DNA from: Sphaerochaeta pleomorpha str. Grapes
GTDB taxonomy: Bacteria > Spirochaetota > Spirochaetia > Sphaerochaetales > Sphaerochaetaceae
Assembly: GCF_000236685.1 (NCBI RefSeq)
Contig: NC_016633.1
Location: forward strand, 1,860,001 to 1,924,000
DNA: 64,000 nucleotides
Reading direction: 5' to 3'
The notes under the pieces: model-generated
Database searches by the model: none
The model's input: only the letters and a program-made list of their open reading frames with translations
What the model was told of the DNA's origin: nothing
In this document: in pieces, positions 1-64,000 of the stretch
Layout of the letters: each line of letters begins with the position of its first letter
Position numbering within the stretch: the first letter of the stretch is position 1
Position numbers and translations under genes: made by a program

Positions 1-850
1 GATGCCCGGAATACTCTTGGTACGGTTTACGCAAATGACCACCTGGCAAACCAAGTATTTCCAAAGCAGACTTGATAACGATTGGGTTGGAGAAAGTATA
101 GAGTTGCTGGAGAAGGGGGAACCATTTGAAGTATTCCTTGCGGGATGACTCTATAATTTCCATATCAGTCCAAGGCCTTGAATAAAATGCAACTTCCTCA
201 GGAATAATATTCCCTCCGATATTTGCTGTGCCGGTTCCCCCTACGGCCAAAGTCGGCAGTACAATCGAATATTTGGGATAGTCGCAACACATAATCTTTA
301 TTTTACCCGCACACAACCTCTGGACCTGTACCAGCTGTTCAACAGAAGGCATTGCTTCCTTGTCCACCACAAAATGGGGATGTCGATCAGACAATTTCTT
401 AATGGTCTCAGGGGTAACCAAGACACCCAGACGGGAGGGGTTATTATAAATCCCGCAAGGAATGCCAATCGACCCCATGCAGGCATCGAAATGGGCAAAC
501 ACCGCAGTCTGAGGGATCAACACATACGGAGGAACAGTGAAAACGACTCCATCGGCACCTTCCTTTTCACAATACTGTGCAAATTCAATGCTTTGCTCAG
601 TAGTGAAAGAAGCGGCACTAAAGAATACGGGAATCCTTCCCTGGGTCATCTGTATCACTTCATGAACAATTTTCTTCTTTTCCTCAAGACTCAGAAGCGT
701 GACTTCCCCTGCAGATCCCAATACAAACAACTGGGAAGTCCCATATTTAATCTGTCGATCGATCAATGTAGAAAAACCATCATAATCAATGGCATTGTCT
801 GCCGTAAAGGGGGTTGGCATTGCAACAAATGAACCTGATAAACATATCAT
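1..850 (-). CDS. DapA-family aldolase/lyase (C-terminus cut by window edge)
   Basis: Class I aldolase of the dihydrodipicolinate synthase / N-acetylneuraminate lyase superfamily. These TIM-barrel enzymes form a Schiff base between a lysine and a 2-keto acid such as pyruvate. Reading from ATG at 850, the open frame continues to the window edge (about 283 residues; the family has about 290-300, so nearly complete). Seen: GSAGE at residues 45-49 in place of the usual GTTGE, the Tyr of YNNPS at 135 and the Schiff-base Lys at 164 (VDKEA). A GAGGAG ribosome site lies about 10 bases before the ATG. The altered phosphate/carboxylate loop and the absence of lysine-synthesis neighbours suggest a catabolic lyase rather than true DapA. 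It follows the cyuA-like gene but is separated from it by a terminator and has its own Crp-type operator. Confidence 0.85.
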   Translation of the reverse strand, partial: MICLSGSFVAMPTPFTADNAIDYDGFSTLIDRQIKYGTSQLFVLGSAGEVTLLSLEEKKKIVHEVIQMTQGRIPVFFSAASFTTEQSIEFAQYCEKEGADGVVFTVPPYVLIPQTAVFAHFDACMGSIGIPCGIYNNPSRLGVLVTPETIKKLSDRHPHFVVDKEAMPSVEQLVQVQRLCAGKIKIMCCDYPKYSIVLPTLAVGGTGTANIGGNIIPEEVAFYSRPWTDMEIIESSRKEYFKWFPLLQQLYTFSNPIVIKSALEILGLPGGHLRKPYQEYSGH

Positions 851-949
851 ACTATTTTCGCTCCTCTCATCTCTAGAATGAATCTATTACCTACTTGTGC
901 TTAGTACTGTATCGATGATTTTGATTGCCTGCGACATACTTCGATACTG

Positions 950-965
950 TGTAACGTATGTTACA
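950..965. promoter_or_regulatory. Crp/Fnr-type operator, TGTAAC-N4-GTTACA
   Basis: Perfect inverted repeat with 6-base arms and a 4-base spacer (GTAT), about 100 bases upstream of the DapA-family start. A near-identical site (one base different) lies upstream of the YfcC gene. The Crp/Fnr-family gene at 2474-3163 sits between the two sites and is the obvious candidate to bind them. Binding is inferred. Confidence 0.6.
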
Positions 966-974
966 AAAAAAGAA

Positions 975-999
975 TTCCCCCAAGGGTGCCTTGGGGGAA
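975..999 (-). terminator. Rho-independent terminator after the cyuA-like gene
   Basis: Perfect 11-base stem TTCCCCCAAGG/CCTTGGGGGAA with a 3-base loop. On the minus strand it is followed by a run of seven T. It ends the transcript of the desulfidase gene at 1103-2371 and isolates the DapA-family gene. Confidence 0.85.
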
Positions 1000-1102
1000 A
1001 ATAAAATATAAAATCATTGTCTATCTTCTTACATAAACACATAATAGCTATGCATATACAGAATTTTCCACCCAAAAACCGTACGATGAAAAGGTCTCCG
1101 GT

Positions 1103-2371
1103 TTATCGTTCCAACATAATACGGAAAATCTCAAGATCGGTTTCCCGCATGCCGTCTCGGCCCAACCTTCCGATGCTTTGTATCGTTCGTTCGGTAGTAT
1201 CCTTCACCAAGCCATCCCCAGAAAGAAAGACATGCCCATCGGCAACCATAAAATATGCCATCTGGGCTGCCTCAACCGATGAAGCAATCTTTGCAGCACA
1301 GGAGGCCTTTGCCCCATCACAGACAATACCTGAGACATTTGCAAGGGTATTGGTAATTGTTGCTTCAATAACCTTGCGGGAAGCCTTATGAAGATAGGCA
1401 ATGCCTGCCCCTGATCCTGCCGAAGCAGAGACAGCCCCACAATAGGCACTCAGTTTTCCTAGATTTGTTTTTTGATAGATTGCAATCAGGTTGCTCAATA
1501 CCAGTGCACGATATTTGCACTCATCTGAGACCTTCAGGGAGGAAGCATATACCTCTATAGGCAGGCTCACAGTCATACCCTGGTTGCCGCTGCCACTATT
1601 GATAACTACTGGCATGCTGCATCCATTCATCCGTGCGTCGCTTCCCGCTGCAGGAAGGGCCCTGGCAAGGATGGAAACATCGTTGCCATAGTGTTTCAGC
1701 AACGAGGCCCCCACCATAGCACCGTAAGAGTTTTTCAACCCTTCTTTGGCGATTGCAAAATTATAGGTAACTTGTCGGTCTAGGATGGCTTTTACATCCT
1801 CTATTCGAACAGCTCCTACAAAATTAAATATGGTATCGAGATTCAGGATGCTATAGTCCAAAACAGTACCCTTATCTTTTGACAAGGCCTGAGATACGAG
1901 GACCTGCCCATTTTTTTCTATCCTACTGATAAAAGTATGGGAGTGAACAATCTCCACAAGAGAACTTGCATTGCCTGCATGCATTTCTACAATGATCTGT
2001 AGATTCTCGGCCTTTTCCAGTAGTTCAACCCTGCATATTTCTTTTTCCAAATACTTTTTGGCCCTGTAAATATCCCCATCGGTAACCGCAGAAAGGGTTT
2101 CGAGTTGCAATTCGGGGTTTCCCCCGACAGCGCCAAGCACGGCACTTGCCTCAACTCCCTTCATCCCACCAGAATTAGGAACGGTTACACCTTTGACATT
2201 TTTTATAATATTTCCGCTACAGCGAACAAAGATGGACTCAGGGAAAACCCCTAAGACCTGGCGGGCTTTGGCTGAAGCATAGGCGATGGCAATCGGTTCA
2301 GTACAGCCGAGGGCAGGAACCAGCTCCCCGGTAAGAATAGCAAGACATTGTGCATATACCCTTTGATCCAT
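1103..2371 (-). CDS. UPF0597/CyuA-type L-cysteine desulfidase-like protein (paralogue 1)
   Basis: UPF0597 family, related to L-serine dehydratase alpha chains. The characterised E. coli member CyuA (YhaM) is an iron-sulfur L-cysteine desulfidase giving pyruvate, ammonia and sulfide. 422 residues, full length. Conserved cysteines: C23 in GCTEP, C51 in CSGN, C251 in GCSMP, C311 in YCG, C351 and C358 in CDGAKASC; all six recur in the two other paralogues here. ATG at 2371 was chosen because GGAGGT lies 6 bases upstream and similarity to the paralogues begins there; a longer open frame extends upstream without support. It lies behind a Crp-type regulator and near a carrier and amidohydrolase. Actual substrate (cysteine, serine or other) is not proven. 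Confidence 0.85.
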   Translation of the reverse strand: MDQRVYAQCLAILTGELVPALGCTEPIAIAYASAKARQVLGVFPESIFVRCSGNIIKNVKGVTVPNSGGMKGVEASAVLGAVGGNPELQLETLSAVTDGDIYRAKKYLEKEICRVELLEKAENLQIIVEMHAGNASSLVEIVHSHTFISRIEKNGQVLVSQALSKDKGTVLDYSILNLDTIFNFVGAVRIEDVKAILDRQVTYNFAIAKEGLKNSYGAMVGASLLKHYGNDVSILARALPAAGSDARMNGCSMPVVINSGSGNQGMTVSLPIEVYASSLKVSDECKYRALVLSNLIAIYQKTNLGKLSAYCGAVSASAGSGAGIAYLHKASRKVIEATITNTLANVSGIVCDGAKASCAAKIASSVEAAQMAYFMVADGHVFLSGDGLVKDTTERTIQSIGRLGRDGMRETDLEIFRIMLER

Positions 2372-2444
2372 GACATACCTCCGTTGGCATTTGTCAGGAT
2401 AGTAATGCATGTTCCCAAACCGAATTACTATGCATGAATTCACA

Positions 2445-2479
2445 TTGTAAGAAACTACCAATATGATAGTTTCTTACAA
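2445..2479. promoter_or_regulatory. Perfect 13-base inverted repeat between crp-like and cyuA-like genes
   Basis: TTGTAAGAAACTA and its exact reverse complement are separated by 9 bases. The right arm covers the stop codon of the Crp-like gene and the left arm lies in the leader of the desulfidase gene. No T-run follows on the minus strand, so this is not a typical terminator. Outer TGTAA/TTACA halves recall the two Crp-type sites in this locus, so it may be an operator or an mRNA hairpin. Confidence 0.5.
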
Positions 2480-3163
2480 AAGATCCATTTGATCGGTAAT
2501 TTCCTCATAGATTATCTTGGATACCTGCAATTTGCGGTTCAATATACGGATGAACCCTTCATTGCATAGTTCATTGATGAGTTTACTGGTAGTGACCCGT
2601 GCACTCCCAATGATGGTACTGATTTCATATTGCGTATAATGAGAAGAAAGATTGTACCATTTCCCCTCTACGAGGGAAGCATTGTCAACAGTGGAACAAA
2701 GCAACTGAAGAATCCTTTGCTTACAGGGATTGAAAACCTGGTTTTCAATTTCATGACGCATTATAAGCATTTTCCTAGACATACAATTCATAATCGCTGT
2801 CCGAAAAAGTTTATTCACATCCAAAAGCTTGTCATATACTGAATAGGGTATTTTCCAAAGTATTGAAGGCTCCATTGTTTCAGAAATCAAGCCCGTCGGT
2901 TCATGCAGGGTGAGCGGGGTTTCTCCAAAAAACCATCCGGAACTTAGGCAATAAAGAATTTTCTCTGCTCCATCTTCAGCCAGGATGTAATGTTTGGTCC
3001 TCCCCTGGAAGACATAATACACTCCATCCATAGCATCTCCATATTCAAGAAATTTCGTCTTTGCAGGATATGGGAACACATGGCAGTGGATCTTGAGCAA
3101 TGATTCCAATTGCTCATTCCTTTCGGCTGGAATGGTGAAGCTTGAATTCAAGAAATGTTGCAT
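2474..3163 (-). CDS. Crp/Fnr-family transcriptional regulator
   Basis: 229 residues. The N-terminal cyclic-nucleotide-binding-like beta-barrel (about residues 25-120) is followed by a long dimer helix and a C-terminal winged helix-turn-helix (about residues 165-215, with YTQYEIS and SARVTTSKLINEL). No cysteine cluster typical of Fnr is evident at the N-terminus. It is transcribed toward the desulfidase gene 103 bases downstream. Two TGTARC-N4-GTTACA palindromes flank it, one before the DapA-family gene and one before the YfcC gene. I infer a local regulator of this catabolic block; the effector is unknown. Confidence 0.82.
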   Translation of the reverse strand: MQHFLNSSFTIPAERNEQLESLLKIHCHVFPYPAKTKFLEYGDAMDGVYYVFQGRTKHYILAEDGAEKILYCLSSGWFFGETPLTLHEPTGLISETMEPSILWKIPYSVYDKLLDVNKLFRTAIMNCMSRKMLIMRHEIENQVFNPCKQRILQLLCSTVDNASLVEGKWYNLSSHYTQYEISTIIGSARVTTSKLINELCNEGFIRILNRKLQVSKIIYEEITDQMDLL

Positions 3164-3219
3164 ATACTTGCCCTACTTACACGTACAGTATCCTAAAGAC
3201 TTAAATTATGCAATAAAAA

Positions 3220-3252
3220 GCATCTGTTCCCAGATGTTGGGGGAACAGATGC
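3220..3252 (-). terminator. Rho-independent terminator after yfcC-M20 operon
   Basis: Perfect 12-base stem GCATCTGTTCCC/GGGAACAGATGC with a 9-base loop, followed on the minus strand by TTTTT. It separates the upstream carrier-amidohydrolase operon from the Crp-like gene. Confidence 0.85.
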
Positions 3253-3381
3253 ATGATATTCTCCTCACAAGGTAAAACCAGAAAACAAGCAACAGAACCG
3301 AATCAGAAGGGCAAAAAAATACGTTAGGTCCCCCTTCCACTGTTTCCGTACCATTGGCCAACAGGAACCACCCACCAGCAA

Positions 3382-4572
3382 TTACTCAGCTCCAAGAAAA
3401 TCCAAGGCAAGGCTACTGGCCATTGTCAGAGCTGTAGGAATAGCACGGTCATCGCAATAGAAACCAGAGGAGTGAATGGATCCGTAGGGGCCTCCAGGTG
3501 TTCTGGCACCCAGGCGAATAAAAACCCCTCCGACCTTTTCGATGATAAAAGCAAAATCTTCACCACCCATGGAAGGAGCCTCCAAGTGAACAACCTGATC
3601 CTTTCCCAATACCTTCTCCCCGACACGGAAAACACGGTCAACCCAATCAGAGGAATTTACCATCGGGGGAACTCCCCGGACATAGTTGACGGTCGCCCTT
3701 GCCTTATACGCTTCGGCCATAGCATGGACTATCCGTTTAACCGAGGCCTCCACAGCATCCCTGCTAGCCGGGTTGATAGTCCTTACTGTTCCTTTCAGTA
3801 CAACCTCAGAAGGAACAATGTTGAAAGCATTACCCCCATGGATGGAACAAAGGGAGACTACAACGCTGTCAGAGGGGTCGGTTTCCCTCGATACTATCGT
3901 TTGCAGGTTCTGTACAATTGCACTCGCTACAACAATCGGGTCGACAACAGTATTGGGATGAGCACCATGGCCACCTTTCCCGGTCACAACAATTTCCAAG
4001 GTATCACTGGAGGCAAGGATTCCCCCTTGCTTCGTCCCAATTTTCCCAGCCTCGAATTCTGGCGAACAGTGAAGGGCGAAAGCCCCATCGACTTTGGAGA
4101 AATCAATTTCGGGATCATCGAGAAAAAGTTTTGCACCCGCTAGGATTTCCTCCGCAGGTTGTACGAATACATACACACTACCTGCGAACGTATCACGTAA
4201 ATCACTAAGGATCCTAGCTGTTCCAACAATACAACTACCATGGACGTCATGCCCACAGGCATGCATGACTCCTTGGTTTTTCGAACAATAGGGGGCATTT
4301 GCATCCTCGGTGATGGGAAGCGCATCAATATCCCCCCGTATAATAAGTGTCTTGCCTTTCCCTGGTTTCGTCCCTTTGATCTCAATGAAAAGACCGGTTT
4401 TCCCTACTCGATGCATCCTTTCATAGACGACATAGTCTTTTACATAGGTCTCAAGGAGCTTGCAGGTTTCGTATTCCTGCAAGCCCAGCTCAGGATGTTC
4501 ATGGATAGTCCGCTTTAATGCAAGTATACCAGGGACAATGGCCTCTACCCGCGATTGAAGCTGATGACTCAT
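3382..4572 (-). CDS. M20-family amidohydrolase (N-acyl amino acid hydrolase-like)
   Basis: Zinc-dependent amidohydrolase of the M20D (AbgB, hippurate/IAA-amino-acid hydrolase) type, which removes acyl groups from amino acids. 396 residues. Visible metal-site motifs: RGDIDALP, ACGHDVHGS, QPAEE, ALHCSPE and IHSSGFYCDD. ATG at 4572 overlaps the stop of the upstream yfcC-like gene by 4 bases (ATGA), so translation is probably coupled; a longer frame runs into the carrier gene and is not credible. Pairing with a YfcC carrier suggests that the carrier imports the acylated substrate. A desulfidase gene follows downstream behind a terminator and a regulator, so an S-containing acyl amino acid is one possibility. 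Confidence 0.87.
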   Translation of the reverse strand: MSHQLQSRVEAIVPGILALKRTIHEHPELGLQEYETCKLLETYVKDYVVYERMHRVGKTGLFIEIKGTKPGKGKTLIIRGDIDALPITEDANAPYCSKNQGVMHACGHDVHGSCIVGTARILSDLRDTFAGSVYVFVQPAEEILAGAKLFLDDPEIDFSKVDGAFALHCSPEFEAGKIGTKQGGILASSDTLEIVVTGKGGHGAHPNTVVDPIVVASAIVQNLQTIVSRETDPSDSVVVSLCSIHGGNAFNIVPSEVVLKGTVRTINPASRDAVEASVKRIVHAMAEAYKARATVNYVRGVPPMVNSSDWVDRVFRVGEKVLGKDQVVHLEAPSMGGEDFAFIIEKVGGVFIRLGARTPGGPYGSIHSSGFYCDDRAIPTALTMASSLALDFLGAE

Positions 4573-5990
4573 AGGGCTACCCCGGTCCAACCCACACTCT
4601 GCAAAATAGTGATTGCAACCAACGACAGTAAAATCTGGATGAGAATCAAAGGCCATACCCACTTGAGGTATTTACCGTACTCAAGTTTTGCAAAACCTAA
4701 GCCCCCCATCAAAGATCCAACGGTAGGCAAAATACAATTGGTAAAACCATCACCAAATTGAAAAGCTTGGACAGCAACCTGACGAGTAATGCCTGTCAAA
4801 TCCGCAATGGGGACCATTATCGGCATGACTGCTGTAGCCTGTCCCGAACCTGAAGATATGAAAAAGTTAATGAATACATTAGCCAAGACCATAAAATTTG
4901 CCCCGAGGACCGGTCCGAACAGGTTAATAGGGATAGAAAGATAATATACTATGGTATCAAGGATTTGGCCATTTTTCATCAAAAGGGAAATTGCATTTGC
5001 AAAGCCTATAATAAACGCAGCAGGGATAACAGATTGACATCCCTTGAGAAACATTGAGACGATGTCATTGAGAGAGGCCTTGAATAAAAGACCAATAACC
5101 AAAATGACTATGAGGAAGGTTGCAGAAATCTGATCAGCTTTCCAAGAGAATTTCAGGGCACCTACGACAACGCAAAGTATACCAAATGCCGAAACCAACA
5201 GCGCGAAAGTCTGTGGCTTGGACAGTTTGGCACCTTCAATGTTGGCATTACCATTCCCATTTCCCATATACTCGGAAAGTTCCATCCCTTCACGGTAGTT
5301 CAGGCTATTCTTTGGATCCTTTCTGATTTTCTTGAAATAGGCCCAGACAAAAAAGTAGCTGAGCAAAAAATTGCATACATTCAGCAGTAAACGGACTCCA
5401 ATACCAGAGAACAAGGGAATCTCAGCAACTGTCTGGGCAATACCTATTGTTGCAAAATTTGCCCATCCTACATTGAAACCGGAGAAAGAACCAAAGAAAA
5501 TCATTGCAAAGCCCAAGGTTGGATCGAATCCCATAGCTGCAGACAAGGCCACTCCGATAGGGATCAGGACGAGTGTTACATTTCCAAATACTCCGGTTGC
5601 CCCGCCAATCGACATTACCAGCATAATAAAGAAAATTGCAATTTCTTCATGGCCTTTTACAGAATTTGCCAATTGCCTGAAAGCCGCATCAAGCGCTTTT
5701 GTTTCCTGAAGATAGTATACTGCAGCTCCAACAAACAGAACCATAATAATGAGACTTGCCTGTGCTTTGAATCCGGCTACGATTGCCATAAAAATGGCCC
5801 AGAACCCTTGTTGATGTTGTTCAATAAAATGGAAAGACCCAGGGACAACACTACTGACTCCATTCTTTACGACACGATCGAAAGCTCCTGCAGGGATGAT
5901 CCATGTTAGCAATGCAGCAAAAACACAAATCACGAAGAGAATTACATACACATTGGGAAATTCACGTTTCGTTTTGTTACCGATAGCCAT
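4569..5990 (-). CDS. YfcC-family membrane carrier
   Basis: 473-residue inner-membrane carrier of the DcuC/YfcC superfamily (PF03606 type), with about 12 hydrophobic segments. Signatures include SSGSGQATAVMP and FQFGDGFTN near the C-terminal third, typical of YfcC proteins, whose substrates are poorly defined (amino acids, peptides or dicarboxylates have been proposed). GGAGG lies about 6 bases before the ATG. It is first in a two-gene operon with the M20 hydrolase. A Crp-type operator lies about 100 bases upstream. Confidence 0.87.
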   Translation of the reverse strand: MAIGNKTKREFPNVYVILFVICVFAALLTWIIPAGAFDRVVKNGVSSVVPGSFHFIEQHQQGFWAIFMAIVAGFKAQASLIIMVLFVGAAVYYLQETKALDAAFRQLANSVKGHEEIAIFFIMLVMSIGGATGVFGNVTLVLIPIGVALSAAMGFDPTLGFAMIFFGSFSGFNVGWANFATIGIAQTVAEIPLFSGIGVRLLLNVCNFLLSYFFVWAYFKKIRKDPKNSLNYREGMELSEYMGNGNGNANIEGAKLSKPQTFALLVSAFGILCVVVGALKFSWKADQISATFLIVILVIGLLFKASLNDIVSMFLKGCQSVIPAAFIIGFANAISLLMKNGQILDTIVYYLSIPINLFGPVLGANFMVLANVFINFFISSGSGQATAVMPIMVPIADLTGITRQVAVQAFQFGDGFTNCILPTVGSLMGGLGFAKLEYGKYLKWVWPLILIQILLSLVAITILQSVGWTGVAL

Positions 5991-6342
5991 TTGATACCTC
6001 CGAATTCATTGTTTACAGCTTGTTCCTTTTTATAGAAGCCAAATATATTTAGGAATAGTTTTTTAAAAAGATATATAGCGAACGCAACAGTGTAGCCAAT
6101 GTTACATAGAGATCTGACGCCAAGACCCCATTGTCAATGGCAAAGAACAGAGGGGTTGTCCAAGTACACCAAAAAATGTGAAATTTTTACCGGCAAAGAA
6201 GAATGCGATGCGAAGGTCTAGCTTTAGCATCTATGTCTTCATGCATGGAGAAAACCGCATAAAAAGGTATGCAGGGAATATAAACTGACCGAAGATACCC
6301 CGACCAACAATTCTTTGTGATACAAAAGACGAGATGAGATAC
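5991..6342. other. Intergenic region between yfcC-like and TPP-enzyme genes
   Basis: No coding sequence is credible here. The part next to the carrier gene is AT-rich and should hold its promoter and the Crp-type operator at 6091-6106. I see no clear terminator for the TPP enzyme gene that ends at 6343. Confidence 0.5.
6091..6106. promoter_or_regulatory. Crp/Fnr-type operator, TGTAGC-N4-GTTACA
   Basis: Inverted repeat differing by one base from the perfect site at 950-965, located about 100 bases before the YfcC start. Together they suggest one regulon served by the Crp-like regulator between them. Confidence 0.55.
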
Positions 6343-8016
6343 TCAACATCCCTCCAGCTCTTTGACATGGTAGGTTGCATAGACATCCTTCAGATGAGCT
6401 GTAAGTTTGAGATTCTCATCATAATCCACCAGGCAATCGATCAGACAAGGAACCTCCTGCTTGAAAGCATCCTGCAATATAGGGACCAGTTCCTCAGCCT
6501 TTGTCACCCGGTAGCCCTTGGCATGGAAACTTTCTGCAAGCAAGACGAAATCAGGGTTTTCGAAATCGACATAACAGCTACGCCCGAAGTGAGCCATCTG
6601 TTTCCATTTGATCAAGCCATAGCTGGAATCGTGGAAGATGAGTACGACAATGGGAGTATGAATGCGGACTGCAGTCTCCAGCTCCTGAATATTCATCAAA
6701 AGTCCACCATCGCCGGTAACTGCAAGCACTTTCCGCTTGGGATAGACCAGTTTAGCAGCAATGGCCCCAGGCAGGGCAAACCCCATTGAAGCAAACCCAT
6801 TGGAAATAAGGCAGGTATTCGGGCGGAAACAGGGATATTCCCGGGCAACCCACATCTTATGGGCCCCTACGTCAGAGATAAGGATATCCTCCTCGCCCAT
6901 AACCTTGCGGACATCCATAAGTATTTTCTGCGGTTTCATCGGAAACGAGGTGTCTTCCATAAAACTTGCTTCATCCTCGGTTGCGGCATCCTTGATTTTC
7001 AATGCCCATGCGCTATCTTTCAGGTCTCCCCTGCCGAGCAGATAGGTAAGCTCATCGAGTGACTCTGGAATATATCCGACAACCTGGGTTGCCGTCTGGT
7101 AATATTTATTGATATCTGCAGGCATCGAGGCTATATGGACAATCGTCGTATTGCGTCTGGCATTCCAGTTTCGGGGATCATATTCCACGATATCATAGCC
7201 AACGGCAATGACCGTATCGGCCTGTTCAAGGATAATATTCCCATAGTCTTTGAGCGGGATCCCCACGGTACAACAATAATAGGGATTATCACAGGAAAGA
7301 ATACCTTTTGCCATCATCGTATTGATGACAGGGATATGGACCGTCTGCACAAACCGGGTCAACGCCGCTGCGGCAGAAGCCCTGACAGCCCCATTCCCTA
7401 CAAGCAAGATTGGCCGTTTGGATTTCTTTATAAGATCGAAGGCTTCCAAGATAGTAGTTCTATCGGCACTCTCCCTCAAAGAAATAGGAACACGGCTAAG
7501 GGGAACGTCTTCCTCGCTTACTTCTTTTTTTGCAATATCGACTGGAATAGTGATATGGGTTGCCCCAGGCATCTCATTCTCTGCATATTTAAAAGCCAAA
7601 CGAACGATTTCCTCTTCGGTCTCCGGATTCAGGACCTCCTTGGTCCTTTTTGTAATCGGGGCGAACATACGATTAAGATCGAGATATTGATGGGCGGTTA
7701 GGTGCAGTTTATCCGTCGAAACCTGTCCGGTAATGGCCACCAACGGGGCCCCATCACTATTTGCATCGGTAACCCCGGTGACCAGATTTGTAGCCCCAGG
7801 ACCCAAAGTCGAGAGACAAACCCCAGCCTGACCTGTCAGCCGGCCGTATACATCAGCCATAAAGGCAGCTCCCTGCTCATGACGAACAGTGATAAACCGA
7901 ATAGGCGATTCCTGCAAGGCATCCATGATATCGAGGACCTCTTCGCCAGGAATGCCAAAAATAAATTGTACGCCTTCCTTTTCCAAACATTTGACCAACA
8001 ATTGCGCTACATTCAT
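6343..8016 (-). CDS. Thiamine-diphosphate enzyme, catabolic acetolactate synthase-like
   Basis: 557 residues with the three-domain layout of the IlvB/AlsS family: N-terminal pyrimidine-binding domain (GIPGEEVLD; catalytic-type Glu in RHEQGA), central domain (about 190-330) and C-terminal pyrophosphate-binding domain with GDGGLLMN. The stretch HDSSYGLIKWKQ followed by CYVDFENPDF resembles catabolic AlsS more than biosynthetic IlvB, and no small IlvN subunit gene is adjacent. Known AlsS condenses two pyruvates to 2-acetolactate; other members decarboxylate or ligate 2-keto acids, so the exact reaction is uncertain. AAGGA lies 5 bases before the ATG. It appears monocistronic. Confidence 0.82.
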   Translation of the reverse strand: MNVAQLLVKCLEKEGVQFIFGIPGEEVLDIMDALQESPIRFITVRHEQGAAFMADVYGRLTGQAGVCLSTLGPGATNLVTGVTDANSDGAPLVAITGQVSTDKLHLTAHQYLDLNRMFAPITKRTKEVLNPETEEEIVRLAFKYAENEMPGATHITIPVDIAKKEVSEEDVPLSRVPISLRESADRTTILEAFDLIKKSKRPILLVGNGAVRASAAAALTRFVQTVHIPVINTMMAKGILSCDNPYYCCTVGIPLKDYGNIILEQADTVIAVGYDIVEYDPRNWNARRNTTIVHIASMPADINKYYQTATQVVGYIPESLDELTYLLGRGDLKDSAWALKIKDAATEDEASFMEDTSFPMKPQKILMDVRKVMGEEDILISDVGAHKMWVAREYPCFRPNTCLISNGFASMGFALPGAIAAKLVYPKRKVLAVTGDGGLLMNIQELETAVRIHTPIVVLIFHDSSYGLIKWKQMAHFGRSCYVDFENPDFVLLAESFHAKGYRVTKAEELVPILQDAFKQEVPCLIDCLVDYDENLKLTAHLKDVYATYHVKELEGC

Positions 8017-8340
8017 ATTGTCCTTCTTTACTATGGTGGACGATTTTACTACTTTGTTGTTTTCTGGTACATCAATATTAAAGAAAGACTGCCTTCATTG
8101 CCCTGTGTTTTTCCTTAAAAAGCCCGGCTATAGTCTCCCAGAACATATTGGTTATGGTTCGATTTTGCGCAATACCAGCCATTTTTGAGAAAGAGTCCCT
8201 TGCAGAAGCCTGTATTTCCCTCGACAGAGAAAAAATCTATAAGAATTTTGACCTTCGCCAGCAAAACACTATTTTCAGATTTATTTGCACGAAAACAGTA
8301 CAACCAAGAGGGTTTGTATCCATGGCCAAGGGAAACGACC
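8017..8340. other. Intergenic region, no gene seen
   Basis: Several short overlapping frames on both strands show no family resemblance or ribosome site. It should contain the promoter of the TPP enzyme. Part may be the unrecognisable 5' end of the decayed gene that follows. Confidence 0.4.
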
Positions 8341-8707
8341 GGAAAGAAGGGTGCCCTATTCCAGATTGCCAATACTACCAGCACAACCTTGGAGAATGTT
8401 GGCCTTTTCCCATTCGATGGGGTGCTCTTGACTGTGATCCGCGCGGTTGGGGGAGAAACGGGGCAACCGAAGGCACCTGTACCCTTACTGTCTGAAATCA
8501 GAATCCTGGGGAACTATAGTAGGTGATGCAGCTTCCTCCATTGCCAATGCAAGTTCCTTTGTGATCCAGAATTTCAATGGGGGCAAGGTGCACATAACCC
8601 TTGATAATATGAGTAGCTGGACCTTGACCGGGGATTCAACAATCTCTTCCTATCAAGGCGATATGACACGCATACAGAGAAATGGATATACACCGACTAT
8701 CATGTAG
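8341..8707 (+). pseudogene. Decayed beta-helix/carbohydrate-binding surface protein, C-terminal remnant
   Basis: Three short peptides in three different frames together resemble the C-terminal repeats of secreted right-handed beta-helix proteins: GALFQIANTTSTTLENVGL (from about 8350), then GWGRNGATEGTCTLTV ending in a stop near 8495, then KVHITLDNMSSWTLTGDS and IQRNGYT in a third frame up to 8707. At least two frameshifts and one stop separate them, and no start is seen. The identification rests on remembered repeat style (TLDxxSTWTLTGDS), so the family is tentative. Confidence 0.5.
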
Positions 8708-8852
8708 ATAAGACTGCAATGTGTTTTTACATAGCTGTTCAAAGATACAGGGAAAGACAAGACTTCTGTTTTTCTCTGTACTGAAAAAACCAAGTAAAAC
8801 CTAGTGTCCAACCCTTAAGGAAGGTGTATCTTTAGGCAATACGAGGTAGAAC

Positions 8853-9359
8853 ATGGAAGCAATCAATACAAGAAGAAGTATAAGAACCTATACAGATCAA
8901 GAAATAGAAAGCGATAAAATCGAGAAACTACTGAGAGCCGGGATGCAGGCACCCTCGTCAGGAAACCAGCAAAGCTGGGAGTTTTTGGTCATCCAGGACA
9001 AAGAAAGCTTGGACATCCTCTCACTGATGAGTCCCTATTCAAGACTTGCAGCAAAGGCTTCCCTGGTTATCATTCCTTTAAACAACGATGACAGATTAAA
9101 ATTTGCCGAGAACTGGCAGCAAGACCTGAGTGCAGCTACTGAGAACATCCTGTTGGAAGCTGTTGCATTAGGTTTGGGAACCGTATGGCTCGGAGTGGCC
9201 CCCAACGAAGAGAAAATTGGCTATATAGCCAATTGTTTCGAGCTCCCTGCCAATCTCAAACCCTTTGCCCTCATAGCCATCGGCTACCCGGCAAAAGGAA
9301 GCGAAAACAAGTTCGTAGACCGGTATGACAAGACAAGGGTACATTACGAGAAATATTGA
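8853..9359 (+). CDS. Nitroreductase-family FMN oxidoreductase
   Basis: 168-residue FMN-dependent nitroreductase of the short type. N-terminal RRSIRTY motif, APSSGNQQSW at about residues 33-42 (FMN phosphate site), and the C-terminal segment AVALGLGTVWLGV. Such enzymes use NAD(P)H to reduce nitro compounds, quinones or flavins; the native substrate cannot be told. GAGGT lies about 6 bases before ATG. It stands alone, converging on the diguanylate cyclase gene. Confidence 0.88.
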   Translation: MEAINTRRSIRTYTDQEIESDKIEKLLRAGMQAPSSGNQQSWEFLVIQDKESLDILSLMSPYSRLAAKASLVIIPLNNDDRLKFAENWQQDLSAATENILLEAVALGLGTVWLGVAPNEEKIGYIANCFELPANLKPFALIAIGYPAKGSENKFVDRYDKTRVHYEKY

Positions 9360-9545
9360 GACAAAAAACCCTGGCAGTACTACAAACTAGCAGGGGTTGC
9401 CACGTTTCTAATTAATAAGCGCTTGTGTTGGCCTGGATTCATTTTCCTTGCTTCTTTTTTCATACAAGGAAGAGGAAAATCATTATGGGGACAAACCTGC
9501 TTGGATTCTCTTTGCAGTAGAAAAGCCCATTGCTCCGAGATTATA

Positions 9546-10991
9546 TCATCCTTGCAAAACAGCTCGGTCTTTGCCCTCGCGTTTCGCCCTATAGAGTGCC
9601 TTATCGGTACGTGAAAGAAGGCTCTCTATGGAGTCATCCTCCTTCAGTTCAGCGACCCCTATACTTATAGTAAGTACGAAATCCATTAAGGCATCACTAC
9701 CAGCGACGTGCGAACGAAGTTGATTTGCTATAGCAACCCCTTCAAGCCCCTTTGTCTTTGGAAGAATGAGCAAGAATTCATCCCCACCCCAACGGCCAAA
9801 GCTATCTGTTATGTGTAACGTAGAGTTCACTAGTTGAGTGAACTTGACCAAGGCATCGTCTCCGGCTATATGTCCGTAAGTATCGTTAATCTCCTTGAAA
9901 TTATCCAAGTCGATCATCAATACCGAGAAAGTGCCCCCAGAACGCTGGCAAAGGGAAAACTCGGTAAGGAGCCTGTGATCGAGTTCCATCCGATTGTTTA
10001 TCTGGGTAAGATGATCGAGACGGGAAGAATCCTCGAGTTTTTGGTTATATTTATTGACTATCCTGATGCTGGTCAATAGCGCCAAGACCGAAGCAACGAA
10101 CCCTATCAATATTGTCTTCAGCAGCATCGCCCTTATAAGCTTGAGGGAAACCCGTTCGTCCTGCTCTACGATGATATACCACTTGAGATCCGGGATATAG
10201 CGAGAGGTCAAGAGTATACTTCCCTTGGTTCCCGCATACTGAGTATCAAGGGTCCTCGCTTTGGAGTCCAGGATAGCATTGGCAATCTTGTCGATTCCAA
10301 AGGTAGTATGAATGTTTCGTTTCTCGATGATATTCATATCTGAATGAGCCTGTATCAAACCCGATTCATCGACCATATAGACTACCCGTCCGAAGGTCTT
10401 CTGGGTCTTTTGAAGCAGTGCGGCAATATCAGACATATCCACACCGACCCCAACAACCCCGAGAAGTTCCCCAGTAGTGCTCTCAACCCGGTAATTGATA
10501 AATATGGTGAGTTTACCTGCACTGACCTCATCTGTATCTACATCAAGGGCAACACCCTGTTGAGAATTGATAAAATCATAATACCAGATATCATGGGCAT
10601 TTTCTGTGCTGATCTCTTTGTATACACCTTGGTAGCTATAATAGCGTAAAGTCTTCGCTGAGACAAAGAAAGAAGTGGCAAACCCATGTTCAATACGTAT
10701 GGACTCGAGATATTTCTCTATTTTCCTAGAATCAATCTCTCCATCCTCAATCCAGTCGATCAAGAACGTATCGCGAGCCATCAGGGAGGAAGCAAGAAGC
10801 GGGTCCTGCAATCTGGTACTGATTTCCCAATCGATAAGGTCACGGACCAACGGCAAAGAGGTCGTGATCAATTCTTCACGGATAGAATCCCTTTGCACAT
10901 AATAATTAAGGAGCCCTACTGCGATGAAGGATGGAATAAGTATCAACATGAGCAATATTGTCAGCTTATAGTGGGTCAACTTTTTAATCAT
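9546..10991 (-). CDS. Membrane diguanylate cyclase with extracytoplasmic Cache-type sensor
   Basis: 481 residues: transmembrane helix at about 9-28, a periplasmic sensor of dCache style (about 35-285; the ending PDLKWYIIVEQDE is characteristic), a second transmembrane helix at about 290-312, then a GGDEF domain with an intact GGDEF catalytic loop. This should make cyclic-di-GMP from GTP in response to an external ligand. The product-inhibition site expected five residues before the loop (RxxD) reads HITD, so feedback inhibition is probably lost. The start has no strong ribosome site. No receptor partner or c-di-GMP effector gene is adjacent. Confidence 0.9.
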   Translation of the reverse strand: MIKKLTHYKLTILLMLILIPSFIAVGLLNYYVQRDSIREELITTSLPLVRDLIDWEISTRLQDPLLASSLMARDTFLIDWIEDGEIDSRKIEKYLESIRIEHGFATSFFVSAKTLRYYSYQGVYKEISTENAHDIWYYDFINSQQGVALDVDTDEVSAGKLTIFINYRVESTTGELLGVVGVGVDMSDIAALLQKTQKTFGRVVYMVDESGLIQAHSDMNIIEKRNIHTTFGIDKIANAILDSKARTLDTQYAGTKGSILLTSRYIPDLKWYIIVEQDERVSLKLIRAMLLKTILIGFVASVLALLTSIRIVNKYNQKLEDSSRLDHLTQINNRMELDHRLLTEFSLCQRSGGTFSVLMIDLDNFKEINDTYGHIAGDDALVKFTQLVNSTLHITDSFGRWGGDEFLLILPKTKGLEGVAIANQLRSHVAGSDALMDFVLTISIGVAELKEDDSIESLLSRTDKALYRAKREGKDRAVLQG

Positions 10992-11201
10992 GATGTCGAG
11001 TATATCCTAGTTTACAGAAGGCATCTATATTTTTTATCCAGTTTCATCAATAGCCATAGGTAAGAATCTCTTTGCACCACCAATAATAGCTGAATCAGGG
11101 GAAGTGATTTCACTCATATTGTATGGGTAGAAGCAGTGAGGTATCAATAGGTATCGAGTACCGCACAGAACAGGAAGAAATGCGTCTGTAAAGATAGCCT
11201 A

Positions 11202-11238
11202 AGTGGAGGCGGGGTCTTGTCATCCTATCGCCTCCACT
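11202..11238. terminator. Stem-loop at 3' end of the aldarate operon
   Basis: Perfect 10-base stem AGTGGAGGCG/CGCCTCCACT with a 17-base loop, 10 bases beyond the stop of garD. The T-rich side (CTTTT) is on the plus strand, not after the minus-strand transcript, so it may act as a 3'-end stabilising hairpin rather than a classical terminator. Confidence 0.5.
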
Positions 11239-11247
11239 CTTTTCCAA

Positions 11248-12762
11248 TCAGGTAATCGGGGCCGGGTTGAACACACACAAAAAATTATGCAACCCGTATT
11301 GCTCTGCAAACGTCTTCTTCCGGCCGCTGGCAACATCAATGATCAAATTGAACAACCTGAGTCCGACTTGTTCGACTGTCTCTTCACCGGTAGCTATGCC
11401 ACCGGCATTCAAGTCGATCAGATCATCCCAATGCTGTTTCAAATCATTGCGGGAACACACCTTGATAACAGGAGCCTCACTAAGCCCATAGGGAGTTCCC
11501 CTGCCTGTCATGAATACCTGCAGGGCAATCCCACTGGCTAGCTGGGAAGGTCCGCAGACAATATCGCTTGCTGGCGTGGCTGCAAAGATTAATCCGTGTT
11601 TGGTAGGCAGCTCGCCTGGTCCGATTACCTCGACAATGGGGGAATGGCCACTCTTGGCAATGGAGCCCATTGCTTTTTCAACAATATTGGAAAGACCGCC
11701 TTTTTTATTGCCTGGGGTTGGATTCGCAGAGCGGTCTACCATTCCTTTGGCAAGGTAATCGTCGTACCACCCGATTTCCTTTGCAAGCTTGTCCCTCGCC
11801 TCTTTGTCTACACACCTCAAGGCTAGCAGGTGTACGCCGTCGCGGACCTCGGTCACCTCGCTGAACATGACCGTGGAGCCGGCTTTTACCAAAAGGTCGG
11901 AAGCAAACCCTGCACTGGGGTTGGCCGTAATGCCACTGAAGGCATCACTGCCACCGCATTGCATACCAATACAGAGTTTTGACAGGGGAAGTGTTGTCCG
12001 CTTGCGCTCGTTAAGCACCTTCAGCTTGGTTTCAGCCATGCTAAGAAGCGCCTGCATCATCGCACCGTATCCTGGATAATCCTGGAGTATCACGACATTG
12101 TCCTTGTTGATTTCCTCGCTTTCAAGCAGTTTATCAACCGTAAGCTTCTCACACCCTAAACCAACGACCATAATCTGGCCACCGAAATTGGGATTACGCA
12201 TCAGATTTTTAATCGATCGGATAGGAATCTGGGCATCAGGCGCGTTGATGGCAACGCCACAACCATAGGCGTGGTTGAGAGCCACGACATCCTCGACATT
12301 CGGATAGTTGGGAAGCAAGGATTTGCGAATCTGGGTAACCAACTGGTCCACAACAGGGGACACACACTGTACAGTTGTGGTAATGGCAAACAGATTCCGC
12401 GTTCCTGCATAACTATCGGGACCATTGTCATAGCCTTCAAACGTCTCTAATGGCGGATCAGGGAGAAAATCCGGACAGGGATGACCAAATTCCATTGCAT
12501 CAAGGCCAGGTTGATCAGGAAGAGCCAAAGAAGTCTCGTTGATCCAACCGCCTTTAGGGACATCCTTGAGCAAATACCCCAGGACAACCCCATAGCGCAG
12601 AACAGCCTGCCCTTTTTTCAAGTCTGCAAGTGCAACTTTATGTGCCTGGGGGATATCCTCTTTAAGAATTACCCCTTCAGGGAACATTGTCCCCTTGGTA
12701 GCGGCTTCGGTAAGGATTGCAACGTTATCATTGGCATCTATCTTGATCAATTGAACCATCAT
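11248..12762 (-). CDS. garD: Galactarate dehydratase (GarD, UxaA family)
   Basis: Iron-dependent dehydratase converting galactarate to 5-keto-4-deoxy-D-glucarate. 504 residues, close to E. coli GarD (523). N-terminal SAF domain (about 1-95) and the large C-terminal dehydratase domain carry family stretches such as NHAYGCGVAINAPDAQIPIR, QCGGSDAFSG, MFSEVTEVRDG, DRSANPTPGNKKGGL and TGRGTPYG, and the protein ends FNPAPIT (PVT in E. coli). Two adjacent ATGs exist (12762 and 12759); the first overlaps the tctA stop as ATGA, while the second is better spaced (6 bases) from GGGAG. Last gene of the aldarate operon. Confidence 0.92.
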   Translation of the reverse strand: MMVQLIKIDANDNVAILTEAATKGTMFPEGVILKEDIPQAHKVALADLKKGQAVLRYGVVLGYLLKDVPKGGWINETSLALPDQPGLDAMEFGHPCPDFLPDPPLETFEGYDNGPDSYAGTRNLFAITTTVQCVSPVVDQLVTQIRKSLLPNYPNVEDVVALNHAYGCGVAINAPDAQIPIRSIKNLMRNPNFGGQIMVVGLGCEKLTVDKLLESEEINKDNVVILQDYPGYGAMMQALLSMAETKLKVLNERKRTTLPLSKLCIGMQCGGSDAFSGITANPSAGFASDLLVKAGSTVMFSEVTEVRDGVHLLALRCVDKEARDKLAKEIGWYDDYLAKGMVDRSANPTPGNKKGGLSNIVEKAMGSIAKSGHSPIVEVIGPGELPTKHGLIFAATPASDIVCGPSQLASGIALQVFMTGRGTPYGLSEAPVIKVCSRNDLKQHWDDLIDLNAGGIATGEETVEQVGLRLFNLIIDVASGRKKTFAEQYGLHNFLCVFNPAPIT

Positions 12763-14255
12763 ACACTCCCTTTCCCGTTTGCCATCCGTTTCTTTGCCCG
12801 GTATTCATCATAAAAAGCCCATACAAGGGAAAGAAGGATCAAAACCCATATGACATTGCCGATGGGACGGCTGAAGAAACAGGAGAGAGACCCGCCCGAT
12901 CCCTTGATAGAATCGATGAAATACTTCTCCAAATCGTCACCTAGGATGAATCCGATAAGAAAGGAGGGAACGCTGAGACCAAACTTTGTCAGCACATACC
13001 CAAATACTCCAAAAAGCAGCATAGTCCAGACATCAAACATATTCCCGTTCTGCACAGCATAGGAACCAACGGTACACAGCAAGATAATTACCGGGTAAAT
13101 CCTGGTCCGGGGGAAGTTGATTATCTTAACGATATACTTGATAGGATAGAACATCACCAAGAACATAAGGATATTTGCAATACCCATGGCAATGAGAATC
13201 GTCTGCCAGGTGCCAGGATTGTTTGTGATGAACAACGGACCTACCTGGATACCCTGCAACATGAAGGCACCGATAAGCACGGCAGTGGTACTGTCTCCCG
13301 GGATCCCTAGTGAGAGAAGCGGTATCAAGGCTCCGCCGGTCAAGCCATTGTTTGCCGTTTCCGAGGCGACCAGACCGTCAACAATGCCAGTTCCAAACTT
13401 CTCTGGGTGTTTCGAGCCATTCTTTGCCTGGGAATAGGACAAAAGAGAGGCGGCACTGCCACCAACCCCGGGAAGGACACCGATAAAAGTACCGATGATG
13501 CCTGAACGAAGGAGGTTCAATTTCTGATCCTTGAAATCCTTGAACGAAAACTTCCGTGTCGATTTTGAGACGTCTGCTTTCATATGGGGGTCTTTCATAC
13601 CTGTCTCGGCTTCCTGGAATATCTGCACCAAGGCAAATAGGCCAATAAGCACAGGAAGAAGCTGGAAACCCATCCGGAGGTCCATATTCAAAAAGTCTGG
13701 GACCATTCGAATCTTATTGTTATCGGGAAATTGCCCGATGAGGGAAACCAGTACCCCAAGGAACCCTGCGAAGAATCCCTTGACCATACTTCCTTTACTC
13801 AACGCCGCAATAATTGTCAAAGCAAATACGATGATCAGGAATTTCTCGATGGCCGAGAAATTGATAGCAACCCGTGCCAAAGGTGGGGTAAAGAACCAAA
13901 GGCAAATCAAGCTGATTAGACCACCTACCAAACTGGCTGTGATACCAATACGAAGCGCCCTTGTCCCTTCCCCTTTCTTGGTCATCGGAAACCCTTCGAA
14001 CCCAGTACAGATCGAAGAAGGGGTTCCTGGAATATTAATGAGAATAGCGGGGATCAACCCACCTGATATTCCTCCGACATACAACCCAAGCAAAAGAAAC
14101 AACGACGTATTAAGGTCATAGGCATAGGTCAAGGGGAGAAAAATGGCAATGGCCATGGTAGCGGTCATCCCGGGCAACGCACCGAAAATAATACCTACCA
14201 CGACACCAATAAAAGACATCATGAGTTGGATAACACCAAATGAAAACACTTCCAT
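12759..14255 (-). CDS. tctA: Tripartite tricarboxylate-type transporter, large membrane subunit TctA
   Basis: 498-residue membrane protein with about 11-12 hydrophobic segments and TctA landmarks: GALPGMTATMAIA near the N-terminus, IPGTPSSICTGFEG at about 75-90, GVLPGVGGSAASLLSYSQAK near 240-260 and LGIPGDSTTAVLIGA near 315. TctA forms the transport channel driven by the ion gradient, with TctB and the binding protein TctC, all encoded here. The AGGAGG ribosome site is 9 bases before ATG. Its position between aldarate catabolic genes points to galactarate/glucarate as cargo, which is inferred. Confidence 0.92.
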   Translation of the reverse strand: MEVFSFGVIQLMMSFIGVVVGIIFGALPGMTATMAIAIFLPLTYAYDLNTSLFLLLGLYVGGISGGLIPAILINIPGTPSSICTGFEGFPMTKKGEGTRALRIGITASLVGGLISLICLWFFTPPLARVAINFSAIEKFLIIVFALTIIAALSKGSMVKGFFAGFLGVLVSLIGQFPDNNKIRMVPDFLNMDLRMGFQLLPVLIGLFALVQIFQEAETGMKDPHMKADVSKSTRKFSFKDFKDQKLNLLRSGIIGTFIGVLPGVGGSAASLLSYSQAKNGSKHPEKFGTGIVDGLVASETANNGLTGGALIPLLSLGIPGDSTTAVLIGAFMLQGIQVGPLFITNNPGTWQTILIAMGIANILMFLVMFYPIKYIVKIINFPRTRIYPVIILLCTVGSYAVQNGNMFDVWTMLLFGVFGYVLTKFGLSVPSFLIGFILGDDLEKYFIDSIKGSGGSLSCFFSRPIGNVIWVLILLSLVWAFYDEYRAKKRMANGKGSV

Positions 14256-14272
14256 AGAATTTCTCCTCCTAT

Positions 14273-14728
14273 TTAGGGCAATGTGATCTTGAAAACTTGT
14301 CCAAAGATAAACCAGACCAGTACTGAGGAGACTACCGAGATGATCAGAGAAATCAGCAAGGATTTGAAATCTGAGTTAGACCAAAACGTACGCGTCTTGA
14401 AGGCAATCGGAATCGAAGCGAGTTGTTTCGCTCCACAGAACAGGACGTTGAATAAAAAGACAAAGAGAATGGAGGCAGGGAGAAATCCGATAAGTTCCAT
14501 GGCAGGAAAATAGGCGACAAGCAGAACCAGCGTCCCCAAGAGTCTGAACTTATCCCAGTTTTCTACAAAAAACCGGTAACCCTTCACCTTGAAGACCGGT
14601 TTCCCTTCCTTTTTGCATTTCAGCAGATGTTGCACAAACAGTATGGCTAAAAGGATGGCGAGAATTCCCATGATTATCGGAGGAAAAATCCAATGGGAAG
14701 TGGAGGGTTTGTAACTTACTTTAAACAT
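14273..14728 (-). CDS. tctB: Tripartite tricarboxylate-type transporter, small membrane subunit TctB
   Basis: 151 residues with four predicted hydrophobic segments (about 15-32, 60-78, 80-98 and 125-147), the expected size and topology of TctB. Sequence identity in this family is low, so the call rests mainly on topology and on lying between tctC and tctA. GAGGAG is 6 bases before the ATG; 17 bases separate it from tctA. Confidence 0.82.
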   Translation of the reverse strand: MFKVSYKPSTSHWIFPPIIMGILAILLAILFVQHLLKCKKEGKPVFKVKGYRFFVENWDKFRLLGTLVLLVAYFPAMELIGFLPASILFVFLFNVLFCGAKQLASIPIAFKTRTFWSNSDFKSLLISLIISVVSSVLVWFIFGQVFKITLP

Positions 14729-14749
14729 ATGCTTCTCCTCAGATAATGA

Positions 14750-14770
14750 CTGCAGGCAAAAAGCCTGCAG
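14750..14770 (-). promoter_or_regulatory. Intercistronic stem-loop between tctC and tctB
   Basis: Perfect 8-base stem CTGCAGGC/GCCTGCAG around an AAAAA loop, in the 63-base gap after the binding-protein gene. No T-run follows. It probably protects the upstream tctC message and helps the binding protein exceed the membrane subunits. Confidence 0.6.
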
Positions 14771-14791
14771 CCAACGTATGAATTCGATTTC

Positions 14792-15829
14792 TTACAATAC
14801 CAAATCATCCAATGAAGGTGCATTGTCGATCAAGGACTGCAAACCATCACGCTTGTCATAGATGAATGTCTTGCTGTCAGCAGCATTCAAATACTTACCT
14901 GGGCGATAGCTCATCTTTGCAAGGTCGGCAATCAAGCCTGGATCAGCATTGACTTTCTTCATTGCTGCATCGAGTTCGGAAACCAGAGCAGCGGGGAAGT
15001 CCTTGGGCAGGTAGATGAGGAAATCTTTGGCGAAACGGAATTCCTTTCCATTCATGGTAATCTTCTGGTCAGCATAGGAGAGAGCAGAGACTCCGTCAAT
15101 GTTATCCATCAAACCCATGTACTTGAGGGCAATCTTCTGGTCATCGGTCTGGGTATACTGCAACAAACTGGTATAGTCGGCGAACATTACGTCGCAGTTG
15201 CCATCCCAGATCAGCTGGAGCTTGTCACCGGTTGAACCACCGATTACAACGACGATTCTCTTGGCAATAGCATCGCCATAGGTGTCTTTTACCCACTGCC
15301 AGAATACCGTGAAAGCAACCTGGGAAACACCACCGGCCTCACAAGCCATCCTGACGATAGCCTCAGGATTCTGTTTCAAGTATTCAGGAATCTCAGCAAG
15401 GCTGTTATAGGGTGCGTTGATGCCTGCGGCCCAGCAAGAACCTGGGTTCTGGGCAATACGGGGACCGACTACCATGTTTTCCAGGCTATACATTTTGTCA
15501 TAGGCCCCGAAGGAGATGCCAAGATAGGTCATATCGTGGAACATCATGATGGTATTCCCGTCGGGCTTTGCTGTCTTGATCGCATCCAAAGCCTTGGCAG
15601 CACCAACTGCATCGACTTTCATGTTCGCGCCAAGCTCTTTGGCAAGGTAACGGCTGACTGTCTCCGCAATAAGATAGGAATCGCCTCCGGTTGAGGTCGA
15701 ACCAATTACGACACGCACGTTTTTCCCGTTGAAAGTAGGAACCGCGGTCTGATCTTCCCCAGTACCATTGGCAAACACAACAGAGCCAGCCAACAAAAGG
15801 GAAAAAGCCAATACCAAAATCTTTTTCAT
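14792..15829 (-). CDS. tctC: Tripartite tricarboxylate-type transporter, periplasmic binding protein TctC
   Basis: 345 residues. Signal peptide at about 1-21 (MKKILVLAFSLLLAGSVVFA, then NGTGE), followed by a TctC/Bug-type binding fold; family features include VGSTSTGGDSYLIAETVSRYL-like phosphate-loop style near the start, NTIMMFHDMTYL and GSTGDKLQLIWDG. ATG at 15829 is chosen because AGGAG lies 7 bases upstream and the signal peptide begins there; upstream extension is not supported. It binds the substrate outside the membrane and delivers it to TctAB. Aldarate specificity is inferred from the operon. Confidence 0.87.
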   Translation of the reverse strand: MKKILVLAFSLLLAGSVVFANGTGEDQTAVPTFNGKNVRVVIGSTSTGGDSYLIAETVSRYLAKELGANMKVDAVGAAKALDAIKTAKPDGNTIMMFHDMTYLGISFGAYDKMYSLENMVVGPRIAQNPGSCWAAGINAPYNSLAEIPEYLKQNPEAIVRMACEAGGVSQVAFTVFWQWVKDTYGDAIAKRIVVVIGGSTGDKLQLIWDGNCDVMFADYTSLLQYTQTDDQKIALKYMGLMDNIDGVSALSYADQKITMNGKEFRFAKDFLIYLPKDFPAALVSELDAAMKKVNADPGLIADLAKMSYRPGKYLNAADSKTFIYDKRDGLQSLIDNAPSLDDLVL

Positions 15830-15890
15830 GTACAATCTCCTTATTTCTCTCCCGTTACCGGGAAAAATGCTCTTCAATACCGCTCAGGCC

Positions 15891-16778
15891 CTATAGCAAA
15901 CCCATGGTCTGCATGACACAGCGAAGCGTTTCTCTCTGCTCATCGCTCAATGAGGCAATAGGGTCGAGACATTTGCCTACCTTAATGCCTTCAAGCTCCA
16001 ACCCTTCCTTGATTACCTGGGGAAACGTCCCCATCCCGGTTGCAATGCGCAAGGGGGCCAACGTGAACTGGGCTTCAAGGGCGCCGGCCAAATCCCCTGC
16101 AATATATTTGTCATATATGTCGGCTGTGATACGGGGGGCGACATTCGCACAGGAGGCAATAGCCCCGACAGCCCCATAACAGAGCCCTGCGTAAATAAGC
16201 GTATCGCGTCCCAAAAGGACTCCGAATTCATCGTTTCCCCGAGTCAGGCGAATATATTCCTCAGTGTTGGTAAAGTCCCCGGTACTATCCTTGACTCCGA
16301 CAATATTCTTGATTTCAGAAAGCCGGGCGATGGTCTTGGGTTCGATATGCACGTTTGTCTTCGGACGATTGTTATAGATAATAACCGGAAGATCAGTATT
16401 CGCAGCTATGGTCTTATAGAACCCATATAGCTCTTCCTGGGTCTGGGAGATAAACATGGGAGTCAAAACACTGACCGCCTCGACCTTGCATTCCTGGGCA
16501 ATCTTTACCAATTCAATAGCCCCACGGGTGGTGATACTGTTAGCCCCTGCGTAGACAGGCACTCTGTTGGCAACCTGGTCTACCGTAATCTCGAAAATCC
16601 TTCTGCTCTGCTCGGGGGTAAAGGCATAGAACTCGCCGGTGGTGCCCAAGGGAAAAATGCCATGGACTCCATTGGCTATCAGGCGGTCGATCATTATCCG
16701 ATACACCGATTCATTGAACGAACCATCCTCATGCAACGGCGAGATAACCGGTGGAATAATACCATAGGGTTTAAACAT
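15891..16778 (-). CDS. DapA-superfamily lyase, candidate 5-keto-4-deoxyglucarate aldolase
   Basis: 295-residue class I aldolase of the DHDPS/NAL superfamily: GTTGEF at about 45-50, YNNRP with the catalytic Tyr near 134 and GVKDSTGD with the Schiff-base Lys near 162. In the operon it sits between gudD/garD, which make 5-keto-4-deoxyglucarate, and garR, which reduces tartronate semialdehyde. That places it as the enzyme cleaving 5-keto-4-deoxyglucarate to pyruvate and tartronate semialdehyde, a step done by unrelated GarL in E. coli. The alternative is KdgD-type dehydratase/decarboxylase activity giving 2-ketoglutarate semialdehyde, but then garR would be unexplained. ATG 16778 is preferred (AGGAGG 8 bases upstream) over a TTG just before it. 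Confidence 0.85.
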   Translation of the reverse strand: MFKPYGIIPPVISPLHEDGSFNESVYRIMIDRLIANGVHGIFPLGTTGEFYAFTPEQSRRIFEITVDQVANRVPVYAGANSITTRGAIELVKIAQECKVEAVSVLTPMFISQTQEELYGFYKTIAANTDLPVIIYNNRPKTNVHIEPKTIARLSEIKNIVGVKDSTGDFTNTEEYIRLTRGNDEFGVLLGRDTLIYAGLCYGAVGAIASCANVAPRITADIYDKYIAGDLAGALEAQFTLAPLRIATGMGTFPQVIKEGLELEGIKVGKCLDPIASLSDEQRETLRCVMQTMGLL

Positions 16779-16790
16779 CAAAAGATCCTC

Positions 16791-18137
16791 CTACCGTACC
16801 ATTGCCGGTTTTTTAGGGTTGAATTCCCAACCGGGAATAAGGTATTGCATACCAGCAGCATCATTTCTTGCACCAAGACAGTGTTTTTCATAGACTTCGT
16901 TTGCCTTGAGAATCTGTTCCATATCGACATCGATCCCCAAACCCGGTCTGGAGGAAACTTCAAGATACCCGTCCTTGATAACTGGTGGCACGTGGGTAAG
17001 CCTTTCGGTTCCTTCCTGCCAGATCCAATGGGTGTCGATGGCAGTAGGATTACCGGGAACAGCTGCCGCTACATGTGCGATCATAGCAAGGGAAATATCG
17101 AAATGGTTGTTTGAATGACTTCCCCAGGTAAGTCCAAGCTCATCACAGAGCTGACCAACCCGCACAGCCCCGCCCATGGTCCAGAAATGGCAATCGGCAA
17201 GGGGAATGTCGACACTCTGCAAAGCCAGGGAGTGGGCCATCTGCCTCCAATCGGTGGCAATCATATTCGTGGCAGTAGGCAAACCGGTTGCACGGCGGAA
17301 CTCCGCCATGATCTCGCGCCCGCTGTAGGTACCTTCGGCTCCACAGGGATCTTCGCAATAGGTGAGAATTCCGTGCATATCCTTGCAAAGTTCAATAGCT
17401 TCCTTGAGGGACCAGCCTCCGTTGGGGTCAAGGGTGATACGTGCTTCGGGAAAGGCTTCTTTCAAAGCACGGATGGCTTTCATCTCTTCCTTGCCCTCGA
17501 ACACTCCGCCCTTGAGTTTGAAATCGGAAAAACCATAGAGTTCTTTGCTTGCCTTGGCCAAGGCAACGATTGACTCCGGGGTAACAGCCTCTTCGCGTCT
17601 GAGTCGGTACCAGTCAACCTTACTTTCCTCTTCACTAAGATAGGGAAGGTCAGTCTTGTTCCTGTCTGCAACGTAGAAAAGATAGCCAAGTACCTTTACT
17701 TTATTCCGGACTTGTCCATCACCGAGCAACTGGGCCACGGGAACTTCAAGGAACTTGCCCAAAAGGTCCAACAAAGGGGCTTCAATGGCAGTAAGCACAT
17801 GGATTCCGGTCCTCAGGTCGAAGGTCTGCTGTCCACGAACATCATCTTCCTGGTTGCCCAGGGCCTTTTTCACCTGCAAGAGCGTCTGCTTATACTGGGA
17901 AACCAACGTTCCGACTACCAGGTCTTTAACTTGGTTCAGAGCCGCGGTAATCTTCTCCCCGCCAGGGACTTCCCCCACACCCAAAAGGCCGTTGCTGTCG
18001 GTCAAGACAACAATGTTACGGGTAAAGTAGGGTCCATGGGCCCCGCTAAGATTCAGCAGCATGCTGTCGCGTCCGGCTACCGGATACACCTGCATAGCAA
18101 CAATGGAGGGAATGTTCTTTTTTTCAATGCTGTTCAT
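16791..18137 (-). CDS. gudD: Glucarate dehydratase (enolase superfamily)
   Basis: 448 residues, matching E. coli GudD (446) over its full length. Dehydrates D-glucarate (and idarate) to 5-keto-4-deoxyglucarate using Mg2+. Seen: [13 protein letters not shown] near the N-terminus, catalytic FKLKGG near 207, metal ligands in [17 protein letters not shown] and [12 protein letters not shown], and the catalytic His in [16 protein letters not shown]-terminus [12 protein letters not shown]. Ribosome site overlaps the garR stop (9 bases between genes). Confidence 0.95.
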
Positions 18138-18146
18138 GTTTCTTTC

Positions 18147-19028
18147 CTACTCAACCACGACGTTCGCAAGCTTCTCGTAATATTTGACCATCGAACAATG
18201 GTCCTCACCCTGCAATCCGTCACTCTTCAAAGCCTGCATGATTTCCATTGCCTGGCTTGTCAAAGGAAGGGGTGCGCTTACCGCATGACCGGCATTGAGC
18301 GCATTATTCAAGTCTTTGATGTGCAGTTCGACACGGAAGCCCGGTTTGAAATTCCTATCCAGGATCATGGGGACCTTTGCATTCATGACCGTTGATCCGG
18401 CAAGGCCTCCGCGGATGGCTTCAAAGACGAGCTGGGGGTCGACCCCTGCTTTCTTTGCCAAGGTCATCGCTTCGCTGACCGCTGCGATATTAAGGGCAAC
18501 GATTATCTGGTTGGAGAGTTTTGCAACGTTTCCAGCCCCAAGCTCCCCGACATATACGACTGACCCTCCCATTACCTCAAGCAAGGGCTTATACAGGTCA
18601 AACAATGCTTTCTTGCCACCACACATGATAGAGATGGTCCCGTCGATGGCCTTAGGCTCTCCGCCACTTACAGGGGCGTCGATCATCTCGATTCCCTTTT
18701 TGGCAAGCTCAGCACCGATAGCCCTGCTTTCCACTGGGTCGATTGAACTCATATCGATAAGGACGGTTCCTTCTTTGGCTCCATCCAATATGCCATCTTT
18801 ACCTAATGCAATCGCACGTACATGGGGAGAATTGGGAACCATGGTTATGATCAAACTACAAGATTGGGCAACAGCTGCTCCGTTGGGGGCTGACTCAGCA
18901 CCCAAGGCAATCAATTCTGCTACTGCATTCTGATTAAAATCGCACACGACCAAGCTGTGGCCTGCTTTGAGCAGGTTCTTGGCCATTGGCTTTCCCATAA
19001 TTCCCAATCCGATAAATCCGACTTTCAT
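18147..19028 (-). CDS. garR: Tartronate semialdehyde reductase (2-hydroxy-3-oxopropionate reductase)
   Basis: 293 residues of the beta-hydroxyacid dehydrogenase family: NAD(P) motif GLGIMGKPMAKNL at about 7-19, substrate motif DAPVSGGEPKAIDGTIS near 120 and catalytic Lys in GAGNVAKLSNQ near 170. Reduces tartronate semialdehyde to D-glycerate. ATG 19028 is chosen because AGGAG sits 6 bases upstream and the Rossmann fold starts immediately. It is first of a seven-gene operon; no glycerate kinase gene is in the window, so that step lies elsewhere. Confidence 0.92.
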   Translation of the reverse strand: MKVGFIGLGIMGKPMAKNLLKAGHSLVVCDFNQNAVAELIALGAESAPNGAAVAQSCSLIITMVPNSPHVRAIALGKDGILDGAKEGTVLIDMSSIDPVESRAIGAELAKKGIEMIDAPVSGGEPKAIDGTISIMCGGKKALFDLYKPLLEVMGGSVVYVGELGAGNVAKLSNQIIVALNIAAVSEAMTLAKKAGVDPQLVFEAIRGGLAGSTVMNAKVPMILDRNFKPGFRVELHIKDLNNALNAGHAVSAPLPLTSQAMEIMQALKSDGLQGEDHCSMVKYYEKLANVVVE

Positions 19029-19613
19029 ATGATTCTCCTTACCTTTCAGGGCTCGTCTCCGGTACAGGAGAAAACCCAACTGAGAGGGGCGCTGTTCACC
19101 TATACTTAAAACAGCAAACCCATCCTGATGTTTAGGGTATGGTAAACCCGAGAATTTGTGTTGTCAACTTATATTTGATAAAATTCAAATATCAATTGAT
19201 TTTTCCAAATTTTATTTAATATTTATCAACTTTCTACCAAATAAATATTTTTGTGTTTGAAGTATACCTAGGTTTAAAGTCTGTTTTACTACTCCAAATT
19301 TTATTTATTTGTTTTTAATACAAATAATTATATTAACCCTCTCTGTTTAATAGACACTCTTGAAAGAATGTATAAAAGCAATAATCCAGAGAAGTTATCG
19401 CTTTTTGATATGCCTTTAGCAGGCAGAAACCTTACTAAAGGCGATACTATTTGTTTTTTCTCTTGATCCGAATTCAATAAAAACAAATTATATTTGATTT
19501 AATGATACTTTAATTTGATTTCTCATGAATTTCTTGCTAGTATACAAAGCACAGATAGGGAATTGGGGAAAGTCTCTGAAACGTAAGCCAAAGCCCACCC
19601 AAAGGAAAAACGT
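19029..19613. other. Divergent promoter region between garR and the IclR regulator
   Basis: 585 bases, markedly AT-rich, without a credible gene. It must hold promoters for both directions. It contains the palindrome at 19171-19192 and several ATTTGAT/TTTATTTAAT-like repeats (for example near 19490-19530 before the regulator), suggesting more than one operator. Confidence 0.6.
19171..19192. promoter_or_regulatory. Candidate IclR operator upstream of garR
   Basis: Perfect 8-base inverted repeat ATATTTGA-N6-TCAAATAT. IclR-type operators are short AT-rich palindromes in the divergent region, and this is the best one here. The same half-site TATTTGA recurs near 19493. Binding is inferred. Confidence 0.5.
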
Positions 19614-20399
19614 ATGGATTCAGATTCCGACCGCTACAATATAAAAACAGTTGAACGGGCCTTCCAGATTCTTGATTATGCAAGTGAGCAATCTTGCCCT
19701 GTTTCAATTCAGGACATCGGCGCTGCCCTCGATATTAACACAAACATGACCTTCAGGCTCCTTGCCTCCTTGGTCAATTCCGGGTACATGGTCAAGGATG
19801 CCTCCACAGGCTTATACTCAGTCTCACTTAAATCGCTGAGGTTGTCCCGTAATGCCCTGCACTCGGTGGAAATCAGAAAAGTGTGTATGCCCTACCTTGA
19901 GCTTCTGTGGAATGTATTCCCGAAGGCAAACCTCAACATGGCTGTCTATTACCAAGGAGATGTCCTGGTAATCGATCGCATTGACAGCCAGTCCTTGCCC
20001 AGGACATATTTCACCCCGGGAAGGACTCTTCCCTTCCATTGCACAGGATTGGGAAAGATCCTTACCTGCACCTTGCCAGAAGCGGAAATCGACCAGCTTA
20101 TCAAGGACCGTGGCCTGAAACAGTATACGCTCAGTACCATCACAACTGTAGAGGGAATCAAGGAAGAGTTGAAAAAAGTTCGGTTGGAACAGGTAGGAAG
20201 AGACCGGAACGAATTTATCAGCGGAGACAACTGCAGTGCCGTCCCTGTGTACGGGAAAGGTGGCCAGATTATTGCCGGTATCAGCATTTCCGCCCTTGAA
20301 CCCTATATGAAAGAAGAAGAGGTCGAAGCCTCAATTCCCAAACTGAGGGAAACGGCCATGAAGATTTCCTATACCATGGGATTCAACGAAGGGATCTAA
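19614..20399 (+). CDS. IclR-family regulator of the aldarate operon
   Basis: 261 residues: N-terminal winged helix-turn-helix (about 8-70, VERAFQILDYASE and NMTFRLLASLVNSGY) and C-terminal IclR effector domain (about 80-255, with HCTGLGKIL and DNCSAVPVYGKGGQIIAGIS). Encoded divergently from the garR-gudD-tctCBA-garD operon, so it is probably its repressor or activator, with an aldarate or its breakdown product as effector. Ribosome site is weak (AAAGGAAAAACGT before ATG). Confidence 0.9.
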   Translation: MDSDSDRYNIKTVERAFQILDYASEQSCPVSIQDIGAALDINTNMTFRLLASLVNSGYMVKDASTGLYSVSLKSLRLSRNALHSVEIRKVCMPYLELLWNVFPKANLNMAVYYQGDVLVIDRIDSQSLPRTYFTPGRTLPFHCTGLGKILTCTLPEAEIDQLIKDRGLKQYTLSTITTVEGIKEELKKVRLEQVGRDRNEFISGDNCSAVPVYGKGGQIIAGISISALEPYMKEEEVEASIPKLRETAMKISYTMGFNEGI

Positions 20400-20532
20400 G
20401 AAGAGAAAGAAACCTGGTCTATGACAAAGGGCCAAGGAAAGAAGGCAAATGCCTTGCTTTTCATCGCTTCTGCACAGGCTATCGAAAAGAACATACCCCG
20501 CAAAGGGGAAAAGCCACTGGTAAAAAGATTGG

Positions 20533-20606
20533 ATATACCCTGGAGGGGATATTGCATATTTCTACCCTCTAGGGTATATTCTAAATATATACCTTGGAGG
20601 GGATAT
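20533..20606. promoter_or_regulatory. Three-site HipB-type operator array overlapping the hipB ribosome site
   Basis: Two near-identical 20-mers, ATATACCCTGGAGGGGATAT (20533-20552) and ATATACCTTGGAGGGGATAT (20587-20606), flank a palindrome TACCCT-CT-AGGGTA (20563-20576). A weaker relative (ATACCCCGCAAAGGGG) lies at about 20493. The last 20-mer contains the GGAGGGG ribosome site and reaches the ATG of hipB, so bound repressor would also mask translation signals in the DNA template region. HipB operators in E. coli have the form TATCC-N8-GGATA, similar in shape. Confidence 0.65.
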
Positions 20607-20850
20607 GAACTATACCATACACCTCGTGCAACAGCTGGGCCCAGTCTTGAAAGGAATTCGAAAAAAGTCGGGGATGACACAAAAACAAGTAGCCGAAAAA
20701 GTAGGCCTGCTTCCCAAAACAATCTCGGCCCTGGAATCTGGTTCCCCAAGAAGCACCCTCGACAGCTTATTCACGTTGTTGAGCGCCTATGGCTATACCA
20801 TTGAACTCGCTCAAAAAGTTGAAGATTCACCTTCAGCCTTTGACTGGTAA
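20605..20850 (+). CDS. hipB: HipB-type antitoxin, XRE-family DNA-binding protein
   Basis: 81 residues, nearly all a single XRE helix-turn-helix domain (about 10-70: GMTQKQVAEKVGLLPKTISALE). HipB neutralises the HipA kinase and represses the hipBA promoter. GGAGGGG is right before the ATG. The next gene starts 6 bases after the stop. Confidence 0.88.
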   Translation: MNYTIHLVQQLGPVLKGIRKKSGMTQKQVAEKVGLLPKTISALESGSPRSTLDSLFTLLSAYGYTIELAQKVEDSPSAFDW

Positions 20851-20856
20851 CGCGGT

Positions 20857-22167
20857 ATGCATAAAAACCTCTTTGTCTACATGAACGGCTTATTTGTAGG
20901 AACCTGGGAGCAGACTCCTTCCCTATTGCAGTCTTTCACCTATGACCAGACTTGGTTGCATAATCCTAAGGGAAGGGCAATCTCCTTGTCACTTCCCTTA
21001 TCTGAGATAACCTACAAAGGAAAGGTCGTTGCTTCTTTTTTTGAAAATCTTCTTCCTGAATCCGAAGCAGTGAGGAGAAAACTCCAAAACCGATTCAAGA
21101 CATCATCCATCAGGGCCTTTGAGCTTCTCGAAGAAATCGGGAGGGATTGTGTAGGAGCCCTTCAGATTGTTCCCAAGCCGATGGACAAAACTTCTCTAAC
21201 TCAGAAAATAGAGGGAACTCTTGTCAAGGAGCATGAAATAGCTCACATACTGAGGAAAATACAAGGTCTGGAATCAAATAATTCAACTATCTCTGCAACT
21301 GATTTTCGAATCTCTGTATCTGGGGCACAAGAAAAGACAGCTTTTCTCAGATACCAAGGGCAATGGATGATACCAAAAGGAGTTACCCCTACTACCCACA
21401 TCTTCAAGTTGCCTATTGGAAAAATACAGGACTTCATCGATTTTTCTGATTCCATCGAAAACGAATGGCTGTCCAACCATATCGCGGGTTATTTCGGAAT
21501 GCCTGTCTGCAATTCGACTATCCAGAGCTTTGAAGAACAAAAAGTACTAGTAGTCGAACGCTTTGACCGGGAATGGAGTCAAGATCAAAAACAGTTGATA
21601 CGTCTCCCCCAAGAAGATCTCTGCCAGGCTCTGGGATGCTCCCCGGACCAAAAATACCAGTCAGACGGGGGGCCCGGAATTCTGGAAATTATGAAATTAT
21701 TGCAGGGTTCCAATAGGGCAGAAGAAGACAGGGATTTATTCTTCAAATCGCAGGTGTTGTCTTATCTGATGGCAGCTCCTGATGCCCATGCAAAGAATTT
21801 CAGTCTCGCTCTAGGGCGGAGAGGGTCCTTTCGCTTGACTCCTTTCTATGACATTATGTCAGCCTATCCGTTGTTCAAAAAGACATCTTCTTCCCTGGAT
21901 CCTAAAAAGCTTACCCTTGCCATGGGGGTATACGGGAAAAGTATCCATTACAGATGGGATAGCATTACCAGAAGGTACTGGCTTGAAACAGGTCTCAGGG
22001 CAGGACTTTCCTCAGATCGTGTGGAAAGAATACTTGAAGGGATAGTCAACCAGGTCCCTACGGTAATCGACATGGTCTACAAGAATCTTCCCTCCGAATT
22101 CCCAAATTATATAGCTGACTCGATATGTGAGGGAATGGAAAAAACCGCACAGAACCTAACCAAATGA
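20857..22167 (+). CDS. hipA: HipA-type serine/threonine kinase toxin
   Basis: 436 residues, the usual full HipA length. N-terminal subdomain with GRAISLSLPL and FFENLLPE, the ATP-binding loop SVSGAQEK at about 148-155, and the kinase core with APDAHAKNFSL (catalytic Asp/Asn pair) near 308-320 and DIMSAYP. E. coli HipA phosphorylates glutamyl-tRNA synthetase to stop translation and induce persistence; the target here is unknown. No own ribosome site is evident; translation is likely coupled to hipB 6 bases upstream. Confidence 0.92.
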   Translation: MHKNLFVYMNGLFVGTWEQTPSLLQSFTYDQTWLHNPKGRAISLSLPLSEITYKGKVVASFFENLLPESEAVRRKLQNRFKTSSIRAFELLEEIGRDCVGALQIVPKPMDKTSLTQKIEGTLVKEHEIAHILRKIQGLESNNSTISATDFRISVSGAQEKTAFLRYQGQWMIPKGVTPTTHIFKLPIGKIQDFIDFSDSIENEWLSNHIAGYFGMPVCNSTIQSFEEQKVLVVERFDREWSQDQKQLIRLPQEDLCQALGCSPDQKYQSDGGPGILEIMKLLQGSNRAEEDRDLFFKSQVLSYLMAAPDAHAKNFSLALGRRGSFRLTPFYDIMSAYPLFKKTSSSLDPKKLTLAMGVYGKSIHYRWDSITRRYWLETGLRAGLSSDRVERILEGIVNQVPTVIDMVYKNLPSEFPNYIADSICEGMEKTAQNLTK

Positions 22168-22312
22168 AAGATCACAGGTATAGGTTTTTTTGACCATCCT
22201 CTTTGCAGTGCAATGTCCTCGTGTTTGCACGTATCACTCTTTTATATATTGACTCTCAGCGTTCTTTTCGCGAATCTTTAGCTATCTCTCATTGAGAAAA
22301 AAGGGGTATACA

Positions 22313-23098
22313 ATGAAGAAAACCAATGGTTTTATTCTTACGGCAATAATTTTTACATTACTCGTACCAGTTTCAACCTTCGCAGCCTCTGCAGGGAATG
22401 CAACCCTTGGCGGCGTAAACGGCTATCTGGTAATCCCGAGCGCAGAACCTGTGTACAGTGGAACCGATACAACAGTGGCCACAGGCTACTCTGCAATCGT
22501 CTCGTCCGGTACGTTTGCAAATATTCCATATTTCCAGATGGGTTTCAGTGGCAACTACGAAGTAGGTATCGCAACAGACATCGCTGACACCACGGACATA
22601 CTCATAAACGCAAAATGGCGTTTTTCAAAAAGCGGAAACACTTCTATGGCATTGGGAACCGTAGCCCAGATCCTGGATGTCGGAAGCAACACCACCTTCG
22701 CAGACCAGATCTACTTTGCAACCACCTTCAACAGCACCTTTATCGACTGGCCTTCAAAGACAACCATCCTTGCAGGGTACACGTTCGACAACTCCCTGAA
22801 TTCCGACATTAATTTCGGGATGGCTTTTGAGACACCATTCTTTAAGGACACCTTCAAGGAAAAGGTCAATTTCCTCATCGACTTCGGCAATGTTTCCTAT
22901 AGCACCAAGCCAAACGGCGGCAATGCAGAGAACAGGGGAATGGTCAATGTAGGTCTCAGATTGGTTCCCGTACAGTTCCTCAAGTCAGTCTATGTGTCGG
23001 CAGACCTCAGGGCCCTGGATCTCTTCGACGACTCCGGCCGGGCTCTCAGTGCAGCGGTTGCGATTTCCTTCAGGCCTTCGAATAGCATCGTCAACTAA
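22313..23098 (+). CDS. Secreted outer-membrane-like beta-barrel protein, function unknown
   Basis: 261 residues. Signal peptide at about 1-24 ending VSTFAAS, then a Gly/Asn/aromatic-rich sequence with alternating hydrophobic strands (for example GYLVIPSAEPVYSG, NYEVGIATDIADT, LRLVPVQFLKSVYVSADLRA), as in spirochaete outer-membrane barrels. The last residue is not Phe as in many barrels. I do not recognise the family. ATG 22313 is chosen because AGGGG is 7 bases upstream and the signal peptide starts there. It has its own strong terminator. Confidence 0.65.
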   Translation: MKKTNGFILTAIIFTLLVPVSTFAASAGNATLGGVNGYLVIPSAEPVYSGTDTTVATGYSAIVSSGTFANIPYFQMGFSGNYEVGIATDIADTTDILINAKWRFSKSGNTSMALGTVAQILDVGSNTTFADQIYFATTFNSTFIDWPSKTTILAGYTFDNSLNSDINFGMAFETPFFKDTFKEKVNFLIDFGNVSYSTKPNGGNAENRGMVNVGLRLVPVQFLKSVYVSADLRALDLFDDSGRALSAAVAISFRPSNSIVN

Positions 23099-23120
23099 GA
23101 AGGTTGCTCTCTTTTAACTA

Positions 23121-23162
23121 TAAACAGAACCACCCGGATGCCAATTCGGGTGGTTCTGTTTA
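23121..23162 (+). terminator. Strong rho-independent terminator after the barrel protein
   Basis: Perfect 16-base stem TAAACAGAACCACCCG/CGGGTGGTTCTGTTTA with a 10-base loop. The stem ends in A/T on both sides so it can work in both directions. Confidence 0.85.
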
Positions 23163-23289
23163 CATTGCTCTTTCTATCTCCAGCTGTCGATTTTTCTAAC
23201 CCTAGGCAAATTTGGGAAATAACCCATCTGAAAGAGGAAGATAAAATCGACAAACAGGACCTATGTATCCACTTGTTTTGAAAACCTAA

Positions 23290-23321
23290 AAAAGGAATCC
23301 GGCACAAACCAGATTCCTTTT
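23290..23321 (-). terminator. Rho-independent terminator ending cassette A
   Basis: 10-base stem AAAAGGAATC/GATTCCTTTT with a 12-base loop; on the minus strand the stem runs into further T. It ends the transcript of the desulfidase gene at 23352. Confidence 0.75.
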
Positions 23322-23351
23322 ACTATTTGTAGGTTTTATTGGACTAACCCG

Positions 23352-24632
23352 TTATTTCTCCAGCATAATTTTCAGGATTTCCACATCGGTGGAATGCATA
23401 CCGACCTGGGCCATTTTGCCCACACTACGGATCGTGCTTTCCACATCGCGCTTCACCATGCCTTCACCATGCTTGAACACCCCTCCGTTATCCTGGATGC
23501 AATACCCATTCAAAGCTGCTTCCAGTGCAATCGAAATCTTTGCCGCGCAGGAGGGTTTCGCTCCGTCGCAAATCATTCCCCCTACCGTGCAGATGGAATT
23601 GGTGATGGTATTGGAAATCTCCTCATACCGTCCACCCAGCATATAGGCAACCCCACTGGCACTTCCCGTGGCGGCACAAACCACCCCACAGTAGGCCGAA
23701 AGGTCCCCGATATATTGTTTCTGATGGATGGCTACAAGGTTCGCGATTGCCAAGGCCTTCAGCACAGTCTCTCGTGGAGCTTTGAGTTCCTTTGCATACT
23801 CCACGATCGGCATCGTGAGGGTAATCCCCTGGTTCCCGCTTCCCGAGTTGATAATCACCGGCTTGGCACAGCCGCTCATGCGGGCATCAGAGCCTGCGGC
23901 TGCCGCCGCCCGTGCCTTGGTCCTCACATCCGAGTTTTCACCATTGGTCTTTAAAAGGGACCTTCCGACATTGGCACCCCAGGAATTCGACAATCCTTCG
24001 CGTGATATTTCTGAATTGAAGGCAATCTGTTTTCCAAGGATCTCTTCGACATCTTCCAATCGCAGGCAATCGGCAAAGGATATGATATCCTGAATATTCA
24101 AAAGACTGTAATCCAAATCCACTTCTCCGACGTTCTCTTCCAAAGCTTGTGAAAAAATGAGTTTTCCATCTTTCTCGATCCGAGTGATATGGGTATGCCT
24201 ATTCTTGATTTCCACCAGAACCTTATGGCCTTGGGCTTCCACCTCACAGACAATAATCAGATTATCATCCCCCTGTACCAAAGTGCAGGAGCAATAGAGA
24301 GGGTCCTTGAGTAACTCTTTTGTCTTTTCGATGTCCTCAGATGTAACTGCACTGAGTACTTCCAAAAGCATTTCCGGCTTTCCCCCGACAATACCGAGAA
24401 CCGTAGCGACATCGATGCCCTTGAGGCCGCCGGAATTTGGAACCGTAACACCCATTACATTCTTAATGATATTCCCGCTACAGCCAATCGTAATCTTTTC
24501 GGGAAGGCAGCCAAGGACCTCTCGGGCCTTGGCAGAACAGTAGGCTATCGCTATTGGTTCGGTACATCCAAGGGCTGGAACCAACTCATGCTTCAGTATC
24601 GCCACATACGCAGCATATTTCCTTTCATCCAT
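23352..24632 (-). CDS. UPF0597/CyuA-type desulfidase-like protein (paralogue 2, cassette A)
   Basis: 426 residues. Cysteines C23 (GCTEP), C51 (CSGN), C255 (GCAKP), C315 (YCG), C355 and C362 (CDGAKPSC) align with those of the other two paralogues, so an iron-sulfur cluster is likely intact. Known CyuA breaks L-cysteine to pyruvate, ammonia and sulfide. GGAAGG is 7 bases before ATG, and the stop of the fused DhaKL gene lies 12 bases upstream. As last gene of cassette A it probably acts late in the pathway, by an elimination reaction. The substrate is inferred only by family. Confidence 0.85.
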   Translation of the reverse strand: MDERKYAAYVAILKHELVPALGCTEPIAIAYCSAKAREVLGCLPEKITIGCSGNIIKNVMGVTVPNSGGLKGIDVATVLGIVGGKPEMLLEVLSAVTSEDIEKTKELLKDPLYCSCTLVQGDDNLIIVCEVEAQGHKVLVEIKNRHTHITRIEKDGKLIFSQALEENVGEVDLDYSLLNIQDIISFADCLRLEDVEEILGKQIAFNSEISREGLSNSWGANVGRSLLKTNGENSDVRTKARAAAAAGSDARMSGCAKPVIINSGSGNQGITLTMPIVEYAKELKAPRETVLKALAIANLVAIHQKQYIGDLSAYCGVVCAATGSASGVAYMLGGRYEEISNTITNSICTVGGMICDGAKPSCAAKISIALEAALNGYCIQDNGGVFKHGEGMVKRDVESTIRSVGKMAQVGMHSTDVEILKIMLEK

Positions 24633-24644
24633 GTTAAACCTTCC

Positions 24645-26387
24645 CTATTGTAGGGCTTTCGCAATTTCAGTGAACAACACCCCAAGCCCATAGGCCCCTG
24701 CATCAGGATAGCCGATACTCCTCGTCCCCACAGTCCCTGCACGTCCCATTCTGGCAACAATGCTCTCTGTGGCTTTGGCTCCTGCCATCGCAGCTTCAGC
24801 CCCTTTACCAAAACATTCTTTCAGGGAAAGTCCTTTGCTTGCATTCTCACTCCAACTGTCTGCACAGGGAGCAAGCGCATCGATCAAGGTTTTATCCCCG
24901 ACAACGGCTCCACGGCCAAAGGACCTCTCCCCTGTCATTTGGATGGCCTTTACACAGCCTTGCAGCAATTCAGCCATCTCAAGCGAAGTAACAAATTCCT
25001 TTCCTGCAGTATATTTGCCGGCACTGCGGAAGGCAGAACCCCAGATAGGGCCACTTGCCCCACCGCAATATTCCATAATGACAATCGAGCATTCATCAAG
25101 GAATTCGCTTATAGTGCCACTCTTTTCCAGAATGGTTTTCCACTCACGCTTGAGCTGTTTGAAACCCTTGGCAATACTCATCCCGAAATCACCGTCTCCG
25201 GCATGGGAATCCAATTCACAGAACGGAATCTCATTCTCTATTGCAACGGCTGAAAGCTTATCCACCAAATAGGTAAAATTCTCCAAGGTAAGTTTCTCAT
25301 CCTGGATACTTGCGCAGGAGGCAGGAACCTCGACGGTGAAAATAGCCTCTTTCACTTCTGACTTTGCCAGAGGTATGTAGGTAATATCCTGTTCCTTTCC
25401 ACTTAAGGTAAGAGCAGGAGTGTTTGCAGCAGCTACCAGATAGGTCTTCAGTTCATCATCGAGTTTCACCATAGTCAAAGAAGCGCCAGCCATATCGAGG
25501 CTTGTCATAAAATCACCGACAAACACCCTGACAACATTCACATTTTTTTCCTGCAGGGTATTGAGCACGGAATTATTGAAGGCATACAGCTCTTGAAGCG
25601 GGGTCGATCCGAACCCGTTCACCATGATTGCTACTTCAGCATTCCCCGCTTTTAATTCCTTGAGCAGGGGGTCGACCATTTGAGACACCAACTCATCGAT
25701 GCTCTTGACTTTCTGCCGGCAAATACCCGGCTCCCCGTGTATACCAACCCCGAATTCCATTTCATCCTCTGCCAGGGCAAAAGTCGGGGAACCCTTGGCG
25801 GGAACCGTGCAGGAAGAAAGGGCAAAACCCAGACTCTTGGTATTGGCAATCGTTTTCTCCGCAATCCTTTTTACTTCAGCAAGGGAAAGGCCGGCCTCGG
25901 CTGCAGCCCCTGCAATTTTATGCACAAATACCGTTCCTGCTACACCTCTTCTTCCCACGGTGTAGAGACTGTCTTCAACTGCGATATCATCATTGACAAT
26001 GACATATGCAACATCGATCCCATCTTCAAGAGCCAATTGCCTGGCATTCTTGAAGTTCATATTGTCACCGCTGTAGTTCTTGATAATCAAAAGAGTGCCT
26101 TTCTTGCTCTGGCTTGCTTTGATAGCTTTATAGACCTGTATCTGGGAAGGTGAAGCGAATACATCACCACAGACTGCTACATCAAGCATACCTTTTCCAA
26201 CATATCCCGCATGGGCGGGTTCATGCCCGGTACCACCACCCGAGATGAGCGAGACTTTCTCAGTATCGATTTCTTTTTTCATGATGAGTTTACTTTTGCT
26301 ATCGAATGCAAGTTCGGGATAGGCAGCAACCAATCCATTGCACATCTCATTTACCAAAGTCTCGGGACTATTGATTAATTTTTTCAT
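24645..26387 (-). CDS. Fused dihydroxyacetone-kinase-family protein (DhaK-DhaL)
   Basis: 580 residues, the length of ATP-dependent DAK kinases. N-terminal DAK1 domain (about 1-330): GGGTGHEPAH with H55, NYSGDNMNF with D108 and the covalent-substrate histidine H217 in GVGIHGEP. C-terminal DAK2 ATP-binding domain (about 365-580): DSHAGDGDFG metal aspartates, GGASGPIWG and MGRAGTVGTRSIG. The domains phosphorylate short ketoses (dihydroxyacetone, erythrulose) after hemiaminal binding to the His. No glycerol or erythritol genes are near; it sits with an importer, an ATC-hydrolase-like protein and a desulfidase, so the substrate is open. AGGAGG is 5 bases before ATG. Confidence 0.9.
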   Translation of the reverse strand: MKKLINSPETLVNEMCNGLVAAYPELAFDSKSKLIMKKEIDTEKVSLISGGGTGHEPAHAGYVGKGMLDVAVCGDVFASPSQIQVYKAIKASQSKKGTLLIIKNYSGDNMNFKNARQLALEDGIDVAYVIVNDDIAVEDSLYTVGRRGVAGTVFVHKIAGAAAEAGLSLAEVKRIAEKTIANTKSLGFALSSCTVPAKGSPTFALAEDEMEFGVGIHGEPGICRQKVKSIDELVSQMVDPLLKELKAGNAEVAIMVNGFGSTPLQELYAFNNSVLNTLQEKNVNVVRVFVGDFMTSLDMAGASLTMVKLDDELKTYLVAAANTPALTLSGKEQDITYIPLAKSEVKEAIFTVEVPASCASIQDEKLTLENFTYLVDKLSAVAIENEIPFCELDSHAGDGDFGMSIAKGFKQLKREWKTILEKSGTISEFLDECSIVIMEYCGGASGPIWGSAFRSAGKYTAGKEFVTSLEMAELLQGCVKAIQMTGERSFGRGAVVGDKTLIDALAPCADSWSENASKGLSLKECFGKGAEAAMAGAKATESIVARMGRAGTVGTRSIGYPDAGAYGLGVLFTEIAKALQ

Positions 26388-26479
26388 ACTATCCTCCTGT
26401 GATTCCTCTGCAAAACATGAACGGACCTATCGTCTTTTCGTGCGATACATCACATCAAACCATGATTCAGGCGAAAAAA

Positions 26480-26502
26480 AGCCCTCCCTCACAAAGAGGG
26501 CT
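26480..26502 (-). terminator. Internal terminator/attenuator before dhaKL
   Basis: Stem AGCCCTC/GAGGGCT with a 9-base loop followed on the minus strand by seven T. It lies between the ATC-hydrolase-like gene and dhaKL, so cassette A may be two transcription units or one with read-through control. Confidence 0.7.
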
Positions 26503-26523
26503 CATCTCCGGATCAAAATCAGC

Positions 26524-26549
26524 AAGGGGGAGCTGACTGCTTCCCCCTT
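26524..26549 (-). terminator. Second stem-loop just after the ATC-hydrolase-like gene
   Basis: AAGGGGGA-GC pairs with GC-(T)-TCCCCCTT around a 5-base loop, one bulged T. It precedes the T-run terminator at 26480-26502 and may be a 3'-stabilising hairpin. Confidence 0.5.
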
Positions 26550-26561
26550 ATACAATTACAA

Positions 26562-27059
26562 TTATTTGTTTTTTCTGAATGTTACTTCACAGATATCGTG
26601 ACCATTGGCGATGGTTTTACCAAGTTCATAGCCATAGTTACATTCAGCTGCAATACCTCTGTCCCCATCCATGGCAGCGTCACACATGAGCTTAATCTCT
26701 TCATCTGTCGCACCAAGCTTTTTCCAAGCAGTAACAAGCGGGCAGTAATGGAACTCAATATAAAGTTCGTCCTCATCACAACGTTTTACATCCATTTCGA
26801 ACACTTTCTGGACGTTGTCGGAGATAAAGACTTCTTTGAAAGCAGGAATACCCTCTTCTTTCTGGGCCCTCTGCATATTTGCACCATGGAAATGACCACA
26901 TTTGGTGATTGCCTCACGGGTGAAAGCCTCAGGATCCAAACCTGCTTTCTTGGCAGCTTCCATCATCAAGCACATCCAGGTTGCCCTGTGCTCGATAGCA
27001 CCTCTCAATACATTTACTATTTCATTGTCTACCAGTGTGGGTTCATTCTTGATTTCCAT
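26562..27059 (-). CDS. ATC-hydrolase-like protein (PF14196 type), cassette A
   Basis: 165 residues. Resembles the L-2-amino-thiazoline-4-carboxylate (ATC) hydrolase family, whose named Pseudomonas member opens the thiazoline ring on the way to L-cysteine; most members are uncharacterised. Shared with the cassette B protein: EHRATWM (23-29), RCG/KCG plus HG (C54, H58), YC in a hydrophobic strand (C106), CDxAMDGDRGIA (C126) and a C-terminal CE (C157). These four conserved cysteines and the His suggest metal binding or a catalytic thiol. It follows livF by 24 bases. Ring-opening or amidine hydrolysis is inferred only by family. Confidence 0.72.
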   Translation of the reverse strand: MEIKNEPTLVDNEIVNVLRGAIEHRATWMCLMMEAAKKAGLDPEAFTREAITKCGHFHGANMQRAQKEEGIPAFKEVFISDNVQKVFEMDVKRCDEDELYIEFHYCPLVTAWKKLGATDEEIKLMCDAAMDGDRGIAAECNYGYELGKTIANGHDICEVTFRKNK

Positions 27060-27083
27060 TTTTCTTTTTCCTTATTCTATTGG

Positions 27084-27803
27084 TTAAATATTTCCGAGAT
27101 ATGCCTTTCTGACATTATCATCTGTTAACAATTGTTTTCCTGTACCTTCCAGGGTTATCCTCCCTGTTTCCAGTACATAGGCCCTATCGGCAGTCTTGAG
27201 GGCCATTTTTGCATTCTGTTCTACCAGCAGAATGGTGACCCCGAGTTTCTTGATGTCCTTGATCAGATCGAATATCAGCATTACCAAGTTCGGAGAAAGC
27301 CCGAGAGACGGCTCATCCAATAACAGGACCTTGGGATCACTCATCAAAGCCCTTCCGATGGCAAGCATCTGCTGCTCACCCCCGCTTAGCGTCTTTGCAA
27401 CCTGGGTCTTCCTTTCAAACAGCCGGGGAAAAAGGCTGTAGACCTTTTCATAGTCCTGGGCAATCTTCACCTTGTCTTTCCTGGTGAAAGCCCCCAGTTT
27501 CAGATTGTCCTGCACAGAAAGGTCAGGGAACACTTCTCTTCCCTCAGGGGAAAGACAGATGCCCATTTTCACAATTTCCGCTGCGCTGCAATGGGCTAGG
27601 TCATTACCATCATAGATAATCTGTCCTTTCTTAGGCTTCAAAAGACCTACGATGGTGTTTAGAGTTGTTGATTTCCCTGCCCCGTTACTACCAATCAAGG
27701 CTACGATTTCACCTTTCCCGATTTCCATATTGATGCCTTTTACAGCATGGATCATTCCGTAGTAGGTATTGACATCTTTGAGTTCGAGAATTGGTTTAGG
27801 CAT
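27084..27803 (-). CDS. livF: Branched-chain-amino-acid-type ABC importer ATPase LivF, cassette A
   Basis: 239 residues. Walker A GSNGAGKST, signature LSGGEQQ, Walker B VLLLDEP and the LivF-type switch region LLVEQNAKMAL. ATG 27803 (MPKPIL) is chosen because GGAGG lies upstream and the fold begins there; it overlaps the livG stop by 8 bases. Works with LivG, LivH, LivM and the binding protein LivK. Confidence 0.92.
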   Translation of the reverse strand: MPKPILELKDVNTYYGMIHAVKGINMEIGKGEIVALIGSNGAGKSTTLNTIVGLLKPKKGQIIYDGNDLAHCSAAEIVKMGICLSPEGREVFPDLSVQDNLKLGAFTRKDKVKIAQDYEKVYSLFPRLFERKTQVAKTLSGGEQQMLAIGRALMSDPKVLLLDEPSLGLSPNLVMLIFDLIKDIKKLGVTILLVEQNAKMALKTADRAYVLETGRITLEGTGKQLLTDDNVRKAYLGNI

Positions 27804-28602
27804 GTTGCTCTTCCTCCTCTTCATCTTCATCTTCTTCGCCAAGGTACGCTACGATTACATCCTTGTTGGTGGCAATTTCCTGGGGAAGGCCCTCTGCAAT
27901 TTTCCGGCCGTGGTCAATGACGTAGATCCTGTCTGAGATATTCATGACCAGGTTCATGTCATGTTCAATCAAAACGATGGTAAAACCTTTGGAGACCAAG
28001 CTACGGATAAAGGCTAGCAACTCTTCGGATTCTTCGGGATTCATGCCCGCAGCAGGTTCATCAAGCAAAATCAATTGGGCCTCGGTAGCAATAGCACGTG
28101 CTATCTCTACCTTTCGCTGGTCTCCATAAGGAAGATTCGAGGGATAATCGTGGATATATTTATCAAGTTCAAGGAACTTAAGGATATCGACGGCTTTCTG
28201 TTGTTTTTCTTTTTCCAGTGTCCGGTACTTTTTAGTATGGAAAACCAGATCAAAAAAATTATAGTCAGTATTGGTATGCATGCCCAACAGGACATTCTGG
28301 ATTACCCTCATGTCAGAAAAAAGCCGGATATTTTGGAATGTCCGGGCCATTCCCGCTTTTACGATAGCCTGGGGAGTCTTCCCTTGGATTTCCTCTCCAT
28401 TGAAGAAGATTTGTCCACGGGTAGGTTGATAGACCCCGGTGAGCATATTGAATACCGTGGTCTTACCGGCACCGTTCGGCCCAATGATGCTTACAATCTC
28501 CCCTCTGTTTACCTGGAAATCAACATCATCTACGGCTTTGAGGCCTCCGAACTGTATGGATAGGTTTTTAACCAGCAGAATAGGATCCTGTTTAGTTTCC
28601 AT
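27796..28602 (-). CDS. livG: Branched-chain-amino-acid-type ABC importer ATPase LivG, cassette A
   Basis: 268 residues. Walker A GPNGAGKTT, LivG-type signature region LPYGDQRKVEIARA and Walker B LILLDEPAAGMNP, with IEHDMNLVM switch. Overlaps livM by 11 bases. Oddity: the C-terminus is a run of acidic residues (EEDEDEEEEEQHA) absent from the cassette B LivG and from typical LivG. Confidence 0.92.
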   Translation of the reverse strand: METKQDPILLVKNLSIQFGGLKAVDDVDFQVNRGEIVSIIGPNGAGKTTVFNMLTGVYQPTRGQIFFNGEEIQGKTPQAIVKAGMARTFQNIRLFSDMRVIQNVLLGMHTNTDYNFFDLVFHTKKYRTLEKEKQQKAVDILKFLELDKYIHDYPSNLPYGDQRKVEIARAIATEAQLILLDEPAAGMNPEESEELLAFIRSLVSKGFTIVLIEHDMNLVMNISDRIYVIDHGRKIAEGLPQEIATNKDVIVAYLGEEDEDEEEEEQHA

Positions 28603-29593
28603 AGGATTGCACCCCTTTCATCAGTTTGAAGGGCTTGTTGCTATGCCCCCCGAGAATTCCCTCAGGTTTGAATCTCATCATCAAGACAAGAATCAAGCCA
28701 TAGATGATGAACCGATACTCGCTGGCAAACCTCAAAATTTCCGGGAAGGAAATCAGCAGTGCTGCACCAAGGAACGAACCGGCAATGGATCCTGTTCCCC
28801 CGAGAATGACAATACTGATAATGATAATGGAGATGTCGAAATTGAAGGTATTGGGGTCAAGGAACCTGACAAAGTGAACATAGAACGCTCCTCCAAGACC
28901 TGCGATTGCCGCAGAGATGACAAAACTTTTCATCTTGTAGGCAGTTACATCCACACCCATCATGGTAGCAGCCAAAGAATCATCCCTGATCGCCATGAAA
29001 GCCCTTCCCATTTTCGAATTGACGATTCGATAGACAACCAGCGTTACCAAAGCTGTCATGATGATTGAAAGGTAGAAAAACCCGCCATTGAAGGTAGTGA
29101 GGGTAATACCGAAAAACTCAGGCCTTTCAATGTGGTTCACCCCTAATGGGCCACCTGTAAAGGATTGCCAGTTAAGTGCAACCATCTTGACGATTTCCCC
29201 GAAACCCAATGTCGCGATAGTAAGGTAACTGCCGGACAATCTACTGGTAGGGGCTGCAAGCATCAGACCGACAATACCTGCCATGACCATGCCGCAAAGC
29301 GCCGTTACCAACCAGGGAAGCCCCAGGTATTGCCACATCAGAGCCGAAGTATACCCACCTACGGCGCAGAAGCCCGCATGCCCGATCGATACAAGTCCCG
29401 TAAACCCAGTTAAAAGGTTCAAAGACAGGGAAAGCATCGAATACAGGGAAATCATGGTAAGGATACGCACGATGTAGGGTGATAAAAGGCCACTTTTGGG
29501 AAGATAGAGAACCAGTATAACCAGCACAGCCAGGGCTGCTATCTTCTTCGGTTTTGAATCCAATAGTTTTTTGCTTGTTTTGTTATGTTTCAT
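28592..29593 (-). CDS. livM: Branched-chain-amino-acid-type ABC importer permease LivM, cassette A
   Basis: 333 residues with about nine hydrophobic segments. LivM landmarks: GFTGLVSIGHAGFCAVGGY near 75-95, SGSYLTIATLGFGEI near 130-145, GRAFMAIRDDSLAA coupling region near 210 and VILGGTGSIAGSFLGAALL near 270. Four bases after livH. Confidence 0.9.
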   Translation of the reverse strand: MKHNKTSKKLLDSKPKKIAALAVLVILVLYLPKSGLLSPYIVRILTMISLYSMLSLSLNLLTGFTGLVSIGHAGFCAVGGYTSALMWQYLGLPWLVTALCGMVMAGIVGLMLAAPTSRLSGSYLTIATLGFGEIVKMVALNWQSFTGGPLGVNHIERPEFFGITLTTFNGGFFYLSIIMTALVTLVVYRIVNSKMGRAFMAIRDDSLAATMMGVDVTAYKMKSFVISAAIAGLGGAFYVHFVRFLDPNTFNFDISIIIISIVILGGTGSIAGSFLGAALLISFPEILRFASEYRFIIYGLILVLMMRFKPEGILGGHSNKPFKLMKGVQSYGN

Positions 29594-29596
29594 GAT

Positions 29597-30475
29597 TTAT
29601 ACCTTTTCAATCACCTTTTTGCCAAATAATCCATTCGGACGGAAAATGAGCACAATAATCAGAATGATGAATGCAACGGCATCACGATACCCACCACCGA
29701 GATAGTAGGCAGCAAAACTCTCTGCAAGTCCAACGACCAGGCCTCCGAACACAGCACCATGGAGGATTCCGATCCCTCCCAGAACTGCAGCGGAAAAAGC
29801 CTTGAGACCGGCTATAAATCCCATTTGCGGATTGACAATCTGGTAATAGCCGCTGATCAGTGAGCCTGCAACTGCAGCGGAAGCCCCACCCAAAAAGAAC
29901 GTAAACGAAATAACTTTATTAACATCAATGCCCATCAGTGATGCAGCCTTTGCATTCTGTTGCACGGCCCGCATAGCCAATCCAATCTTTGTTTTTTGGA
30001 CAATGAACGTTAAAAGGAGCAAAAGGGCAACGGAGACAGCAATTATTCCAACCTGAGTCGATTTAATCAAAATGTTTCCAACGGTAAAATTCCCATAGTC
30101 AAAAATCTTGGGAAACCACTTCGACCTGCTGCCAAACACGATCATCAGGAAATTCTGGATAATATAAGAACACCCAATAGTGGTGATAAGGGCAGAAATT
30201 CCCTTTGACTTCTTTACTCGTAGTGGTCTCAGGGCAATTCGATCCATCAGCATGGTCATACCGCCAGTTACCAAGACACTAACAACCACACCCCAGAACA
30301 GTCCGAAGCTTGTCGATACGACTACGACCATAGCGATATGAGCGCCGAAAGCGTAGGTAGCTCCATGGGCAAAGTTAACCAGGCGAAGAACGCCGAATAC
30401 CAGAGAATACCCAACGGCAATCAAGGCATAGACAATGCCTAGGGTTAATCCATCAAATACTTGTTGTAGAATCAT
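29597..30475 (-). CDS. livH: Branched-chain-amino-acid-type ABC importer permease LivH, cassette A
   Basis: 292 residues with about eight hydrophobic segments; LivH landmarks GLTLGIVYALIAVGYSLVFG, LRLVNFAHGATYA and the coupling stretch GLAMRAVQQNAKAASLMGI, plus AAVLGGIGILHGAVFGG. GGGAG is 5 bases before ATG. A stem-loop separates it from the upstream livK gene. Confidence 0.9.
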   Translation of the reverse strand: MILQQVFDGLTLGIVYALIAVGYSLVFGVLRLVNFAHGATYAFGAHIAMVVVVSTSFGLFWGVVVSVLVTGGMTMLMDRIALRPLRVKKSKGISALITTIGCSYIIQNFLMIVFGSRSKWFPKIFDYGNFTVGNILIKSTQVGIIAVSVALLLLLTFIVQKTKIGLAMRAVQQNAKAASLMGIDVNKVISFTFFLGGASAAVAGSLISGYYQIVNPQMGFIAGLKAFSAAVLGGIGILHGAVFGGLVVGLAESFAAYYLGGGYRDAVAFIILIIVLIFRPNGLFGKKVIEKV

Positions 30476-30500
30476 ACTAGCTCCCTACGTACTTACTTGA

Positions 30501-30525
30501 AAGGTGGGGGCGCCCCCCCACCCTT
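30501..30525 (-). promoter_or_regulatory. GC-rich stem-loop between livK and livH, cassette A
   Basis: AAGG-TGGGGG pairs with CCCCCA-(C)-CCTT around a 4-base loop with one bulged base. It lies right after the binding-protein gene without a T-run, as expected of an intercistronic mRNA-stabilising element. Confidence 0.55.
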
Positions 30526-30541
30526 CAATAGTCTTTACAAC

Positions 30542-31687
30542 CTATAACTTGCTCTTGTCGATCATGGTGAATTTGCCATCCTTGATCATCAACCAGTTGA
30601 ATGTCTTGAAGGCATCACCAGTTGCATCAAAGTACGTTACCCCTGCAACGCCATCATAGTTGATCTTGTAGAGCTGATCCTTGATGGCTTTCCTGTCTGC
30701 AGATTTGGCTTCGTTGATAGCCTGGACAAACATACCAAGTGAATCATACGCCTGGGCAGTGAGGGAACTGGGAATCTTGCCAGCGTAATCTTTCATGTAA
30801 TCGTCAACAAAACTCCTGACCTTCGCTTCAGGGCTCTCATGGAAGAATATTGCAGGAAGGGCAATACCGTTCCCGTCTTCCTGAGCAAGCTTGATCAGCT
30901 GTTCGCTGTAGGCATTAGAGAAACCAATGAGGTTGATCTTGGAATCAATGTCCCTGTACTGGTTGGCAAAAGGTCCAAGGATGTTGTACATGGCACAAAC
31001 GATGATCGTATCGGGCTTGTAGGAACGAAGCTTGGTGATGGTTGAGGAGAAATCGGTCAAACCATCAAGGATTTCCTCGTATCCGACAATCTCGAGCTCC
31101 GGATGATCCTTGGCAAGGGTATTGATAAGGATATCTGCAGTCTTTACGCCCCAGTCGGTTTTGACTGCAAGGACGGCAACCCTTTTGGCCTTGAATACGT
31201 CAGAGGCAATGTTCAGTGTTTCGTTAGCCTCGACGTTGATCAATGAGTTATTCCTGAAGATATACTCGCCCATGCCCGAATAGTCCGGATGGGAAGCACT
31301 GGGGGAAATCTCGGGGACACCGACTTCCTCATAAGTAGGGGCGGCAGCCATGGAAACACCGCTTGCAAAGTGACCGACGACACCGACAATGTCCTTGTTC
31401 CCTGCAATTCGTTCGGCAATCGAAGCTGCTTCCTCGCCACTGTTCTTGTCATCGAAATCAACGATTTCAATCTGACGACCGTCAAAAATCCCGCCAGCTG
31501 CATTGATCTGCTTTGCATGCAATTCAACCGCGTTCTTAAATCCTTGGCCATATTCGGCAAAGTCGCCGGTAAGGGGGCCTACAACTGCAATCTTAATAGG
31601 TTTCTGGGTTTCTTTGCTTCCGTTAGCGAAAGCAAAACCTAATACAAGCAGAGACAGGAGAGCTACCAACATAATACGCTTTTTCAT
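30542..31687 (-). CDS. livK: Periplasmic LivK-type substrate-binding protein, cassette A
   Basis: 381 residues. Signal peptide about 1-21 (MKKRIMLVALLSLLVLGFAFA, followed by NGSKE) and a Periplas_BP_6-type fold: IKIAVVGPLTGDFAEYG, INAAGGIFDGRQIE, VGVVGHFASGVSMA, SPSASHPDYSGMG. The binding pocket of this family recognises the alpha-amino-carboxylate group, but many members bind other small carboxylates. ATG 31687 is chosen since GGAGG is 8 bases upstream. First gene of cassette A, divergent from a GntR regulator. Confidence 0.9.
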   Translation of the reverse strand: MKKRIMLVALLSLLVLGFAFANGSKETQKPIKIAVVGPLTGDFAEYGQGFKNAVELHAKQINAAGGIFDGRQIEIVDFDDKNSGEEAASIAERIAGNKDIVGVVGHFASGVSMAAAPTYEEVGVPEISPSASHPDYSGMGEYIFRNNSLINVEANETLNIASDVFKAKRVAVLAVKTDWGVKTADILINTLAKDHPELEIVGYEEILDGLTDFSSTITKLRSYKPDTIIVCAMYNILGPFANQYRDIDSKINLIGFSNAYSEQLIKLAQEDGNGIALPAIFFHESPEAKVRSFVDDYMKDYAGKIPSSLTAQAYDSLGMFVQAINEAKSADRKAIKDQLYKINYDGVAGVTYFDATGDAFKTFNWLMIKDGKFTMIDKSKL

Positions 31688-32004
31688 TGAACGATCCTCC
31701 ATCCTTTCTTTACTCTTTCGTAGAAACTACAAAAGGTTTTCTGTGTGATTCGAGTGAATTTTCCGAGCCTTCTCTTTTGGTATATCACTGGAATTCCAGT
31801 AACATACTAGAAAGAGTACCATAGAATTCAGATTACGCAAGGAAAAATCTCAGGAATTTTTTTTCGCCGCCGATTACCTTTTTGAGAACAAACAAGGTAC
31901 TGAAAATCTATCGCATATAAATTATTTCGTCTCTTGTAAATGCTCTATAAATTCTTTATCATCAAAAAACATTGATAAAAATCAAATTATATGGAGCATC
32001 TGAA
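31688..32004. other. Divergent control region of cassette A
   Basis: No gene. AT-rich, holding the promoters of livK (minus) and the GntR regulator (plus), with a 14-base palindrome at 31787-31800 as best operator candidate. Confidence 0.55.
31787..31800. promoter_or_regulatory. Candidate GntR operator ACTGGAATTCCAGT
   Basis: Perfect 14-base palindrome about 100 bases before the livK start, in the divergent region. I do not see the same word in the cassette B control region (40895-41155), so the two regulators may have different sites. Confidence 0.45.
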
Positions 32005-32673
32005 ATGGCCGAAACAAAGAATAAGTATGGTGGCGATCCATTAAAAAACCAATATCATAAAATTATTCTAGACAGAATCATACACTGCACGTATAAAAGC
32101 AATGACATTATCAATATCCAGTCACTTGTATCTGAGTTCAATGTCAGCAAAACCCCAATCAGGGAAGCCCTTCTTGAACTCTGCGACGAGGGTCTTTTGA
32201 AAAGCATTCCCAAATTTGGGTATGAAGTCACCCCGTTCGAGGAAGACCAAATCAGACAGGTTTTAAATTTCAGGTATCTGATCGAGACCAGTGCCATGGA
32301 TGCCTATTGGGAAATGCTCTCAAACAAAGAAACCATAGAGGAACTGACTGCAATCGTTGACATCAGCGAATCCCTTCGCGAGGAGGCAAGTCCCTTGGAA
32401 CGCTGGGAACATACCGCACAGTTCCATATCAAGCTAGCCTCATTATACAAAAATGAGTACCTGAGTGCCCAATTGAAGAAGGCCATCAGGTTTTTAGGCA
32501 TCGATTATGCCCGTTCCATCTGGATCTCCCTCAATCCCATTGACAAGTATTTTGGCGAGGAATGCCACCGGGTCATCATTAAAGAAATCGAAAACAACAA
32601 CAAAAAGAATGCCCTTTTGGCCTTGAAAAAAGACATGGAAAACTACAGGAAGATTTGTTTAAACAAACGATAA
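32005..32673 (+). CDS. GntR-family regulator (FCD type), cassette A
   Basis: 222 residues. N-terminal winged helix (about 15-75, with FNVSKTPIREALLELCDEGLL and PKFGYEVTPF) and an all-helical effector domain typical of the FadR/FCD subfamily. The cassette B regulator is clearly similar throughout (SKSPIREALIELCNEGFLKS, PRFGYEVVSF, LExWEHxxxFHI/L). ATG 32005 has GGAG 8 bases upstream; an upstream ATT-type extension is not credible. Divergent from livK, hence probable local regulator. Confidence 0.87.
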   Translation: MAETKNKYGGDPLKNQYHKIILDRIIHCTYKSNDIINIQSLVSEFNVSKTPIREALLELCDEGLLKSIPKFGYEVTPFEEDQIRQVLNFRYLIETSAMDAYWEMLSNKETIEELTAIVDISESLREEASPLERWEHTAQFHIKLASLYKNEYLSAQLKKAIRFLGIDYARSIWISLNPIDKYFGEECHRVIIKEIENNNKKNALLALKKDMENYRKICLNKR

Positions 32674-32712
32674 GGGCTTCCATCCCTTTCGTATACCCCT
32701 ACTCACGAACAA

Positions 32713-32739
32713 CAGTCCCAAGGAATTCTCTTGGGACTG
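32713..32739. terminator. Stem-loop between convergent gntR (A) and cyuA-like (B) genes
   Basis: Perfect 10-base stem CAGTCCCAAG/CTTGGGACTG with a 7-base loop. T-content after the stem is weak on both sides. It likely serves as the shared end of two convergent transcripts. Confidence 0.6.
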
Positions 32740-32772
32740 CCGAATGGACTCTTATTAGATGAAAATGATCAG

Positions 32773-34062
32773 TTAGTTTTCTTTCTCCATCATGATGTTC
32801 AGGATTTCCCGGTCTGTAGATTTCATACCAATCCTACCCATCCTTCCAAAACTCTTGATGGTATTGTCAGCATTCGACTTGACCAGTCCATCTCCATTAA
32901 TGAAGCTCTTGTTTTCCTTCATTCCCATTTCAAAGGCAAAGATTCCCGATTTGACTGCAGTTGCAATCTTTGAGGCACAGGAGGCCTTTGCCCCATCGCA
33001 GACTACCCCACCGATATCGGCAAGACAATTTGTAATGACGTTGGAAATTTCCTGTTGCCTTCCACCATGCAGATACGCAATGCCACATCCGGCAGCAGTC
33101 CCTGCACATACGGCCCCACAGAAAGCACTCAGGCTTCCCAATTGGTTTTTCTCCTGCATGGAGATGAGATTGCTCAAAGCCAAGGCCCTCAATAACTCTT
33201 CGTGAGATGATTTGAGCTCTTTTGCATACTCCATAACCGGAAGAGATACCGTCATTCCTTGGTTCCCGCTGCCGCTATTGATGATAACAGGCATCGAACA
33301 ACCGCCCATCCTGGCATCTGAACCGGCAGCCGCGGCGGCACAGGCGCGTGTTCGGACATCATTCTTATCATAGAATTTCAGCAGTGATTTCCCTACCCCG
33401 AGCCCCCATTTGCCTGTCAAACCTTCTTTCGATATTGCAGCATTATACTCAATCTCCCGTTCAAGGACTGATTTGATGTCATCTACTTTTACCGTGTCAG
33501 CAAACTCTACAATATCTTTTACATTCAGAAAGGCAGCATACTTTTCGAAGACATTGTCATCATCTTCTTTGATCTCTTTTGAAAAAAGAATCGTATCATT
33601 TTTCTCGATCAACGTAATATTCGTATGATGGGTGGTAATTTCCACTGCTGCAGAATCTGAAGCATTGCAGGCATATACGCGAATGAACAGATTGTTTTCA
33701 TTCGATGACAACAAACAGGTACAGAAACCTTCACGTAGCAAACTTCTCGTCTTTTTGACATCCTCACTGGAAACCTCTTTGAGCACTTCCAGTCCACTTT
33801 CAGGATTTCCCCCAACCACGCCAAGGGTTGCCGCAACATCAATGCCTCGCAAACCCTCACAATTAGGCACCACGACCCCCTGCACATTCTTTACAATATT
33901 CCCACTGCAAGCGACGCTGATTTTATCAGGCATGGCACCAAGGGTTTCCCGTGCTTTCGCTGCGGCGTATGCGATGGCAATGGGCTCAGTGCAACCCAAA
34001 GCCGGTTGCAATTCCATTTTCAGTAACGCAACATATGCTTCATAGATATCTGTATCCATCAT
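32773..34062 (-). CDS. UPF0597/CyuA-type desulfidase-like protein (paralogue 3, cassette B)
   Basis: 429 residues. C24 (GCTEP), C52 (CSGN), C255 (GCSMP), C315 (FCG), C355 and C362 (CDGAKASC) match the cluster-type cysteines of the other two copies. Two starts (MM) exist; the first ATG overlaps the last base of the dhaL stop (TAATG), so the genes are translationally coupled. That coupling of a lyase to a ketose-kinase subunit is itself unusual. Substrate unknown. Confidence 0.85.
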   Translation of the reverse strand: MMDTDIYEAYVALLKMELQPALGCTEPIAIAYAAAKARETLGAMPDKISVACSGNIVKNVQGVVVPNCEGLRGIDVAATLGVVGGNPESGLEVLKEVSSEDVKKTRSLLREGFCTCLLSSNENNLFIRVYACNASDSAAVEITTHHTNITLIEKNDTILFSKEIKEDDDNVFEKYAAFLNVKDIVEFADTVKVDDIKSVLEREIEYNAAISKEGLTGKWGLGVGKSLLKFYDKNDVRTRACAAAAAGSDARMGGCSMPVIINSGSGNQGMTVSLPVMEYAKELKSSHEELLRALALSNLISMQEKNQLGSLSAFCGAVCAGTAAGCGIAYLHGGRQQEISNVITNCLADIGGVVCDGAKASCASKIATAVKSGIFAFEMGMKENKSFINGDGLVKSNADNTIKSFGRMGRIGMKSTDREILNIMMEKEN

Positions 34063-34685
34063 TAGGCTCTCTGTACGTATGCTGCCAAGGATTTGAAAAT
34101 CAAACTCCCGACAACAGAACCACCGTCAATGATCCCGATACTTTTTTCCCCGTAGTAGGCAGCTCTACCATGGACAGACTTCATAGACCTGGTGTTTTCC
34201 GATCCTATACGTGCGGCTTCGGCGGCTTTTTCAAAAGCGACCACAGCCCCTTCACCCTGATAAGCTTGCAAGGCATCGATACCGGGAATAAGGGAATCGA
34301 GAATTGTCTTTTCCCCAGCTTTGCTCCCTGCCTTCTTCATGATATTTTCAATCCCTGAATACAGAGCCGCGACCAGGTCTTCCAGGCTTGCGTCTGTCTT
34401 CCCTTTCAATTTTTTCGCCATGCCCATCATGCCAAAGGAAGTGATGGTACCCAAAGAAGAGGGTGCTGACTCATTGAAGGTCCCCGCCATGTTCATGAAC
34501 ACCTTTCCCAGGTCCTCTTCAGTGTTTTCAAGCAAATAATGCAAGACGCTTTTATACCCGTCGCTCATAGAAATACCAAGATCCCCATCACCATTTTGCT
34601 GGTCGAGCGCGATAAGGTACTCTTTTTCACTTGTCATGGTTTCGCTAATATAGTTCATTGCTTCACAAAGATTCACACTATTCAT
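34062..34685 (-). CDS. DhaL-type ATP-binding kinase subunit, cassette B
   Basis: 207 residues, the size of stand-alone DhaL. Metal-binding aspartates in ALDQQNGDGDLG (D28, D33, D35), phosphate contacts in PSSLGTITSFG, and HGRAAYYGEKSIGIIDGGSVVG at the end. In PTS-type systems DhaL partners DhaK and DhaM; no dhaM is present here, so ATP may be used directly, as in the fused cassette A protein. Nine bases separate it from dhaK. Confidence 0.87.
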   Translation of the reverse strand: MNSVNLCEAMNYISETMTSEKEYLIALDQQNGDGDLGISMSDGYKSVLHYLLENTEEDLGKVFMNMAGTFNESAPSSLGTITSFGMMGMAKKLKGKTDASLEDLVAALYSGIENIMKKAGSKAGEKTILDSLIPGIDALQAYQGEGAVVAFEKAAEAARIGSENTRSMKSVHGRAAYYGEKSIGIIDGGSVVGSLIFKSLAAYVQRA

Positions 34686-34694
34686 TGGTTTCCC

Positions 34695-35702
34695 CTATTT
34701 GTTTTCGGAAGTATAGAACGGAGAAGATGCAGGTTTTCTCAACAGAGCTTTCAATTGCTCGTCAAGTTTCATGATTGTAATCGATAGCCCGGCCATCTCC
34801 ATCGAAGTGGCAAATTCACCGATATGGGGCATAAACACTGACACTCCCTGTTCCTTGAGCCTGGAAGCTACACGACTGTAGACAAGAATCTGTTCCTCAA
34901 GCGGAGTGGCGCCAAGTCCGTTCACCATAACTGCCACCTCCGAGCCTTTTGCCAGGGGCATGTCGTTGACAATCTTTTCAAAGATGAAATCGGCAATTTC
35001 ATTGGCCGTCAACATCTTGCAGACTTCGATCCCCCGTTCCCCATGAATACCCATTCCCAACTCCAGCTCATCGTCTTCGATGGTGAAGGTCGGTTTGCCC
35101 ACCTCAGGGACGATACAGGGAGAAAGAGCGACGCCCATGGTCCGTATGTTGGAAACTGCCTTCTTTGTGACAGCCACAACTTCTTCCAAACTCATCATTT
35201 CATCGGCCGCGGCACCGGCAACCTTGAATGCGAAAACCATGCCGGCAACGCCACGCCTTTTCTCTGCAGTTTCCCTTGGACTGGAAGCCACGTCGTCGGT
35301 AACAAGCACGCTCATGGTCTCGATGTCGTCCATTTCTACCATCTCACATGCCATAGCAAAATTCATCTTGTCCCCACCGTAATTCCCATAGAGACACAGA
35401 ACGCCATTGCCATCGTCACAAGCGGTGATCATGGCAGCCATTTTCTTGGCAGAGGGAGAAGCAAACACATTTCCTACTGCACAGCCATCTAGCAAACCGG
35501 AACCAACATACCCAAGAAACACCGGAAGATGTCCACTGCCTCCGGCTGTGACAATTCCTACCTTTCCTTTTTTTCTAGGATAGGCTGATACAAGGATTCG
35601 CTTGTCTCCATCAAGGAGACGAACCCTGTCACCATAGGCCAATTCAATTCCAACCATTACTTCATCGACGAAATTCTGGGGTTCATTCATAATTTTTTTC
35701 AT
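34695..35702 (-). CDS. DhaK-type substrate-binding kinase subunit, cassette B
   Basis: 335 residues. DAK1 domain with GGSGHLPVFLGYVG (H58), NYGGDKMNF (D111) and the covalent-substrate His H220 in GMGIHGERG. It departs from canonical DhaK and from the cassette A protein at HLP (usually HEP), close to the substrate, which suggests a different ketose or keto substrate. ATG 35702 is chosen (AGGA 8 bases upstream, 13 bases after the livF stop); an upstream extension runs into livF. Confidence 0.88.
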   Translation of the reverse strand: MKKIMNEPQNFVDEVMVGIELAYGDRVRLLDGDKRILVSAYPRKKGKVGIVTAGGSGHLPVFLGYVGSGLLDGCAVGNVFASPSAKKMAAMITACDDGNGVLCLYGNYGGDKMNFAMACEMVEMDDIETMSVLVTDDVASSPRETAEKRRGVAGMVFAFKVAGAAADEMMSLEEVVAVTKKAVSNIRTMGVALSPCIVPEVGKPTFTIEDDELELGMGIHGERGIEVCKMLTANEIADFIFEKIVNDMPLAKGSEVAVMVNGLGATPLEEQILVYSRVASRLKEQGVSVFMPHIGEFATSMEMAGLSITIMKLDEQLKALLRKPASSPFYTSENK

Positions 35703-35715
35703 TTGTTTTTCCTTA

Positions 35716-36432
35716 TTAACCGCCCAAATAGGCTTTGATAATCGCAGGGTTGTGCAATAATTCTTCCCCGCTTCCTTCCAATGTGATAGTACCGGTTTCA
35801 AGGACATACCCCCGATCTGCGATCGACAAGGCCATGGAGGCATTCTGCTCGATCAAAAGAATGGTCTTTCCTTTTTGCCGGATGCGTACCAACAATTCAA
35901 AAATCTCCTCGACAATGATGGGAGCCAACCCCAATGACGGCTCATCCAACATGATAAGGTCGGGATCCATCATCAGGCCTCTGGCAATTGCAAGCATTTG
36001 CTGCTCACCGCCGGACAAAGAGCCCCCTGCCTGGGTGAGGCGTTCCTTCAAGCGAGGGAACATCAGGTAATTCATCTCCAGCAATTCCTGGAATTTCTCC
36101 TTGGTCTGTTTCGGCTGCCCCATACTCCCCGAGACAAGGTTCTCGTAGACAGTCATATCGGGGAATATTTTACGTCCTTCCGGAACATGGGCTATGCCCA
36201 TTTTTACAATTTTCTCAGGCGAGAGTCTCGAAATATCCTGACCTTTGAAGAATACGTTCCCCCCTGCCTTGGGAATCAGATTGGAAATTCCCATCAAAGT
36301 GCTGGTCTTACCGGCACCATTGCCTCCGATCAGGGTCACCAATTCACCTTCATTCACTACGATGTCAGCATTTCGCAAGGCTGAAATATAACCATAGTTA
36401 ATGCTCAAATCTTCAATTTTCAGCAGCGACAT
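35716..36432 (-). CDS. livF: LivF-type ABC ATPase, cassette B
   Basis: 238 residues: Walker A GGNGAGKTS, signature LSGGEQQ, Walker B LIMLDEPSLGLAP, switch LLIEQNASMAL. GGAGG is about 6 bases before ATG, which overlaps the end of livG by 20 bases. Confidence 0.92.
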   Translation of the reverse strand: MSLLKIEDLSINYGYISALRNADIVVNEGELVTLIGGNGAGKTSTLMGISNLIPKAGGNVFFKGQDISRLSPEKIVKMGIAHVPEGRKIFPDMTVYENLVSGSMGQPKQTKEKFQELLEMNYLMFPRLKERLTQAGGSLSGGEQQMLAIARGLMMDPDLIMLDEPSLGLAPIIVEEIFELLVRIRQKGKTILLIEQNASMALSIADRGYVLETGTITLEGSGEELLHNPAIIKAYLGG

Positions 36433-37228
36433 TGATTGCCTCCCCGGCTACAAGCCCTTTTCCAAAGTACGCTTCACGTACATTCTGATTCGTCTTGATG
36501 ACATCAGGAGTGCCTTCACAGATTTGTTGCCCAAAATTCAATACAATAATCCTATTGCAGGTGTTCATCACAAACTTCATGTCGTGCTCAATTACCCCAA
36601 TTGTATATCCCAAGGCATTGATCTTCAGAATATAGTCAGAAAGCTCTTTGGTCTCATTCGGGTTCATTCCCGCAGCCGGTTCATCAAGCAAGAGGATTTT
36701 GGGGTTGATTGCCAAAGCCCTGGCTATTTCAACTTTCCGTTGGACACCATAGGGAAGATTCCCCGCCTTGGTCTCCGTATATTTGGAAAGCCCAACCAGA
36801 TCAAGAATTTCCTTGCCCTTTTCAATTGCGTAGGCTTCATCGGCATTGAACTGCTTGGTATGAAACACAGTGTCAATCAGATTCGATTTCAAATTGAGAT
36901 GGAAACCAATCTTGATATTGTCCAAAACACTCATATACTTGAACAGTTTGATGTTCTGGAATGTTCGTGCCATTCCTTTCTTTGCAATCTGTTCAGGTTT
37001 TAAGTTGGTGATATCCTCGCCGCAGAGAAATACTTTTCCCTTTGTAGGGAGGTTAAACCCAGTGCAGGAGTTGAACAGGGTTGTCTTTCCGGCACCGTTC
37101 GGACCAATGATGCCATAGATATCCCCTTGGTGAATTTCCAGATTTATATCCTCCACTGCGTGCAATCCACCAAAATACATACAAATATGTTCAGTACTCA
37201 GTACCGGTTGTCTCTGTATCTCAAGCAT
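36413..37228 (-). CDS. livG: LivG-type ABC ATPase, cassette B
   Basis: 271 residues: Walker A GPNGAGKTT, LPYGVQRKVEIARA, Walker B ILLLDEPAAGMNP, switch IEHDMKFVM. ATG 37228 (MLEIQR) is chosen from a GGGGGA site 6-7 bases upstream; it overlaps the livM stop by 8 bases. Lacks the acidic tail of the cassette A LivG. Confidence 0.92.
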   Translation of the reverse strand: MLEIQRQPVLSTEHICMYFGGLHAVEDINLEIHQGDIYGIIGPNGAGKTTLFNSCTGFNLPTKGKVFLCGEDITNLKPEQIAKKGMARTFQNIKLFKYMSVLDNIKIGFHLNLKSNLIDTVFHTKQFNADEAYAIEKGKEILDLVGLSKYTETKAGNLPYGVQRKVEIARALAINPKILLLDEPAAGMNPNETKELSDYILKINALGYTIGVIEHDMKFVMNTCNRIIVLNFGQQICEGTPDVIKTNQNVREAYFGKGLVAGEAINVAAEN

Positions 37229-38237
37229 GTTTTTTCCCCCGATCCTGCAATTTTCCCACCATTTTGTTACCAGCAAGTTTGCTGTCAGTAGCCCCAGCAA
37301 GCCCTTGGGGGCGATACCACATCATAATAATGATCAACAAGGCAAAGGCCACCAAACGCCATTGTCCAATAGGACGGAGTACTTCTGTGAGGAAATTTAC
37401 GATAATAGAGCCGATTACCGGACCAATAAAAGTTCCTTGCCCACCCAAAATTACCATGGAGAGAATGTTCCATCCTTCGTCCAACGTAAAATAGGTCGAG
37501 TCGATAAACCTGACATAGGGGGCATATACGCAACCCACAACCCCAATCCAAAAAGCCCCATACATAAAGTTGAAAGCTTTGTAAACCGAAGCATTTACCC
37601 CAAGACTTTTCGAAGCCAGTTCATCTTCACGGATAGACATCCAGGCGCGTCCGATTTTGCTCTTGATAACTCTGTTCGATACGAAAATAAAGACTATCGC
37701 CAGAGCCAAAAAGAGGTAGTAATAGGAACGTGAATTTTTGAATACGATTCCAAACAGCTCAGGTACCGGAATATTCTTGATACCCAAGGCACCCCCGGTC
37801 AATGGGGTTGCATTCAAAGCCAACAAGCGGGCAATCTCCGAAAACCCCAAAGTGACGATGGCGAGATAGATACCACTCATCTTCAAGGTCGGCCATGCCA
37901 CAACCAGACCGACGATAGCTGTTACGATTCCTGCAAGAGGTATACACAGCCAGAAACTCAGTCCGACTTTCGTCGCCAGGATAGCCTCGGTATAGGCACC
38001 GAAACAGAAGAATCCGGCAACCCCCAGACAAGTTTGTCCACTGTATCCATTGATAATATTCAAAGCCCCTGCAAGGGTTGCATACATCAATATCCTGCAC
38101 ATAACGCCCATAACATAGCTTTTATTATTGACAAGCGGTAAGACAAACAGAAAAGCCAACAAGAGAAGGGAATACAATACTTTATGTTTGTCAAAAATCA
38201 ATTTAGCCCGTTTTTTTGTATCTGCGAGCATGTTCAT
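37221..38237 (-). CDS. livM: LivM-type ABC permease, cassette B
   Basis: 338 residues, about nine hydrophobic segments; GYSGQTCLGVAGFFCFGAY near 65-83, SGIYLAIVTLGFSEI near 120, GRAWMSIREDELASKSLGV coupling region and VILGGQGTFIGPVIGS. ATG overlaps the livH stop by 4 bases (ATGA). Confidence 0.9.
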   Translation of the reverse strand: MNMLADTKKRAKLIFDKHKVLYSLLLLAFLFVLPLVNNKSYVMGVMCRILMYATLAGALNIINGYSGQTCLGVAGFFCFGAYTEAILATKVGLSFWLCIPLAGIVTAIVGLVVAWPTLKMSGIYLAIVTLGFSEIARLLALNATPLTGGALGIKNIPVPELFGIVFKNSRSYYYLFLALAIVFIFVSNRVIKSKIGRAWMSIREDELASKSLGVNASVYKAFNFMYGAFWIGVVGCVYAPYVRFIDSTYFTLDEGWNILSMVILGGQGTFIGPVIGSIIVNFLTEVLRPIGQWRLVAFALLIIIMMWYRPQGLAGATDSKLAGNKMVGKLQDRGKKHA

Positions 38238-39109
38238 ACTTTCGTCCCCCTCTTCTTCACGAACCCGGTCGGTTTGAAAATCAAGACTAGAATGAGGAAC
38301 CCAAAGGCAAATACATCACGATAGCTAGCAGAAGTGACAGTAATTCCAAGGTTCTCAACAAGTCCAATGCACAAGCCACCCAAGGCTGAGAACCTTACAT
38401 CAGTCAACCCGCCCAATACGGATGCAGAGAAGGCCTTCATTCCCAAGGCCCCACCCATCGTTGCCTGTACAACCTGGTAGTAAATACAGATAAGCAGACC
38501 GGCAATGCCACCCAGACCGCAACCGACACAATTGCCAAGCATGGCAATCCTTTTTACATTTATCCCAACCATATAGGCTGCACTCTTGTCCTGACTGACA
38601 GCTCTAAGCATGACCCCGAATTTTGTATGGTAGAAAATATAATTAAGGGCTACGGCAAGACACACGACAAGAGAGATAATCATAATCTGCAACGAACTGA
38701 TCTGCATTGCCCCAATATGGTAGAATTTAATATGTACGATATTCAGCATCGGTATCTGGTTTGGACCAAAAAAGATTTGAGCCAGGTTCTTTACCAACAT
38801 GGAAAACCCAATTGTACACAACAACGAGATATGGCGCGGAGAGTTGAAAAATCGCTCGTAACAAACCTTGTAAACAAAAATGCCCATTACCCAAGAGGCA
38901 AGGAAGGCGACAGTAAAGCCCAATATAAGGTTGGTACCACAATACTGGAACACATAGTAGGCAGCAAACGCTCCCATTATCATCACTTCACCATGGGTGA
39001 ACGTGACCATTCCGACAACGCCGACAACAACAGAATAACCAATAGCCATCAAGGCATAGATTGCACCCTGACATAACCCATTGATTATTTGATTGAGGAA
39101 ATATTCCAT
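38234..39109 (-). CDS. livH: LivH-type ABC permease, cassette B
   Basis: 291 residues, about eight hydrophobic segments; GLCQGAIYALMAIGYSVVVG, VTFTHGEVMIMG, coupling stretch GVMLRAVSQDKSAAYMVGI and ASVLGGLTDVRFSALGG. AGGGG lies 7 bases before ATG. Confidence 0.9.
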   Translation of the reverse strand: MEYFLNQIINGLCQGAIYALMAIGYSVVVGVVGMVTFTHGEVMIMGAFAAYYVFQYCGTNLILGFTVAFLASWVMGIFVYKVCYERFFNSPRHISLLCTIGFSMLVKNLAQIFFGPNQIPMLNIVHIKFYHIGAMQISSLQIMIISLVVCLAVALNYIFYHTKFGVMLRAVSQDKSAAYMVGINVKRIAMLGNCVGCGLGGIAGLLICIYYQVVQATMGGALGMKAFSASVLGGLTDVRFSALGGLCIGLVENLGITVTSASYRDVFAFGFLILVLIFKPTGFVKKRGTKV

Positions 39110-39141
39110 TGCAACACCCCTTCACCAGAAGTTCAGTAAGA

Positions 39142-39173
39142 TTCGGCGCCGATATATGTATATCGACGCCGAA
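39142..39173 (-). promoter_or_regulatory. Stem-loop between livK and livH, cassette B
   Basis: TTCGGCG-C-CGATATA pairs with TATATCG-A-CGCCGAA around a 2-base turn, with a single C/A mismatch. Same position as the stem-loop in cassette A, but unrelated in sequence. No T-run. Confidence 0.6.
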
Positions 39174-39183
39174 GAGATCATGC

Positions 39184-40350
39184 TTATTCTGCTGAATAGT
39201 CAAAACCCTTTTTCACTACATACTGGCCATTCTCAACCTGACAGATCAAATAGGCACGGGTGATATCCCCATCCTTATTGAATTTGATTGGTCCCGTAAT
39301 CCCGGTATATTCATTACGTGCAAGATTGTCCCTGATTCCCTGGCGTGTAACAGTATCTCCACAGGAATTGATAGCCTGGGCAATCAGGTTTACACAGTCA
39401 AAAGCACAGGCAGGGTGTACGGTAGGATTGAATTTGGCTTTGTCATTGAATTCAGTCTTCCAAGCCATCAACTCAGGAACCTGGGGGTCAAAGAAGAAAG
39501 GAGTCGACAGGATAAGACCTTCTGAATTTGCTCCGGTCAGACCGATCAACTGTTCAGAGGTTCCTGGTCCGAGGGTAGTCAAGGGAACATCCCAACCCAT
39601 GGCTCTCACTTGGTTAATGACCTGTGCAACAGCACCTTGGTCCATGATAATGAGGGCCTCGGGATTTGCTGCCTTGAGTTTGGTAATCAAAGAAGAGAAG
39701 TCCTTCTCATCTTGGACATAGTTGACCTCTGTTACAATTTCAACACCTGCTTCATTCGCAGCCTTACGGAAATTGTCTGCAGCTGATACACCCCAATCGC
39801 TATTGATGTAGATTAATCCGATTTTTTTCACACCCATGTACTTGCTGATGATGTATTTGGCAAAGAAAGGAGCTTCTCCATCCTGCCGGCCCATGATACT
39901 GAAACAGTAATCACTCATGCCTGCATATTTAGGATTGGAAGCAGTCGGAGACAGTTGTACAATTTTGGCATCATCCACGATCGGTGCATTGGCCATACTG
40001 CAACCGCTGGTAAAATCACCAATAATTGCCATAATGTCGGAATCATCACAGAATTGCCTGGTCAAGTCAGAACTCTCTTTCGGATCCCCCTTGGAATCTT
40101 TGGGAACAAGTATCAGTTTATACCCGTTAGCCCCACCTGCTGCGTTGATTCTGTCTGCAGCCATCTGGGTTCCAATCTTGAAACCTACACCATATTCGGC
40201 ATTGGTACCGGTTAAAGGACCCAACACGCCGATTTTGATGATTCCTTTGAATCCCTCGGCTTTGGCAGCCTCTTCTTCTTTGTTACCATTGGCAAAAAGA
40301 GCCATCGAAAGCATCATAAGGACACAAAGCAACGCACATAGTTTTTTCAT
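39184..40350 (-). CDS. livK: Periplasmic LivK-type substrate-binding protein, cassette B
   Basis: 388 residues. Signal peptide about 1-20 ending MALFANG, then Periplas_BP_6 fold: IKIGVLGPLTGTNAEYG, INAAGGANGYKL, GDFTSGCSMANAP, SPTASNPKYAGMSDYCF. The N-terminal lobe resembles the cassette A protein, including an SPxASxPxYxGM segment in the hinge/pocket area, but the C-lobes diverge. Follows the ATC-hydrolase-like gene by about 40 bases. Confidence 0.9.
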   Translation of the reverse strand: MKKLCALLCVLMMLSMALFANGNKEEEAAKAEGFKGIIKIGVLGPLTGTNAEYGVGFKIGTQMAADRINAAGGANGYKLILVPKDSKGDPKESSDLTRQFCDDSDIMAIIGDFTSGCSMANAPIVDDAKIVQLSPTASNPKYAGMSDYCFSIMGRQDGEAPFFAKYIISKYMGVKKIGLIYINSDWGVSAADNFRKAANEAGVEIVTEVNYVQDEKDFSSLITKLKAANPEALIIMDQGAVAQVINQVRAMGWDVPLTTLGPGTSEQLIGLTGANSEGLILSTPFFFDPQVPELMAWKTEFNDKAKFNPTVHPACAFDCVNLIAQAINSCGDTVTRQGIRDNLARNEYTGITGPIKFNKDGDITRAYLICQVENGQYVVKKGFDYSAE

Positions 40351-40390
40351 AAAAATCTTCTCCTTTTTGGTTTTTATTTGAAAGCTGTTT

Positions 40391-40894
40391 TTATTTGTGG
40401 AAATTCAGTTCACAGGTCTTACATCCCTTAGCTAGGGTATCGGACAAATCAAGGGTCAAGCCCATTGCCTTGGCAATACCTCTGTCCCCGTCCATTGCAA
40501 TGTCACAAAGCAGGGCACAGGTTGCATCATCCATCCCGAGTTTCTTCCAAGCAGAGAGCAAAGCGCAATAATTGAAAGAAATATGGAGACAATCCTGCTT
40601 TGCTTCGATGTTGTCCATATGGAATGTGTCTTGGCCACATTTATTGAGAAAGGTCTTCTCGAATTCGCGTACATCGGAAGGATCTGCACAGTTCTCCCTG
40701 ATTTTTGCCCCGTGTATCTCCCCACATCTATATACTGCTTTTCGCATGATGGGTTCTGGATCGATGCCTGCATTTTTCATTTCGTCAAAAAACAGTGCCA
40801 TCCACGTAGCACGATGTTCAACCTGGGATCTGTTGGTCGAAGCTACCTCATTCACTACATTTTCAATGTTCTCAATCACAATCTGCTCCTTCAT
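40391..40894 (-). CDS. ATC-hydrolase-like protein (PF14196 type), cassette B
   Basis: 167 residues, paralogue of the protein at 26562-27059. Conserved: EHRATWM (26-32), RCG plus HG (C57, H61), YCALLSAWKKLG (C110), CDIAMDGDRGIA (C130) and TCE (C161). Here it is the first gene of the cassette, ahead of the binding protein, whereas in cassette A it follows livF. Early position and high conservation suggest a central catalytic role. AAGG lies about 5 bases before ATG. Reaction unproven. Confidence 0.72.
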   Translation of the reverse strand: MKEQIVIENIENVVNEVASTNRSQVEHRATWMALFFDEMKNAGIDPEPIMRKAVYRCGEIHGAKIRENCADPSDVREFEKTFLNKCGQDTFHMDNIEAKQDCLHISFNYCALLSAWKKLGMDDATCALLCDIAMDGDRGIAKAMGLTLDLSDTLAKGCKTCELNFHK

Positions 40895-41155
40895 ATCACC
40901 TTCCTTACAAATAATAAAGTTTTATTGATTTTGTAAGATATTAGTGATACATTAGTAATATGTTAATAACAGACTATCATCAATTCAGGATAAATCAAGA
41001 GTTTTCTTACTGTTTTTTGTTTAGCTAAAAGACAAATCGGGAACATTCCCTTACAATATGGGTTGGATGAGCGTGAATAGTGACAAATTGAATATTTAAC
41101 AACATTCACCGTACTTGATATGCTATAAGTACAAATAGAAAAAGGATAAAATAGA

Positions 41156-41821
41156 TTGAATACTGTAAAAAGCAAATATACCGTTTCCTCAAAAAAGAAA
41201 TATTTTTATGATACGATTCTCTCACGGATAATCCTATGCAATTATAACTCAGGGGATATTATTACAGAAAAATCCCTTGTAGATGAATTTCTGATTAGCA
41301 AATCACCGATCAGGGAAGCTTTGATTGAACTGTGCAACGAAGGATTCCTTAAAAGCATCCCTCGATTCGGGTATGAAGTAGTTTCCTTCAGTGAAGAAAA
41401 CATTTTTCAGCTCACTGAATATAGAACCATTCTCGAATGCGGATACCTGGAAACCCATTGGGATAGCATCACAGCTGAGAATATCCAGACACTCAAGAAT
41501 ATTCTCCAGGCAAATTACGCCGAACGGGATAAGAAAGCAGCACTTGAACACTGGGAACATAATTCGGAATTCCACCTGACATTGATTTCTTTTTCCGGCA
41601 ATGCTTTTATTTACAAACAATTGAAAAGTGCCATGCAATACCTGGGAGTGGCATATGCCCAAGCCTATTGGATTAACCTCCATACGGAAAATATTGTCAG
41701 TGAATGCGAATGCCATAAACGCTTCATCCATCTATTGGAGACAAACAATAAGAAAGAAGCCTTAGAATGTCTGCACCAGGATATCGAAAACTTTTCCAAA
41801 ATTGAAAACCAAAACAATTAA
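41156..41821 (+). CDS. GntR-family regulator (FCD type), cassette B
   Basis: 221 residues, similar over its full length to the cassette A regulator. Winged helix about 20-80 (SKSPIREALIELCNEGFL) and helical effector domain. Likely TTG start at 41156, with AAGGA about 9 bases upstream; no in-frame ATG gives a complete DNA-binding domain. Divergent from the ATC-hydrolase-like gene and 12 bases before a PfkB kinase gene on the same strand. Confidence 0.85.
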   Translation: MNTVKSKYTVSSKKKYFYDTILSRIILCNYNSGDIITEKSLVDEFLISKSPIREALIELCNEGFLKSIPRFGYEVVSFSEENIFQLTEYRTILECGYLETHWDSITAENIQTLKNILQANYAERDKKAALEHWEHNSEFHLTLISFSGNAFIYKQLKSAMQYLGVAYAQAYWINLHTENIVSECECHKRFIHLLETNNKKEALECLHQDIENFSKIENQNN

Positions 41822-41833
41822 TAAGGAAATTCC

Positions 41834-42766
41834 ATGGAGAAAATAGCTGTCATTGGAAGTTATGTTGCCGATATCATGGCACGCACACCCCATATCCCTG
41901 CCTTGGGTGAAACCGTAAAGGGTTCATTTTTCCGCATAGGTGCAGGAGGCAAGGGATTCAACCAAGCGATAGCTGCGGCAAAATCCGGCAATATTCCGCT
42001 GTTCGTTACAAAAATCGGGGATGATCATTTCGGGGCTATGGCTCTGCAGATGTTGCAGGAAAATGGTATCGACCCTGCTGATAGTATCGTAGACCCGGCT
42101 GAAGATACAGGGATTGCACTTATCTCTGTCGATGAACAATCAGGACAGAATGAAATAATCGTAGTTCCGGGTGCTTCCGGTACGTTTACCAAGAAAGATA
42201 CTGCAAAGATTGCTGCCTGCCTTGCTGGATTTTCTTATCTCCTTGTCCAATTGGAGATAAATATCGAGGCCACCCTCGACTTGGTTGAACAGGCAAAGGA
42301 AATGTGTATAAAAACAATCCTGAACCCTGCCCCAGTCCAAGAAATTCCCGATTCCCTCTATAAAGGCCTGTTTCTGATTTCTCCCAATGAAGTGGAAGCC
42401 CAGCAATTATCAGGCCTTCCCTACCGAAGTGATGCCGACTGTACCCCGATTGCAGAGTTCTTCTTTTCAAAAGGCGTACAAAACGTAGTCATTACGCTTG
42501 GTAAAAGGGGAGCTTATCTGAACACAGGGAAAGACGAATACTTCATCGATAACTACAAAGTTCCTGTAGTCGATACGACAGGGGCCGGAGATGCCTTCAA
42601 TGGTGGCTTGCTATCAGGCTTGAGCAAGGGTATGGACCTAGTCAATGCTTTTAACTATGCAAATGTCGTTGCTAATCTCTCAATCACAAAAACAGGCACG
42701 AGCAATGCAATGCCAAACAAGCAGGATATCGACAGGTTTCTCCTGGAACATGCAATTGTGCTGTAA
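41834..42766 (+). CDS. PfkB-family sugar kinase, ribokinase-like
   Basis: 310 residues. Ribokinase features: N-terminal GSYVADIMARTPHIPALGE, GAGGKGFNQAIAAAKSG near 37-53, NPAPVQEIP near 170, SPNEVEAQQL, and the catalytic DTTGAGDAFNGG near 245-256. Phosphorylates a pentose or similar. It is co-transcribed with the cassette B GntR regulator, so it may belong to the same pathway, or serve the ribose-type importer that follows at 45 kb. Confidence 0.9.
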   Translation: MEKIAVIGSYVADIMARTPHIPALGETVKGSFFRIGAGGKGFNQAIAAAKSGNIPLFVTKIGDDHFGAMALQMLQENGIDPADSIVDPAEDTGIALISVDEQSGQNEIIVVPGASGTFTKKDTAKIAACLAGFSYLLVQLEINIEATLDLVEQAKEMCIKTILNPAPVQEIPDSLYKGLFLISPNEVEAQQLSGLPYRSDADCTPIAEFFFSKGVQNVVITLGKRGAYLNTGKDEYFIDNYKVPVVDTTGAGDAFNGGLLSGLSKGMDLVNAFNYANVVANLSITKTGTSNAMPNKQDIDRFLLEHAIVL

Positions 42767-43145
42767 GTCCCTCACGTATTCTACAATGGGAATATACACT
42801 TTCAGGTATTATACTTGTTCGGATATTGCAGCATCATGATTTAAAAAAACAACCATCGGTCTGCCATTATACAGAAAAAACAGCTTTTGCTTCCTATGTA
42901 AAAAAAGGAAGTCCTTCTACCCTTCAGATAAAATGCATTAATCAATTCTCCATAAATTAGCCCATTCCAACACTTTTGCCTTTAGGTGTCCAATTACTGT
43001 ATCTGTGTTCCTATTAGCAGGAATCTATACGTTTTCTTAAAGTCGCTAATGCAATTATAAAACTTTAAAATAATTCTTGACAGAATGGAAAAACAAACTT
43101 AACATTTATTTAATCAAATTGATAAATTAATTAAGGCTTAAATGT
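42767..43145. other. Intergenic AT-rich region before ROK operon
   Basis: No gene seen. It marks the visible change from moderate GC to the AT-rich segment that follows. It must hold the promoter for the ROK regulator; no clear operator was found. Confidence 0.45.
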
Positions 43146-44348
43146 ATGTATGCAAACAAAGGCAAAAATCTAGAAGATATTCAAGCAATAAACCGATATC
43201 TTGTTATAAAACATCTATTAGATGGCAAGATTTCCTCAAGAATTGAGCTAGCTCAAAAATGTAACCTAAACCAAGCAACAATCACGAATATTATAAATGA
43301 TTTTATAGGCTGGGGGTTAGTAGAAGAAACAGGAAGCATTAGCAAAGGAGTTGGAAGACCTGTGAAAGGAATTCGCCTTTGCAATGAAAAATACTGGACA
43401 ATAAGCGTTCGTCTTTCCAGAAAATATGTAAAGATAGCAATTATTGATTTTAATGGAAAGATTGAAAGCATTGATAGTTTTGATATCAAAAGCAAAACTG
43501 AAATGTGCATAACCATTGAAGCCATCATCAGCCACATCAGAAATGTAGTTGAAAAAAACCCAGAAAAGAAATTTGTGGGCATAGGAATTGCAATGCCTGG
43601 CCCTTGGATGAAACAGCAACAGAAGCTGGCATATTTTACGGGATTCTATAAATGGCAAGATATAGATATTGGAAAAACCATTGAAGAAGCACTCAAAATG
43701 ACAGTTTTTGTAGAACAGGATGCAAATGCTGCTTTGATGGCAGAACCAGAATTTCAACAATGGACTCTGACTAATCAACTGATATTACTAGTAATGGTTG
43801 GACAGGGTATTGGTGCTGGCATATTTACCGATGGTGAAATTCTTCGGGGAAATCTTGGGATTGCCGGAGAAATTGGACACATGAGCATAGATTATAAAGG
43901 TATTCCCTGTGAATGTGGAAATGTTGGGTGTCTTGAAAGATATGCTTCCACTTCAGCTGTACTGGAAAAGATACAATTGAAAGCAAATGAATTTAATACG
44001 GTTTTACACGAAAATTCAACCTGGGCTGAAGTTATAGAAGCTTATAAAATCAATGACACATTAGCCGTGGAAGAAATTAATAATTCTGCAAATTACATAG
44101 GATTTGCACTTTCAAGTCTTTCAAACGTGCTTAATCCTGCAGTGATTATAATCGGTGATGAAATGGCAGAATCCGGCCAAAAGTTTCTTGATGCAATCAA
44201 GAATTCATTCAATAAGAGAGTTACTTCAATCGTAAGGGATAATACCAAAATTCAGCTAAGCAACGTGTCAGACAATCCTTTCCTGAGAGGAATATCTAGA
44301 GTCGTCATCGAAGGATGTATAAAGAATCCAATTATATTGATGAAATAA
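43146..44348 (+). CDS. ROK-family transcriptional regulator (NagC/XylR type)
   Basis: 400 residues. N-terminal winged helix-turn-helix (about 12-75, SSRIELAQKCNLNQATITNIIND), then a ROK kinase-like fold with GIGIAMPG, VEQDANAAL, GIGAGIFTDG and the zinc motif GHMSIDYKGIPCECGNVGC (CxCGxxGC). Such proteins bind sugars or sugar phosphates and repress neighbouring uptake genes. First gene of an operon with an SIS isomerase and a ribose-type importer. Confidence 0.9.
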   Translation: MYANKGKNLEDIQAINRYLVIKHLLDGKISSRIELAQKCNLNQATITNIINDFIGWGLVEETGSISKGVGRPVKGIRLCNEKYWTISVRLSRKYVKIAIIDFNGKIESIDSFDIKSKTEMCITIEAIISHIRNVVEKNPEKKFVGIGIAMPGPWMKQQQKLAYFTGFYKWQDIDIGKTIEEALKMTVFVEQDANAALMAEPEFQQWTLTNQLILLVMVGQGIGAGIFTDGEILRGNLGIAGEIGHMSIDYKGIPCECGNVGCLERYASTSAVLEKIQLKANEFNTVLHENSTWAEVIEAYKINDTLAVEEINNSANYIGFALSSLSNVLNPAVIIIGDEMAESGQKFLDAIKNSFNKRVTSIVRDNTKIQLSNVSDNPFLRGISRVVIEGCIKNPIILMK

Positions 44349-44364
44349 AGAATTAGGAGAAAAA

Positions 44365-44928
44365 ATGGATTATATCGAGGAAATTGAAAATTACTGGAAG
44401 CTGCTTTCTGAGACCTTTAAATCTATTGATAATTGGGAAATTGAAAAAGCCCTCAATTGTCTAACAAAAGCGCGAGATGAAAAGCGGTTCATTTATTCAA
44501 TAGGCAATGGAGGGAGTGCAGCTACTGCTTCCCATTTTGCTGGAGATTTTACTAAAGGATTGAGTCTTGGTAGGGAAAAAAAATTCCGTTTCATTTCACT
44601 AACGGACAATGCTCCTACGGTACTGAGTCTTGCAAATGACGTGAGTTATGATTCTATTTTTGTAGAACAATTGAAGAATTTTCTTGAACCTGGTGATATC
44701 GTTGTCGCAATTTCAGGATCTGGAAATTCAACTAATATTATTCAGGCTGTTGAATTTGCCAATAAAAAGGGAGCTACCGTTATTGGATTGACAGGTTTCG
44801 ATGGTGGAAAATTAATGCAACTCAGCGATATCAAGTTACAGGTTCCTTTAAATAATATGCAGATTGTAGAAGACATTCATATGATTTTCAATCATATGAT
44901 GATGTTTATACTATATTCGAAAAAATAA
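44365..44928 (+). CDS. SIS-domain sugar-phosphate isomerase, GmhA type
   Basis: 187 residues, the size of GmhA (sedoheptulose-7-phosphate isomerase). Seen: YSIGNGGSAATASHFAGDF near 45-65, SLTDNAPTVLSLANDVSYD, VAISGSGNSTNI near 113-124 and the C-terminal EDIHMIFNH helix. The GNGGSA and ISGSGNS loops bind the sugar phosphate. No heptose-biosynthesis genes are near, and it sits with a sugar importer, so a catabolic isomerase acting on an imported sugar phosphate is more likely. AGGAG is 5 bases before ATG. Confidence 0.85.
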   Translation: MDYIEEIENYWKLLSETFKSIDNWEIEKALNCLTKARDEKRFIYSIGNGGSAATASHFAGDFTKGLSLGREKKFRFISLTDNAPTVLSLANDVSYDSIFVEQLKNFLEPGDIVVAISGSGNSTNIIQAVEFANKKGATVIGLTGFDGGKLMQLSDIKLQVPLNNMQIVEDIHMIFNHMMMFILYSKK

Positions 44929-44940
44929 TAGGTAACAATC

Positions 44941-46452
44941 ATGAATAATGGAACACATACAGACGATTACATACTGGAACTTTCTGGCATTACCAAAAGA
45001 TTTCCTGGTGTTTTAGCTTTAAATAATGTTGATATGAAAGTGAAAAAGGGTGAGGTCCATGTAATTGTAGGAGAAAATGGTGCAGGAAAATCGACCTTAA
45101 TGAAGGTTATCAACGGTATCTATTCAGCTGATAGCGGTTCAATAATATTTGATGGAAAACCATATAAAGCTACATCACCCACACAGGCTAGAGCTCTAGG
45201 TATTTCGATGATTTTTCAGGAATTGAATTTTGTTCCACAATTAACAGTTGCAGAAAATATTTATCTTGGAAGGGAGCCAATGATAGGTAAAAGTCTTTTT
45301 GTTGATAACAAGAAACTGAATGCAAATGCAAGAAACTACATTAAGGAACAGAACTTGCCTTTTGATGCAGAAGACCTAATGGGATCCTTATCCGTATCCC
45401 AAGCACAAATAATTGAAATTATCAAGGCGATTTCCTGTAATGCAAAACTGGTTATTATGGATGAACCGACATCTGCAATTACGGAAAAAGAGGTTAGTTT
45501 TCTTTTTGAAAAGATTGCTTTGTTAAAGGAGAAAGGGGTTACTATCATCTATATCTCCCATAAGATGGATGAAATTTTCAAAATTGCAGATACTATTTCT
45601 ATTTTCAGAGATGGCGCTCATATTGATTGCAGACCTACAATCGAATTTAACATCAATAATGTAATTGAAAAAATGGTCGGAAGGGAATTGAGTTCCGGTT
45701 TCCCCCAAAAAAAATGTAATATTGGTAAAGAAAGATTTCGTGTAGAGAATTTTTCCGATGCCAAACGATTCCAAAATATTTCTTTTACCCTAAACGAAGG
45801 AGAAATCCTCGGAATTTCTGGCTTAATGGGAGCTGGAAGAACTGAAGTTGTGCGAGCAATAATTGGATTAGATAGTAAATGCGAAGGAAAAATATTCCTT
45901 GAAAACAGGGAATTGAAAATCAAATCTGTAATTGACTCAATCCAATATGGAATAGCAATGGTCAGCGAAGATCGTCGTTGCTATGGAATAATCCCAATGA
46001 GAAGCGTTCGCGAAAATATAATTCTGGTTGGCTTGAAACATTATTTTCATACTCAATGGATTGATAGAGCAAAAGAAAATGCCATAGTTGGAGAATATAT
46101 AAAAAAACTAGAAATCAAGACATCAAACCAGGAAGTGGCAATCTCAACACTTTCAGGGGGAAACCAGCAGAAAGCAATTCTTGCAAAATGGTTAATCTCT
46201 AATCCTAATGTCTTAATATTAGATGAACCAACGAGAGGCATTGACGTCGGTGCAAAATATGAAATTTATAAACTGATGTGCCAATTATGTGAAAATGGCG
46301 TTTCGATAATAATGATTAGCTCGGAACTGCCAGAATTGTTAGGTATGAGTGATCGGATACTTGTAATGGCAGAAGGTAAGATTACTGGAGAATTCAATAG
46401 AGACAATGCCACTCAGGTAGAAATAATGAAAAAGGCAACAGGTGGAAGATAA
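44941..46452 (+). CDS. Sugar ABC importer ATPase, RbsA type (two ATPase domains)
   Basis: 503 residues with two nucleotide-binding domains: first with Walker A GENGAGKST (about 42) and Walker B LVIMDEPTSAI; second with a degenerate Walker A (GLMGAGRTE), signature LSGGNQQK and Walker B VLILDEPTRGIDVG. This asymmetry is typical of RbsA/MglA/XylG. Powers RbsC-type transport of a pentose, hexose or polyol. Stop overlaps the next start (TAATG). Confidence 0.93.
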   Translation: MNNGTHTDDYILELSGITKRFPGVLALNNVDMKVKKGEVHVIVGENGAGKSTLMKVINGIYSADSGSIIFDGKPYKATSPTQARALGISMIFQELNFVPQLTVAENIYLGREPMIGKSLFVDNKKLNANARNYIKEQNLPFDAEDLMGSLSVSQAQIIEIIKAISCNAKLVIMDEPTSAITEKEVSFLFEKIALLKEKGVTIIYISHKMDEIFKIADTISIFRDGAHIDCRPTIEFNINNVIEKMVGRELSSGFPQKKCNIGKERFRVENFSDAKRFQNISFTLNEGEILGISGLMGAGRTEVVRAIIGLDSKCEGKIFLENRELKIKSVIDSIQYGIAMVSEDRRCYGIIPMRSVRENIILVGLKHYFHTQWIDRAKENAIVGEYIKKLEIKTSNQEVAISTLSGGNQQKAILAKWLISNPNVLILDEPTRGIDVGAKYEIYKLMCQLCENGVSIIMISSELPELLGMSDRILVMAEGKITGEFNRDNATQVEIMKKATGGR

Positions 46453-47447
46453 TGATGAAGATTAAAAAAATCACTTTTGGTGGCATTTCTTTTGATATAA
46501 AGAATTTCTATAATAAGTATGGCATTTTGTGTGTTATGGTCCTTATGTTTGTTATTGCTTCTTTTATTTCACCCGTTTTCCTAACTTCAACGAACCTTAT
46601 TAATGTCCTTACTCAGATAAGTGTAGTTACAATTGTAGCTGCAGGAATGACTATGTTGATCATTTCAGGAACAACAGATCTGTCCGCTGGAAGTGTTGTT
46701 GCTCTTGCTGGTTGTCTCTGTGTCGGTACCTGTAAAAATCTTATTGCATCAGGAATGGGTACTGTTCCAGCAGCATTTATCGGGATTCTTGTAGCTGTGG
46801 TAATTGCTGCAATGTGCAATGTTTCCTCTGCTGTAATAATCACAAAATTCGAAGCTCCTCCTTTTATTGTTACCTTGGCGATGATGCAAATAGCTCGTGG
46901 TCTTGTATACATATATACGAATGGACAACAGATTTATGATATTGGAAATGTCGCAATCATTGGACAAGGGAGAATTGGCTTCATTCCCTATTCAGTTTTG
47001 ATAATGTTGGCTGTATTGATAATTTCTTGGATAATACTGAATAAATTAAGGTTTGGTCGTTATCTCTATGCAGTTGGGGGGAACATTGAGGCAGCAATTG
47101 CAAGTGGGATTAGAACAAGTCCCGTTATCATCAAATCGTTTCTGATTCATGGAGTTTTTGTCGGAATAGCAGGTATCTTGTATATGACTAGACTAAATTC
47201 CGGGCAACCTGCAGAAGCCGTAGGTCTGGAATTTGATGCCATTATTGCCGCTATCGTCGGTGGAACCAGTTTTTCGGGAGGCATTGGAACGATAACTGGT
47301 ACTATTTGCGGCTGTGTCATTATTGGAATTCTAAACAACATCCTGAATCTGATGTTTGTACAGTCCTATTATCAGCAAGTAATAAAAGGCCTGATTATTG
47401 TAACGGCCGTTATTCTTGATATAAAAACAAAAGTCAAAAAGAATTAA
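46452..47447 (+). CDS. Sugar ABC importer permease, RbsC type
   Basis: 331 residues with about 8-10 hydrophobic segments; RbsC-family landmarks MLIISGTTDLSAGSVVALAG near 75-94, VTLAMMQIARGLVYI, AVGGNIEAAIASGI near 200 and AIVGGTSFSGGIGTITGT near 275. Two starts (MM); the first overlaps the rbsA-type stop by one base. Confidence 0.92.
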   Translation: MMKIKKITFGGISFDIKNFYNKYGILCVMVLMFVIASFISPVFLTSTNLINVLTQISVVTIVAAGMTMLIISGTTDLSAGSVVALAGCLCVGTCKNLIASGMGTVPAAFIGILVAVVIAAMCNVSSAVIITKFEAPPFIVTLAMMQIARGLVYIYTNGQQIYDIGNVAIIGQGRIGFIPYSVLIMLAVLIISWIILNKLRFGRYLYAVGGNIEAAIASGIRTSPVIIKSFLIHGVFVGIAGILYMTRLNSGQPAEAVGLEFDAIIAAIVGGTSFSGGIGTITGTICGCVIIGILNNILNLMFVQSYYQQVIKGLIIVTAVILDIKTKVKKN

Positions 47448-47528
47448 GGAGGAACGGGGAGGGAGTGTCGGGTATTCGATTTCTTTAATGTTATCGAATA
47501 TAAAAAAAAATACAAAAGGATCAAAATA

Positions 47529-48491
47529 ATGAAAAAAAGTTTAATCGTAGCCTTGTTATTGGTAACCATGGTTTGTAGTTCTCTCTTTGCGAATGGTAAT
47601 TCCGAAACTGTAACAGGAAAACCAAAAGTTGCATTTATATGCAAATCGTATTCCGATGCGTTCTGTGTGTGGGTTAAAGATGAGATTGAAAAAAATGCAA
47701 AAGAGAATTATTCCAATCAGTTTGATGTAATTTGCTTTGATTCAGCTGGCAACTCAACAACCCAGATAAATCAAATTGAAAATTGTGTTGCTAGTAAATT
47801 TGATGTGATTATTTTCCAGCAGGTTGATGCTCAAGCAACGGTGCCAGCCGTAAAGAAAGCTGTTGCGGCAGGAATACCTGTAATCGTAACTACCGGGCAC
47901 ATAGAAGATGGTGGTCTATCGACCTATATTGATGCTAATCCAGTTCAGCAGGGAACTGTAGTTGCGGAATATGCATTAACAAAACTTCCTACAAATTCAA
48001 AAATTTGTATACTCCAGGGACCTGCAGGTAATTTCCATGCAAATGGTCGTCAGAAAGGGTTTGTAGACACGTTGGGAAAAAGATCTGACATCCAAATTGT
48101 TGATGCCCAAATTGGCGAATGGGGAAAAGACAAAGCTGTTACCATCACCCAAAACTGGCTTTCAAGTATCCCTGATTTGACATGTATCATGGCTCATAAT
48201 GATGATATGGCTTTAGGTGCCTATGAAGCTATCAAAATGGCAAAGAAACAGGGTCAGATCCAGATATATGGCGTTGATGCTCTTGCCTCAGCATGCCTCG
48301 CAGTTCAGGATGGCAGAATGGAAGCAACCGTTTTCCAAAATGCTATCGGATATGCAGTGAAAGCCCTAGAATATGCGTCAAAGACACTCAAGGGTGAAGC
48401 AATCGAGAGCATTACTCTTGACAGTGAGCTTGTTACTCCAGAAAATGTCAATAAATATATTGAGTTGCATAAAATGTTGGGTAATATATAG
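47529..48491 (+). CDS. Periplasmic sugar-binding protein, RbsB type
   Basis: 320 residues. Signal peptide about 1-21 ending SSLFANG, then a Peripla_BP_4 fold: KPKVAFICKSYSDAFCVWVKD, NQIENCVASKFDVIIFQ, GIPVIVTTGHIE, CIMAHNDDMALGAYEAIK. Supplies substrate to the RbsA/RbsC-type proteins upstream. AAGGA lies about 9 bases before the ATG. A terminator follows. Confidence 0.92.
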   Translation: MKKSLIVALLLVTMVCSSLFANGNSETVTGKPKVAFICKSYSDAFCVWVKDEIEKNAKENYSNQFDVICFDSAGNSTTQINQIENCVASKFDVIIFQQVDAQATVPAVKKAVAAGIPVIVTTGHIEDGGLSTYIDANPVQQGTVVAEYALTKLPTNSKICILQGPAGNFHANGRQKGFVDTLGKRSDIQIVDAQIGEWGKDKAVTITQNWLSSIPDLTCIMAHNDDMALGAYEAIKMAKKQGQIQIYGVDALASACLAVQDGRMEATVFQNAIGYAVKALEYASKTLKGEAIESITLDSELVTPENVNKYIELHKMLGNI

Positions 48492-48511
48492 CATATAATG
48501 TATGCTTCCGA

Positions 48512-48546
48512 TACGCAGCTAGAAAAAAATCTGGCTGCGTAATTTT
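48512..48546 (+). terminator. Terminator after the sugar-binding protein gene
   Basis: 8-base stem TACGCAGC/GCTGCGTA with a 14-base loop and a following TTTTT. The ROK kinase gene begins 24 bases later, so some read-through or a separate promoter is expected. Confidence 0.75.
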
Positions 48547-48569
48547 TATCGCTAAGGAAAAATCTATTC

Positions 48570-49490
48570 ATGAAAAATTACTTATCAATTGATATCGGTG
48601 GTTCAAAACTATTAGTAGGAATAGTTAACGATAAAGGTGAAATTCTTGAAGTTAAAAAACTATTATTGGTAAACCCAAATCAAGACAGTATCCTACATTC
48701 TGTATATTCTTTATGTGATATGTTTTTTTCTCGATATCATATTGATTGTATTGGCGTAAGTATTCCTGGTTTAGCGGATCCTGTTACTGGGGTGTGGCTC
48801 GAAGCAGTGTTTTCAAAAGTCAAAAATTTTCCTTTAGGGAAATTGTTATCAGACCGTTATAAAATTGAAGTATTTATTGAAAATGATGCGAACAATTGTG
48901 CCTATGGAGAAAAGCTTTTTGGTTGTGCAAAATTGGTCAATGATTTCATTTGGTTGACAGTAAGTAATGGCTGTGGTTCTGGTATATTTCTTAATGGAAA
49001 ATTGTTTACTGGCGCAGGTTCAAATGCTGGAGAGTTAGGGCATATTTTTGTTACGAATAAGAAATACAAATGTCCCTGCGGAAATTTTGGTTGTCTCGAA
49101 TCTGTTGCAGCTGGCCCTGGTATTGTTAGACGATATATTGAAAGTTCAGAAAAAGTCATTAGCAGGAGTATTACAGCAAAAGATGTTGCAGATTTTGCTA
49201 AAGCAGGCGATAAAAACGCTATCCAAGTCTATCAGCAAACAGGTGATTATCTGGGCCGAGCTATAGCTGCTTCTGTAAATGTGTTGAATGTTCCTTTAGT
49301 TGTAATTGGTGGAGGTATTACGCTAGACAGTGAATTATTCATGGATAGTCTCATTTCATCCGTGGATTCCCATATTTACCGAACGGCTAATCAAAATCTT
49401 CAAATAAAAATCACAGAAATGGGGTATTATGCATCTCTGATTGGTGCTATTTCAAATGCAATCATTCAAGACCAGAAACCCAAAATTTAA
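48570..49490 (+). CDS. ROK-family sugar kinase (glucokinase-like, no DNA-binding domain)
   Basis: 306 residues. Begins directly with the ATP site IDIGGSKLLVGI; ENDANNCAYGE near 107, GSGIFLNGKLF, GELGHIFV and zinc motif CPCGNFGC near 163-171. Lack of an N-terminal helix-turn-helix makes it an enzyme rather than a regulator. Probably phosphorylates the sugar imported by the ABC system before the SIS isomerase acts. Confidence 0.88.
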   Translation: MKNYLSIDIGGSKLLVGIVNDKGEILEVKKLLLVNPNQDSILHSVYSLCDMFFSRYHIDCIGVSIPGLADPVTGVWLEAVFSKVKNFPLGKLLSDRYKIEVFIENDANNCAYGEKLFGCAKLVNDFIWLTVSNGCGSGIFLNGKLFTGAGSNAGELGHIFVTNKKYKCPCGNFGCLESVAAGPGIVRRYIESSEKVISRSITAKDVADFAKAGDKNAIQVYQQTGDYLGRAIAASVNVLNVPLVVIGGGITLDSELFMDSLISSVDSHIYRTANQNLQIKITEMGYYASLIGAISNAIIQDQKPKI

Positions 49491-50348
49491 TATTGCTATA
49501 GTCAGTTACAGAGTCCAATATTAATTGCTTGAACATATAGATGTTCATATCTTTTGATCAGGTTTTTATTCATTCGTCGAAAGTCAGCTTTTTATTTGAG
49601 TATAAAAGAATCAATCTCAACTAAAGCAATATTCAGTTCAGATTCCTTTACATTCCAAGGCCTGATTGGTTCCAATCCGCTTTGGAAATCTCTAGGCTTC
49701 CAAAACACATAGCATTCTTGACCAGGAAATCGGGGGTAAAAATATTCGCATATGGAATTGTTTTCTTTTCTGCTACAACGTTGATGTTGAGCACCGCATC
49801 CTATCTCTTGTCAGTCAGTTTTTCATTGTGTGAAAGCTACAAGCCCAGCCCGTCACATTTCAGATCTGCCGTAAAAACACTAGCTCCAGAACTCTTGTGA
49901 ATGTCAAGGAAGTTTTTCACTGATGGCATTTGATTTTAATGTCTTACATCTAAAAAGCATTTTTTAGAATTAATACTATTGACAACCAATTAACTGAGAT
50001 GGCGATATTGCCACTAGCAAAAAGGTCAAACAGAAAACACCCTTTCCAATAATCTAATTGAACAACTAGCCTTTACTGACCAGCACTTCTTAGGGAAGTT
50101 GAACAAGTAGAGAATTAGATTTCTACATGCATAAACCACAAACACTTCCTTGCACCTATGCATGCAGATGTGTACGAAGATTTAATCAGAGAATCACTGT
50201 TTAAGCATTACAATAAAGGGGATATGCCTTTTTTTTATTACCCAAGGACATCTGGATAGATGGTTCAAGGCAAATAATGATGCAAGAATCCCTATTTACT
50301 GTGATTTTGCATCAAAACTCCAATCAATTTTAGCAATGTAGCAGATCC
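49491..50348. other. Non-coding or decayed stretch downstream of the ROK kinase
   Basis: No intact gene. The first half holds the minus-strand remnant listed separately. From about 49920 on I see only short frames without family resemblance; a plus-strand fragment near 50161-50260 (MHADVYEDLIRES) may be another remnant but cannot be assigned. Confidence 0.4.
49600..49915 (-). pseudogene. Decayed coding remnant, family not recognised
   Basis: On the minus strand one frame reads protein-like segments SSGASVFTADLKCDGLGL, then stops, then DAVLNINVVAEKKTIPYANI and FTPDFLVKNAMCFGSLEIS, and a second frame continues LEPIRPWNVKESELNIALVEI to a stop near 49600. At least two in-frame stops and one frameshift interrupt it. 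The pieces look like the C-terminal part of one protein. I cannot name the family. Confidence 0.4.
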
Positions 50349-52481
50349 CTACTTCATCATCCCCTCGAATACAGAACTCCTGGGCTCCAGGCTCCCAGCA
50401 GAATAACCCCAGATGGTTTCGTATTCGCTCACGTCTTCACCCATCTGCCCTAGTTGTCTCAGATACTCTGCAATCGATTTCGATTCAATGACGATAACAG
50501 AACCCATTTCCTCAATAACAGGGCTGTGGGGCCGGGTATGGTCGAATTCAAATTCCAATATACGTCTGCCATCAGAGGTTATGCCAATGGTACGATAGGT
50601 ATTGCTCTTGCCCACTCCCGGAAGGTTTAGGGTATTGCGGTCGGTGGAAAGGAATGGTATCTCATCTGATTTCCTAATACTATCGATATTCTCCAACATA
50701 TGGGGGGCATCGGAAATGAATGGCCTGATAATGCTATGGTATCGCAGGGCAACACGACCAATTGAGCTTTCCTCAATCTGTTCCTGGGTTGACCGGCAAT
50801 TGTTTGCAAAGACATGTCGGTTTTCCTTGAACCCTTTGACCGTAAAGGTATAGTAGGGAAGCACCCCGATTTCGTTCAGCGTCTTTCTAAGCTTTGCAGA
50901 ATGTCCCCGCCTGGAGGCGGAGATGGTGAACACTTCCTGGTTGGTCACAGCCCATCCGGCAGAAAGAATGGCTGCAATGGCCTTTTTGGTATCTGGGGTC
51001 ACTTCCATGGAAGAAGAGATATGTATCTGTACGATACACTGGCTTATACCTACCAGAGAAGCCTTCTCTTTGAACTGGGCAAGCACCGACACCAATTCTT
51101 TGGTAATACGCTGGGGAAGATAGACAGGCAGTTTGGTGCCAAGCCTGACCCGTTTCATGGTTGCATACTTCTCCCCTTCCGCTCTTTCCTCATTGTCCAG
51201 CAGTTTTTCCTGGGCCATTTTCAACACTGCGTCGAGAATATTTCTGAGGGAAGAGACAGAGCTCATAAAGGCATCGCCGCCGGTTATGAGAATATCGCTC
51301 AGGTAGGGGTCTTTTCTAAAATAATCCATATTCAGTGCGAGCATAGTCGACCAGTTGCGTTTTGGCCTAAGCTTTTCCAACTCGAAGTTGAAACGGCCCC
51401 TCTGGAAGTCATACATCCGTTGACAGTAGGCACACAGGCCTCCGCAGGCGCGTCCCATGGTGTCAGGAATGAAGATGGCCACATTCGGATAGCGTCGATG
51501 GATATTGTGCGAAGGAAGGATCCAGCCAGCAGCATTGGGTTTTCCTTCCTCAACGATATCTTCTTTTTCCCAGGCAACGATAGAACCAAACTCCTCGACC
51601 AAGTCCTTGCTGTAGAACAGGTAGTCGCGAAGTACCGCATCGCTATGGGGATGTTCTTGCTCACTAAGCGGGCGGACATCGATGAGGGAAAGGAAATAAG
51701 GGGTCGCAAAGATAGGAATACCCTTTTTCTCCGCTGTCTCCATCTGTTCCAGGGTTTCCTTATCGAGGGAATTTTGCAGATACCTATTCAACTCAGAGGA
51801 ACTGCGAATTGCATACTTAAGCTGGAAACGGTCGTCGCGCCACCAGGTAAGGACCTGTTTCCTTGCCTGCGCGGCATCCATCGAGCCCTTGAGCTGGTAA
51901 AACTGGGAAGATTTGTGCTCTGAACGGATTCTCTTGATCAACAGTTGAACAATATATTCCTTGTTTTTTGCACGCCAGGCAATAACCTCTTTATCCAGGC
52001 CGGAAGGATGGCGTTCCATCCAAGCTTGTACTTGGCTCCTGGAGGGAACCTCCTTATGGTCTATCCCCTTCAATTGCCTGAGCAGGTGATACATATCTTC
52101 TACAAAATCGGGAGAGACAGAAATATCCTCTCCCCGTACCAGTGAACGAAGGATTGCAAGCGGCTGTGAGACTACGCCCTCACCATGCAGGTTCCCATCG
52201 GAAAAGCTGCATCCTTCATGGTCGAGATAGTCCATGATCCGCAAGAAAGCCAGGGAAGTCCCCGTAAGTTTGTAAAAACTTTGTTCGTCGTGTACTTCAC
52301 CGGTATAATAGGACCACGCGTTGGGATGTTCCTTTTGCATTACTTCAGAATAATGGGTCTTGAGCTTCTCTACCAAAGCTTCCAAACTGAGTTTTTCATC
52401 CAAAAAGAGGGAACCAATCGTCGATTCATCGGCCCTTATCATAGCGACAAGTTTCGCAATACGTTCTAATTGTGTCTCCAT
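50349..52481 (-). CDS. Long KamA-family radical SAM protein (lysine 2,3-aminomutase-like)
   Basis: 710 residues, against about 420-470 for lysine 2,3-aminomutase. The radical SAM cluster motif CGGLCAYC (C346, C350, C353) lies unusually far in; about 300 residues precede it. The core continues with ITGGDAFMS, LGTKLPVYLPQRIT, QIHISSSMEVTP and YYTFTVKGFKENRHVFANN, which follow the aminomutase core order. The ending after residue 600 (DGRRILEFEFDHTRPHSP) is unlike KamA. Substrate unknown; a pyridoxal-phosphate lysine could not be placed with confidence. No strong ribosome site precedes ATG. It appears monocistronic. Confidence 0.82.
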   Translation of the reverse strand: METQLERIAKLVAMIRADESTIGSLFLDEKLSLEALVEKLKTHYSEVMQKEHPNAWSYYTGEVHDEQSFYKLTGTSLAFLRIMDYLDHEGCSFSDGNLHGEGVVSQPLAILRSLVRGEDISVSPDFVEDMYHLLRQLKGIDHKEVPSRSQVQAWMERHPSGLDKEVIAWRAKNKEYIVQLLIKRIRSEHKSSQFYQLKGSMDAAQARKQVLTWWRDDRFQLKYAIRSSSELNRYLQNSLDKETLEQMETAEKKGIPIFATPYFLSLIDVRPLSEQEHPHSDAVLRDYLFYSKDLVEEFGSIVAWEKEDIVEEGKPNAAGWILPSHNIHRRYPNVAIFIPDTMGRACGGLCAYCQRMYDFQRGRFNFELEKLRPKRNWSTMLALNMDYFRKDPYLSDILITGGDAFMSSVSSLRNILDAVLKMAQEKLLDNEERAEGEKYATMKRVRLGTKLPVYLPQRITKELVSVLAQFKEKASLVGISQCIVQIHISSSMEVTPDTKKAIAAILSAGWAVTNQEVFTISASRRGHSAKLRKTLNEIGVLPYYTFTVKGFKENRHVFANNCRSTQEQIEESSIGRVALRYHSIIRPFISDAPHMLENIDSIRKSDEIPFLSTDRNTLNLPGVGKSNTYRTIGITSDGRRILEFEFDHTRPHSPVIEEMGSVIVIESKSIAEYLRQLGQMGEDVSEYETIWGYSAGSLEPRSSVFEGMMK

Positions 52482-52579
52482 GGGTATAGAATACAGGCTC
52501 GAATTCTATTCTGTCAATAAGGACCAGTCCTATGACAATTCTATCAATTTACAGGGCAAGCACTTGGAAAGCATTTGTA

Positions 52580-53000
52580 CTACAAACTGTAGGAGAGTGT
52601 ACATTGCACAGCTTTTTTCCGACCTTGGTACAAAGCTTCGCAATCGGTCCTAGACCGTGGACTTTCATATTCTTTTTTAGCCTTCCTGGCAAGCACAGTT
52701 TTCTAAGAATAGAGACCCAAAGCAATCCCTGAAACAAAAGCCGCACCTTGTCCAGACAGCTCTTCAAGGGAAGCAACACTGACCTTTGACTGAAGGATAT
52801 CGGACTGAAACTGCATCAAGAAGGAATCCTTTGTGGGACCTCCATCGACTTTGAGTGTTTGCACTGCATATCCTGTTTCATCAAGTGCACGATAGCATCA
52901 ATCTGCTAGGCAATAGACTCCTCAGCTGCACAAACCAATTCTGCCTTGCCTGTAGTTCTGTTCATTCCAAAGTCAATGCGCAAACAGACATGATTGCAGC
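52580..53000 (-). pseudogene. FGGY-family carbohydrate kinase, C-terminal remnant
   Basis: Minus-strand frames give FGGY C-terminal hallmarks: GMNRTTGKAELVCAAEESIA, a TAG, then in another frame LKVDGGPTKDSFLMQFQSDI, ELSGQGAAFVSGIALG, a second stop, and CEALYQGRKKAV ending near 52580. Two stops and a frameshift are present and the N-terminal half is missing, so it is dead. The GGPTKDSFLMQF signature is typical of glycerol/xylulose-type kinases. The rest of the 52482-53175 gap shows no gene. Confidence 0.75.
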
Positions 53001-53175
53001 CTATAAACTCATACGTATGTTTTTTTGTTACAAAATCATCATACCCTATCAGTTCAGTTGCCTTTCTTGAAAAACTTTCCTATCTTTTATTCTGTTCGTT
53101 ATCAGGGGTTATTGTTGACTCTCAGCGAAAAAAAATATATGACTGTTTGCGAATATATCTTATCATAGAGGTACC

Positions 53176-54033
53176 ATGTTAGAATTTCATACCCCGTCCG
53201 CCGCGGACAAACCATTATTCACCAAGAAAAGCACCTATCTTGCCTACGAATATTACTTCTCCTATTGCATGCTCTGGAAAGATGCAATCGGTATCACTAT
53301 TTGCAAGACCGATACTGCATTATACATCCACATCAAGGAAGACGATGTCTTTTTATTACCCATGACTGACAATCTGGCAGCTGCCATGCAGGAGCTTGAA
53401 ACCTACTGCAAAGAGAGCGGAACCCGTTTCCAACTGGAATGTGTCCCCACCGAACAGGCTTTGCAGCTTCAAGAAATGGGCTACAGTATCGAACACATCC
53501 GTAATCTTGATGACTATATCTATGAAAGTGAAAAGCTGATAAAGCTTGGCGGGAAGCACCTGCAGAGCAAGAGAAACCATATATCCCAGTTTGAACGGAA
53601 ATATACCTATACAGTCATGCCCCTTACCAAAGAGGTATTCCCCGAATGCATGAAGATGGTTTCGACCACCTGGCTCGGAGGAAAAGAGATGAACAAGGAA
53701 ATTACAGATGAACTGCATGCCATTCAGTTTGCGTTCGACAACTGGGACTTATTGAATCTGGTAGGTATCCTTATCTGTGTCGATCACCATCTCACAGCCT
53801 TTACTGTCGGGGAAGTCATCGATGACCAGCTGGCTATTGTGCATTTTGAGAAGGGTGACACCTCCTATACCGGGATTTATGCCGTTATAAACCAATTATT
53901 CTGTTCCATGTACCTCTCTGATGCAAAATATATAAACCGCCAGGAGGATGTCGGGGTAGAAGGCCTACGTAAAGCAAAGCTCTCCTATCAACCAACGATG
54001 ATGGTGGAAAAATACCGAGTGAGGAAGCCATGA
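53176..54033 (+). CDS. DUF2156-like protein (phosphatidylglycerol lysyltransferase-domain type)
   Basis: 285 residues, apparently a GNAT-like double fold without membrane segments. N-terminal part with aromatic YLAYEYYFSYCMLWKD, centre with LGGKHLQSKRNHISQFERKY near 124-143 (a basic stretch typical of DUF2156 proteins) and C-terminal YINRQEDVGVEGLRKAKLSY. DUF2156 proteins resemble aminoacyl transferases; function of stand-alone members is unknown. GAGGT is close before the ATG. The stop overlaps the following GNAT gene by 4 bases. Confidence 0.75.
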   Translation: MLEFHTPSAADKPLFTKKSTYLAYEYYFSYCMLWKDAIGITICKTDTALYIHIKEDDVFLLPMTDNLAAAMQELETYCKESGTRFQLECVPTEQALQLQEMGYSIEHIRNLDDYIYESEKLIKLGGKHLQSKRNHISQFERKYTYTVMPLTKEVFPECMKMVSTTWLGGKEMNKEITDELHAIQFAFDNWDLLNLVGILICVDHHLTAFTVGEVIDDQLAIVHFEKGDTSYTGIYAVINQLFCSMYLSDAKYINRQEDVGVEGLRKAKLSYQPTMMVEKYRVRKP

Positions 54034-54809
54034 CACTAGAACGGGCAAAGGATACTGATTTCGAGGAATTGAAAACACTCTGGTCGATTGTGTTCAACGA
54101 GGAAGCAGCATTCCTTGAAAAATTCTTTGCCCTGCGGTTCTTCCCGGACAGCATCTTTGTTGCCCGGGAGCAAGGCAAGATTGTCAGTGCCCTGCATGCC
54201 CTTCCTTCTTTCTATCACCAGAATAAAGTAGTGCACCGATGTGCTTTTATCGTAGGGGCGGCAACCTATGCCGACTATCGCAAAAAAGGCATCATGTCCC
54301 ATTTGCTCTCGTATTGTAAACAGAACCTCGACTGCCCGATCACCCTCTTCCCTGCAGTTCGCCCGTTCTATGAAAAAAACGGCTATATTACGACAGGGGA
54401 ATTGCTTCGCTACAACCTGGAAGCAGTAACAGAGTATGAACCAGGAACCGAGGTTTCGCTATCCCAAGATGAACTCGATACCATTTATATGCAGGCAACA
54501 ATAGCCTCTGGCTCACTTTTGCGAGACAACATCGCCTGGCAATTTCTGCTTGACGGATATCAACTGCTTGCAGTACAAGACGCCTATGCACTTATCAAAG
54601 ATAATGCTGTTGTAGAAGCCATGGCAATCGATACATCGAGTGCAGTAGCATTGCTCGGCCTCATGAAACAGAAAAAGCTAGACACTTGCGCCGTACTCCA
54701 TGATTCCCCCTTCTGCCCGCTCATACCTGGAATAAAAGGCACTGTCATCCCCATGGGCATGAGTACAGCCCCCTTCATGCAGGGGTGCTACATAGCAGAA
54801 CAATATTAA
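54030..54809 (+). CDS. GNAT-family N-acetyltransferase
   Basis: 259 residues. N-terminal GNAT domain (about 1-125) with LERAKDTDFEELKTLWS, IVSALHALPSFY and the acetyl-CoA loop VGAATYADYRKKGIMSHLL near 73-91; the C-terminal half resembles the sterol-carrier-like domain of Eis-type acetyltransferases. Translationally coupled (ATGA) to the DUF2156-like gene, so both probably modify the same target. Confidence 0.82.
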   Translation: MTLERAKDTDFEELKTLWSIVFNEEAAFLEKFFALRFFPDSIFVAREQGKIVSALHALPSFYHQNKVVHRCAFIVGAATYADYRKKGIMSHLLSYCKQNLDCPITLFPAVRPFYEKNGYITTGELLRYNLEAVTEYEPGTEVSLSQDELDTIYMQATIASGSLLRDNIAWQFLLDGYQLLAVQDAYALIKDNAVVEAMAIDTSSAVALLGLMKQKKLDTCAVLHDSPFCPLIPGIKGTVIPMGMSTAPFMQGCYIAEQY

Positions 54810-54813
54810 GAAG

Positions 54814-54842
54814 AAGGGCCACTGCTACATGCAATGGCCCTT
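54814..54842 (+). terminator. Terminator after the GNAT gene
   Basis: Perfect 8-base stem AAGGGCCA/TGGCCCTT with a 13-base loop; T-rich sequence follows a few bases later. Shared end for the convergent InlB-type gene is possible. Confidence 0.65.
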
Positions 54843-54917
54843 GCAATTTCCTTTTCTTATCGTTCAGGTTCCTCACAGAATCCTGCTTCCTTCCTATTTT
54901 AGGGCATCAGCTTTGTC

Positions 54918-56147
54918 TTATTTTACCGTAAACGAAACACTGCTGCTCCACGTGTTGCCTTTGTTGTCTGAGAACTCCAGCATGAAGGGAATTACCGTAC
55001 CACTGGGAGTGTCCTTTGCGAGGACAAACCTGAAGGTATTCTCCTCTCCTTCAATTGTCCCCTGTTCCACCGTAGGATACCAGCTGTTGTTGGTAACCTG
55101 CAGCCCTGCAGGGATTGAACGTACGGCTAGATTGTCTTTAATCATTGTCACATAGGCAGAATCTGTCTTCATCGTTGCCTGCAAACCCTGTAAAGCAACA
55201 GTACCGCCATTCTTCAAGGAGAAACCGACACTCAACTGCGTCTGGGTGGGGAGTTTGTCAGCTGCATAGTAGAGAGGCTGTACCGCTTCCACAGAAAGCT
55301 CTCTCCACAGTGCCTCGAAAGAAGCTGCCTTCCCTTTAAGAGAATACGTTGCTTCATCGGTTAGTAAGGTCCCTGTTGTCCTATCATACCAACCTGCGAA
55401 CAGATAAGAGCTATCGGGGGCAACTGGGGTGGGAACCTGTACCTCCTCACCTTCTTTCACTTCAGAGATAAAGTCATTGGTCTTGCTTATGGAATCGGTA
55501 AATTGCACCCCGTTATGCCAAATCGCATAGAGCGTCTGGTTGGTATACGGCATTGAAATAGTATCACCGCCTTTATAGGTCACACTATCCTTGGTAATGC
55601 CCCAGCCAGCAAGGATTCCCAGTTTCTGACTGTTTACCTGGAGCTGGGAACCATCAGGAAGCGTTATATCGGTCCCTGGGGTTTGGGTGACTTGTTGGCG
55701 ATACCTATAACTGAACCCTTCCCCGCTGGAGGAAAAGTCAAGGCTCAACGAGGGACTATAGTACCTGCTGTTCTCATACAACCAGGTTGCATGCTCTTTT
55801 TTGGCAGGTTCGTCCTCTGCCACAATCCTGGCAAGCAAGGCTTTTGTGGCATCCTCGTCGATACCATAGGAACTGAGGGTTGCCAAACGGGAATAGGCCG
55901 CATAATACTTGTCGGCATCTCCCTTTGAGGCTGCTTTTTGCATATCTTTCTGGGCATCGGTAGCCTCTTTGGCAATTCTGTCATTGAGCGCGTCATAGGA
56001 TTTGATTATAGAATCGATCGAGGCCACATTCAAATCCAAATCCCTTGAGGTTGCATACAACTTCTCCGCATTGGAAGCAGCAAAAAGGGCTGAGGCACTC
56101 ATAAGAAACAAGAAACTGACCAAAAACACTGTTGATCTTCGCTTCAT
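54918..56147 (-). CDS. Secreted protein with InlB-type (Listeria-Bacteroides) repeats, function unknown
   Basis: 409 residues. Signal peptide about 1-23 (ending SASALFAAS). An alpha-helical segment (about 25-120) is followed by two partly degenerate InlB_B-like beta repeats: GWGITKDSVTYKGGDTISMP...TLYAIWH (about 200-235) and FAGWYDRTTGTLLTDEATYSLKGKAASFEALW cut-down form (about 262-297). A C-terminal immunoglobulin-like beta domain (about 305-409) with SFTVK ending follows. Probably surface or periplasmic. AAGGAG is 8 bases before ATG. Confidence 0.7.
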   Translation of the reverse strand: MKRRSTVFLVSFLFLMSASALFAASNAEKLYATSRDLDLNVASIDSIIKSYDALNDRIAKEATDAQKDMQKAASKGDADKYYAAYSRLATLSSYGIDEDATKALLARIVAEDEPAKKEHATWLYENSRYYSPSLSLDFSSSGEGFSYRYRQQVTQTPGTDITLPDGSQLQVNSQKLGILAGWGITKDSVTYKGGDTISMPYTNQTLYAIWHNGVQFTDSISKTNDFISEVKEGEEVQVPTPVAPDSSYLFAGWYDRTTGTLLTDEATYSLKGKAASFEALWRELSVEAVQPLYYAADKLPTQTQLSVGFSLKNGGTVALQGLQATMKTDSAYVTMIKDNLAVRSIPAGLQVTNNSWYPTVEQGTIEGEENTFRFVLAKDTPSGTVIPFMLEFSDNKGNTWSSSVSFTVK

Positions 56148-56553
56148 ATTGCATTCTCCTTACATTTTTCGATATAGCAAAGGAGAAACGCAAAGGCAAT
56201 ATCATAAAAGGCAACTCCATGCTTCCACGCAAATATAGTTGCTTATTTGGAGACTTTGTGATCATTGTTTTTCATTTTTGTAATTTCTGTGTCGCTCGGT
56301 ACATTGTGAGAAAACCAATTCTTTTTTCCTCATGGTAATGATTTTTCTTTCAAACGCCACAAGGCCCTCACTGCACATTTTCCCGGTTCCCTGCTCACGG
56401 AAGTCAGCTAGAATCCCGAGTACAAGGGCAAAACGCTTCAGCCTGTGGTATTCATAGCGAAGCTAATCAAAGAGACACATTCTGAGGGTCTTGAACAGGG
56501 TTGCCTTACCTGCATGCAATGCGAACGCATCTGTAAACAGGATGCAATCGGTT
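56148..56553. other. Intergenic region with possible decayed coding sequence
   Basis: No intact gene. The right side holds the promoter of the InlB-type gene. On the minus strand, about 56350-56480, a stretch reads RYEYHRLKRFALVLGILADF without start or clear stop context, which could be a remnant; I cannot assign it. Confidence 0.35.
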
Positions 56554-56991
56554 TCAAGAAGGGTCGTTGAGTTTCTGCAGGAATTCCATCTGCCACTTAC
56601 TTTCCGTTTCTTTATCCTTGGCTGCTTTGATGGCATAGGCCGCGGCAGGAAGCGCATGGTCCTTTACATGGGCTGTCGAACAAGCATGGCTGCAAGATTT
56701 TGCGGCTTCGCTGGCTTCAAGGTTTCCCTCTTCCTTGGCTTTTCTAGCAGCATCATGTGAGGCAAAGGCAGCTTTTCGGGCCTCAAACATCGACATGTTA
56801 CCCTTTGCCCAGGCCCTGCCGGCTTCCAAAGCAGTACGAGGCCTCATATCCTGGGGATAGACAGCCTCGAACAAAGGCAGGACATGTTCTGCACACGCTG
56901 TGGCCCAGATTGCTGCAGTCTTGTGGTCGAGTATGGCCAACTGGCTTTTCAAAATACTGCTTATAGGTACATCGTCGGTTCCTAAATCCAT
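56554..56991 (-). CDS. Imm5-like putative immunity protein
   Basis: 145 residues, Ala-rich and all-helical. The pattern WATACAEHVLPLFEAVYPQD, RPRTALEAGRAWAKG, ARKAAFASHDAARKA and STAHVKDHALPAAAYAIKA matches the Imm5-type immunity family found beside polymorphic toxins. ATG 56991 is chosen because GGAG sits 5 bases upstream and the family begins near there. No toxin gene is adjacent, so it is an orphan; it may protect against toxins of competitors or have another role. Confidence 0.7.
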   Translation of the reverse strand: MDLGTDDVPISSILKSQLAILDHKTAAIWATACAEHVLPLFEAVYPQDMRPRTALEAGRAWAKGNMSMFEARKAAFASHDAARKAKEEGNLEASEAAKSCSHACSTAHVKDHALPAAAYAIKAAKDKETESKWQMEFLQKLNDPS

Positions 56992-57179
56992 TACTCTCCC
57001 CCTATCGCTGGTTATTACCGTACATATACAATAATAAAATATGGTGGATACGCAAAACAAAATAAAATAAATTTGAACAGTGGACATATGATCAAAGTGA
57101 CCTACCCCCTTGCCATATTCACGTTTTTTAACGAAAATACATTCTGAAAGAACACATTTTAAGCAGGTTTAAAGAAATA

Positions 57180-57890
57180 ATGCCAATCCCCAGCACCAAT
57201 GACCAGATGAAACGACAATCGACCAAGGACCTAATCTATCAGGCAGTATGCAACTGGATTATCTGCGGCGACCTCACCAGTGGGGAAAAAATTAACGACA
57301 TGGAACTCGCCAAACATTTCAATGTCAGCAGAACACCCGTAAGGGAAGCTATCCAGATGTTGGAAATCCAGAAACTGGTGAAAGTAATCCCAGGAAAGGC
57401 CACGATTGTGACCGAAGTCGATAAAAAGGACATCGGTGATTGCTACCGGCCTTTGGCCTGTATCCAGGGTCTCGCTGCAGAACTTGCTTGCTCCAACATC
57501 TCAGAAGAGCAGATGGAAAGGCTGGAACAGATTCACATCCAGTTTTCGGACGCCTGTAAAAACAATGACCCTGAGAAAGCCATACTCTGTGATAGCGAAT
57601 TTCATAGTATCATCATGGATTGCGCAGACAACCAGTACATGGAAGAATTCTCACAGACAATGATATTGCATATCCAGCGGATAAAATATCATTACTTCCA
57701 CTCCGACAGGCTAAGAAAAACTTCTGTTGGTCATCATGAGGGAATACTGAAAGCTATCAAGGCAAGGGATGCAGAACTTGCAGGATCGCTCATGAAGAGC
57801 CATTGGCTCTATGTCATGCAACGATGCCTAAACGACGTACTGGACAAAAACGACGAAGCAAATCCAGCAGAAAACTTGAACCGTCCCTAA
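57180..57890 (+). CDS. GntR-family regulator (FCD type)
   Basis: 236 residues. N-terminal winged helix about 15-80 (FNVSRTPVREAIQMLEIQKLV, PGKATIVTEVD) and a helical FCD effector domain with a metal-type pattern (EFHSIIMDCADN near 140, HHEGILKAIKARD near 182). It precedes the YgeY-type hydrolase and AGCS symporter genes on the same strand, separated by a strong terminator, and the palindrome at 58000-58032 is its probable site. Confidence 0.88.
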   Translation: MPIPSTNDQMKRQSTKDLIYQAVCNWIICGDLTSGEKINDMELAKHFNVSRTPVREAIQMLEIQKLVKVIPGKATIVTEVDKKDIGDCYRPLACIQGLAAELACSNISEEQMERLEQIHIQFSDACKNNDPEKAILCDSEFHSIIMDCADNQYMEEFSQTMILHIQRIKYHYFHSDRLRKTSVGHHEGILKAIKARDAELAGSLMKSHWLYVMQRCLNDVLDKNDEANPAENLNRP

Positions 57891-57910
57891 TCAGTACCCA
57901 TAGCCGCCAG

Positions 57911-57942
57911 AACCGAGAAGGAAATTCCTTTTCGGTTTTTTT
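57911..57942 (+). terminator. Strong rho-independent terminator after the GntR gene
   Basis: 11-base stem (AACCGAGAAGG with CCTTTTCGGTT, one G-T pair), 5-base loop, then seven T. Confidence 0.88.
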
Positions 57943-57966
57943 ATCGGGAAATCTAATCGGTTTTTC

Positions 57967-57995
57967 TTGACAGATAGAAAAAACGGACACAAGAT
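57967..57995 (+). promoter_or_regulatory. Candidate promoter of the YgeY-type hydrolase gene
   Basis: Perfect -35 TTGACA at 57967-57972 and a weak -10 (CAAGAT at 57990-57995) with a 17-base spacer. The long palindrome begins 5 bases downstream, where a repressor would block initiation. Confidence 0.5.
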
Positions 57996-57999
57996 ATCG

Positions 58000-58032
58000 G
58001 GTATATGCAATATATCGCATATTGCATATACC
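58000..58032. promoter_or_regulatory. Perfect 14-base inverted repeat, probable GntR operator
   Basis: GGTATATGCAATAT and its exact reverse complement, separated by ATCGC, lie between a TTGACA-type promoter and the ribosome site of the hydrolase gene. The GntR gene just upstream is the likely regulator. As RNA it could also form a hairpin close to the ribosome site. Confidence 0.7.
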
Positions 58033-58049
58033 AACAAAGGAGTAATCCA

Positions 58050-59225
58050 ATGACCAGATCTGAACAAGTTATAACGCTATGCCAGGAATTGATACAAAGA
58101 CCAAGTCTCTCAGGACAGGAACAGCAAGTAGCCACTTTCATAAAGCAGACTATGCTGGAAAAAGGTTTTGATTCCGCAACAATCGACCGCTACGGAAGTG
58201 TGCTGGGAACAATAGAAGGAAAAAGAAAAGGAAAGTCGATACTCCTTGACGGGCATATCGACACAGTAGATATCAGTGACCCTTCCCAATGGGCGCACGC
58301 TCCTTATGCAGCAGAGATTGTCGATGGCAAAATATATGGAAGAGGCACCTCTGACATGAAAGGGAGTGTCGCTGCCATGATCTTAGCTGCCGCTTTCTTT
58401 GCAGAAGACACAAAGAAAGACTTTGCAGGAACCATCTATGTCTCGTGTACCGTCCATGAGGAATGCTTTGAAGGAATCTCGGCAAGGGAGATTACCAGTT
58501 TGGCCCATCCCGATTTCGTAGTAATAGGGGAAGCTACGACCACCACTTTAAAAATCGGACAACGCGGACGTGCCGAGATCGTAGTCGAAACAGAAGGGAA
58601 AACCTGTCATTCTTCCAACCCAGACAAAGGGGTCAACGCGGTCTATCACATGATGGCCTTGATTGAAGAAATCAAGAAACTGGAACCCAATGTCCATCCG
58701 GTACTAGGCAAAGGCATACTTGAACTTACCGACATTGTTTCAAGCCCCTACCCAGGAGCCTCTGTAGTACCTGGCCAGTGCCGTGTAACCTACGACCGAC
58801 GTACCTTGGTGGGCGAAACCGCAGAGAGCGTATTGCAACCAATCGAGGAAGCAATCGAGAAAGTCAGGCAAACCATTCCCAATCTGAAAGCAAAGGCATA
58901 CATCGCAGAAGGATCTGAGGCCTGCTGGACAGGGGAAACCATACATGCCAAGCGTTTCTTCCCCGCCTGGATGCTAGACAGCGAGGAGCCTTTGGTACAG
59001 AAAGCCCTTGCTGGCCTGAAAGAAGCCGGTATCAAAGCCCCGCTCTCCCACTTTTCCTTCTGTACCAATGGAAGCCACTTCTGTGGTGAACAGGGAATAC
59101 CTACCATCGGGTTCGGACCTTCACGGGAAGACCTTGCCCATGTCATCGATGAATATATCGAAATTGACCAGCTTACCAAATCCTGTAAGGGATTTGGAGG
59201 GATTATTGCCAAAGTCCTGGCATAA
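58050..59225 (+). CDS. YgeY-type M20 metallohydrolase
   Basis: 391 residues. M20 peptidase family with metal motifs LLDGHIDTVD, GRGTSDMKGSVAAM, VHEECFEG and C-terminal FCTNGSHFCGEQGIPTIGFGPSRE. These stretches closely follow the YgeY group (often listed as putative selenium-metabolism hydrolase), e.g. GQRGRAEIVVET and SSPYPGASVVPG. Members hydrolyse amide bonds of small N-substituted amino acids. ATG 58050 has AAGGAG 7 bases upstream; a longer frame would start inside the palindrome and is rejected. Operon with the AGCS symporter downstream. Confidence 0.88.
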   Translation: MTRSEQVITLCQELIQRPSLSGQEQQVATFIKQTMLEKGFDSATIDRYGSVLGTIEGKRKGKSILLDGHIDTVDISDPSQWAHAPYAAEIVDGKIYGRGTSDMKGSVAAMILAAAFFAEDTKKDFAGTIYVSCTVHEECFEGISAREITSLAHPDFVVIGEATTTTLKIGQRGRAEIVVETEGKTCHSSNPDKGVNAVYHMMALIEEIKKLEPNVHPVLGKGILELTDIVSSPYPGASVVPGQCRVTYDRRTLVGETAESVLQPIEEAIEKVRQTIPNLKAKAYIAEGSEACWTGETIHAKRFFPAWMLDSEEPLVQKALAGLKEAGIKAPLSHFSFCTNGSHFCGEQGIPTIGFGPSREDLAHVIDEYIEIDQLTKSCKGFGGIIAKVLA

Positions 59226-59295
59226 GGCCCATCTCAGAAATCGTTTCCAATAGCAGGTACCTACTGTTGTTTGTGATATCTAAAAGGAGGAAATC

Positions 59296-60702
59296 ATGGA
59301 ACAAGTATTATCTACGATCGCGAATATGTTATGGGGTGCTCCGGTTTTGTTTCTCTTGACCGCGGTCGGTTTGATTTACGCAACAAAAACCCGATTTTTC
59401 CAGTTCAGGAAATTCGGGCACATCATGAAGAATACCGCAGGGGAAATCTTCAGCAAAAGCAAGAACAACGGGGAAGGAACCTTGACCCCGTTGCAGGCTG
59501 TTTCCACAGCCCTTGCCGGATGCGTTGGTACCGGCAATATTGCCGGTGTTGCCACCGCAATTTTCATCGGCGGACCCGGTGCCGTCTTCTGGATGTGGAT
59601 GATATCCCTGTTGGGTATGCTCACCAAGTGCGTCGAGGTAACCCTTGCCCAGCAATACCGTATCAAGGGGGAAGATGGCATTTACTATGGTGGCCCGATG
59701 TACTATATCGAACGCGGTCTGGGCAAAAAGTGGCGTCCCTTGGCTATATTCTTCTCAGCTACCATCATCATCGGAGGTCTCGGGACAGCTGCCTTTGTCC
59801 AGCCCTATGCATTATCGAGTGCCATACATAACACCTTTAACATTCCCCAGTGGATCCCTGTCACCATTGCTGCAACTATCTGCGGGATTGTTCTCATCGG
59901 TGGAGTAAAAAGCATTGGTAAGTTCTGTGAAAAAGTCACCCCGTTCATGTGTGTACTGTATGTTGTCGCTGCCCTTGGAGTCTTGATCGTCAATATTGCA
60001 AATGTACCACAGGCTTTGGCATCCATCTTCATCTATGCCTTCAAGCCCTTTGCAGCAGTAGGCGGAATTGCAGGAAGCACATTTGCCCTTGCACTTCGCC
60101 AAGGTTCAGCCCGAGGCACCTTCTCCAATGAGGCAGGTTGCGGATCATCGCCCATCACCCATGCAACAGCCATGACCCCTCATCCCTTCAAAGAAGGAAT
60201 GTACGGTTCCTTTGAAGTATTCATCGACACCCTGGTTGTCTGTTCCATGACAGCCCTGGCCATTCTCTCCAGCAGTCCCGACGTCTGGCAGAGCGGGGCA
60301 AAGGATGTTGCCTTGACCATGGGTGCTTTCTCCAGTGTATACGGAAATGCAGGGAATATCCTGATAACAGTTGCCATTATGTTGTTTGCCTTCTCTACGA
60401 TGGTCGGATGGGAATTGAACTACGAGTCTGCTTTCTTCTACATCTTCCCCAAAAAGACCAACGCTGCCAAATTGATCCTTCGATTGATCTGGCTGGTTCC
60501 CGGTTTCCTTTCCCTTGGCAAAGCCCCGGAAGTCGTTTGGCTTGTCGTTGACATTGCCTCAGGTCTGTGGTGCATTCCCAATTCAATCGCCCTCATCCTC
60601 CTGGCGAAGGTATTCATGAAAGTCTTTGATGACTATAATGAGAAATACATCCTTCAGACGAGGGAAATCAGCGAGAAGTTGGTCGTTGCCTTAGTAGATT
60701 AA
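59296..60702 (+). CDS. AGCS-family sodium:alanine/glycine symporter
   Basis: 468 residues with about 10-11 hydrophobic segments. AGCS landmarks: TRFFQFRKFGHI, ALAGCVGTGNIAGVATAI near 72-89, GGPGAVFWMWMISLLGM, YYGGPMYYIERGLG, ALRQGSARGTFSNEAGCGSSPI near 258-280 and FSTMVGWELNYE. Sodium-coupled uptake of alanine, glycine or related small amino acids. AGGAGG is 5 bases before ATG. Companion of the YgeY-type hydrolase, whose product or substrate it may carry. Confidence 0.93.
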   Translation: MEQVLSTIANMLWGAPVLFLLTAVGLIYATKTRFFQFRKFGHIMKNTAGEIFSKSKNNGEGTLTPLQAVSTALAGCVGTGNIAGVATAIFIGGPGAVFWMWMISLLGMLTKCVEVTLAQQYRIKGEDGIYYGGPMYYIERGLGKKWRPLAIFFSATIIIGGLGTAAFVQPYALSSAIHNTFNIPQWIPVTIAATICGIVLIGGVKSIGKFCEKVTPFMCVLYVVAALGVLIVNIANVPQALASIFIYAFKPFAAVGGIAGSTFALALRQGSARGTFSNEAGCGSSPITHATAMTPHPFKEGMYGSFEVFIDTLVVCSMTALAILSSSPDVWQSGAKDVALTMGAFSSVYGNAGNILITVAIMLFAFSTMVGWELNYESAFFYIFPKKTNAAKLILRLIWLVPGFLSLGKAPEVVWLVVDIASGLWCIPNSIALILLAKVFMKVFDDYNEKYILQTREISEKLVVALVD

Positions 60703-60735
60703 GACCCTTTCATGCACTCCAATTCTGAAAAGGGA

Positions 60736-60774
60736 ACAATGCCGATCCGTCCAAAGGGTCGGCATTGTCTTTTT
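60736..60774 (+). terminator. Rho-independent terminator after the AGCS gene
   Basis: 13-base stem (ACAATGCCGATCC with GGGTCGGCATTGT, one T-G pair) followed by TCTTTTT. Confidence 0.88.
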
Positions 60775-60933
60775 CCAAGCAAGTGGATACCAATTCCCTA
60801 CTATGAGACTGAGTATCTGGAACTTGAAATGAAGGATTGCATTAAAAGATTCTCCAACATATACTTATAGGCACTTGGATGTGATGTAAGCTAGGAATGC
60901 AACCTCTGAAAAACAGAAAAAAGGGAGGTTTGC

Positions 60934-62367
60934 ATGCTTCAAGTCCTGCTTGTACACAAGGATTTGCCTGTTTTGGAAACAATCAGGAACCTGCCGATCT
61001 GGCAAGGTTCTGACTTTACATTGGTTGCAACCATCAATGACGAACAGGAAGCCTTATCTTTTTTGCATTCACATACTCTCGACATTCTGCTCTCAGACAG
61101 CCGCTTGGTCGTTTCCCTTTCCCAGGGAATCAGGGAAAGCGGACACCCCCTTGCTATCCTTACATTGGATACTTCTGAAGGTATTCTCGAACAGGAACGC
61201 CTTGCTATGGCTTTATTTGAAGCAAGAAGGAGATTTGTCCTTGAAAAAGGCTTGAAAGCCCTAGAAGAGGAAAAACTGTACCGATGCATCAAAGACGGAG
61301 GCATCTCACGTACAGAACAAACCCGAATGTTCAGTTCTGAAAACAAACAAATTGGAATGGCCTTGTTCCACGCTGCTTCAAATTGCAAGGAAATACTGTC
61401 GAACCTTTGTAAAGAATCTATACTTATCGAAACGGGACCGAAGGACCTTCTTGTATTGTTTAGTGAGAATTTCGAGTGGAAAGACAACCCTACCGGCTAT
61501 CTTCGCTATTTACTTGCAAAGGTTGGGACAAACGCCACAGTAGTATGGGACGGATACCTTCGAGAGCCTTTCGACCTGCAGGAAAAGTATCACCGCCTAC
61601 TAAAACTTTCACAGTACCAGCCATTCTTTTGTGAAGGTTGCCTTATCACCGGGGCAGACATCAACCAACTCCCTGCAATGGATCTGTTCCAATTCTCAAC
61701 GGAGCTGGAAACCATGCGTACCCTGGCAAAAGGAGGCAACCTCACCACCTTTATTGCACATCTGAAGGACCTCTATAGTTGCAACCTCCCCCAGATATGC
61801 GATCAAAACCCCTTATTTCATATCAATAGCCAGATTATGGGATTGTTTTTGCAAGTTGTATCTGAAGGAAACCTGAATCCTTTGGAACTGTTCGGTACAC
61901 CCTATGTGCCTGTTGAAGAAGTTTTCAACTTATCCTCTACGTTTGAAATGTGCCATTGGTTTGAACGGGCGTTTAGAAAAGCCCAGATTCTCTTACGGGA
62001 AAACGAATATCCGGTTGTCCAGAATGAAAAGGTCCAGCATGCCCTACGCATCATGCATCGCCATTACTCCTCGCCGCTGACACTCGACACCTTGGCCTCA
62101 GAATGCAAAGTGCATAAAGTATATCTGTGCAGGGTCTTTTCGAGGGATGTGGGAATGCCTTGCCACGAATACTTGCAGAAACTGCGTTTACGAAAATCCA
62201 TTCCCCTGCTTTTTATCGGAAAAGAATCGAACAAAGAAATCGCCCTCCAGGTAGGGTTTACATCCTATGACCAATTCAGCAAAGCATTTCATCGGGAAAT
62301 GGGAATGTCCCCCCATCGGTATAAAGAATTGCATAAAGAAGATAGGGGAAACCTATACAGGTACTGA
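60934..62367 (+). CDS. AraC-family regulator with degenerate receiver-like N-terminus
   Basis: 477 residues. C-terminal AraC helix-turn-helix pair (about 368-465: TLDTLASECKVHKVYLCRVF and NKEIALQVGFTSYDQFSKAFHREMGMSPHRY). The N-terminal 110 residues look like a YesN-type receiver with an Asp in SDSRL, but the usual acidic pair (VDDE) reads VHKD, so phosphorylation is doubtful. The middle is unassigned. No sensor kinase lies adjacent in the window. It precedes a sugar ABC operon on the same strand and probably controls it. GGGAGG is 5 bases before ATG. Confidence 0.85.
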   Translation: MLQVLLVHKDLPVLETIRNLPIWQGSDFTLVATINDEQEALSFLHSHTLDILLSDSRLVVSLSQGIRESGHPLAILTLDTSEGILEQERLAMALFEARRRFVLEKGLKALEEEKLYRCIKDGGISRTEQTRMFSSENKQIGMALFHAASNCKEILSNLCKESILIETGPKDLLVLFSENFEWKDNPTGYLRYLLAKVGTNATVVWDGYLREPFDLQEKYHRLLKLSQYQPFFCEGCLITGADINQLPAMDLFQFSTELETMRTLAKGGNLTTFIAHLKDLYSCNLPQICDQNPLFHINSQIMGLFLQVVSEGNLNPLELFGTPYVPVEEVFNLSSTFEMCHWFERAFRKAQILLRENEYPVVQNEKVQHALRIMHRHYSSPLTLDTLASECKVHKVYLCRVFSRDVGMPCHEYLQKLRLRKSIPLLFIGKESNKEIALQVGFTSYDQFSKAFHREMGMSPHRYKELHKEDRGNLYRY

Positions 62368-62524
62368 GCCATGCTTGACTTCTGGTTTCTATATTCTATA
62401 ATTAGTTATAGGAAAAAGAATTATGTTATTTTTTGCAGTAAAAGGTTAAGAAATCACGTGCATAACTTCCTCTTTTTCCTTGGGTTTGTTCATCTGGAAT
62501 TGTTTTGTTACCAGAGGAGGTGTT

Positions 62525-63841
62525 ATGAAAAAGCTACATGTTTGGCTCTGTCTTTCGGTGATCCTATCGCTGTGCATGGTTCCTCTAACGGCCCAGGCCC
62601 AAACGGAACAAGCCATGGCTGCCAAGCCAATGGTAGAGCAAGTTGTCCTCAACCAAAATGTGCCCAAAGGTGATTTGGAGATTTTTTCCTGGTGGGCAGG
62701 GGATGAAGGACCAGCTTTGGAAGCGCTTATCAAGGTCTTCGAAAGGAAATACCCTAATATCAAGCTGACCAATGCCACGGTTACCGGAGGTTCAGGGGTA
62801 AATGCAAAAGCGGTGCTGAAAACCAGGATGCTCGGAGGCGATCCTCCCGGAAGCTTCCAGGTACATGCAGGTCAGGAATTGATCGGGACCTGGGTTAGTG
62901 CAAACAGGATTCTCGACCTCACCCCGCTCTTCGAGCAGGAAGGGTGGATGGAAGTATTCCCAAAAGACCTTTTGAAATTTTTGAGTACCGAAGATGGTAT
63001 CTGGTCTGTTCCTGTCAACATCCACCGGTCGAATGTCCTCTGGTTTATGCCAGGGAGGCTGAAAGCCTGGGGAATCGAGGCCCCGAAGACCTGGGATGAG
63101 TTTTTGAAGATTGCCCCGGCTATCAAAGCAAAGGGAGTCGTTCCACTTTCCCTCGCACAGACCTGGACTGCCAACCAGCTGTGGGAATGTGTTGCCCTGG
63201 GAGTCCTGGGCGCTGACGACTATGATGCCCTCTGGAGAGGTGAAATCTCCTGGGTCGACCCAAAAATCGTACACGTCTGGGAAGTTTTCGGTATGATCCT
63301 CCAATATACCAATACCGATGCAGCCTCCCTTTCCTGGCAACAGGCTACCGATATGGTGGTCAAAGGCCAGGCAGCCTTCAATCTGATGGGCGACTGGGCT
63401 GCAGGCTATATGTCTACCACCCTTAGTCTCAAACCAATGATTGACTATGGCTGGGTAGCTTCCCCGGGGACCAACGGAGTGTTCATGTTCCTGGCTGACA
63501 GTTTTGGCAGCCCGAAGGGGACAAAGAATCCCGATGCAACCCTTGCCTGGTTGAAAGTCTGTGGGTCAAAGGAAGGTTCTGACGCGTTCAACCCCTTGAA
63601 AGGATCGATATCGGCACGTAAGGACAGTGATTTGAATCTGTATAATACCTATTCAAAGTCTGCTGCAAAGGATTACCAAACGAATAGGATAGTCGGTTCT
63701 CTAGCCCATGGAGTCGTTGCCAATGAGGGCTTTATGAACGACTTTTCTACGGTCATGGAGATGTATCTGAATAGTAAGGATGCCAAACAGGCTGCCAACG
63801 CATGCCAAGCCATTGCAATTCAGAATAGAATGGGCAAGTAA
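62525..63841 (+). CDS. Extracellular solute-binding protein of a sugar ABC importer (family 1)
   Basis: 438 residues. Signal peptide about 1-24 (ending PLTAQAQ). Family 1 (MalE/UgpB-like) fold with LEIFSWWAGDEGPALEALIKVF, VLKTRMLGGDPPGSFQVHAGQEL, WSVPVNIHRSNVLWF, APKTWDEFL and GDWAAGYM. Resembles glucose/mannose-type binding proteins. ATG 62525 is chosen because GAGGAGG is 4 bases upstream and the signal peptide starts there. Followed by a stem-loop and a permease gene. Confidence 0.9.
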   Translation: MKKLHVWLCLSVILSLCMVPLTAQAQTEQAMAAKPMVEQVVLNQNVPKGDLEIFSWWAGDEGPALEALIKVFERKYPNIKLTNATVTGGSGVNAKAVLKTRMLGGDPPGSFQVHAGQELIGTWVSANRILDLTPLFEQEGWMEVFPKDLLKFLSTEDGIWSVPVNIHRSNVLWFMPGRLKAWGIEAPKTWDEFLKIAPAIKAKGVVPLSLAQTWTANQLWECVALGVLGADDYDALWRGEISWVDPKIVHVWEVFGMILQYTNTDAASLSWQQATDMVVKGQAAFNLMGDWAAGYMSTTLSLKPMIDYGWVASPGTNGVFMFLADSFGSPKGTKNPDATLAWLKVCGSKEGSDAFNPLKGSISARKDSDLNLYNTYSKSAAKDYQTNRIVGSLAHGVVANEGFMNDFSTVMEMYLNSKDAKQAANACQAIAIQNRMGK

Positions 63842-63856
63842 GTAACTCCAGACCGG

Positions 63857-63885
63857 GGGAGAGGGCTCTTGCCCTCTCCCTTTTT
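63857..63885 (+). terminator. Stem-loop with T-run between binding-protein and permease genes
   Basis: Perfect 10-base stem GGGAGAGGGC/GCCCTCTCCC with a TCTT loop, then TTTTT. Because a permease gene starts 17 bases later, it probably acts as a partial terminator that lowers permease expression relative to the binding protein. Confidence 0.8.
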
Positions 63886-63902
63886 AAAGCGATGGGATGT
63901 AT

Positions 63903-64000
63903 ATGAAAGAACAAAAGAAAAACACCTTTTTATCAGTTCTTTTGCTCCTGCCCTCCATAATCCTTGTCGGGGTTTTTGTCTATGGTTTCATCGGTAATAC
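63903..64000 (+). CDS. Sugar ABC importer permease, N-terminal fragment cut by window edge
   Basis: ATG at 63903 opens a frame that reads a short charged leader (MKEQKKNTF) and then a hydrophobic helix LSVLLLLPSIILVGVFVYGF, as in MalF/UgpA-type permeases. Only about 32 residues lie inside the window. Position after the binding-protein gene supports the call. Confidence 0.72.
   Translation, partial: MKEQKKNTFLSVLLLLPSIILVGVFVYGFIGN

Follow-up and report, generated by a model that had tools for sequence, protein, structure and literature searches.

We find that two adjacent gene cassettes, A (23352-31702) and B (32773-40894), share a common gene set within the window (the whole 64,000-nucleotide stretch of DNA analysed), and that the members of this set co-occur in other genomes beyond chance. 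The set consists of a LivK/H/M/G/F importer, a PF14196 protein, DhaK and DhaL, a CyuA-like enzyme, and a divergent GntR gene (Table 1); a PfkB gene is an extra of B with no counterpart in the set of A. The host of both cassettes is probably an anaerobic spirochaete. That the whole set serves one pathway, as a sequence-only reading had proposed, is plausible, and no description of such a gene set or pathway was found in the open-access literature searched. Tentatively, and at a likelihood clearly short of even, we infer that a cysteine-carbonyl adduct, probably a thiazolidine-4-carboxylate, is imported and ring-opened, after which its sugar half would be phosphorylated and its cysteine desulfurated.

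Re-examination confirmed the gene order, strands, and coordinates first read for both cassettes. On the minus strand, A reads livK-livH-livM-livG-livF, PF14196, fused dhaK-dhaL, and cyuA-like, and B reads PF14196, livK-livH-livM-livG-livF, dhaK, dhaL, and cyuA-like, with a top Pfam match above the gathering cut-off for every gene. Spacing within the cassettes is operon-like: neighbouring genes overlap or are separated by no more than 74 bp, the exception being the 174 bp between dhaKL and the PF14196 gene of A. The palindrome that is a candidate GntR operator in A recurs identically between gntR and livK in a congeneric genome (L020:2308-2321); no further exact copy was found in the window.

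Table 1. Features of the two cassettes, with window positions.
Feature	Position	Strand	Basis
A CyuA-like [4Fe-4S] cysteine desulfidase-type enzyme (PF03313)	23352..24632	-	Pfam 197.9 bits; MmCyuA catalytic and cluster residues conserved
A fused DhaK-DhaL, classical motifs	24645..26387	-	Dak1 424 bits, Dak2 138 bits; PRK14479, dhaK1 above cut-off
A PF14196 "ATC hydrolase"-family protein	26562..27059	-	76.3 bits, gathering cut-off 28.1
A LivF ATPase	27084..27842	-	PF00005 114 bits
A LivG ATPase	27796..28602	-	PF00005, PF12399
A LivM permease	28592..29593	-	PF02653 159 bits
A LivH permease	29597..30475	-	PF02653 140 bits
A LivK binding protein, A-type pocket	30542..31702	-	PF13458 197 bits; pocket columns
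Perfect 14-bp palindrome, livK-gntR intergenic region of A (candidate GntR operator)	31787..31800	.	
A divergent GntR/FCD regulator	31972..32673	+	PF00392, PF07729
B CyuA-like enzyme (PF03313)	32773..34062	-	Pfam 202.6 bits; catalytic and cluster residues conserved
B DhaL, B-type (APSSLGT loop)	34062..34685	-	PF02734 130 bits; motif
B DhaK, B-type (GHLP, YGNYGGD)	34695..about 35702 (ORF to 35843)	-	PF02733 387 bits; motif
B LivF ATPase	35716..36432	-	PF00005
B LivG ATPase	36413..about 37228 (ORF to 37300; start picked by eye)	-	PF00005, PF12399
B LivM permease	37221..38237	-	PF02653
B LivH permease	38234..39109	-	PF02653
B LivK binding protein, B-type pocket	39184..40350	-	PF13458 217 bits; pocket columns
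B PF14196 protein, V4R/TRAPP-like predicted fold	40391..40894	-	87.9 bits (cut-off 28.1); AlphaFold2 pLDDT 94.7
B divergent GntR/FCD regulator	41156..41821	+	PF00392, PF07729
PfkB, ribokinase-like	41834..42766	+	PF00294 211 bits; 12 bp after B regulator

The cassettes had been described as two divergent copies. Divergent they are, with shared proteins 28-52% identical by blastp (CyuA 52%, LivF 50%, LivG 48%, GntR 43%, PF14196 42%, DhaK 40%, LivM 38%, LivH 36%, LivK 31%, DhaL 28%), but they are not the product of a recent duplication, because the A-type and B-type kinases fall into distinct clades of the kinase tree, each with members from Spirochaetota and Bacillota. The A kinase is recognized as a dihydroxyacetone kinase by equivalog/subfamily cut-offs (PRK14479, 707.5 against 492; dhaK1, 450.2 against 406.25) and by the classical motifs SGGGTGHEP and GGASG; its DhaL half lies under the TIGR02365 cut-off (127.7 against 138.3). 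In contrast, the B kinase falls below the same cut-offs (dhaK1, 358.5 against 406.25; DhaL, 115.5 against 138.3) and carries the variants GHLP and APSSLGT, still within Pfam Dak1/Dak2; homology of its DhaK to the family (TIGR02363) begins at residue 48 of the ORF. The proposal that these kinases act on short ketoses is supported for A by family scores and motifs; B has a motif set of its own. Both resemble DhaKLM and ATP-dependent dihydroxyacetone kinases in their DhaK and DhaL domains and in keeping the histidine and aspartate motifs, but no DhaM was found by Pfam among the cassette genes, and B differs further in its GHLP motif, its altered DhaL loop, and its scores below both the DhaK and the DhaL equivalog cut-offs. 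The PfkB protein scores slightly below the cut-off for ribokinase (TIGR02152, 286 bits against 299.65), and a PfkB match shares the stretch with a cassette in five other loci (L018, L061, L078, L085, L102).

Co-occurrence was assessed at 42 loci with close PF14196 relatives and at least 7 kb of flank on each side. Liv genes are present at 28, cyuA at 26, dhaK at 25, all three at 14, and any partner at 35; cyuA is missing from 16, dhaK from 17, and Liv from 14, with 7/42 free of all three. At the density of the window's own genome (3 Dak1 and 6 SDH_alpha in 3.59 Mb), about 1.7% of random 20.5-kb stretches are expected to contain Dak1 and about 3.4% to contain SDH_alpha, compared with the 25/42 and 26/42 observed for dhaK and cyuA, although binomial values for these loci are not true probabilities because the loci are related by descent. 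Reciprocally, a survey of 392 genomes from the window's phylum gave 8 loci with non-self B-type DhaK (at least 66% identity), of which 7 have a partner nearby (Liv 5, cyuA 4, PF14196 4), compared with 0/16 for less similar DhaK (46-58% identity). Among 40 PF14196 hits sampled in the phylum, three lie in a cassette, two more lie near a cyuA-like gene, and 35 lie elsewhere. The expected co-occurrence is therefore a property of the PF14196 subfamily close to A and B (35/42 with a partner) and not of the family overall (5/40). Selection had been suggested to hold the set together and, indeed, its families recur in other species with order shuffled, kinase fused or split, and importers swapped.

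In the pathway we tentatively favor, each cassette would be a catabolic operon under GntR control that handles a single small composite molecule. Most likely this would be an adduct joining L-cysteine to a short sugar or another carbonyl compound, either as a 2-substituted thiazolidine-4-carboxylate or in the opened form. What the analysis shows directly is the gene content, its conservation, the motifs, and the predicted fold; the substrate and all reactions are deduced. The adduct would enter through the Liv ABC importer, and the PF14196 protein would open the ring at C2 to give cysteine and the free carbonyl compound. DhaKL would phosphorylate the carbonyl half through its hydroxyketone site, and CyuA would convert cysteine to pyruvate, ammonia, and sulfide. 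The substrates of A and B would be related, with a common cysteine-like half and a different carbonyl half: DHA- or triose-like in A and another ketose in B, where PfkB may help if an aldose is released. More doubtful is a fuller version in which two old, substrate-specific forms of a sugar-/carbonyl-cysteine adduct pathway would exist across Spirochaetota and Clostridia, with a sensor-like V4R PF14196 protein opening the ring, a divergent DhaKL salvaging the sugar half, and CyuA releasing sulfide. Thiazolidines open spontaneously to some degree, so a ring-opening enzyme may be unnecessary.

Beside the same enzymes, the importer may be Liv, a sugar-type Peripla_BP_4 ABC system (L040, L055), or a BMP-type system, presumably nucleoside-like (L072, L076), switching that would befit a molecule combining traits of an amino acid and a sugar. 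An SDR lies inside the cassette in 11/42 loci, an aldo-keto reductase is present in L072 and L076, and either may do or share the carbonyl clean-up in other species; the SDR stands alongside DhaKL in 8 loci and so is not a simple replacement. We counted the variety of carbonyl-handling enzymes (DhaKL, SDR, aldo-keto reductase) for the adduct reading and the pairing of SDR with DhaKL against it.

The CyuA-type label assigned earlier is borne out by the residues of both enzymes, in which the three cluster cysteines, the Cys23/Glu25 pair, and Arg223/Asn239 all align. In the published account of MmCyuA (PMC12647591), the Cys/Glu pair separates cysteine desulfidases from serine dehydratases, Arg/Asn are contacts, and serine is termed an inhibitor and not a substrate. 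The A and B enzymes are only distant relatives of MmCyuA (9FYI/9HE0; phmmer E about 6e-22), and no NCBIfam model matched them at E 0.001. Unlike the known CyuA L-cysteine desulfidases, MmCyuA and that of E. coli cyuPA, they share an operon with a kinase, PF14196, and a Liv importer.

An unlikely explanation, but the strongest of the rivals, keeps one pathway and dispenses with cysteine: the SDH_alpha enzyme would remove ammonia or another leaving group from a non-sulfur hydroxyl- or sugar-chain amino acid, PF14196 would be a metal- or ligand-binding helper, and DhaKL would phosphorylate a hydroxyketone. This would suit the replacement of the catalytic Glu of CyuA by Asp in L098, L100, and L102, but the Cys/Glu pair and cluster cysteines are kept in A, B, and 31/34 other cassette CyuA proteins, and the inhibition of MmCyuA by serine also argues against it. 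The PF14196 proteins, for which no solved relative was found by sequence, have three invariant cysteines in alignment that fit a metal site, and their predicted fold is V4R/TRAPP/phenol-sensor-like. The B model matches TRAPP/Bet3 (1wc9, Z 9.9, 143 aligned, rmsd 4.0), MopR/PoxR/DmpR sensor domains (MopR 7vqf, Z 8.9, 139 aligned, rmsd 3.9), and H-NOX, with a top Foldseek match of E 4.5e-4 at a TM of only 0.50. The top matches comprise subunits of trafficking complexes along with sensor or ligand-binding proteins, with no hydrolase among them, which we counted against the adduct reading and, together with the cysteines, for this rival, but fold gives no certainty on catalysis.

A feature of the binding proteins was also counted for the cysteine-free reading. 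Both cassettes encode all five subunits of a LivKHMGF (HAAT) branched-chain amino acid importer, each of the right Pfam family, and the closest solved binding proteins are 3hut (called putative) and 4gnr. However, the LivJ-type acidic position, Asp in 4gnr and 3ip5 and presumably the site for the ligand's ammonium group, is Gly in 31 B-type and Ser in 12 A-type LivK proteins (43 including the window's two). Each pocket type is conserved across two phyla and differs from the other. DhaKL types likewise differ between A and B, but CyuA catalytic residues do not, a pattern that we counted for the adduct reading.

Distinctly unlikely, in our view, are two linked but separate jobs without a composite substrate, in which free cysteine, cystine, or a simple derivative would be imported and desulfurated and DHA or tetrulose from elsewhere disposed of, co-regulated for energy or redox. 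No gene is obligatory; PF14196, CyuA, DhaKL, and Liv are each dispensable in some loci. Cassettes exist without dhaK (L056, L060, L074) or cyuA (L033, L037, L039), a B-type DhaK sits with a plain sugar ABC importer without PF14196 or cyuA (L176), and the window's own genome has a CyuA, GntR, and sugar-type ABC unit without DhaK (L170) and a DhaKL and sugar ABC unit without CyuA (L167), all as separate jobs would predict. DhaKL and CyuA also occur with PF14196 absent from the stretch examined (L172-L174), and PF14196 and cyuA are neighbours in L083, L093, L100, L106, and L097 (a 5-kb contig), where no kinase or Liv was found, so this pair looks like a core. We counted the pair for the adduct reading, and the loci among the 42 that miss cyuA, dhaK, or Liv, L172-L174, the partner-free loci, the 35/40 PF14196 hits elsewhere, and L176 against it. 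Two separate jobs would nevertheless hardly explain why the same kinase subtype repeatedly joins PF14196, CyuA, and Liv in two phyla and two kinase lineages.

Very improbable is the true L-ATC pathway (2-aminothiazoline-4-carboxylate to N-carbamoyl-L-cysteine to cysteine to sulfide and pyruvate, with an accessory kinase), which agrees with the PF14196 family name and scores, the adjacency to CyuA, and an M20 amidohydrolase beside the PF14196/cyuA pair in L072 and L076, but for which Pfam gave no N-carbamoyl-L-cysteine amidohydrolase or hydantoinase candidate among the genes of A and B, and in which DhaKL has no known role. ATC hydrolase acts at ring position C2, and the known pathway, that of Pseudomonas L-ATC hydrolase and N-carbamoyl-L-cysteine amidohydrolase, requires the amidohydrolase. 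The ATC hydrolase label used in the sequence-only reading is a family name, matched by both proteins above the cut-off. The cassettes resemble the Pseudomonas pathway in the PF14196 family and in the proposed cysteine-related ring compound, and differ in lacking the carbamoylase, in adding a Liv importer, DhaKL, and CyuA, and in occurring in Spirochaetota and Clostridia.

The adduct pathway that we favor has another parallel in the Frl/Fra operons (fructoselysine, fructose-asparagine), which combine import of an Amadori compound, a sugar kinase, a splitting enzyme, and GntR-type control. The likeness lies in these four features, but A and B have no SIS-type deglycase or FrlD-type kinase. On an Enterobacter plasmid (L030), PF14196 lies beside fructoselysine kinase and deglycase homologues, both under curated cut-offs, and in L083 it lies with hydantoinase/oxoprolinase-type genes; we counted both neighbourhoods for the adduct reading.

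If true, the proposed pathway would constitute a new means for gut and sediment anaerobes to recover carbon and nitrogen from cysteine-carbonyl products, which arise from sugars or reactive carbonyls in food, hosts, or decaying matter, with hydrogen sulfide formed in the process. The widespread PF14196 family, named after one enzyme, would gain a role, a second type of DhaKL kinase would be defined, and the recurrent trio of amino-acid importer, ketose kinase, and cysteine desulfidase would be explained. Should the guess at the substrate prove wrong, there is still a well-defined and recurrent gene set that can be tested one purified protein at a time.

The sequence-only reading had described two divergent copies of a cassette that joins an importer, an ATC-hydrolase-like protein, a dihydroxyacetone kinase and a CyuA-type enzyme, and both copies proved real and complete, with the top Pfam match of each gene over its cut-off. 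In cassettes A and B alike, the gene set lies on the minus strand with operon-type spacing, while an FCD-type GntR gene is divergent on the plus strand; a ribokinase-like PfkB gene stands 12 bp after the cassette B regulator. As the cassette B dhaK ORF extends 47 codons upstream of its family-homology start, this gene likely starts at about 35702. The proteins shared by A and B are 28-52% identical (CyuA 52%, PF14196 protein 42%, LivK 31%, DhaL 28%). By these comparisons the cassettes are old relatives with all families in common; a recent tandem duplication of one operon is ruled out by the identities and by the presence of A-type and B-type kinases in both phyla. No operator common to A and B was found, the longest stretch shared by their upstream regions being 9 bp. 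An A-like cassette without a kinase adjoins a B cassette in L042, side by side as in the window. Of the named relatives with the cassette, the nearest is L031, an assembly assigned to Sphaerochaeta, with proteins 79-94% identical to those of B; on this basis the host is probably a Sphaerochaeta, in the phylum Spirochaetota.

The genome (3.59 Mb, one contig) holds, beyond the two cassettes, one more PF14196, one more Dak1 and four more SDH_alpha genes. No cassette partner (Liv, cyuA or dhaK) was found beside the third PF14196 gene in stretch L004. Next to cassette A, the HipA-type kinase gene and the ORF before it are possibly a toxin-antitoxin pair, and the genes directly after the B regulator and PfkB form a separate sugar-type operon.

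Coordinates of features in the window and in other genomic stretches (L handles; L004 and L170 are from the same genome as the window)
Stretch	Coordinates	Genome C1	Genes observed
Window	1103-2461		another PF03313 (SDH_alpha) protein, separated from cassette A by about 21 kb; profile positions 23-258 align with its residues 215-445
Window	20421-22167		adjoining cassette A: 127-aa ORF lacking a Pfam match, then HipA-type kinase gene (20857-22167)
Window	43146-49490		ROK, SIS, two-domain ABC ATPase, BPD_transp_2 permease, Peripla_BP_4 binding protein, second ROK
L004	8941-9597	about 1928940-1929596	third PF14196 gene, 5 kb past the window, adjoining a ketopantoate-reductase-like (ApbA) gene
L170	6341-10091	about 158340-162090	CyuA-like gene (49% to B), GntR gene, two sugar-type (CUT1-like) ABC permease genes
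L030 (Enterobacter asburiae plasmid)	7932-12886		PF14196 near GntR, amino-acid binding protein, FrlB-like SIS and FrlD-like kinase (last two below curated cut-offs)
L052 (Treponema assembly; same layout in a second, L067)	10310-11817		MlaE-like permease (below cut-off) and ABC ATPase-like gene after Liv, at the expected kinase position
L083	5145-15790		gntR, PF14196, cyuA, M24 peptidase, hydantoinase A, NCS1-type permease, SufS-like and hydantoinase-B-like genes in one stretch
L098	9932-18009		PF14196, cyuA, dhaK, dhaL, then amidohydrolase, antiporter-family (PF03553) protein, PepV-like dipeptidase; Liv not found
L102	12961-14673		570-aa protein with PF14196 domain at 359-496, N-terminal half without Pfam match; full cassette alongside

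A collection of 84,980 species was scanned with both window PF14196 proteins and three near relatives, giving 175 pattern matches, of which 148 were relatives. Among the best 80 of these 148, which include loci on truncated contigs, Liv genes (at least four subunits) were nearby in 40, cyuA in 34 and dhaK in 35; at least one partner was present in 52 and all three in 16. For the 42 of these 80 loci with at least 7 kb on either side, the counts were 28 for Liv, 26 for cyuA and 25 for dhaK, with at least one partner in 35 and all three in 14. Chance neighbourhood is ruled out by the partner counts around these relatives and around B-type DhaK. The proposed co-occurrence of PF14196, DAK, CyuA-family and Liv genes thus stands for close PF14196 relatives (35/42 with at least one partner) but not for PF14196 as a whole (5/40). 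Within the window's phylum, 392 genomes were searched and 95 have a PF14196 match; when 40 hits over the cut-off were picked manually in list order, with preference for those not close to a contig end, three lay in a cassette (L135, L145 and L149) and two more had a cyuA-like gene within 1 kb (adjacent in L157, about 0.9 kb off in L160). These sample counts rule out PF14196 as a whole as a cassette marker and assign the link to one PF14196 subfamily. The B PF14196 protein had no match in 50,697 phage records; it matched 26 plasmid records, none at 60% identity or higher.

The gene set recurs in varied arrangements, among them atc-LIV-dhaK-dhaL-cyuA, atc-LIV-SDR-dhaK-dhaL, cyuA-atc-LIV-dhaK-dhaL, atc-LIV-cyuA and liv-atc-atc-dhaK-dhaL-cyuA, in Treponema, Sphaerochaeta, Brachyspira, Lachnospiraceae, Christensenellaceae and other Clostridia. 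The SDR gene was counted in 11 of 13 matches, those in L073 (30%) and L104 (26%) being weak, outside any cassette and dropped; L073 also has a short cyuA fragment that, at 97 bits, fell below the counting threshold, and L090 carries a 229-aa DhaK piece. Kinase-less cassettes occur in L056 and L060, and PF14196-cyuA pairs in which Liv and kinase genes were not found occur in L083, L093, L100, L106 and, on a 5-kb contig, L097. Strict linkage of subtypes is ruled out by A-type Liv genes together with B-like PF14196 (L045, L047, L048, L052, L053, L067, L091) or with B-type DhaK (L087, L094, L177, L178). Besides the 570-aa protein of L102, related hits were seen in L094 and L157. A URO-D (uroporphyrinogen decarboxylase-like) gene also recurs in stretches that carry PF14196 genes, in L029, L110 and, as cluster c9, L050, L069 and L085.

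Searching in reverse from the kinase, B-type DhaK hits in the 392 genomes split into those with at least 66% identity and those with at most 58%. Seven of the eight non-self loci in the upper group, one of which (L149) comes from the PF14196 sample, have a partner within about 9 kb (Liv in five, cyuA in four, PF14196 in four), and the eighth (L176) has a sugar-type ABC importer nearby. Liv, cyuA or PF14196 accompanied none of 16 DhaK genes of 46-58% identity (13 fetched stretches plus L167-L169, at 55-56%). Among the DhaK stretches of both groups, L173, L182, L185, L187, L189 and L190 are cut off by contig ends. In the kinase tree, the A-type (9 rows, 100/100) and the B-type with the genome's third DhaK (26 rows, 100/100) form separate clades, each with both phyla; the program warns of long branches meeting there, and the midpoint root serves for drawing. 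A-type DhaKL keeps the classical motifs, while B-type copies have, with minor variation, GHLP (versus GHEP), YGNYGGD and an APSSLGT-like loop replacing the DhaL GG(A/S)SG loop. The third DhaK also has GHLP, and its neighbours are a sugar ABC importer of the rhamnose/autoinducer-2 type and a gene resembling ureidoglycolate lyase; B-type kinases therefore probably act on some ketose different from DHA.

The LivK-A and LivK-B pockets differ, and each is conserved over two phyla. Among ORFs of more than 330 aa and 40% identity, an acidic residue present in 4gnr and 3ip5, at what we take to be the ammonium site, is absent in 43 of 43 (31 B-type and 12 A-type, the window's two included). This pattern may reflect two different ligands, neither with an ordinary free alpha-ammonium anchor, which would agree, though weakly, with a ring nitrogen. 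The Liv genes are replaced in L040 and L055 by a sugar-type ABC importer, and in L072 and L076 by an importer whose binding protein matches BMP-family proteins at about 27% identity, presumably nucleoside-type; genes for an aldo-keto reductase and for an M20 hydrolase accompany it. A peptide (Dpp) type was dropped for L072 and L076, as the binding protein is of BMP type, and this leaves the likelihood of the substrate reading given below as it was. In the window's own genome, stretch L170 once more pairs CyuA with a sugar-type transporter.

According to a 2025 study of Methanococcus maripaludis CyuA (PMC12647591), Cys287, Cys329 and Cys336 are cluster ligands, whereas Cys23 and Glu25 are essential residues that serine dehydratases do not conserve. 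CyuA-A and CyuA-B have equivalents of the cluster cysteines, Cys23, Glu25, Arg223 and Asn239. Among further cassette copies of at least 380 aa, 31 of 34 have the full set and the other three have Asp for Glu25.

The "ATC hydrolase" label comes from the PF14196 family description, and a table in PMC9674144 gives the family name. No solved relative was found by sequence, with a profile at E up to 10, and a single-protein search gave nothing convincing. A high-confidence model of the B protein (46 sequences, pLDDT 94.7) came structurally closest to Bet3, a TRAPP subunit, and to the domains with which MopR, PoxR and DmpR sense phenol; its weaker matches were H-NOX proteins and one protein of the V4R family. 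Within the part of the family covered by alignment A3 and its profile, Cys 110, 130 and 161 are invariant in 46/46 aligned sequences. The profile found and aligned another 17-18 sequences, some of which may overlap with the 46, and in these the three cysteines and Asp131 are all invariant. A metal or cluster site, possibly catalytic, is likely here. The MopR sensor domain has a zinc site.

Tentatively, the cassette substrate may combine a cysteine-like part with a ketose or aldehyde part, as a thiazolidine-4-carboxylate. Cysteine and carbonyl compounds form thiazolidine-4-carboxylates; these have an ATC-like ring, and the carbon at which it would open is the one at which ATC opens. Such a substrate would account for the pairing of CyuA with a kinase, the swaps among amino-acid, sugar and BMP importers, the swapped or added reductases, PfkB, and the occurrence of PF14196 close to Frl-like genes in L030 (scores under the curated cut-offs) and to hydantoinase/oxoprolinase-type genes in L083. 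It is weakened because each cassette component is missing in some members and because the fold relatives of PF14196 are non-hydrolases. For the L083 gene set, the opening of a hydantoin or cysteine lactam ring is a possible role. A description of this gene set was not found in the openly licensed papers searched; the cassette's parts belong to known families, and what had no counterpart in those papers is the combination of these enzymes in an ABC-import catabolic operon.

Follow-up and report, generated by a model that had tools for sequence, protein, structure and literature searches.

The proteins of the Pfam family PF14196 (ATC_hydrolase) are routinely named L-2-amino-thiazoline-4-carboxylate (L-ATC) hydrolases, a name that rests on one Pseudomonas enzyme. 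Three conserved cysteines were already noted in this family by Galperin et al. 2018 (PMC5847659), who also described its likeness to the HNOB and V4R domains and the cluster of three cysteines common to them. In DmpR, which has a V4R sensory domain, the zinc ligands are Cys151, Glu172, Cys177 and Cys185 (PMC7264223), and in MsvR the V4R cysteines C206, C232 and C240 have been implicated in redox-dependent DNA binding (PMC3729527).

Two genes encoding PF14196 proteins are present in the window, a stretch of 64,000 nucleotides from a Sphaerochaeta genome whose nearest named genomes are Sphaerochaeta MAGs (90–91% identity). Copy 1 (P0002, 165 aa, ATG start) spans positions 26562–27059 and copy 2 (P0003, 167 aa, ATG start) positions 40391–40894, both on the minus strand. 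These two small ORFs had been proposed in a sequence-only reading, and every motif listed there (EHRATWM, CG..HG, YC, CDxAMDGDRGIA and a final CE) was found in both proteins. Its family assignment was likewise confirmed, with scores of 76.3 bits (P0002) and 87.9 bits (P0003) against a gathering cut-off of 28.1 bits and matches covering model positions 4–145 of 145. P0002 and P0003 are hence members of a known family, and share 42% identity over 155 aa (E 8e-45); no NCBIfam model matched either of them. A third, diverged PF14196 gene (59 bits) lies in the same genome 5 kb past the window end (G000:C1:1928997-1929416, corresponding to L021:8943-9596, minus strand). It adjoins a PanE/ApbA-like gene, and its product shows CCNC where the other proteins have their final cysteine region.

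Each copy belongs to a cluster with a Liv-type ABC transporter, all of it on the minus strand except for the regulators. In cluster 1, a LivK-type substrate-binding protein (30542..31702, family match to Peripla_BP_6) is followed by livH, livM, livG and livF (27084..30475) and then by copy 1. The gap behind copy 1 contains an intrinsic-terminator-like hairpin of 11 pairs (26479..26503, a consensus match only), which suggests that copy 1 closes a livKHMGF-ATC unit, with a fused DhaK-DhaL dihydroxyacetone-type kinase of 580 aa (24645..26387) and an SDH_alpha/L-cysteine desulfidase (CdsB) homologue (23352..24632) located downstream. In cluster 2, copy 2 is the first gene of its own operon, ATC-livKHMGF-dhaK-dhaL-SDHa, and is preceded by a promoter-like site (40966-40938, a consensus match only). 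It is followed by the second LivK-type protein (39184..40350), livH, livM, livG and livF (35716..39109), separate DhaK (34695..35843) and DhaL (34062..34685, with a DGDLG motif) subunits, and a second SDH_alpha/CdsB homologue (32773..34062). A GntR/FCD regulator on the plus strand is divergent from each cluster (31972..32673 and 41156..41821, respectively). The liv genes were recognised as ORFs, and their subunit names come from gene order, counterparts in homologous loci and the earlier naming rather than from a family scan of each gene. The shift in position between the copies, after livF (27084-27842) in cluster 1 and before livK (39184-40350) in cluster 2, was thus as originally described. 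The SPTASNP motif of the second LivK protein is taken by us to be a putative amino-acid-binding motif.

The catalytic motifs of the partner proteins are intact. SDH_alpha matches the solved L-cysteine desulfidase CdsB (PDB 9he0) with an E value of 8e-20; overall identity is low, but the GCTE, CG (CGV in the cluster 1 protein) and CDGxKxxC motifs are kept. The catalytic His, Asp and His of dihydroxyacetone kinases are conserved in both DhaK homologues, in the fused protein within GGGTGHEP, NYSGD and GIHGE. The DhaK of cluster 2 (34695-35843) and its relatives carry GGSGHLP, whereas the fused protein and solved DhaK have GHEP. As judged from the motif, this variant hints at a different kinase substrate.

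The conservation of the cysteines was assessed, in P0002 numbering, in 88 proteins (79 loci from a genome scan plus five plasmid regions, the plasmids coming from Cetobacterium, Lentilactobacillus, Azospirillum and Citrobacter). C106, C126 and C157 were each present in all 88 homologues, with a near-fixed spacing of 20 and then 29–33 residues. By contrast, position 54 was Cys in 64/88 and Thr in 17/88, H58 was His in 76 of the 88, and the Glu that follows C157 was found in 25/88. A wider comparison of 15 members, distant PF14196 proteins included, gave the same core: C106, C126, T149 and C157 were retained by all 15 members, D133 and G153 by 14 of the 15 (the core equivalents in P0003 are C110, C130, D137, T153 and C161). 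AMDG proved to be a four-residue insert before Asp133, seen in this 15-member set solely in the clade of P0002 and P0003. The alignments thus define a PF14196 core of three cysteines plus Asp133, Thr149 and Gly153, with C54 and H58 as clade-level residues. Four invariant cysteines and a histidine had been proposed before; this holds for the two window copies but fails family-wide, since the proposal mixed the family core with clade-level residues. The accompanying idea of cysteine-centred chemistry is borne out at the level of sequence by the constancy of the three cysteines.

A search of the PDB by sequence (P0002 alone, and a 42-row profile) detected no relative, so the evidence on the fold comes from predicted models. 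AlphaFold2 models were obtained with a pLDDT of 89 for P0002 (7-row alignment) and 94 for P0003 (36-row alignment). Their best structural match was TRAPP Bet3 (Z 9.6–10.8), followed by PoxR and MopR through their V4R sensory domains (Z 8.1–10.4) and by MJ1460 (Z 6.5–6.9); H-NOX was also matched. Some of these Z values are middling, yet one superfamily dominates the listed matches, with near whole-protein coverage. These confident models indicate that P0002 and P0003 would take the TRAPP/V4R/H-NOX fold. The kinship with V4R and HNOB having already been published (PMC5847659), this result is a confirmation. Bet3 is a eukaryotic trafficking subunit, and its likeness to the window proteins is one of fold alone.

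The full V4R zinc site, Cys-Glu-Cys-Cys, is not conserved in P0002 and P0003. The ends of the aligned ranges place C157 of P0002 and C161 of P0003 on residue 185 of PoxR and residue 189 of MopR. MopR Cys189 is presumably the corresponding zinc ligand. By spacing, C126 would also fall at a zinc-ligand position. However, the middle cysteine (Cys177 in DmpR) is replaced by Thr149, eight residues before C157, no clear counterpart of Glu172 was found, and Cys106 is extra. This argues that the zinc site was not simply inherited. We infer that C106, C126 and C157, together with D133 and T149, may form a metal- or substrate-binding site.

The fold brings in the main rival to an enzymatic role, namely that PF14196 proteins are non-enzymatic V4R-like ligand binders or redox sensors, which would inform the pathway of the imported substrate or of the thiol state. 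Most relatives with a V4R fold are ligand binders rather than catalysts, the predicted fold is common to the sensory domains of PoxR, MopR and DmpR, the MsvR cysteines offer a redox precedent, and the partners of PF14196 genes differ widely from locus to locus. Unlike the V4R sensors, however, PF14196 proteins stand alone, without an attached output, DNA-binding or signalling domain; GntR, sigma-54 or two-component regulators are already present in the loci, and the named member of the family was reported as a hydrolase (Tashima 2006, as cited in PMC5847659). A sensor is therefore regarded as possible but less probable than a hydrolase.

The gene neighbourhood was surveyed in 79 loci, on the same strand and within 10 kb of the PF14196 gene. 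Liv permease or binding-protein genes were found in 48/79 loci, dhaK or dhaL homologues in 34/79 and SDH_alpha, the [4Fe-4S] L-cysteine-desulfidase homologue, also in 34/79, with the reservation that best-hit BLAST labels may misname some livF and livG genes (one 'livG', in L045, is a UvrA-type protein). The background is much lower: 27 dhaK and 42 SDH_alpha places in 60 related genomes (~165 Mb, rounded sizes). At this density, 79 loci of ~20 kb should contain well below one of each. Among the 25 genomes of the genus, exactly 3 had a close livK, the same three that carry the P0002/P0003 clade. The loci span at least five phyla (Bacillota, Spirochaetota, Planctomycetota, Synergistota and Bacteroidota), and in Fusobacteriota and Pseudomonadota PF14196 loci occur on plasmids. 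The other partners include PALP and Cys/Met PLP enzymes, RidA, M20 and Amidohydro_3 amidohydrolases, URO-D-family proteins, SDR, PfkB and FGGY kinases, an ornithine-cyclodeaminase-family protein and an NCS1 permease. The partner set suggests that the substrate is a cyclic C–N or C–S compound which resembles an amino acid and also has a carbonyl or sugar-like moiety. No description of the Liv-DhaK-desulfidase-PF14196 module was found in a limited search of the open-licence literature, and the module appears to be undescribed so far.

These partners bear directly on whether P0002 and P0003 are strict L-ATC hydrolases, acting in a route from L-ATC through N-/S-carbamoyl-cysteine to cysteine and then pyruvate and sulfide. 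The family name and the adjoining cysteine-desulfidase homologue speak for such a role, as do the M20 enzymes found together with PF14196 in loci of Azospirillum and Lachnospiraceae, which recall the known hydrolase/amidohydrolase pair. Nevertheless, no TIGR01879-family match that could represent the carbamoyl-cysteine amidohydrolase was found in the genome or the clusters; other M20 enzymes exist (e.g. window 3382-4662), but neither cluster contains an M20 gene. The lack of a TIGR01879-family match and the presence of DhaK, which has no role in L-ATC breakdown, argue against strict L-ATC catabolism, which we consider unlikely. The clade also differs from distant PF14196 members in its AMDG insert and its EHRATWM and CG..HG motifs, and its Liv, DhaK and CdsB-like operon partners misfit L-ATC breakdown. 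The annotation 'L-ATC hydrolase' is thus unproven for this clade of spirochaetes, clostridia and other anaerobes. The stability of the Liv-DhaK-desulfidase context despite changes of position and of partner lineage suggests that the label is wrong or too narrow.

The linkage of these genes had been attributed to function and not to simple operon inheritance. Correlations of pairwise distances were 0.62–0.85 among liv genes and 0.65–0.77 between liv and dhaK, but 0.26–0.33 between the PF14196 gene and liv, 0.17 between the PF14196 gene and dhaK and 0.10–0.18 between SDH_alpha and liv. The short PF14196 gene adds noise to the distances, yet the long SDH_alpha gene shows the same low correlation. 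Liv and DhaK therefore co-vary as one unit, while the PF14196 gene and the desulfidase have other histories, so that their linkage to Liv-DhaK looks functional. In the tree, P0002 and P0003 were placed in different well-supported clades, and a recent duplication of the window copies was rejected. The nearest relatives of copy 1 were from Dethiosulfatibacter and Fusibacter, a grouping that suggests transfer. The position of the PF14196 gene relative to liv was clustered on the tree, yet with at least nine changes. Hence the functional part of the earlier claim stands, but the different positions of the two copies, which belong to different clades, are partly inherited.

Taken with the constant three-Cys core, the import and breakdown cluster points to a protein that probably opens the ring of an imported amino-acid-like compound. 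Our preferred reading, to which we give a probability of roughly 0.4, is that the clade consists of soluble cytosolic ring-opening hydrolases with a V4R/TRAPP-like fold, acting on a sulfur- or amidine-containing amino-acid-like compound. The adjacent Liv-type transporter would import the compound, and the PF14196 protein would open its five-membered ring, a thiazoline, thiazolidine or another cyclic amidine, perhaps with water activated by a Cys3-zinc site. Of the two halves of the product, the amino-acid one would pass to the adjacent desulfidase homologue, which would form aminoacrylate and, from this, pyruvate, ammonia and sulfide; the other, a small hydroxycarbonyl compound, would pass to the DhaK kinase. 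The catalysis, the metal, the ring type and the fates of both product halves are inferred. Once found, the substrate would be an unassigned nutrient, plausibly a sulfur source, and would provide the first well-founded mechanism for the PF14196 family.

The desulfidase also raises a different role, that of an accessory factor in cluster assembly or in sulfide or thiol handling for this [4Fe-4S] enzyme. The cysteines are invariant, and SDH_alpha is a recurrent partner, in some loci the sole one. Nonetheless, SDH_alpha is absent within 10 kb from 45/79 loci, more than half, and liv from 31/79 (some of the loci lie on truncated contigs), which counts against the ring-opening reading too and indicates that the role of PF14196 proteins does not depend on one partner set. 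As SDH_alpha homologues also occur in related genomes that lack the P0002/P0003 clade, an accessory function is possible but seems unlikely.

A more specific form of the ring-opening hydrolase would be the anaerobic catabolism of polyhydroxyalkyl thiazolidine-4-carboxylates, the adducts of carbonyl compounds with cysteine. Here Liv import and ring opening by the PF14196 protein would deliver cysteine to the desulfidase, while DhaK, PfkB or FGGY kinases would receive the half derived from a sugar or triose. Such a route is put forward as a long shot; if true, it would be previously undescribed. A thioproline/formaldehyde route was dropped, having no supporting gene.

Some loci depart from this pattern. 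On plasmid p1 of Cetobacterium somerae (L118), the PF14196 gene lies inside an operon with genes for a PepV dipeptidase, an HpaB-family protein, an acetyl-CoA hydrolase/transferase and a 4-hydroxybutyrate dehydrogenase. Sulfur chemistry offers no explanation for a PF14196 gene beside 4-hydroxybutyrate-type genes, which counts against the hydrolase reading.

Isolated PF14196 genes were observed on the Citrobacter plasmid pCF10-C (L122) and similar Enterobacteriaceae plasmids (more than 20 plasmid records); these are conjugative plasmids, and the gene is located near restriction-modification and helicase genes. Six loci (L063, L072, L117, L087, L120 and L121) contain two or three divergent PF14196 genes per operon, possibly reflecting heteromers or sequential steps. 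Within the window itself, the region 1103-5990 encodes one more SDH_alpha/desulfidase homologue, the third, which shares 55% identity with the cluster 1 protein. Also encoded there are a Crp-type regulator, a peptidase of the M20 family and a carrier of the DcuC/AbgT type. This region is devoid of a PF14196 gene and may represent a further cysteine-conjugate module.
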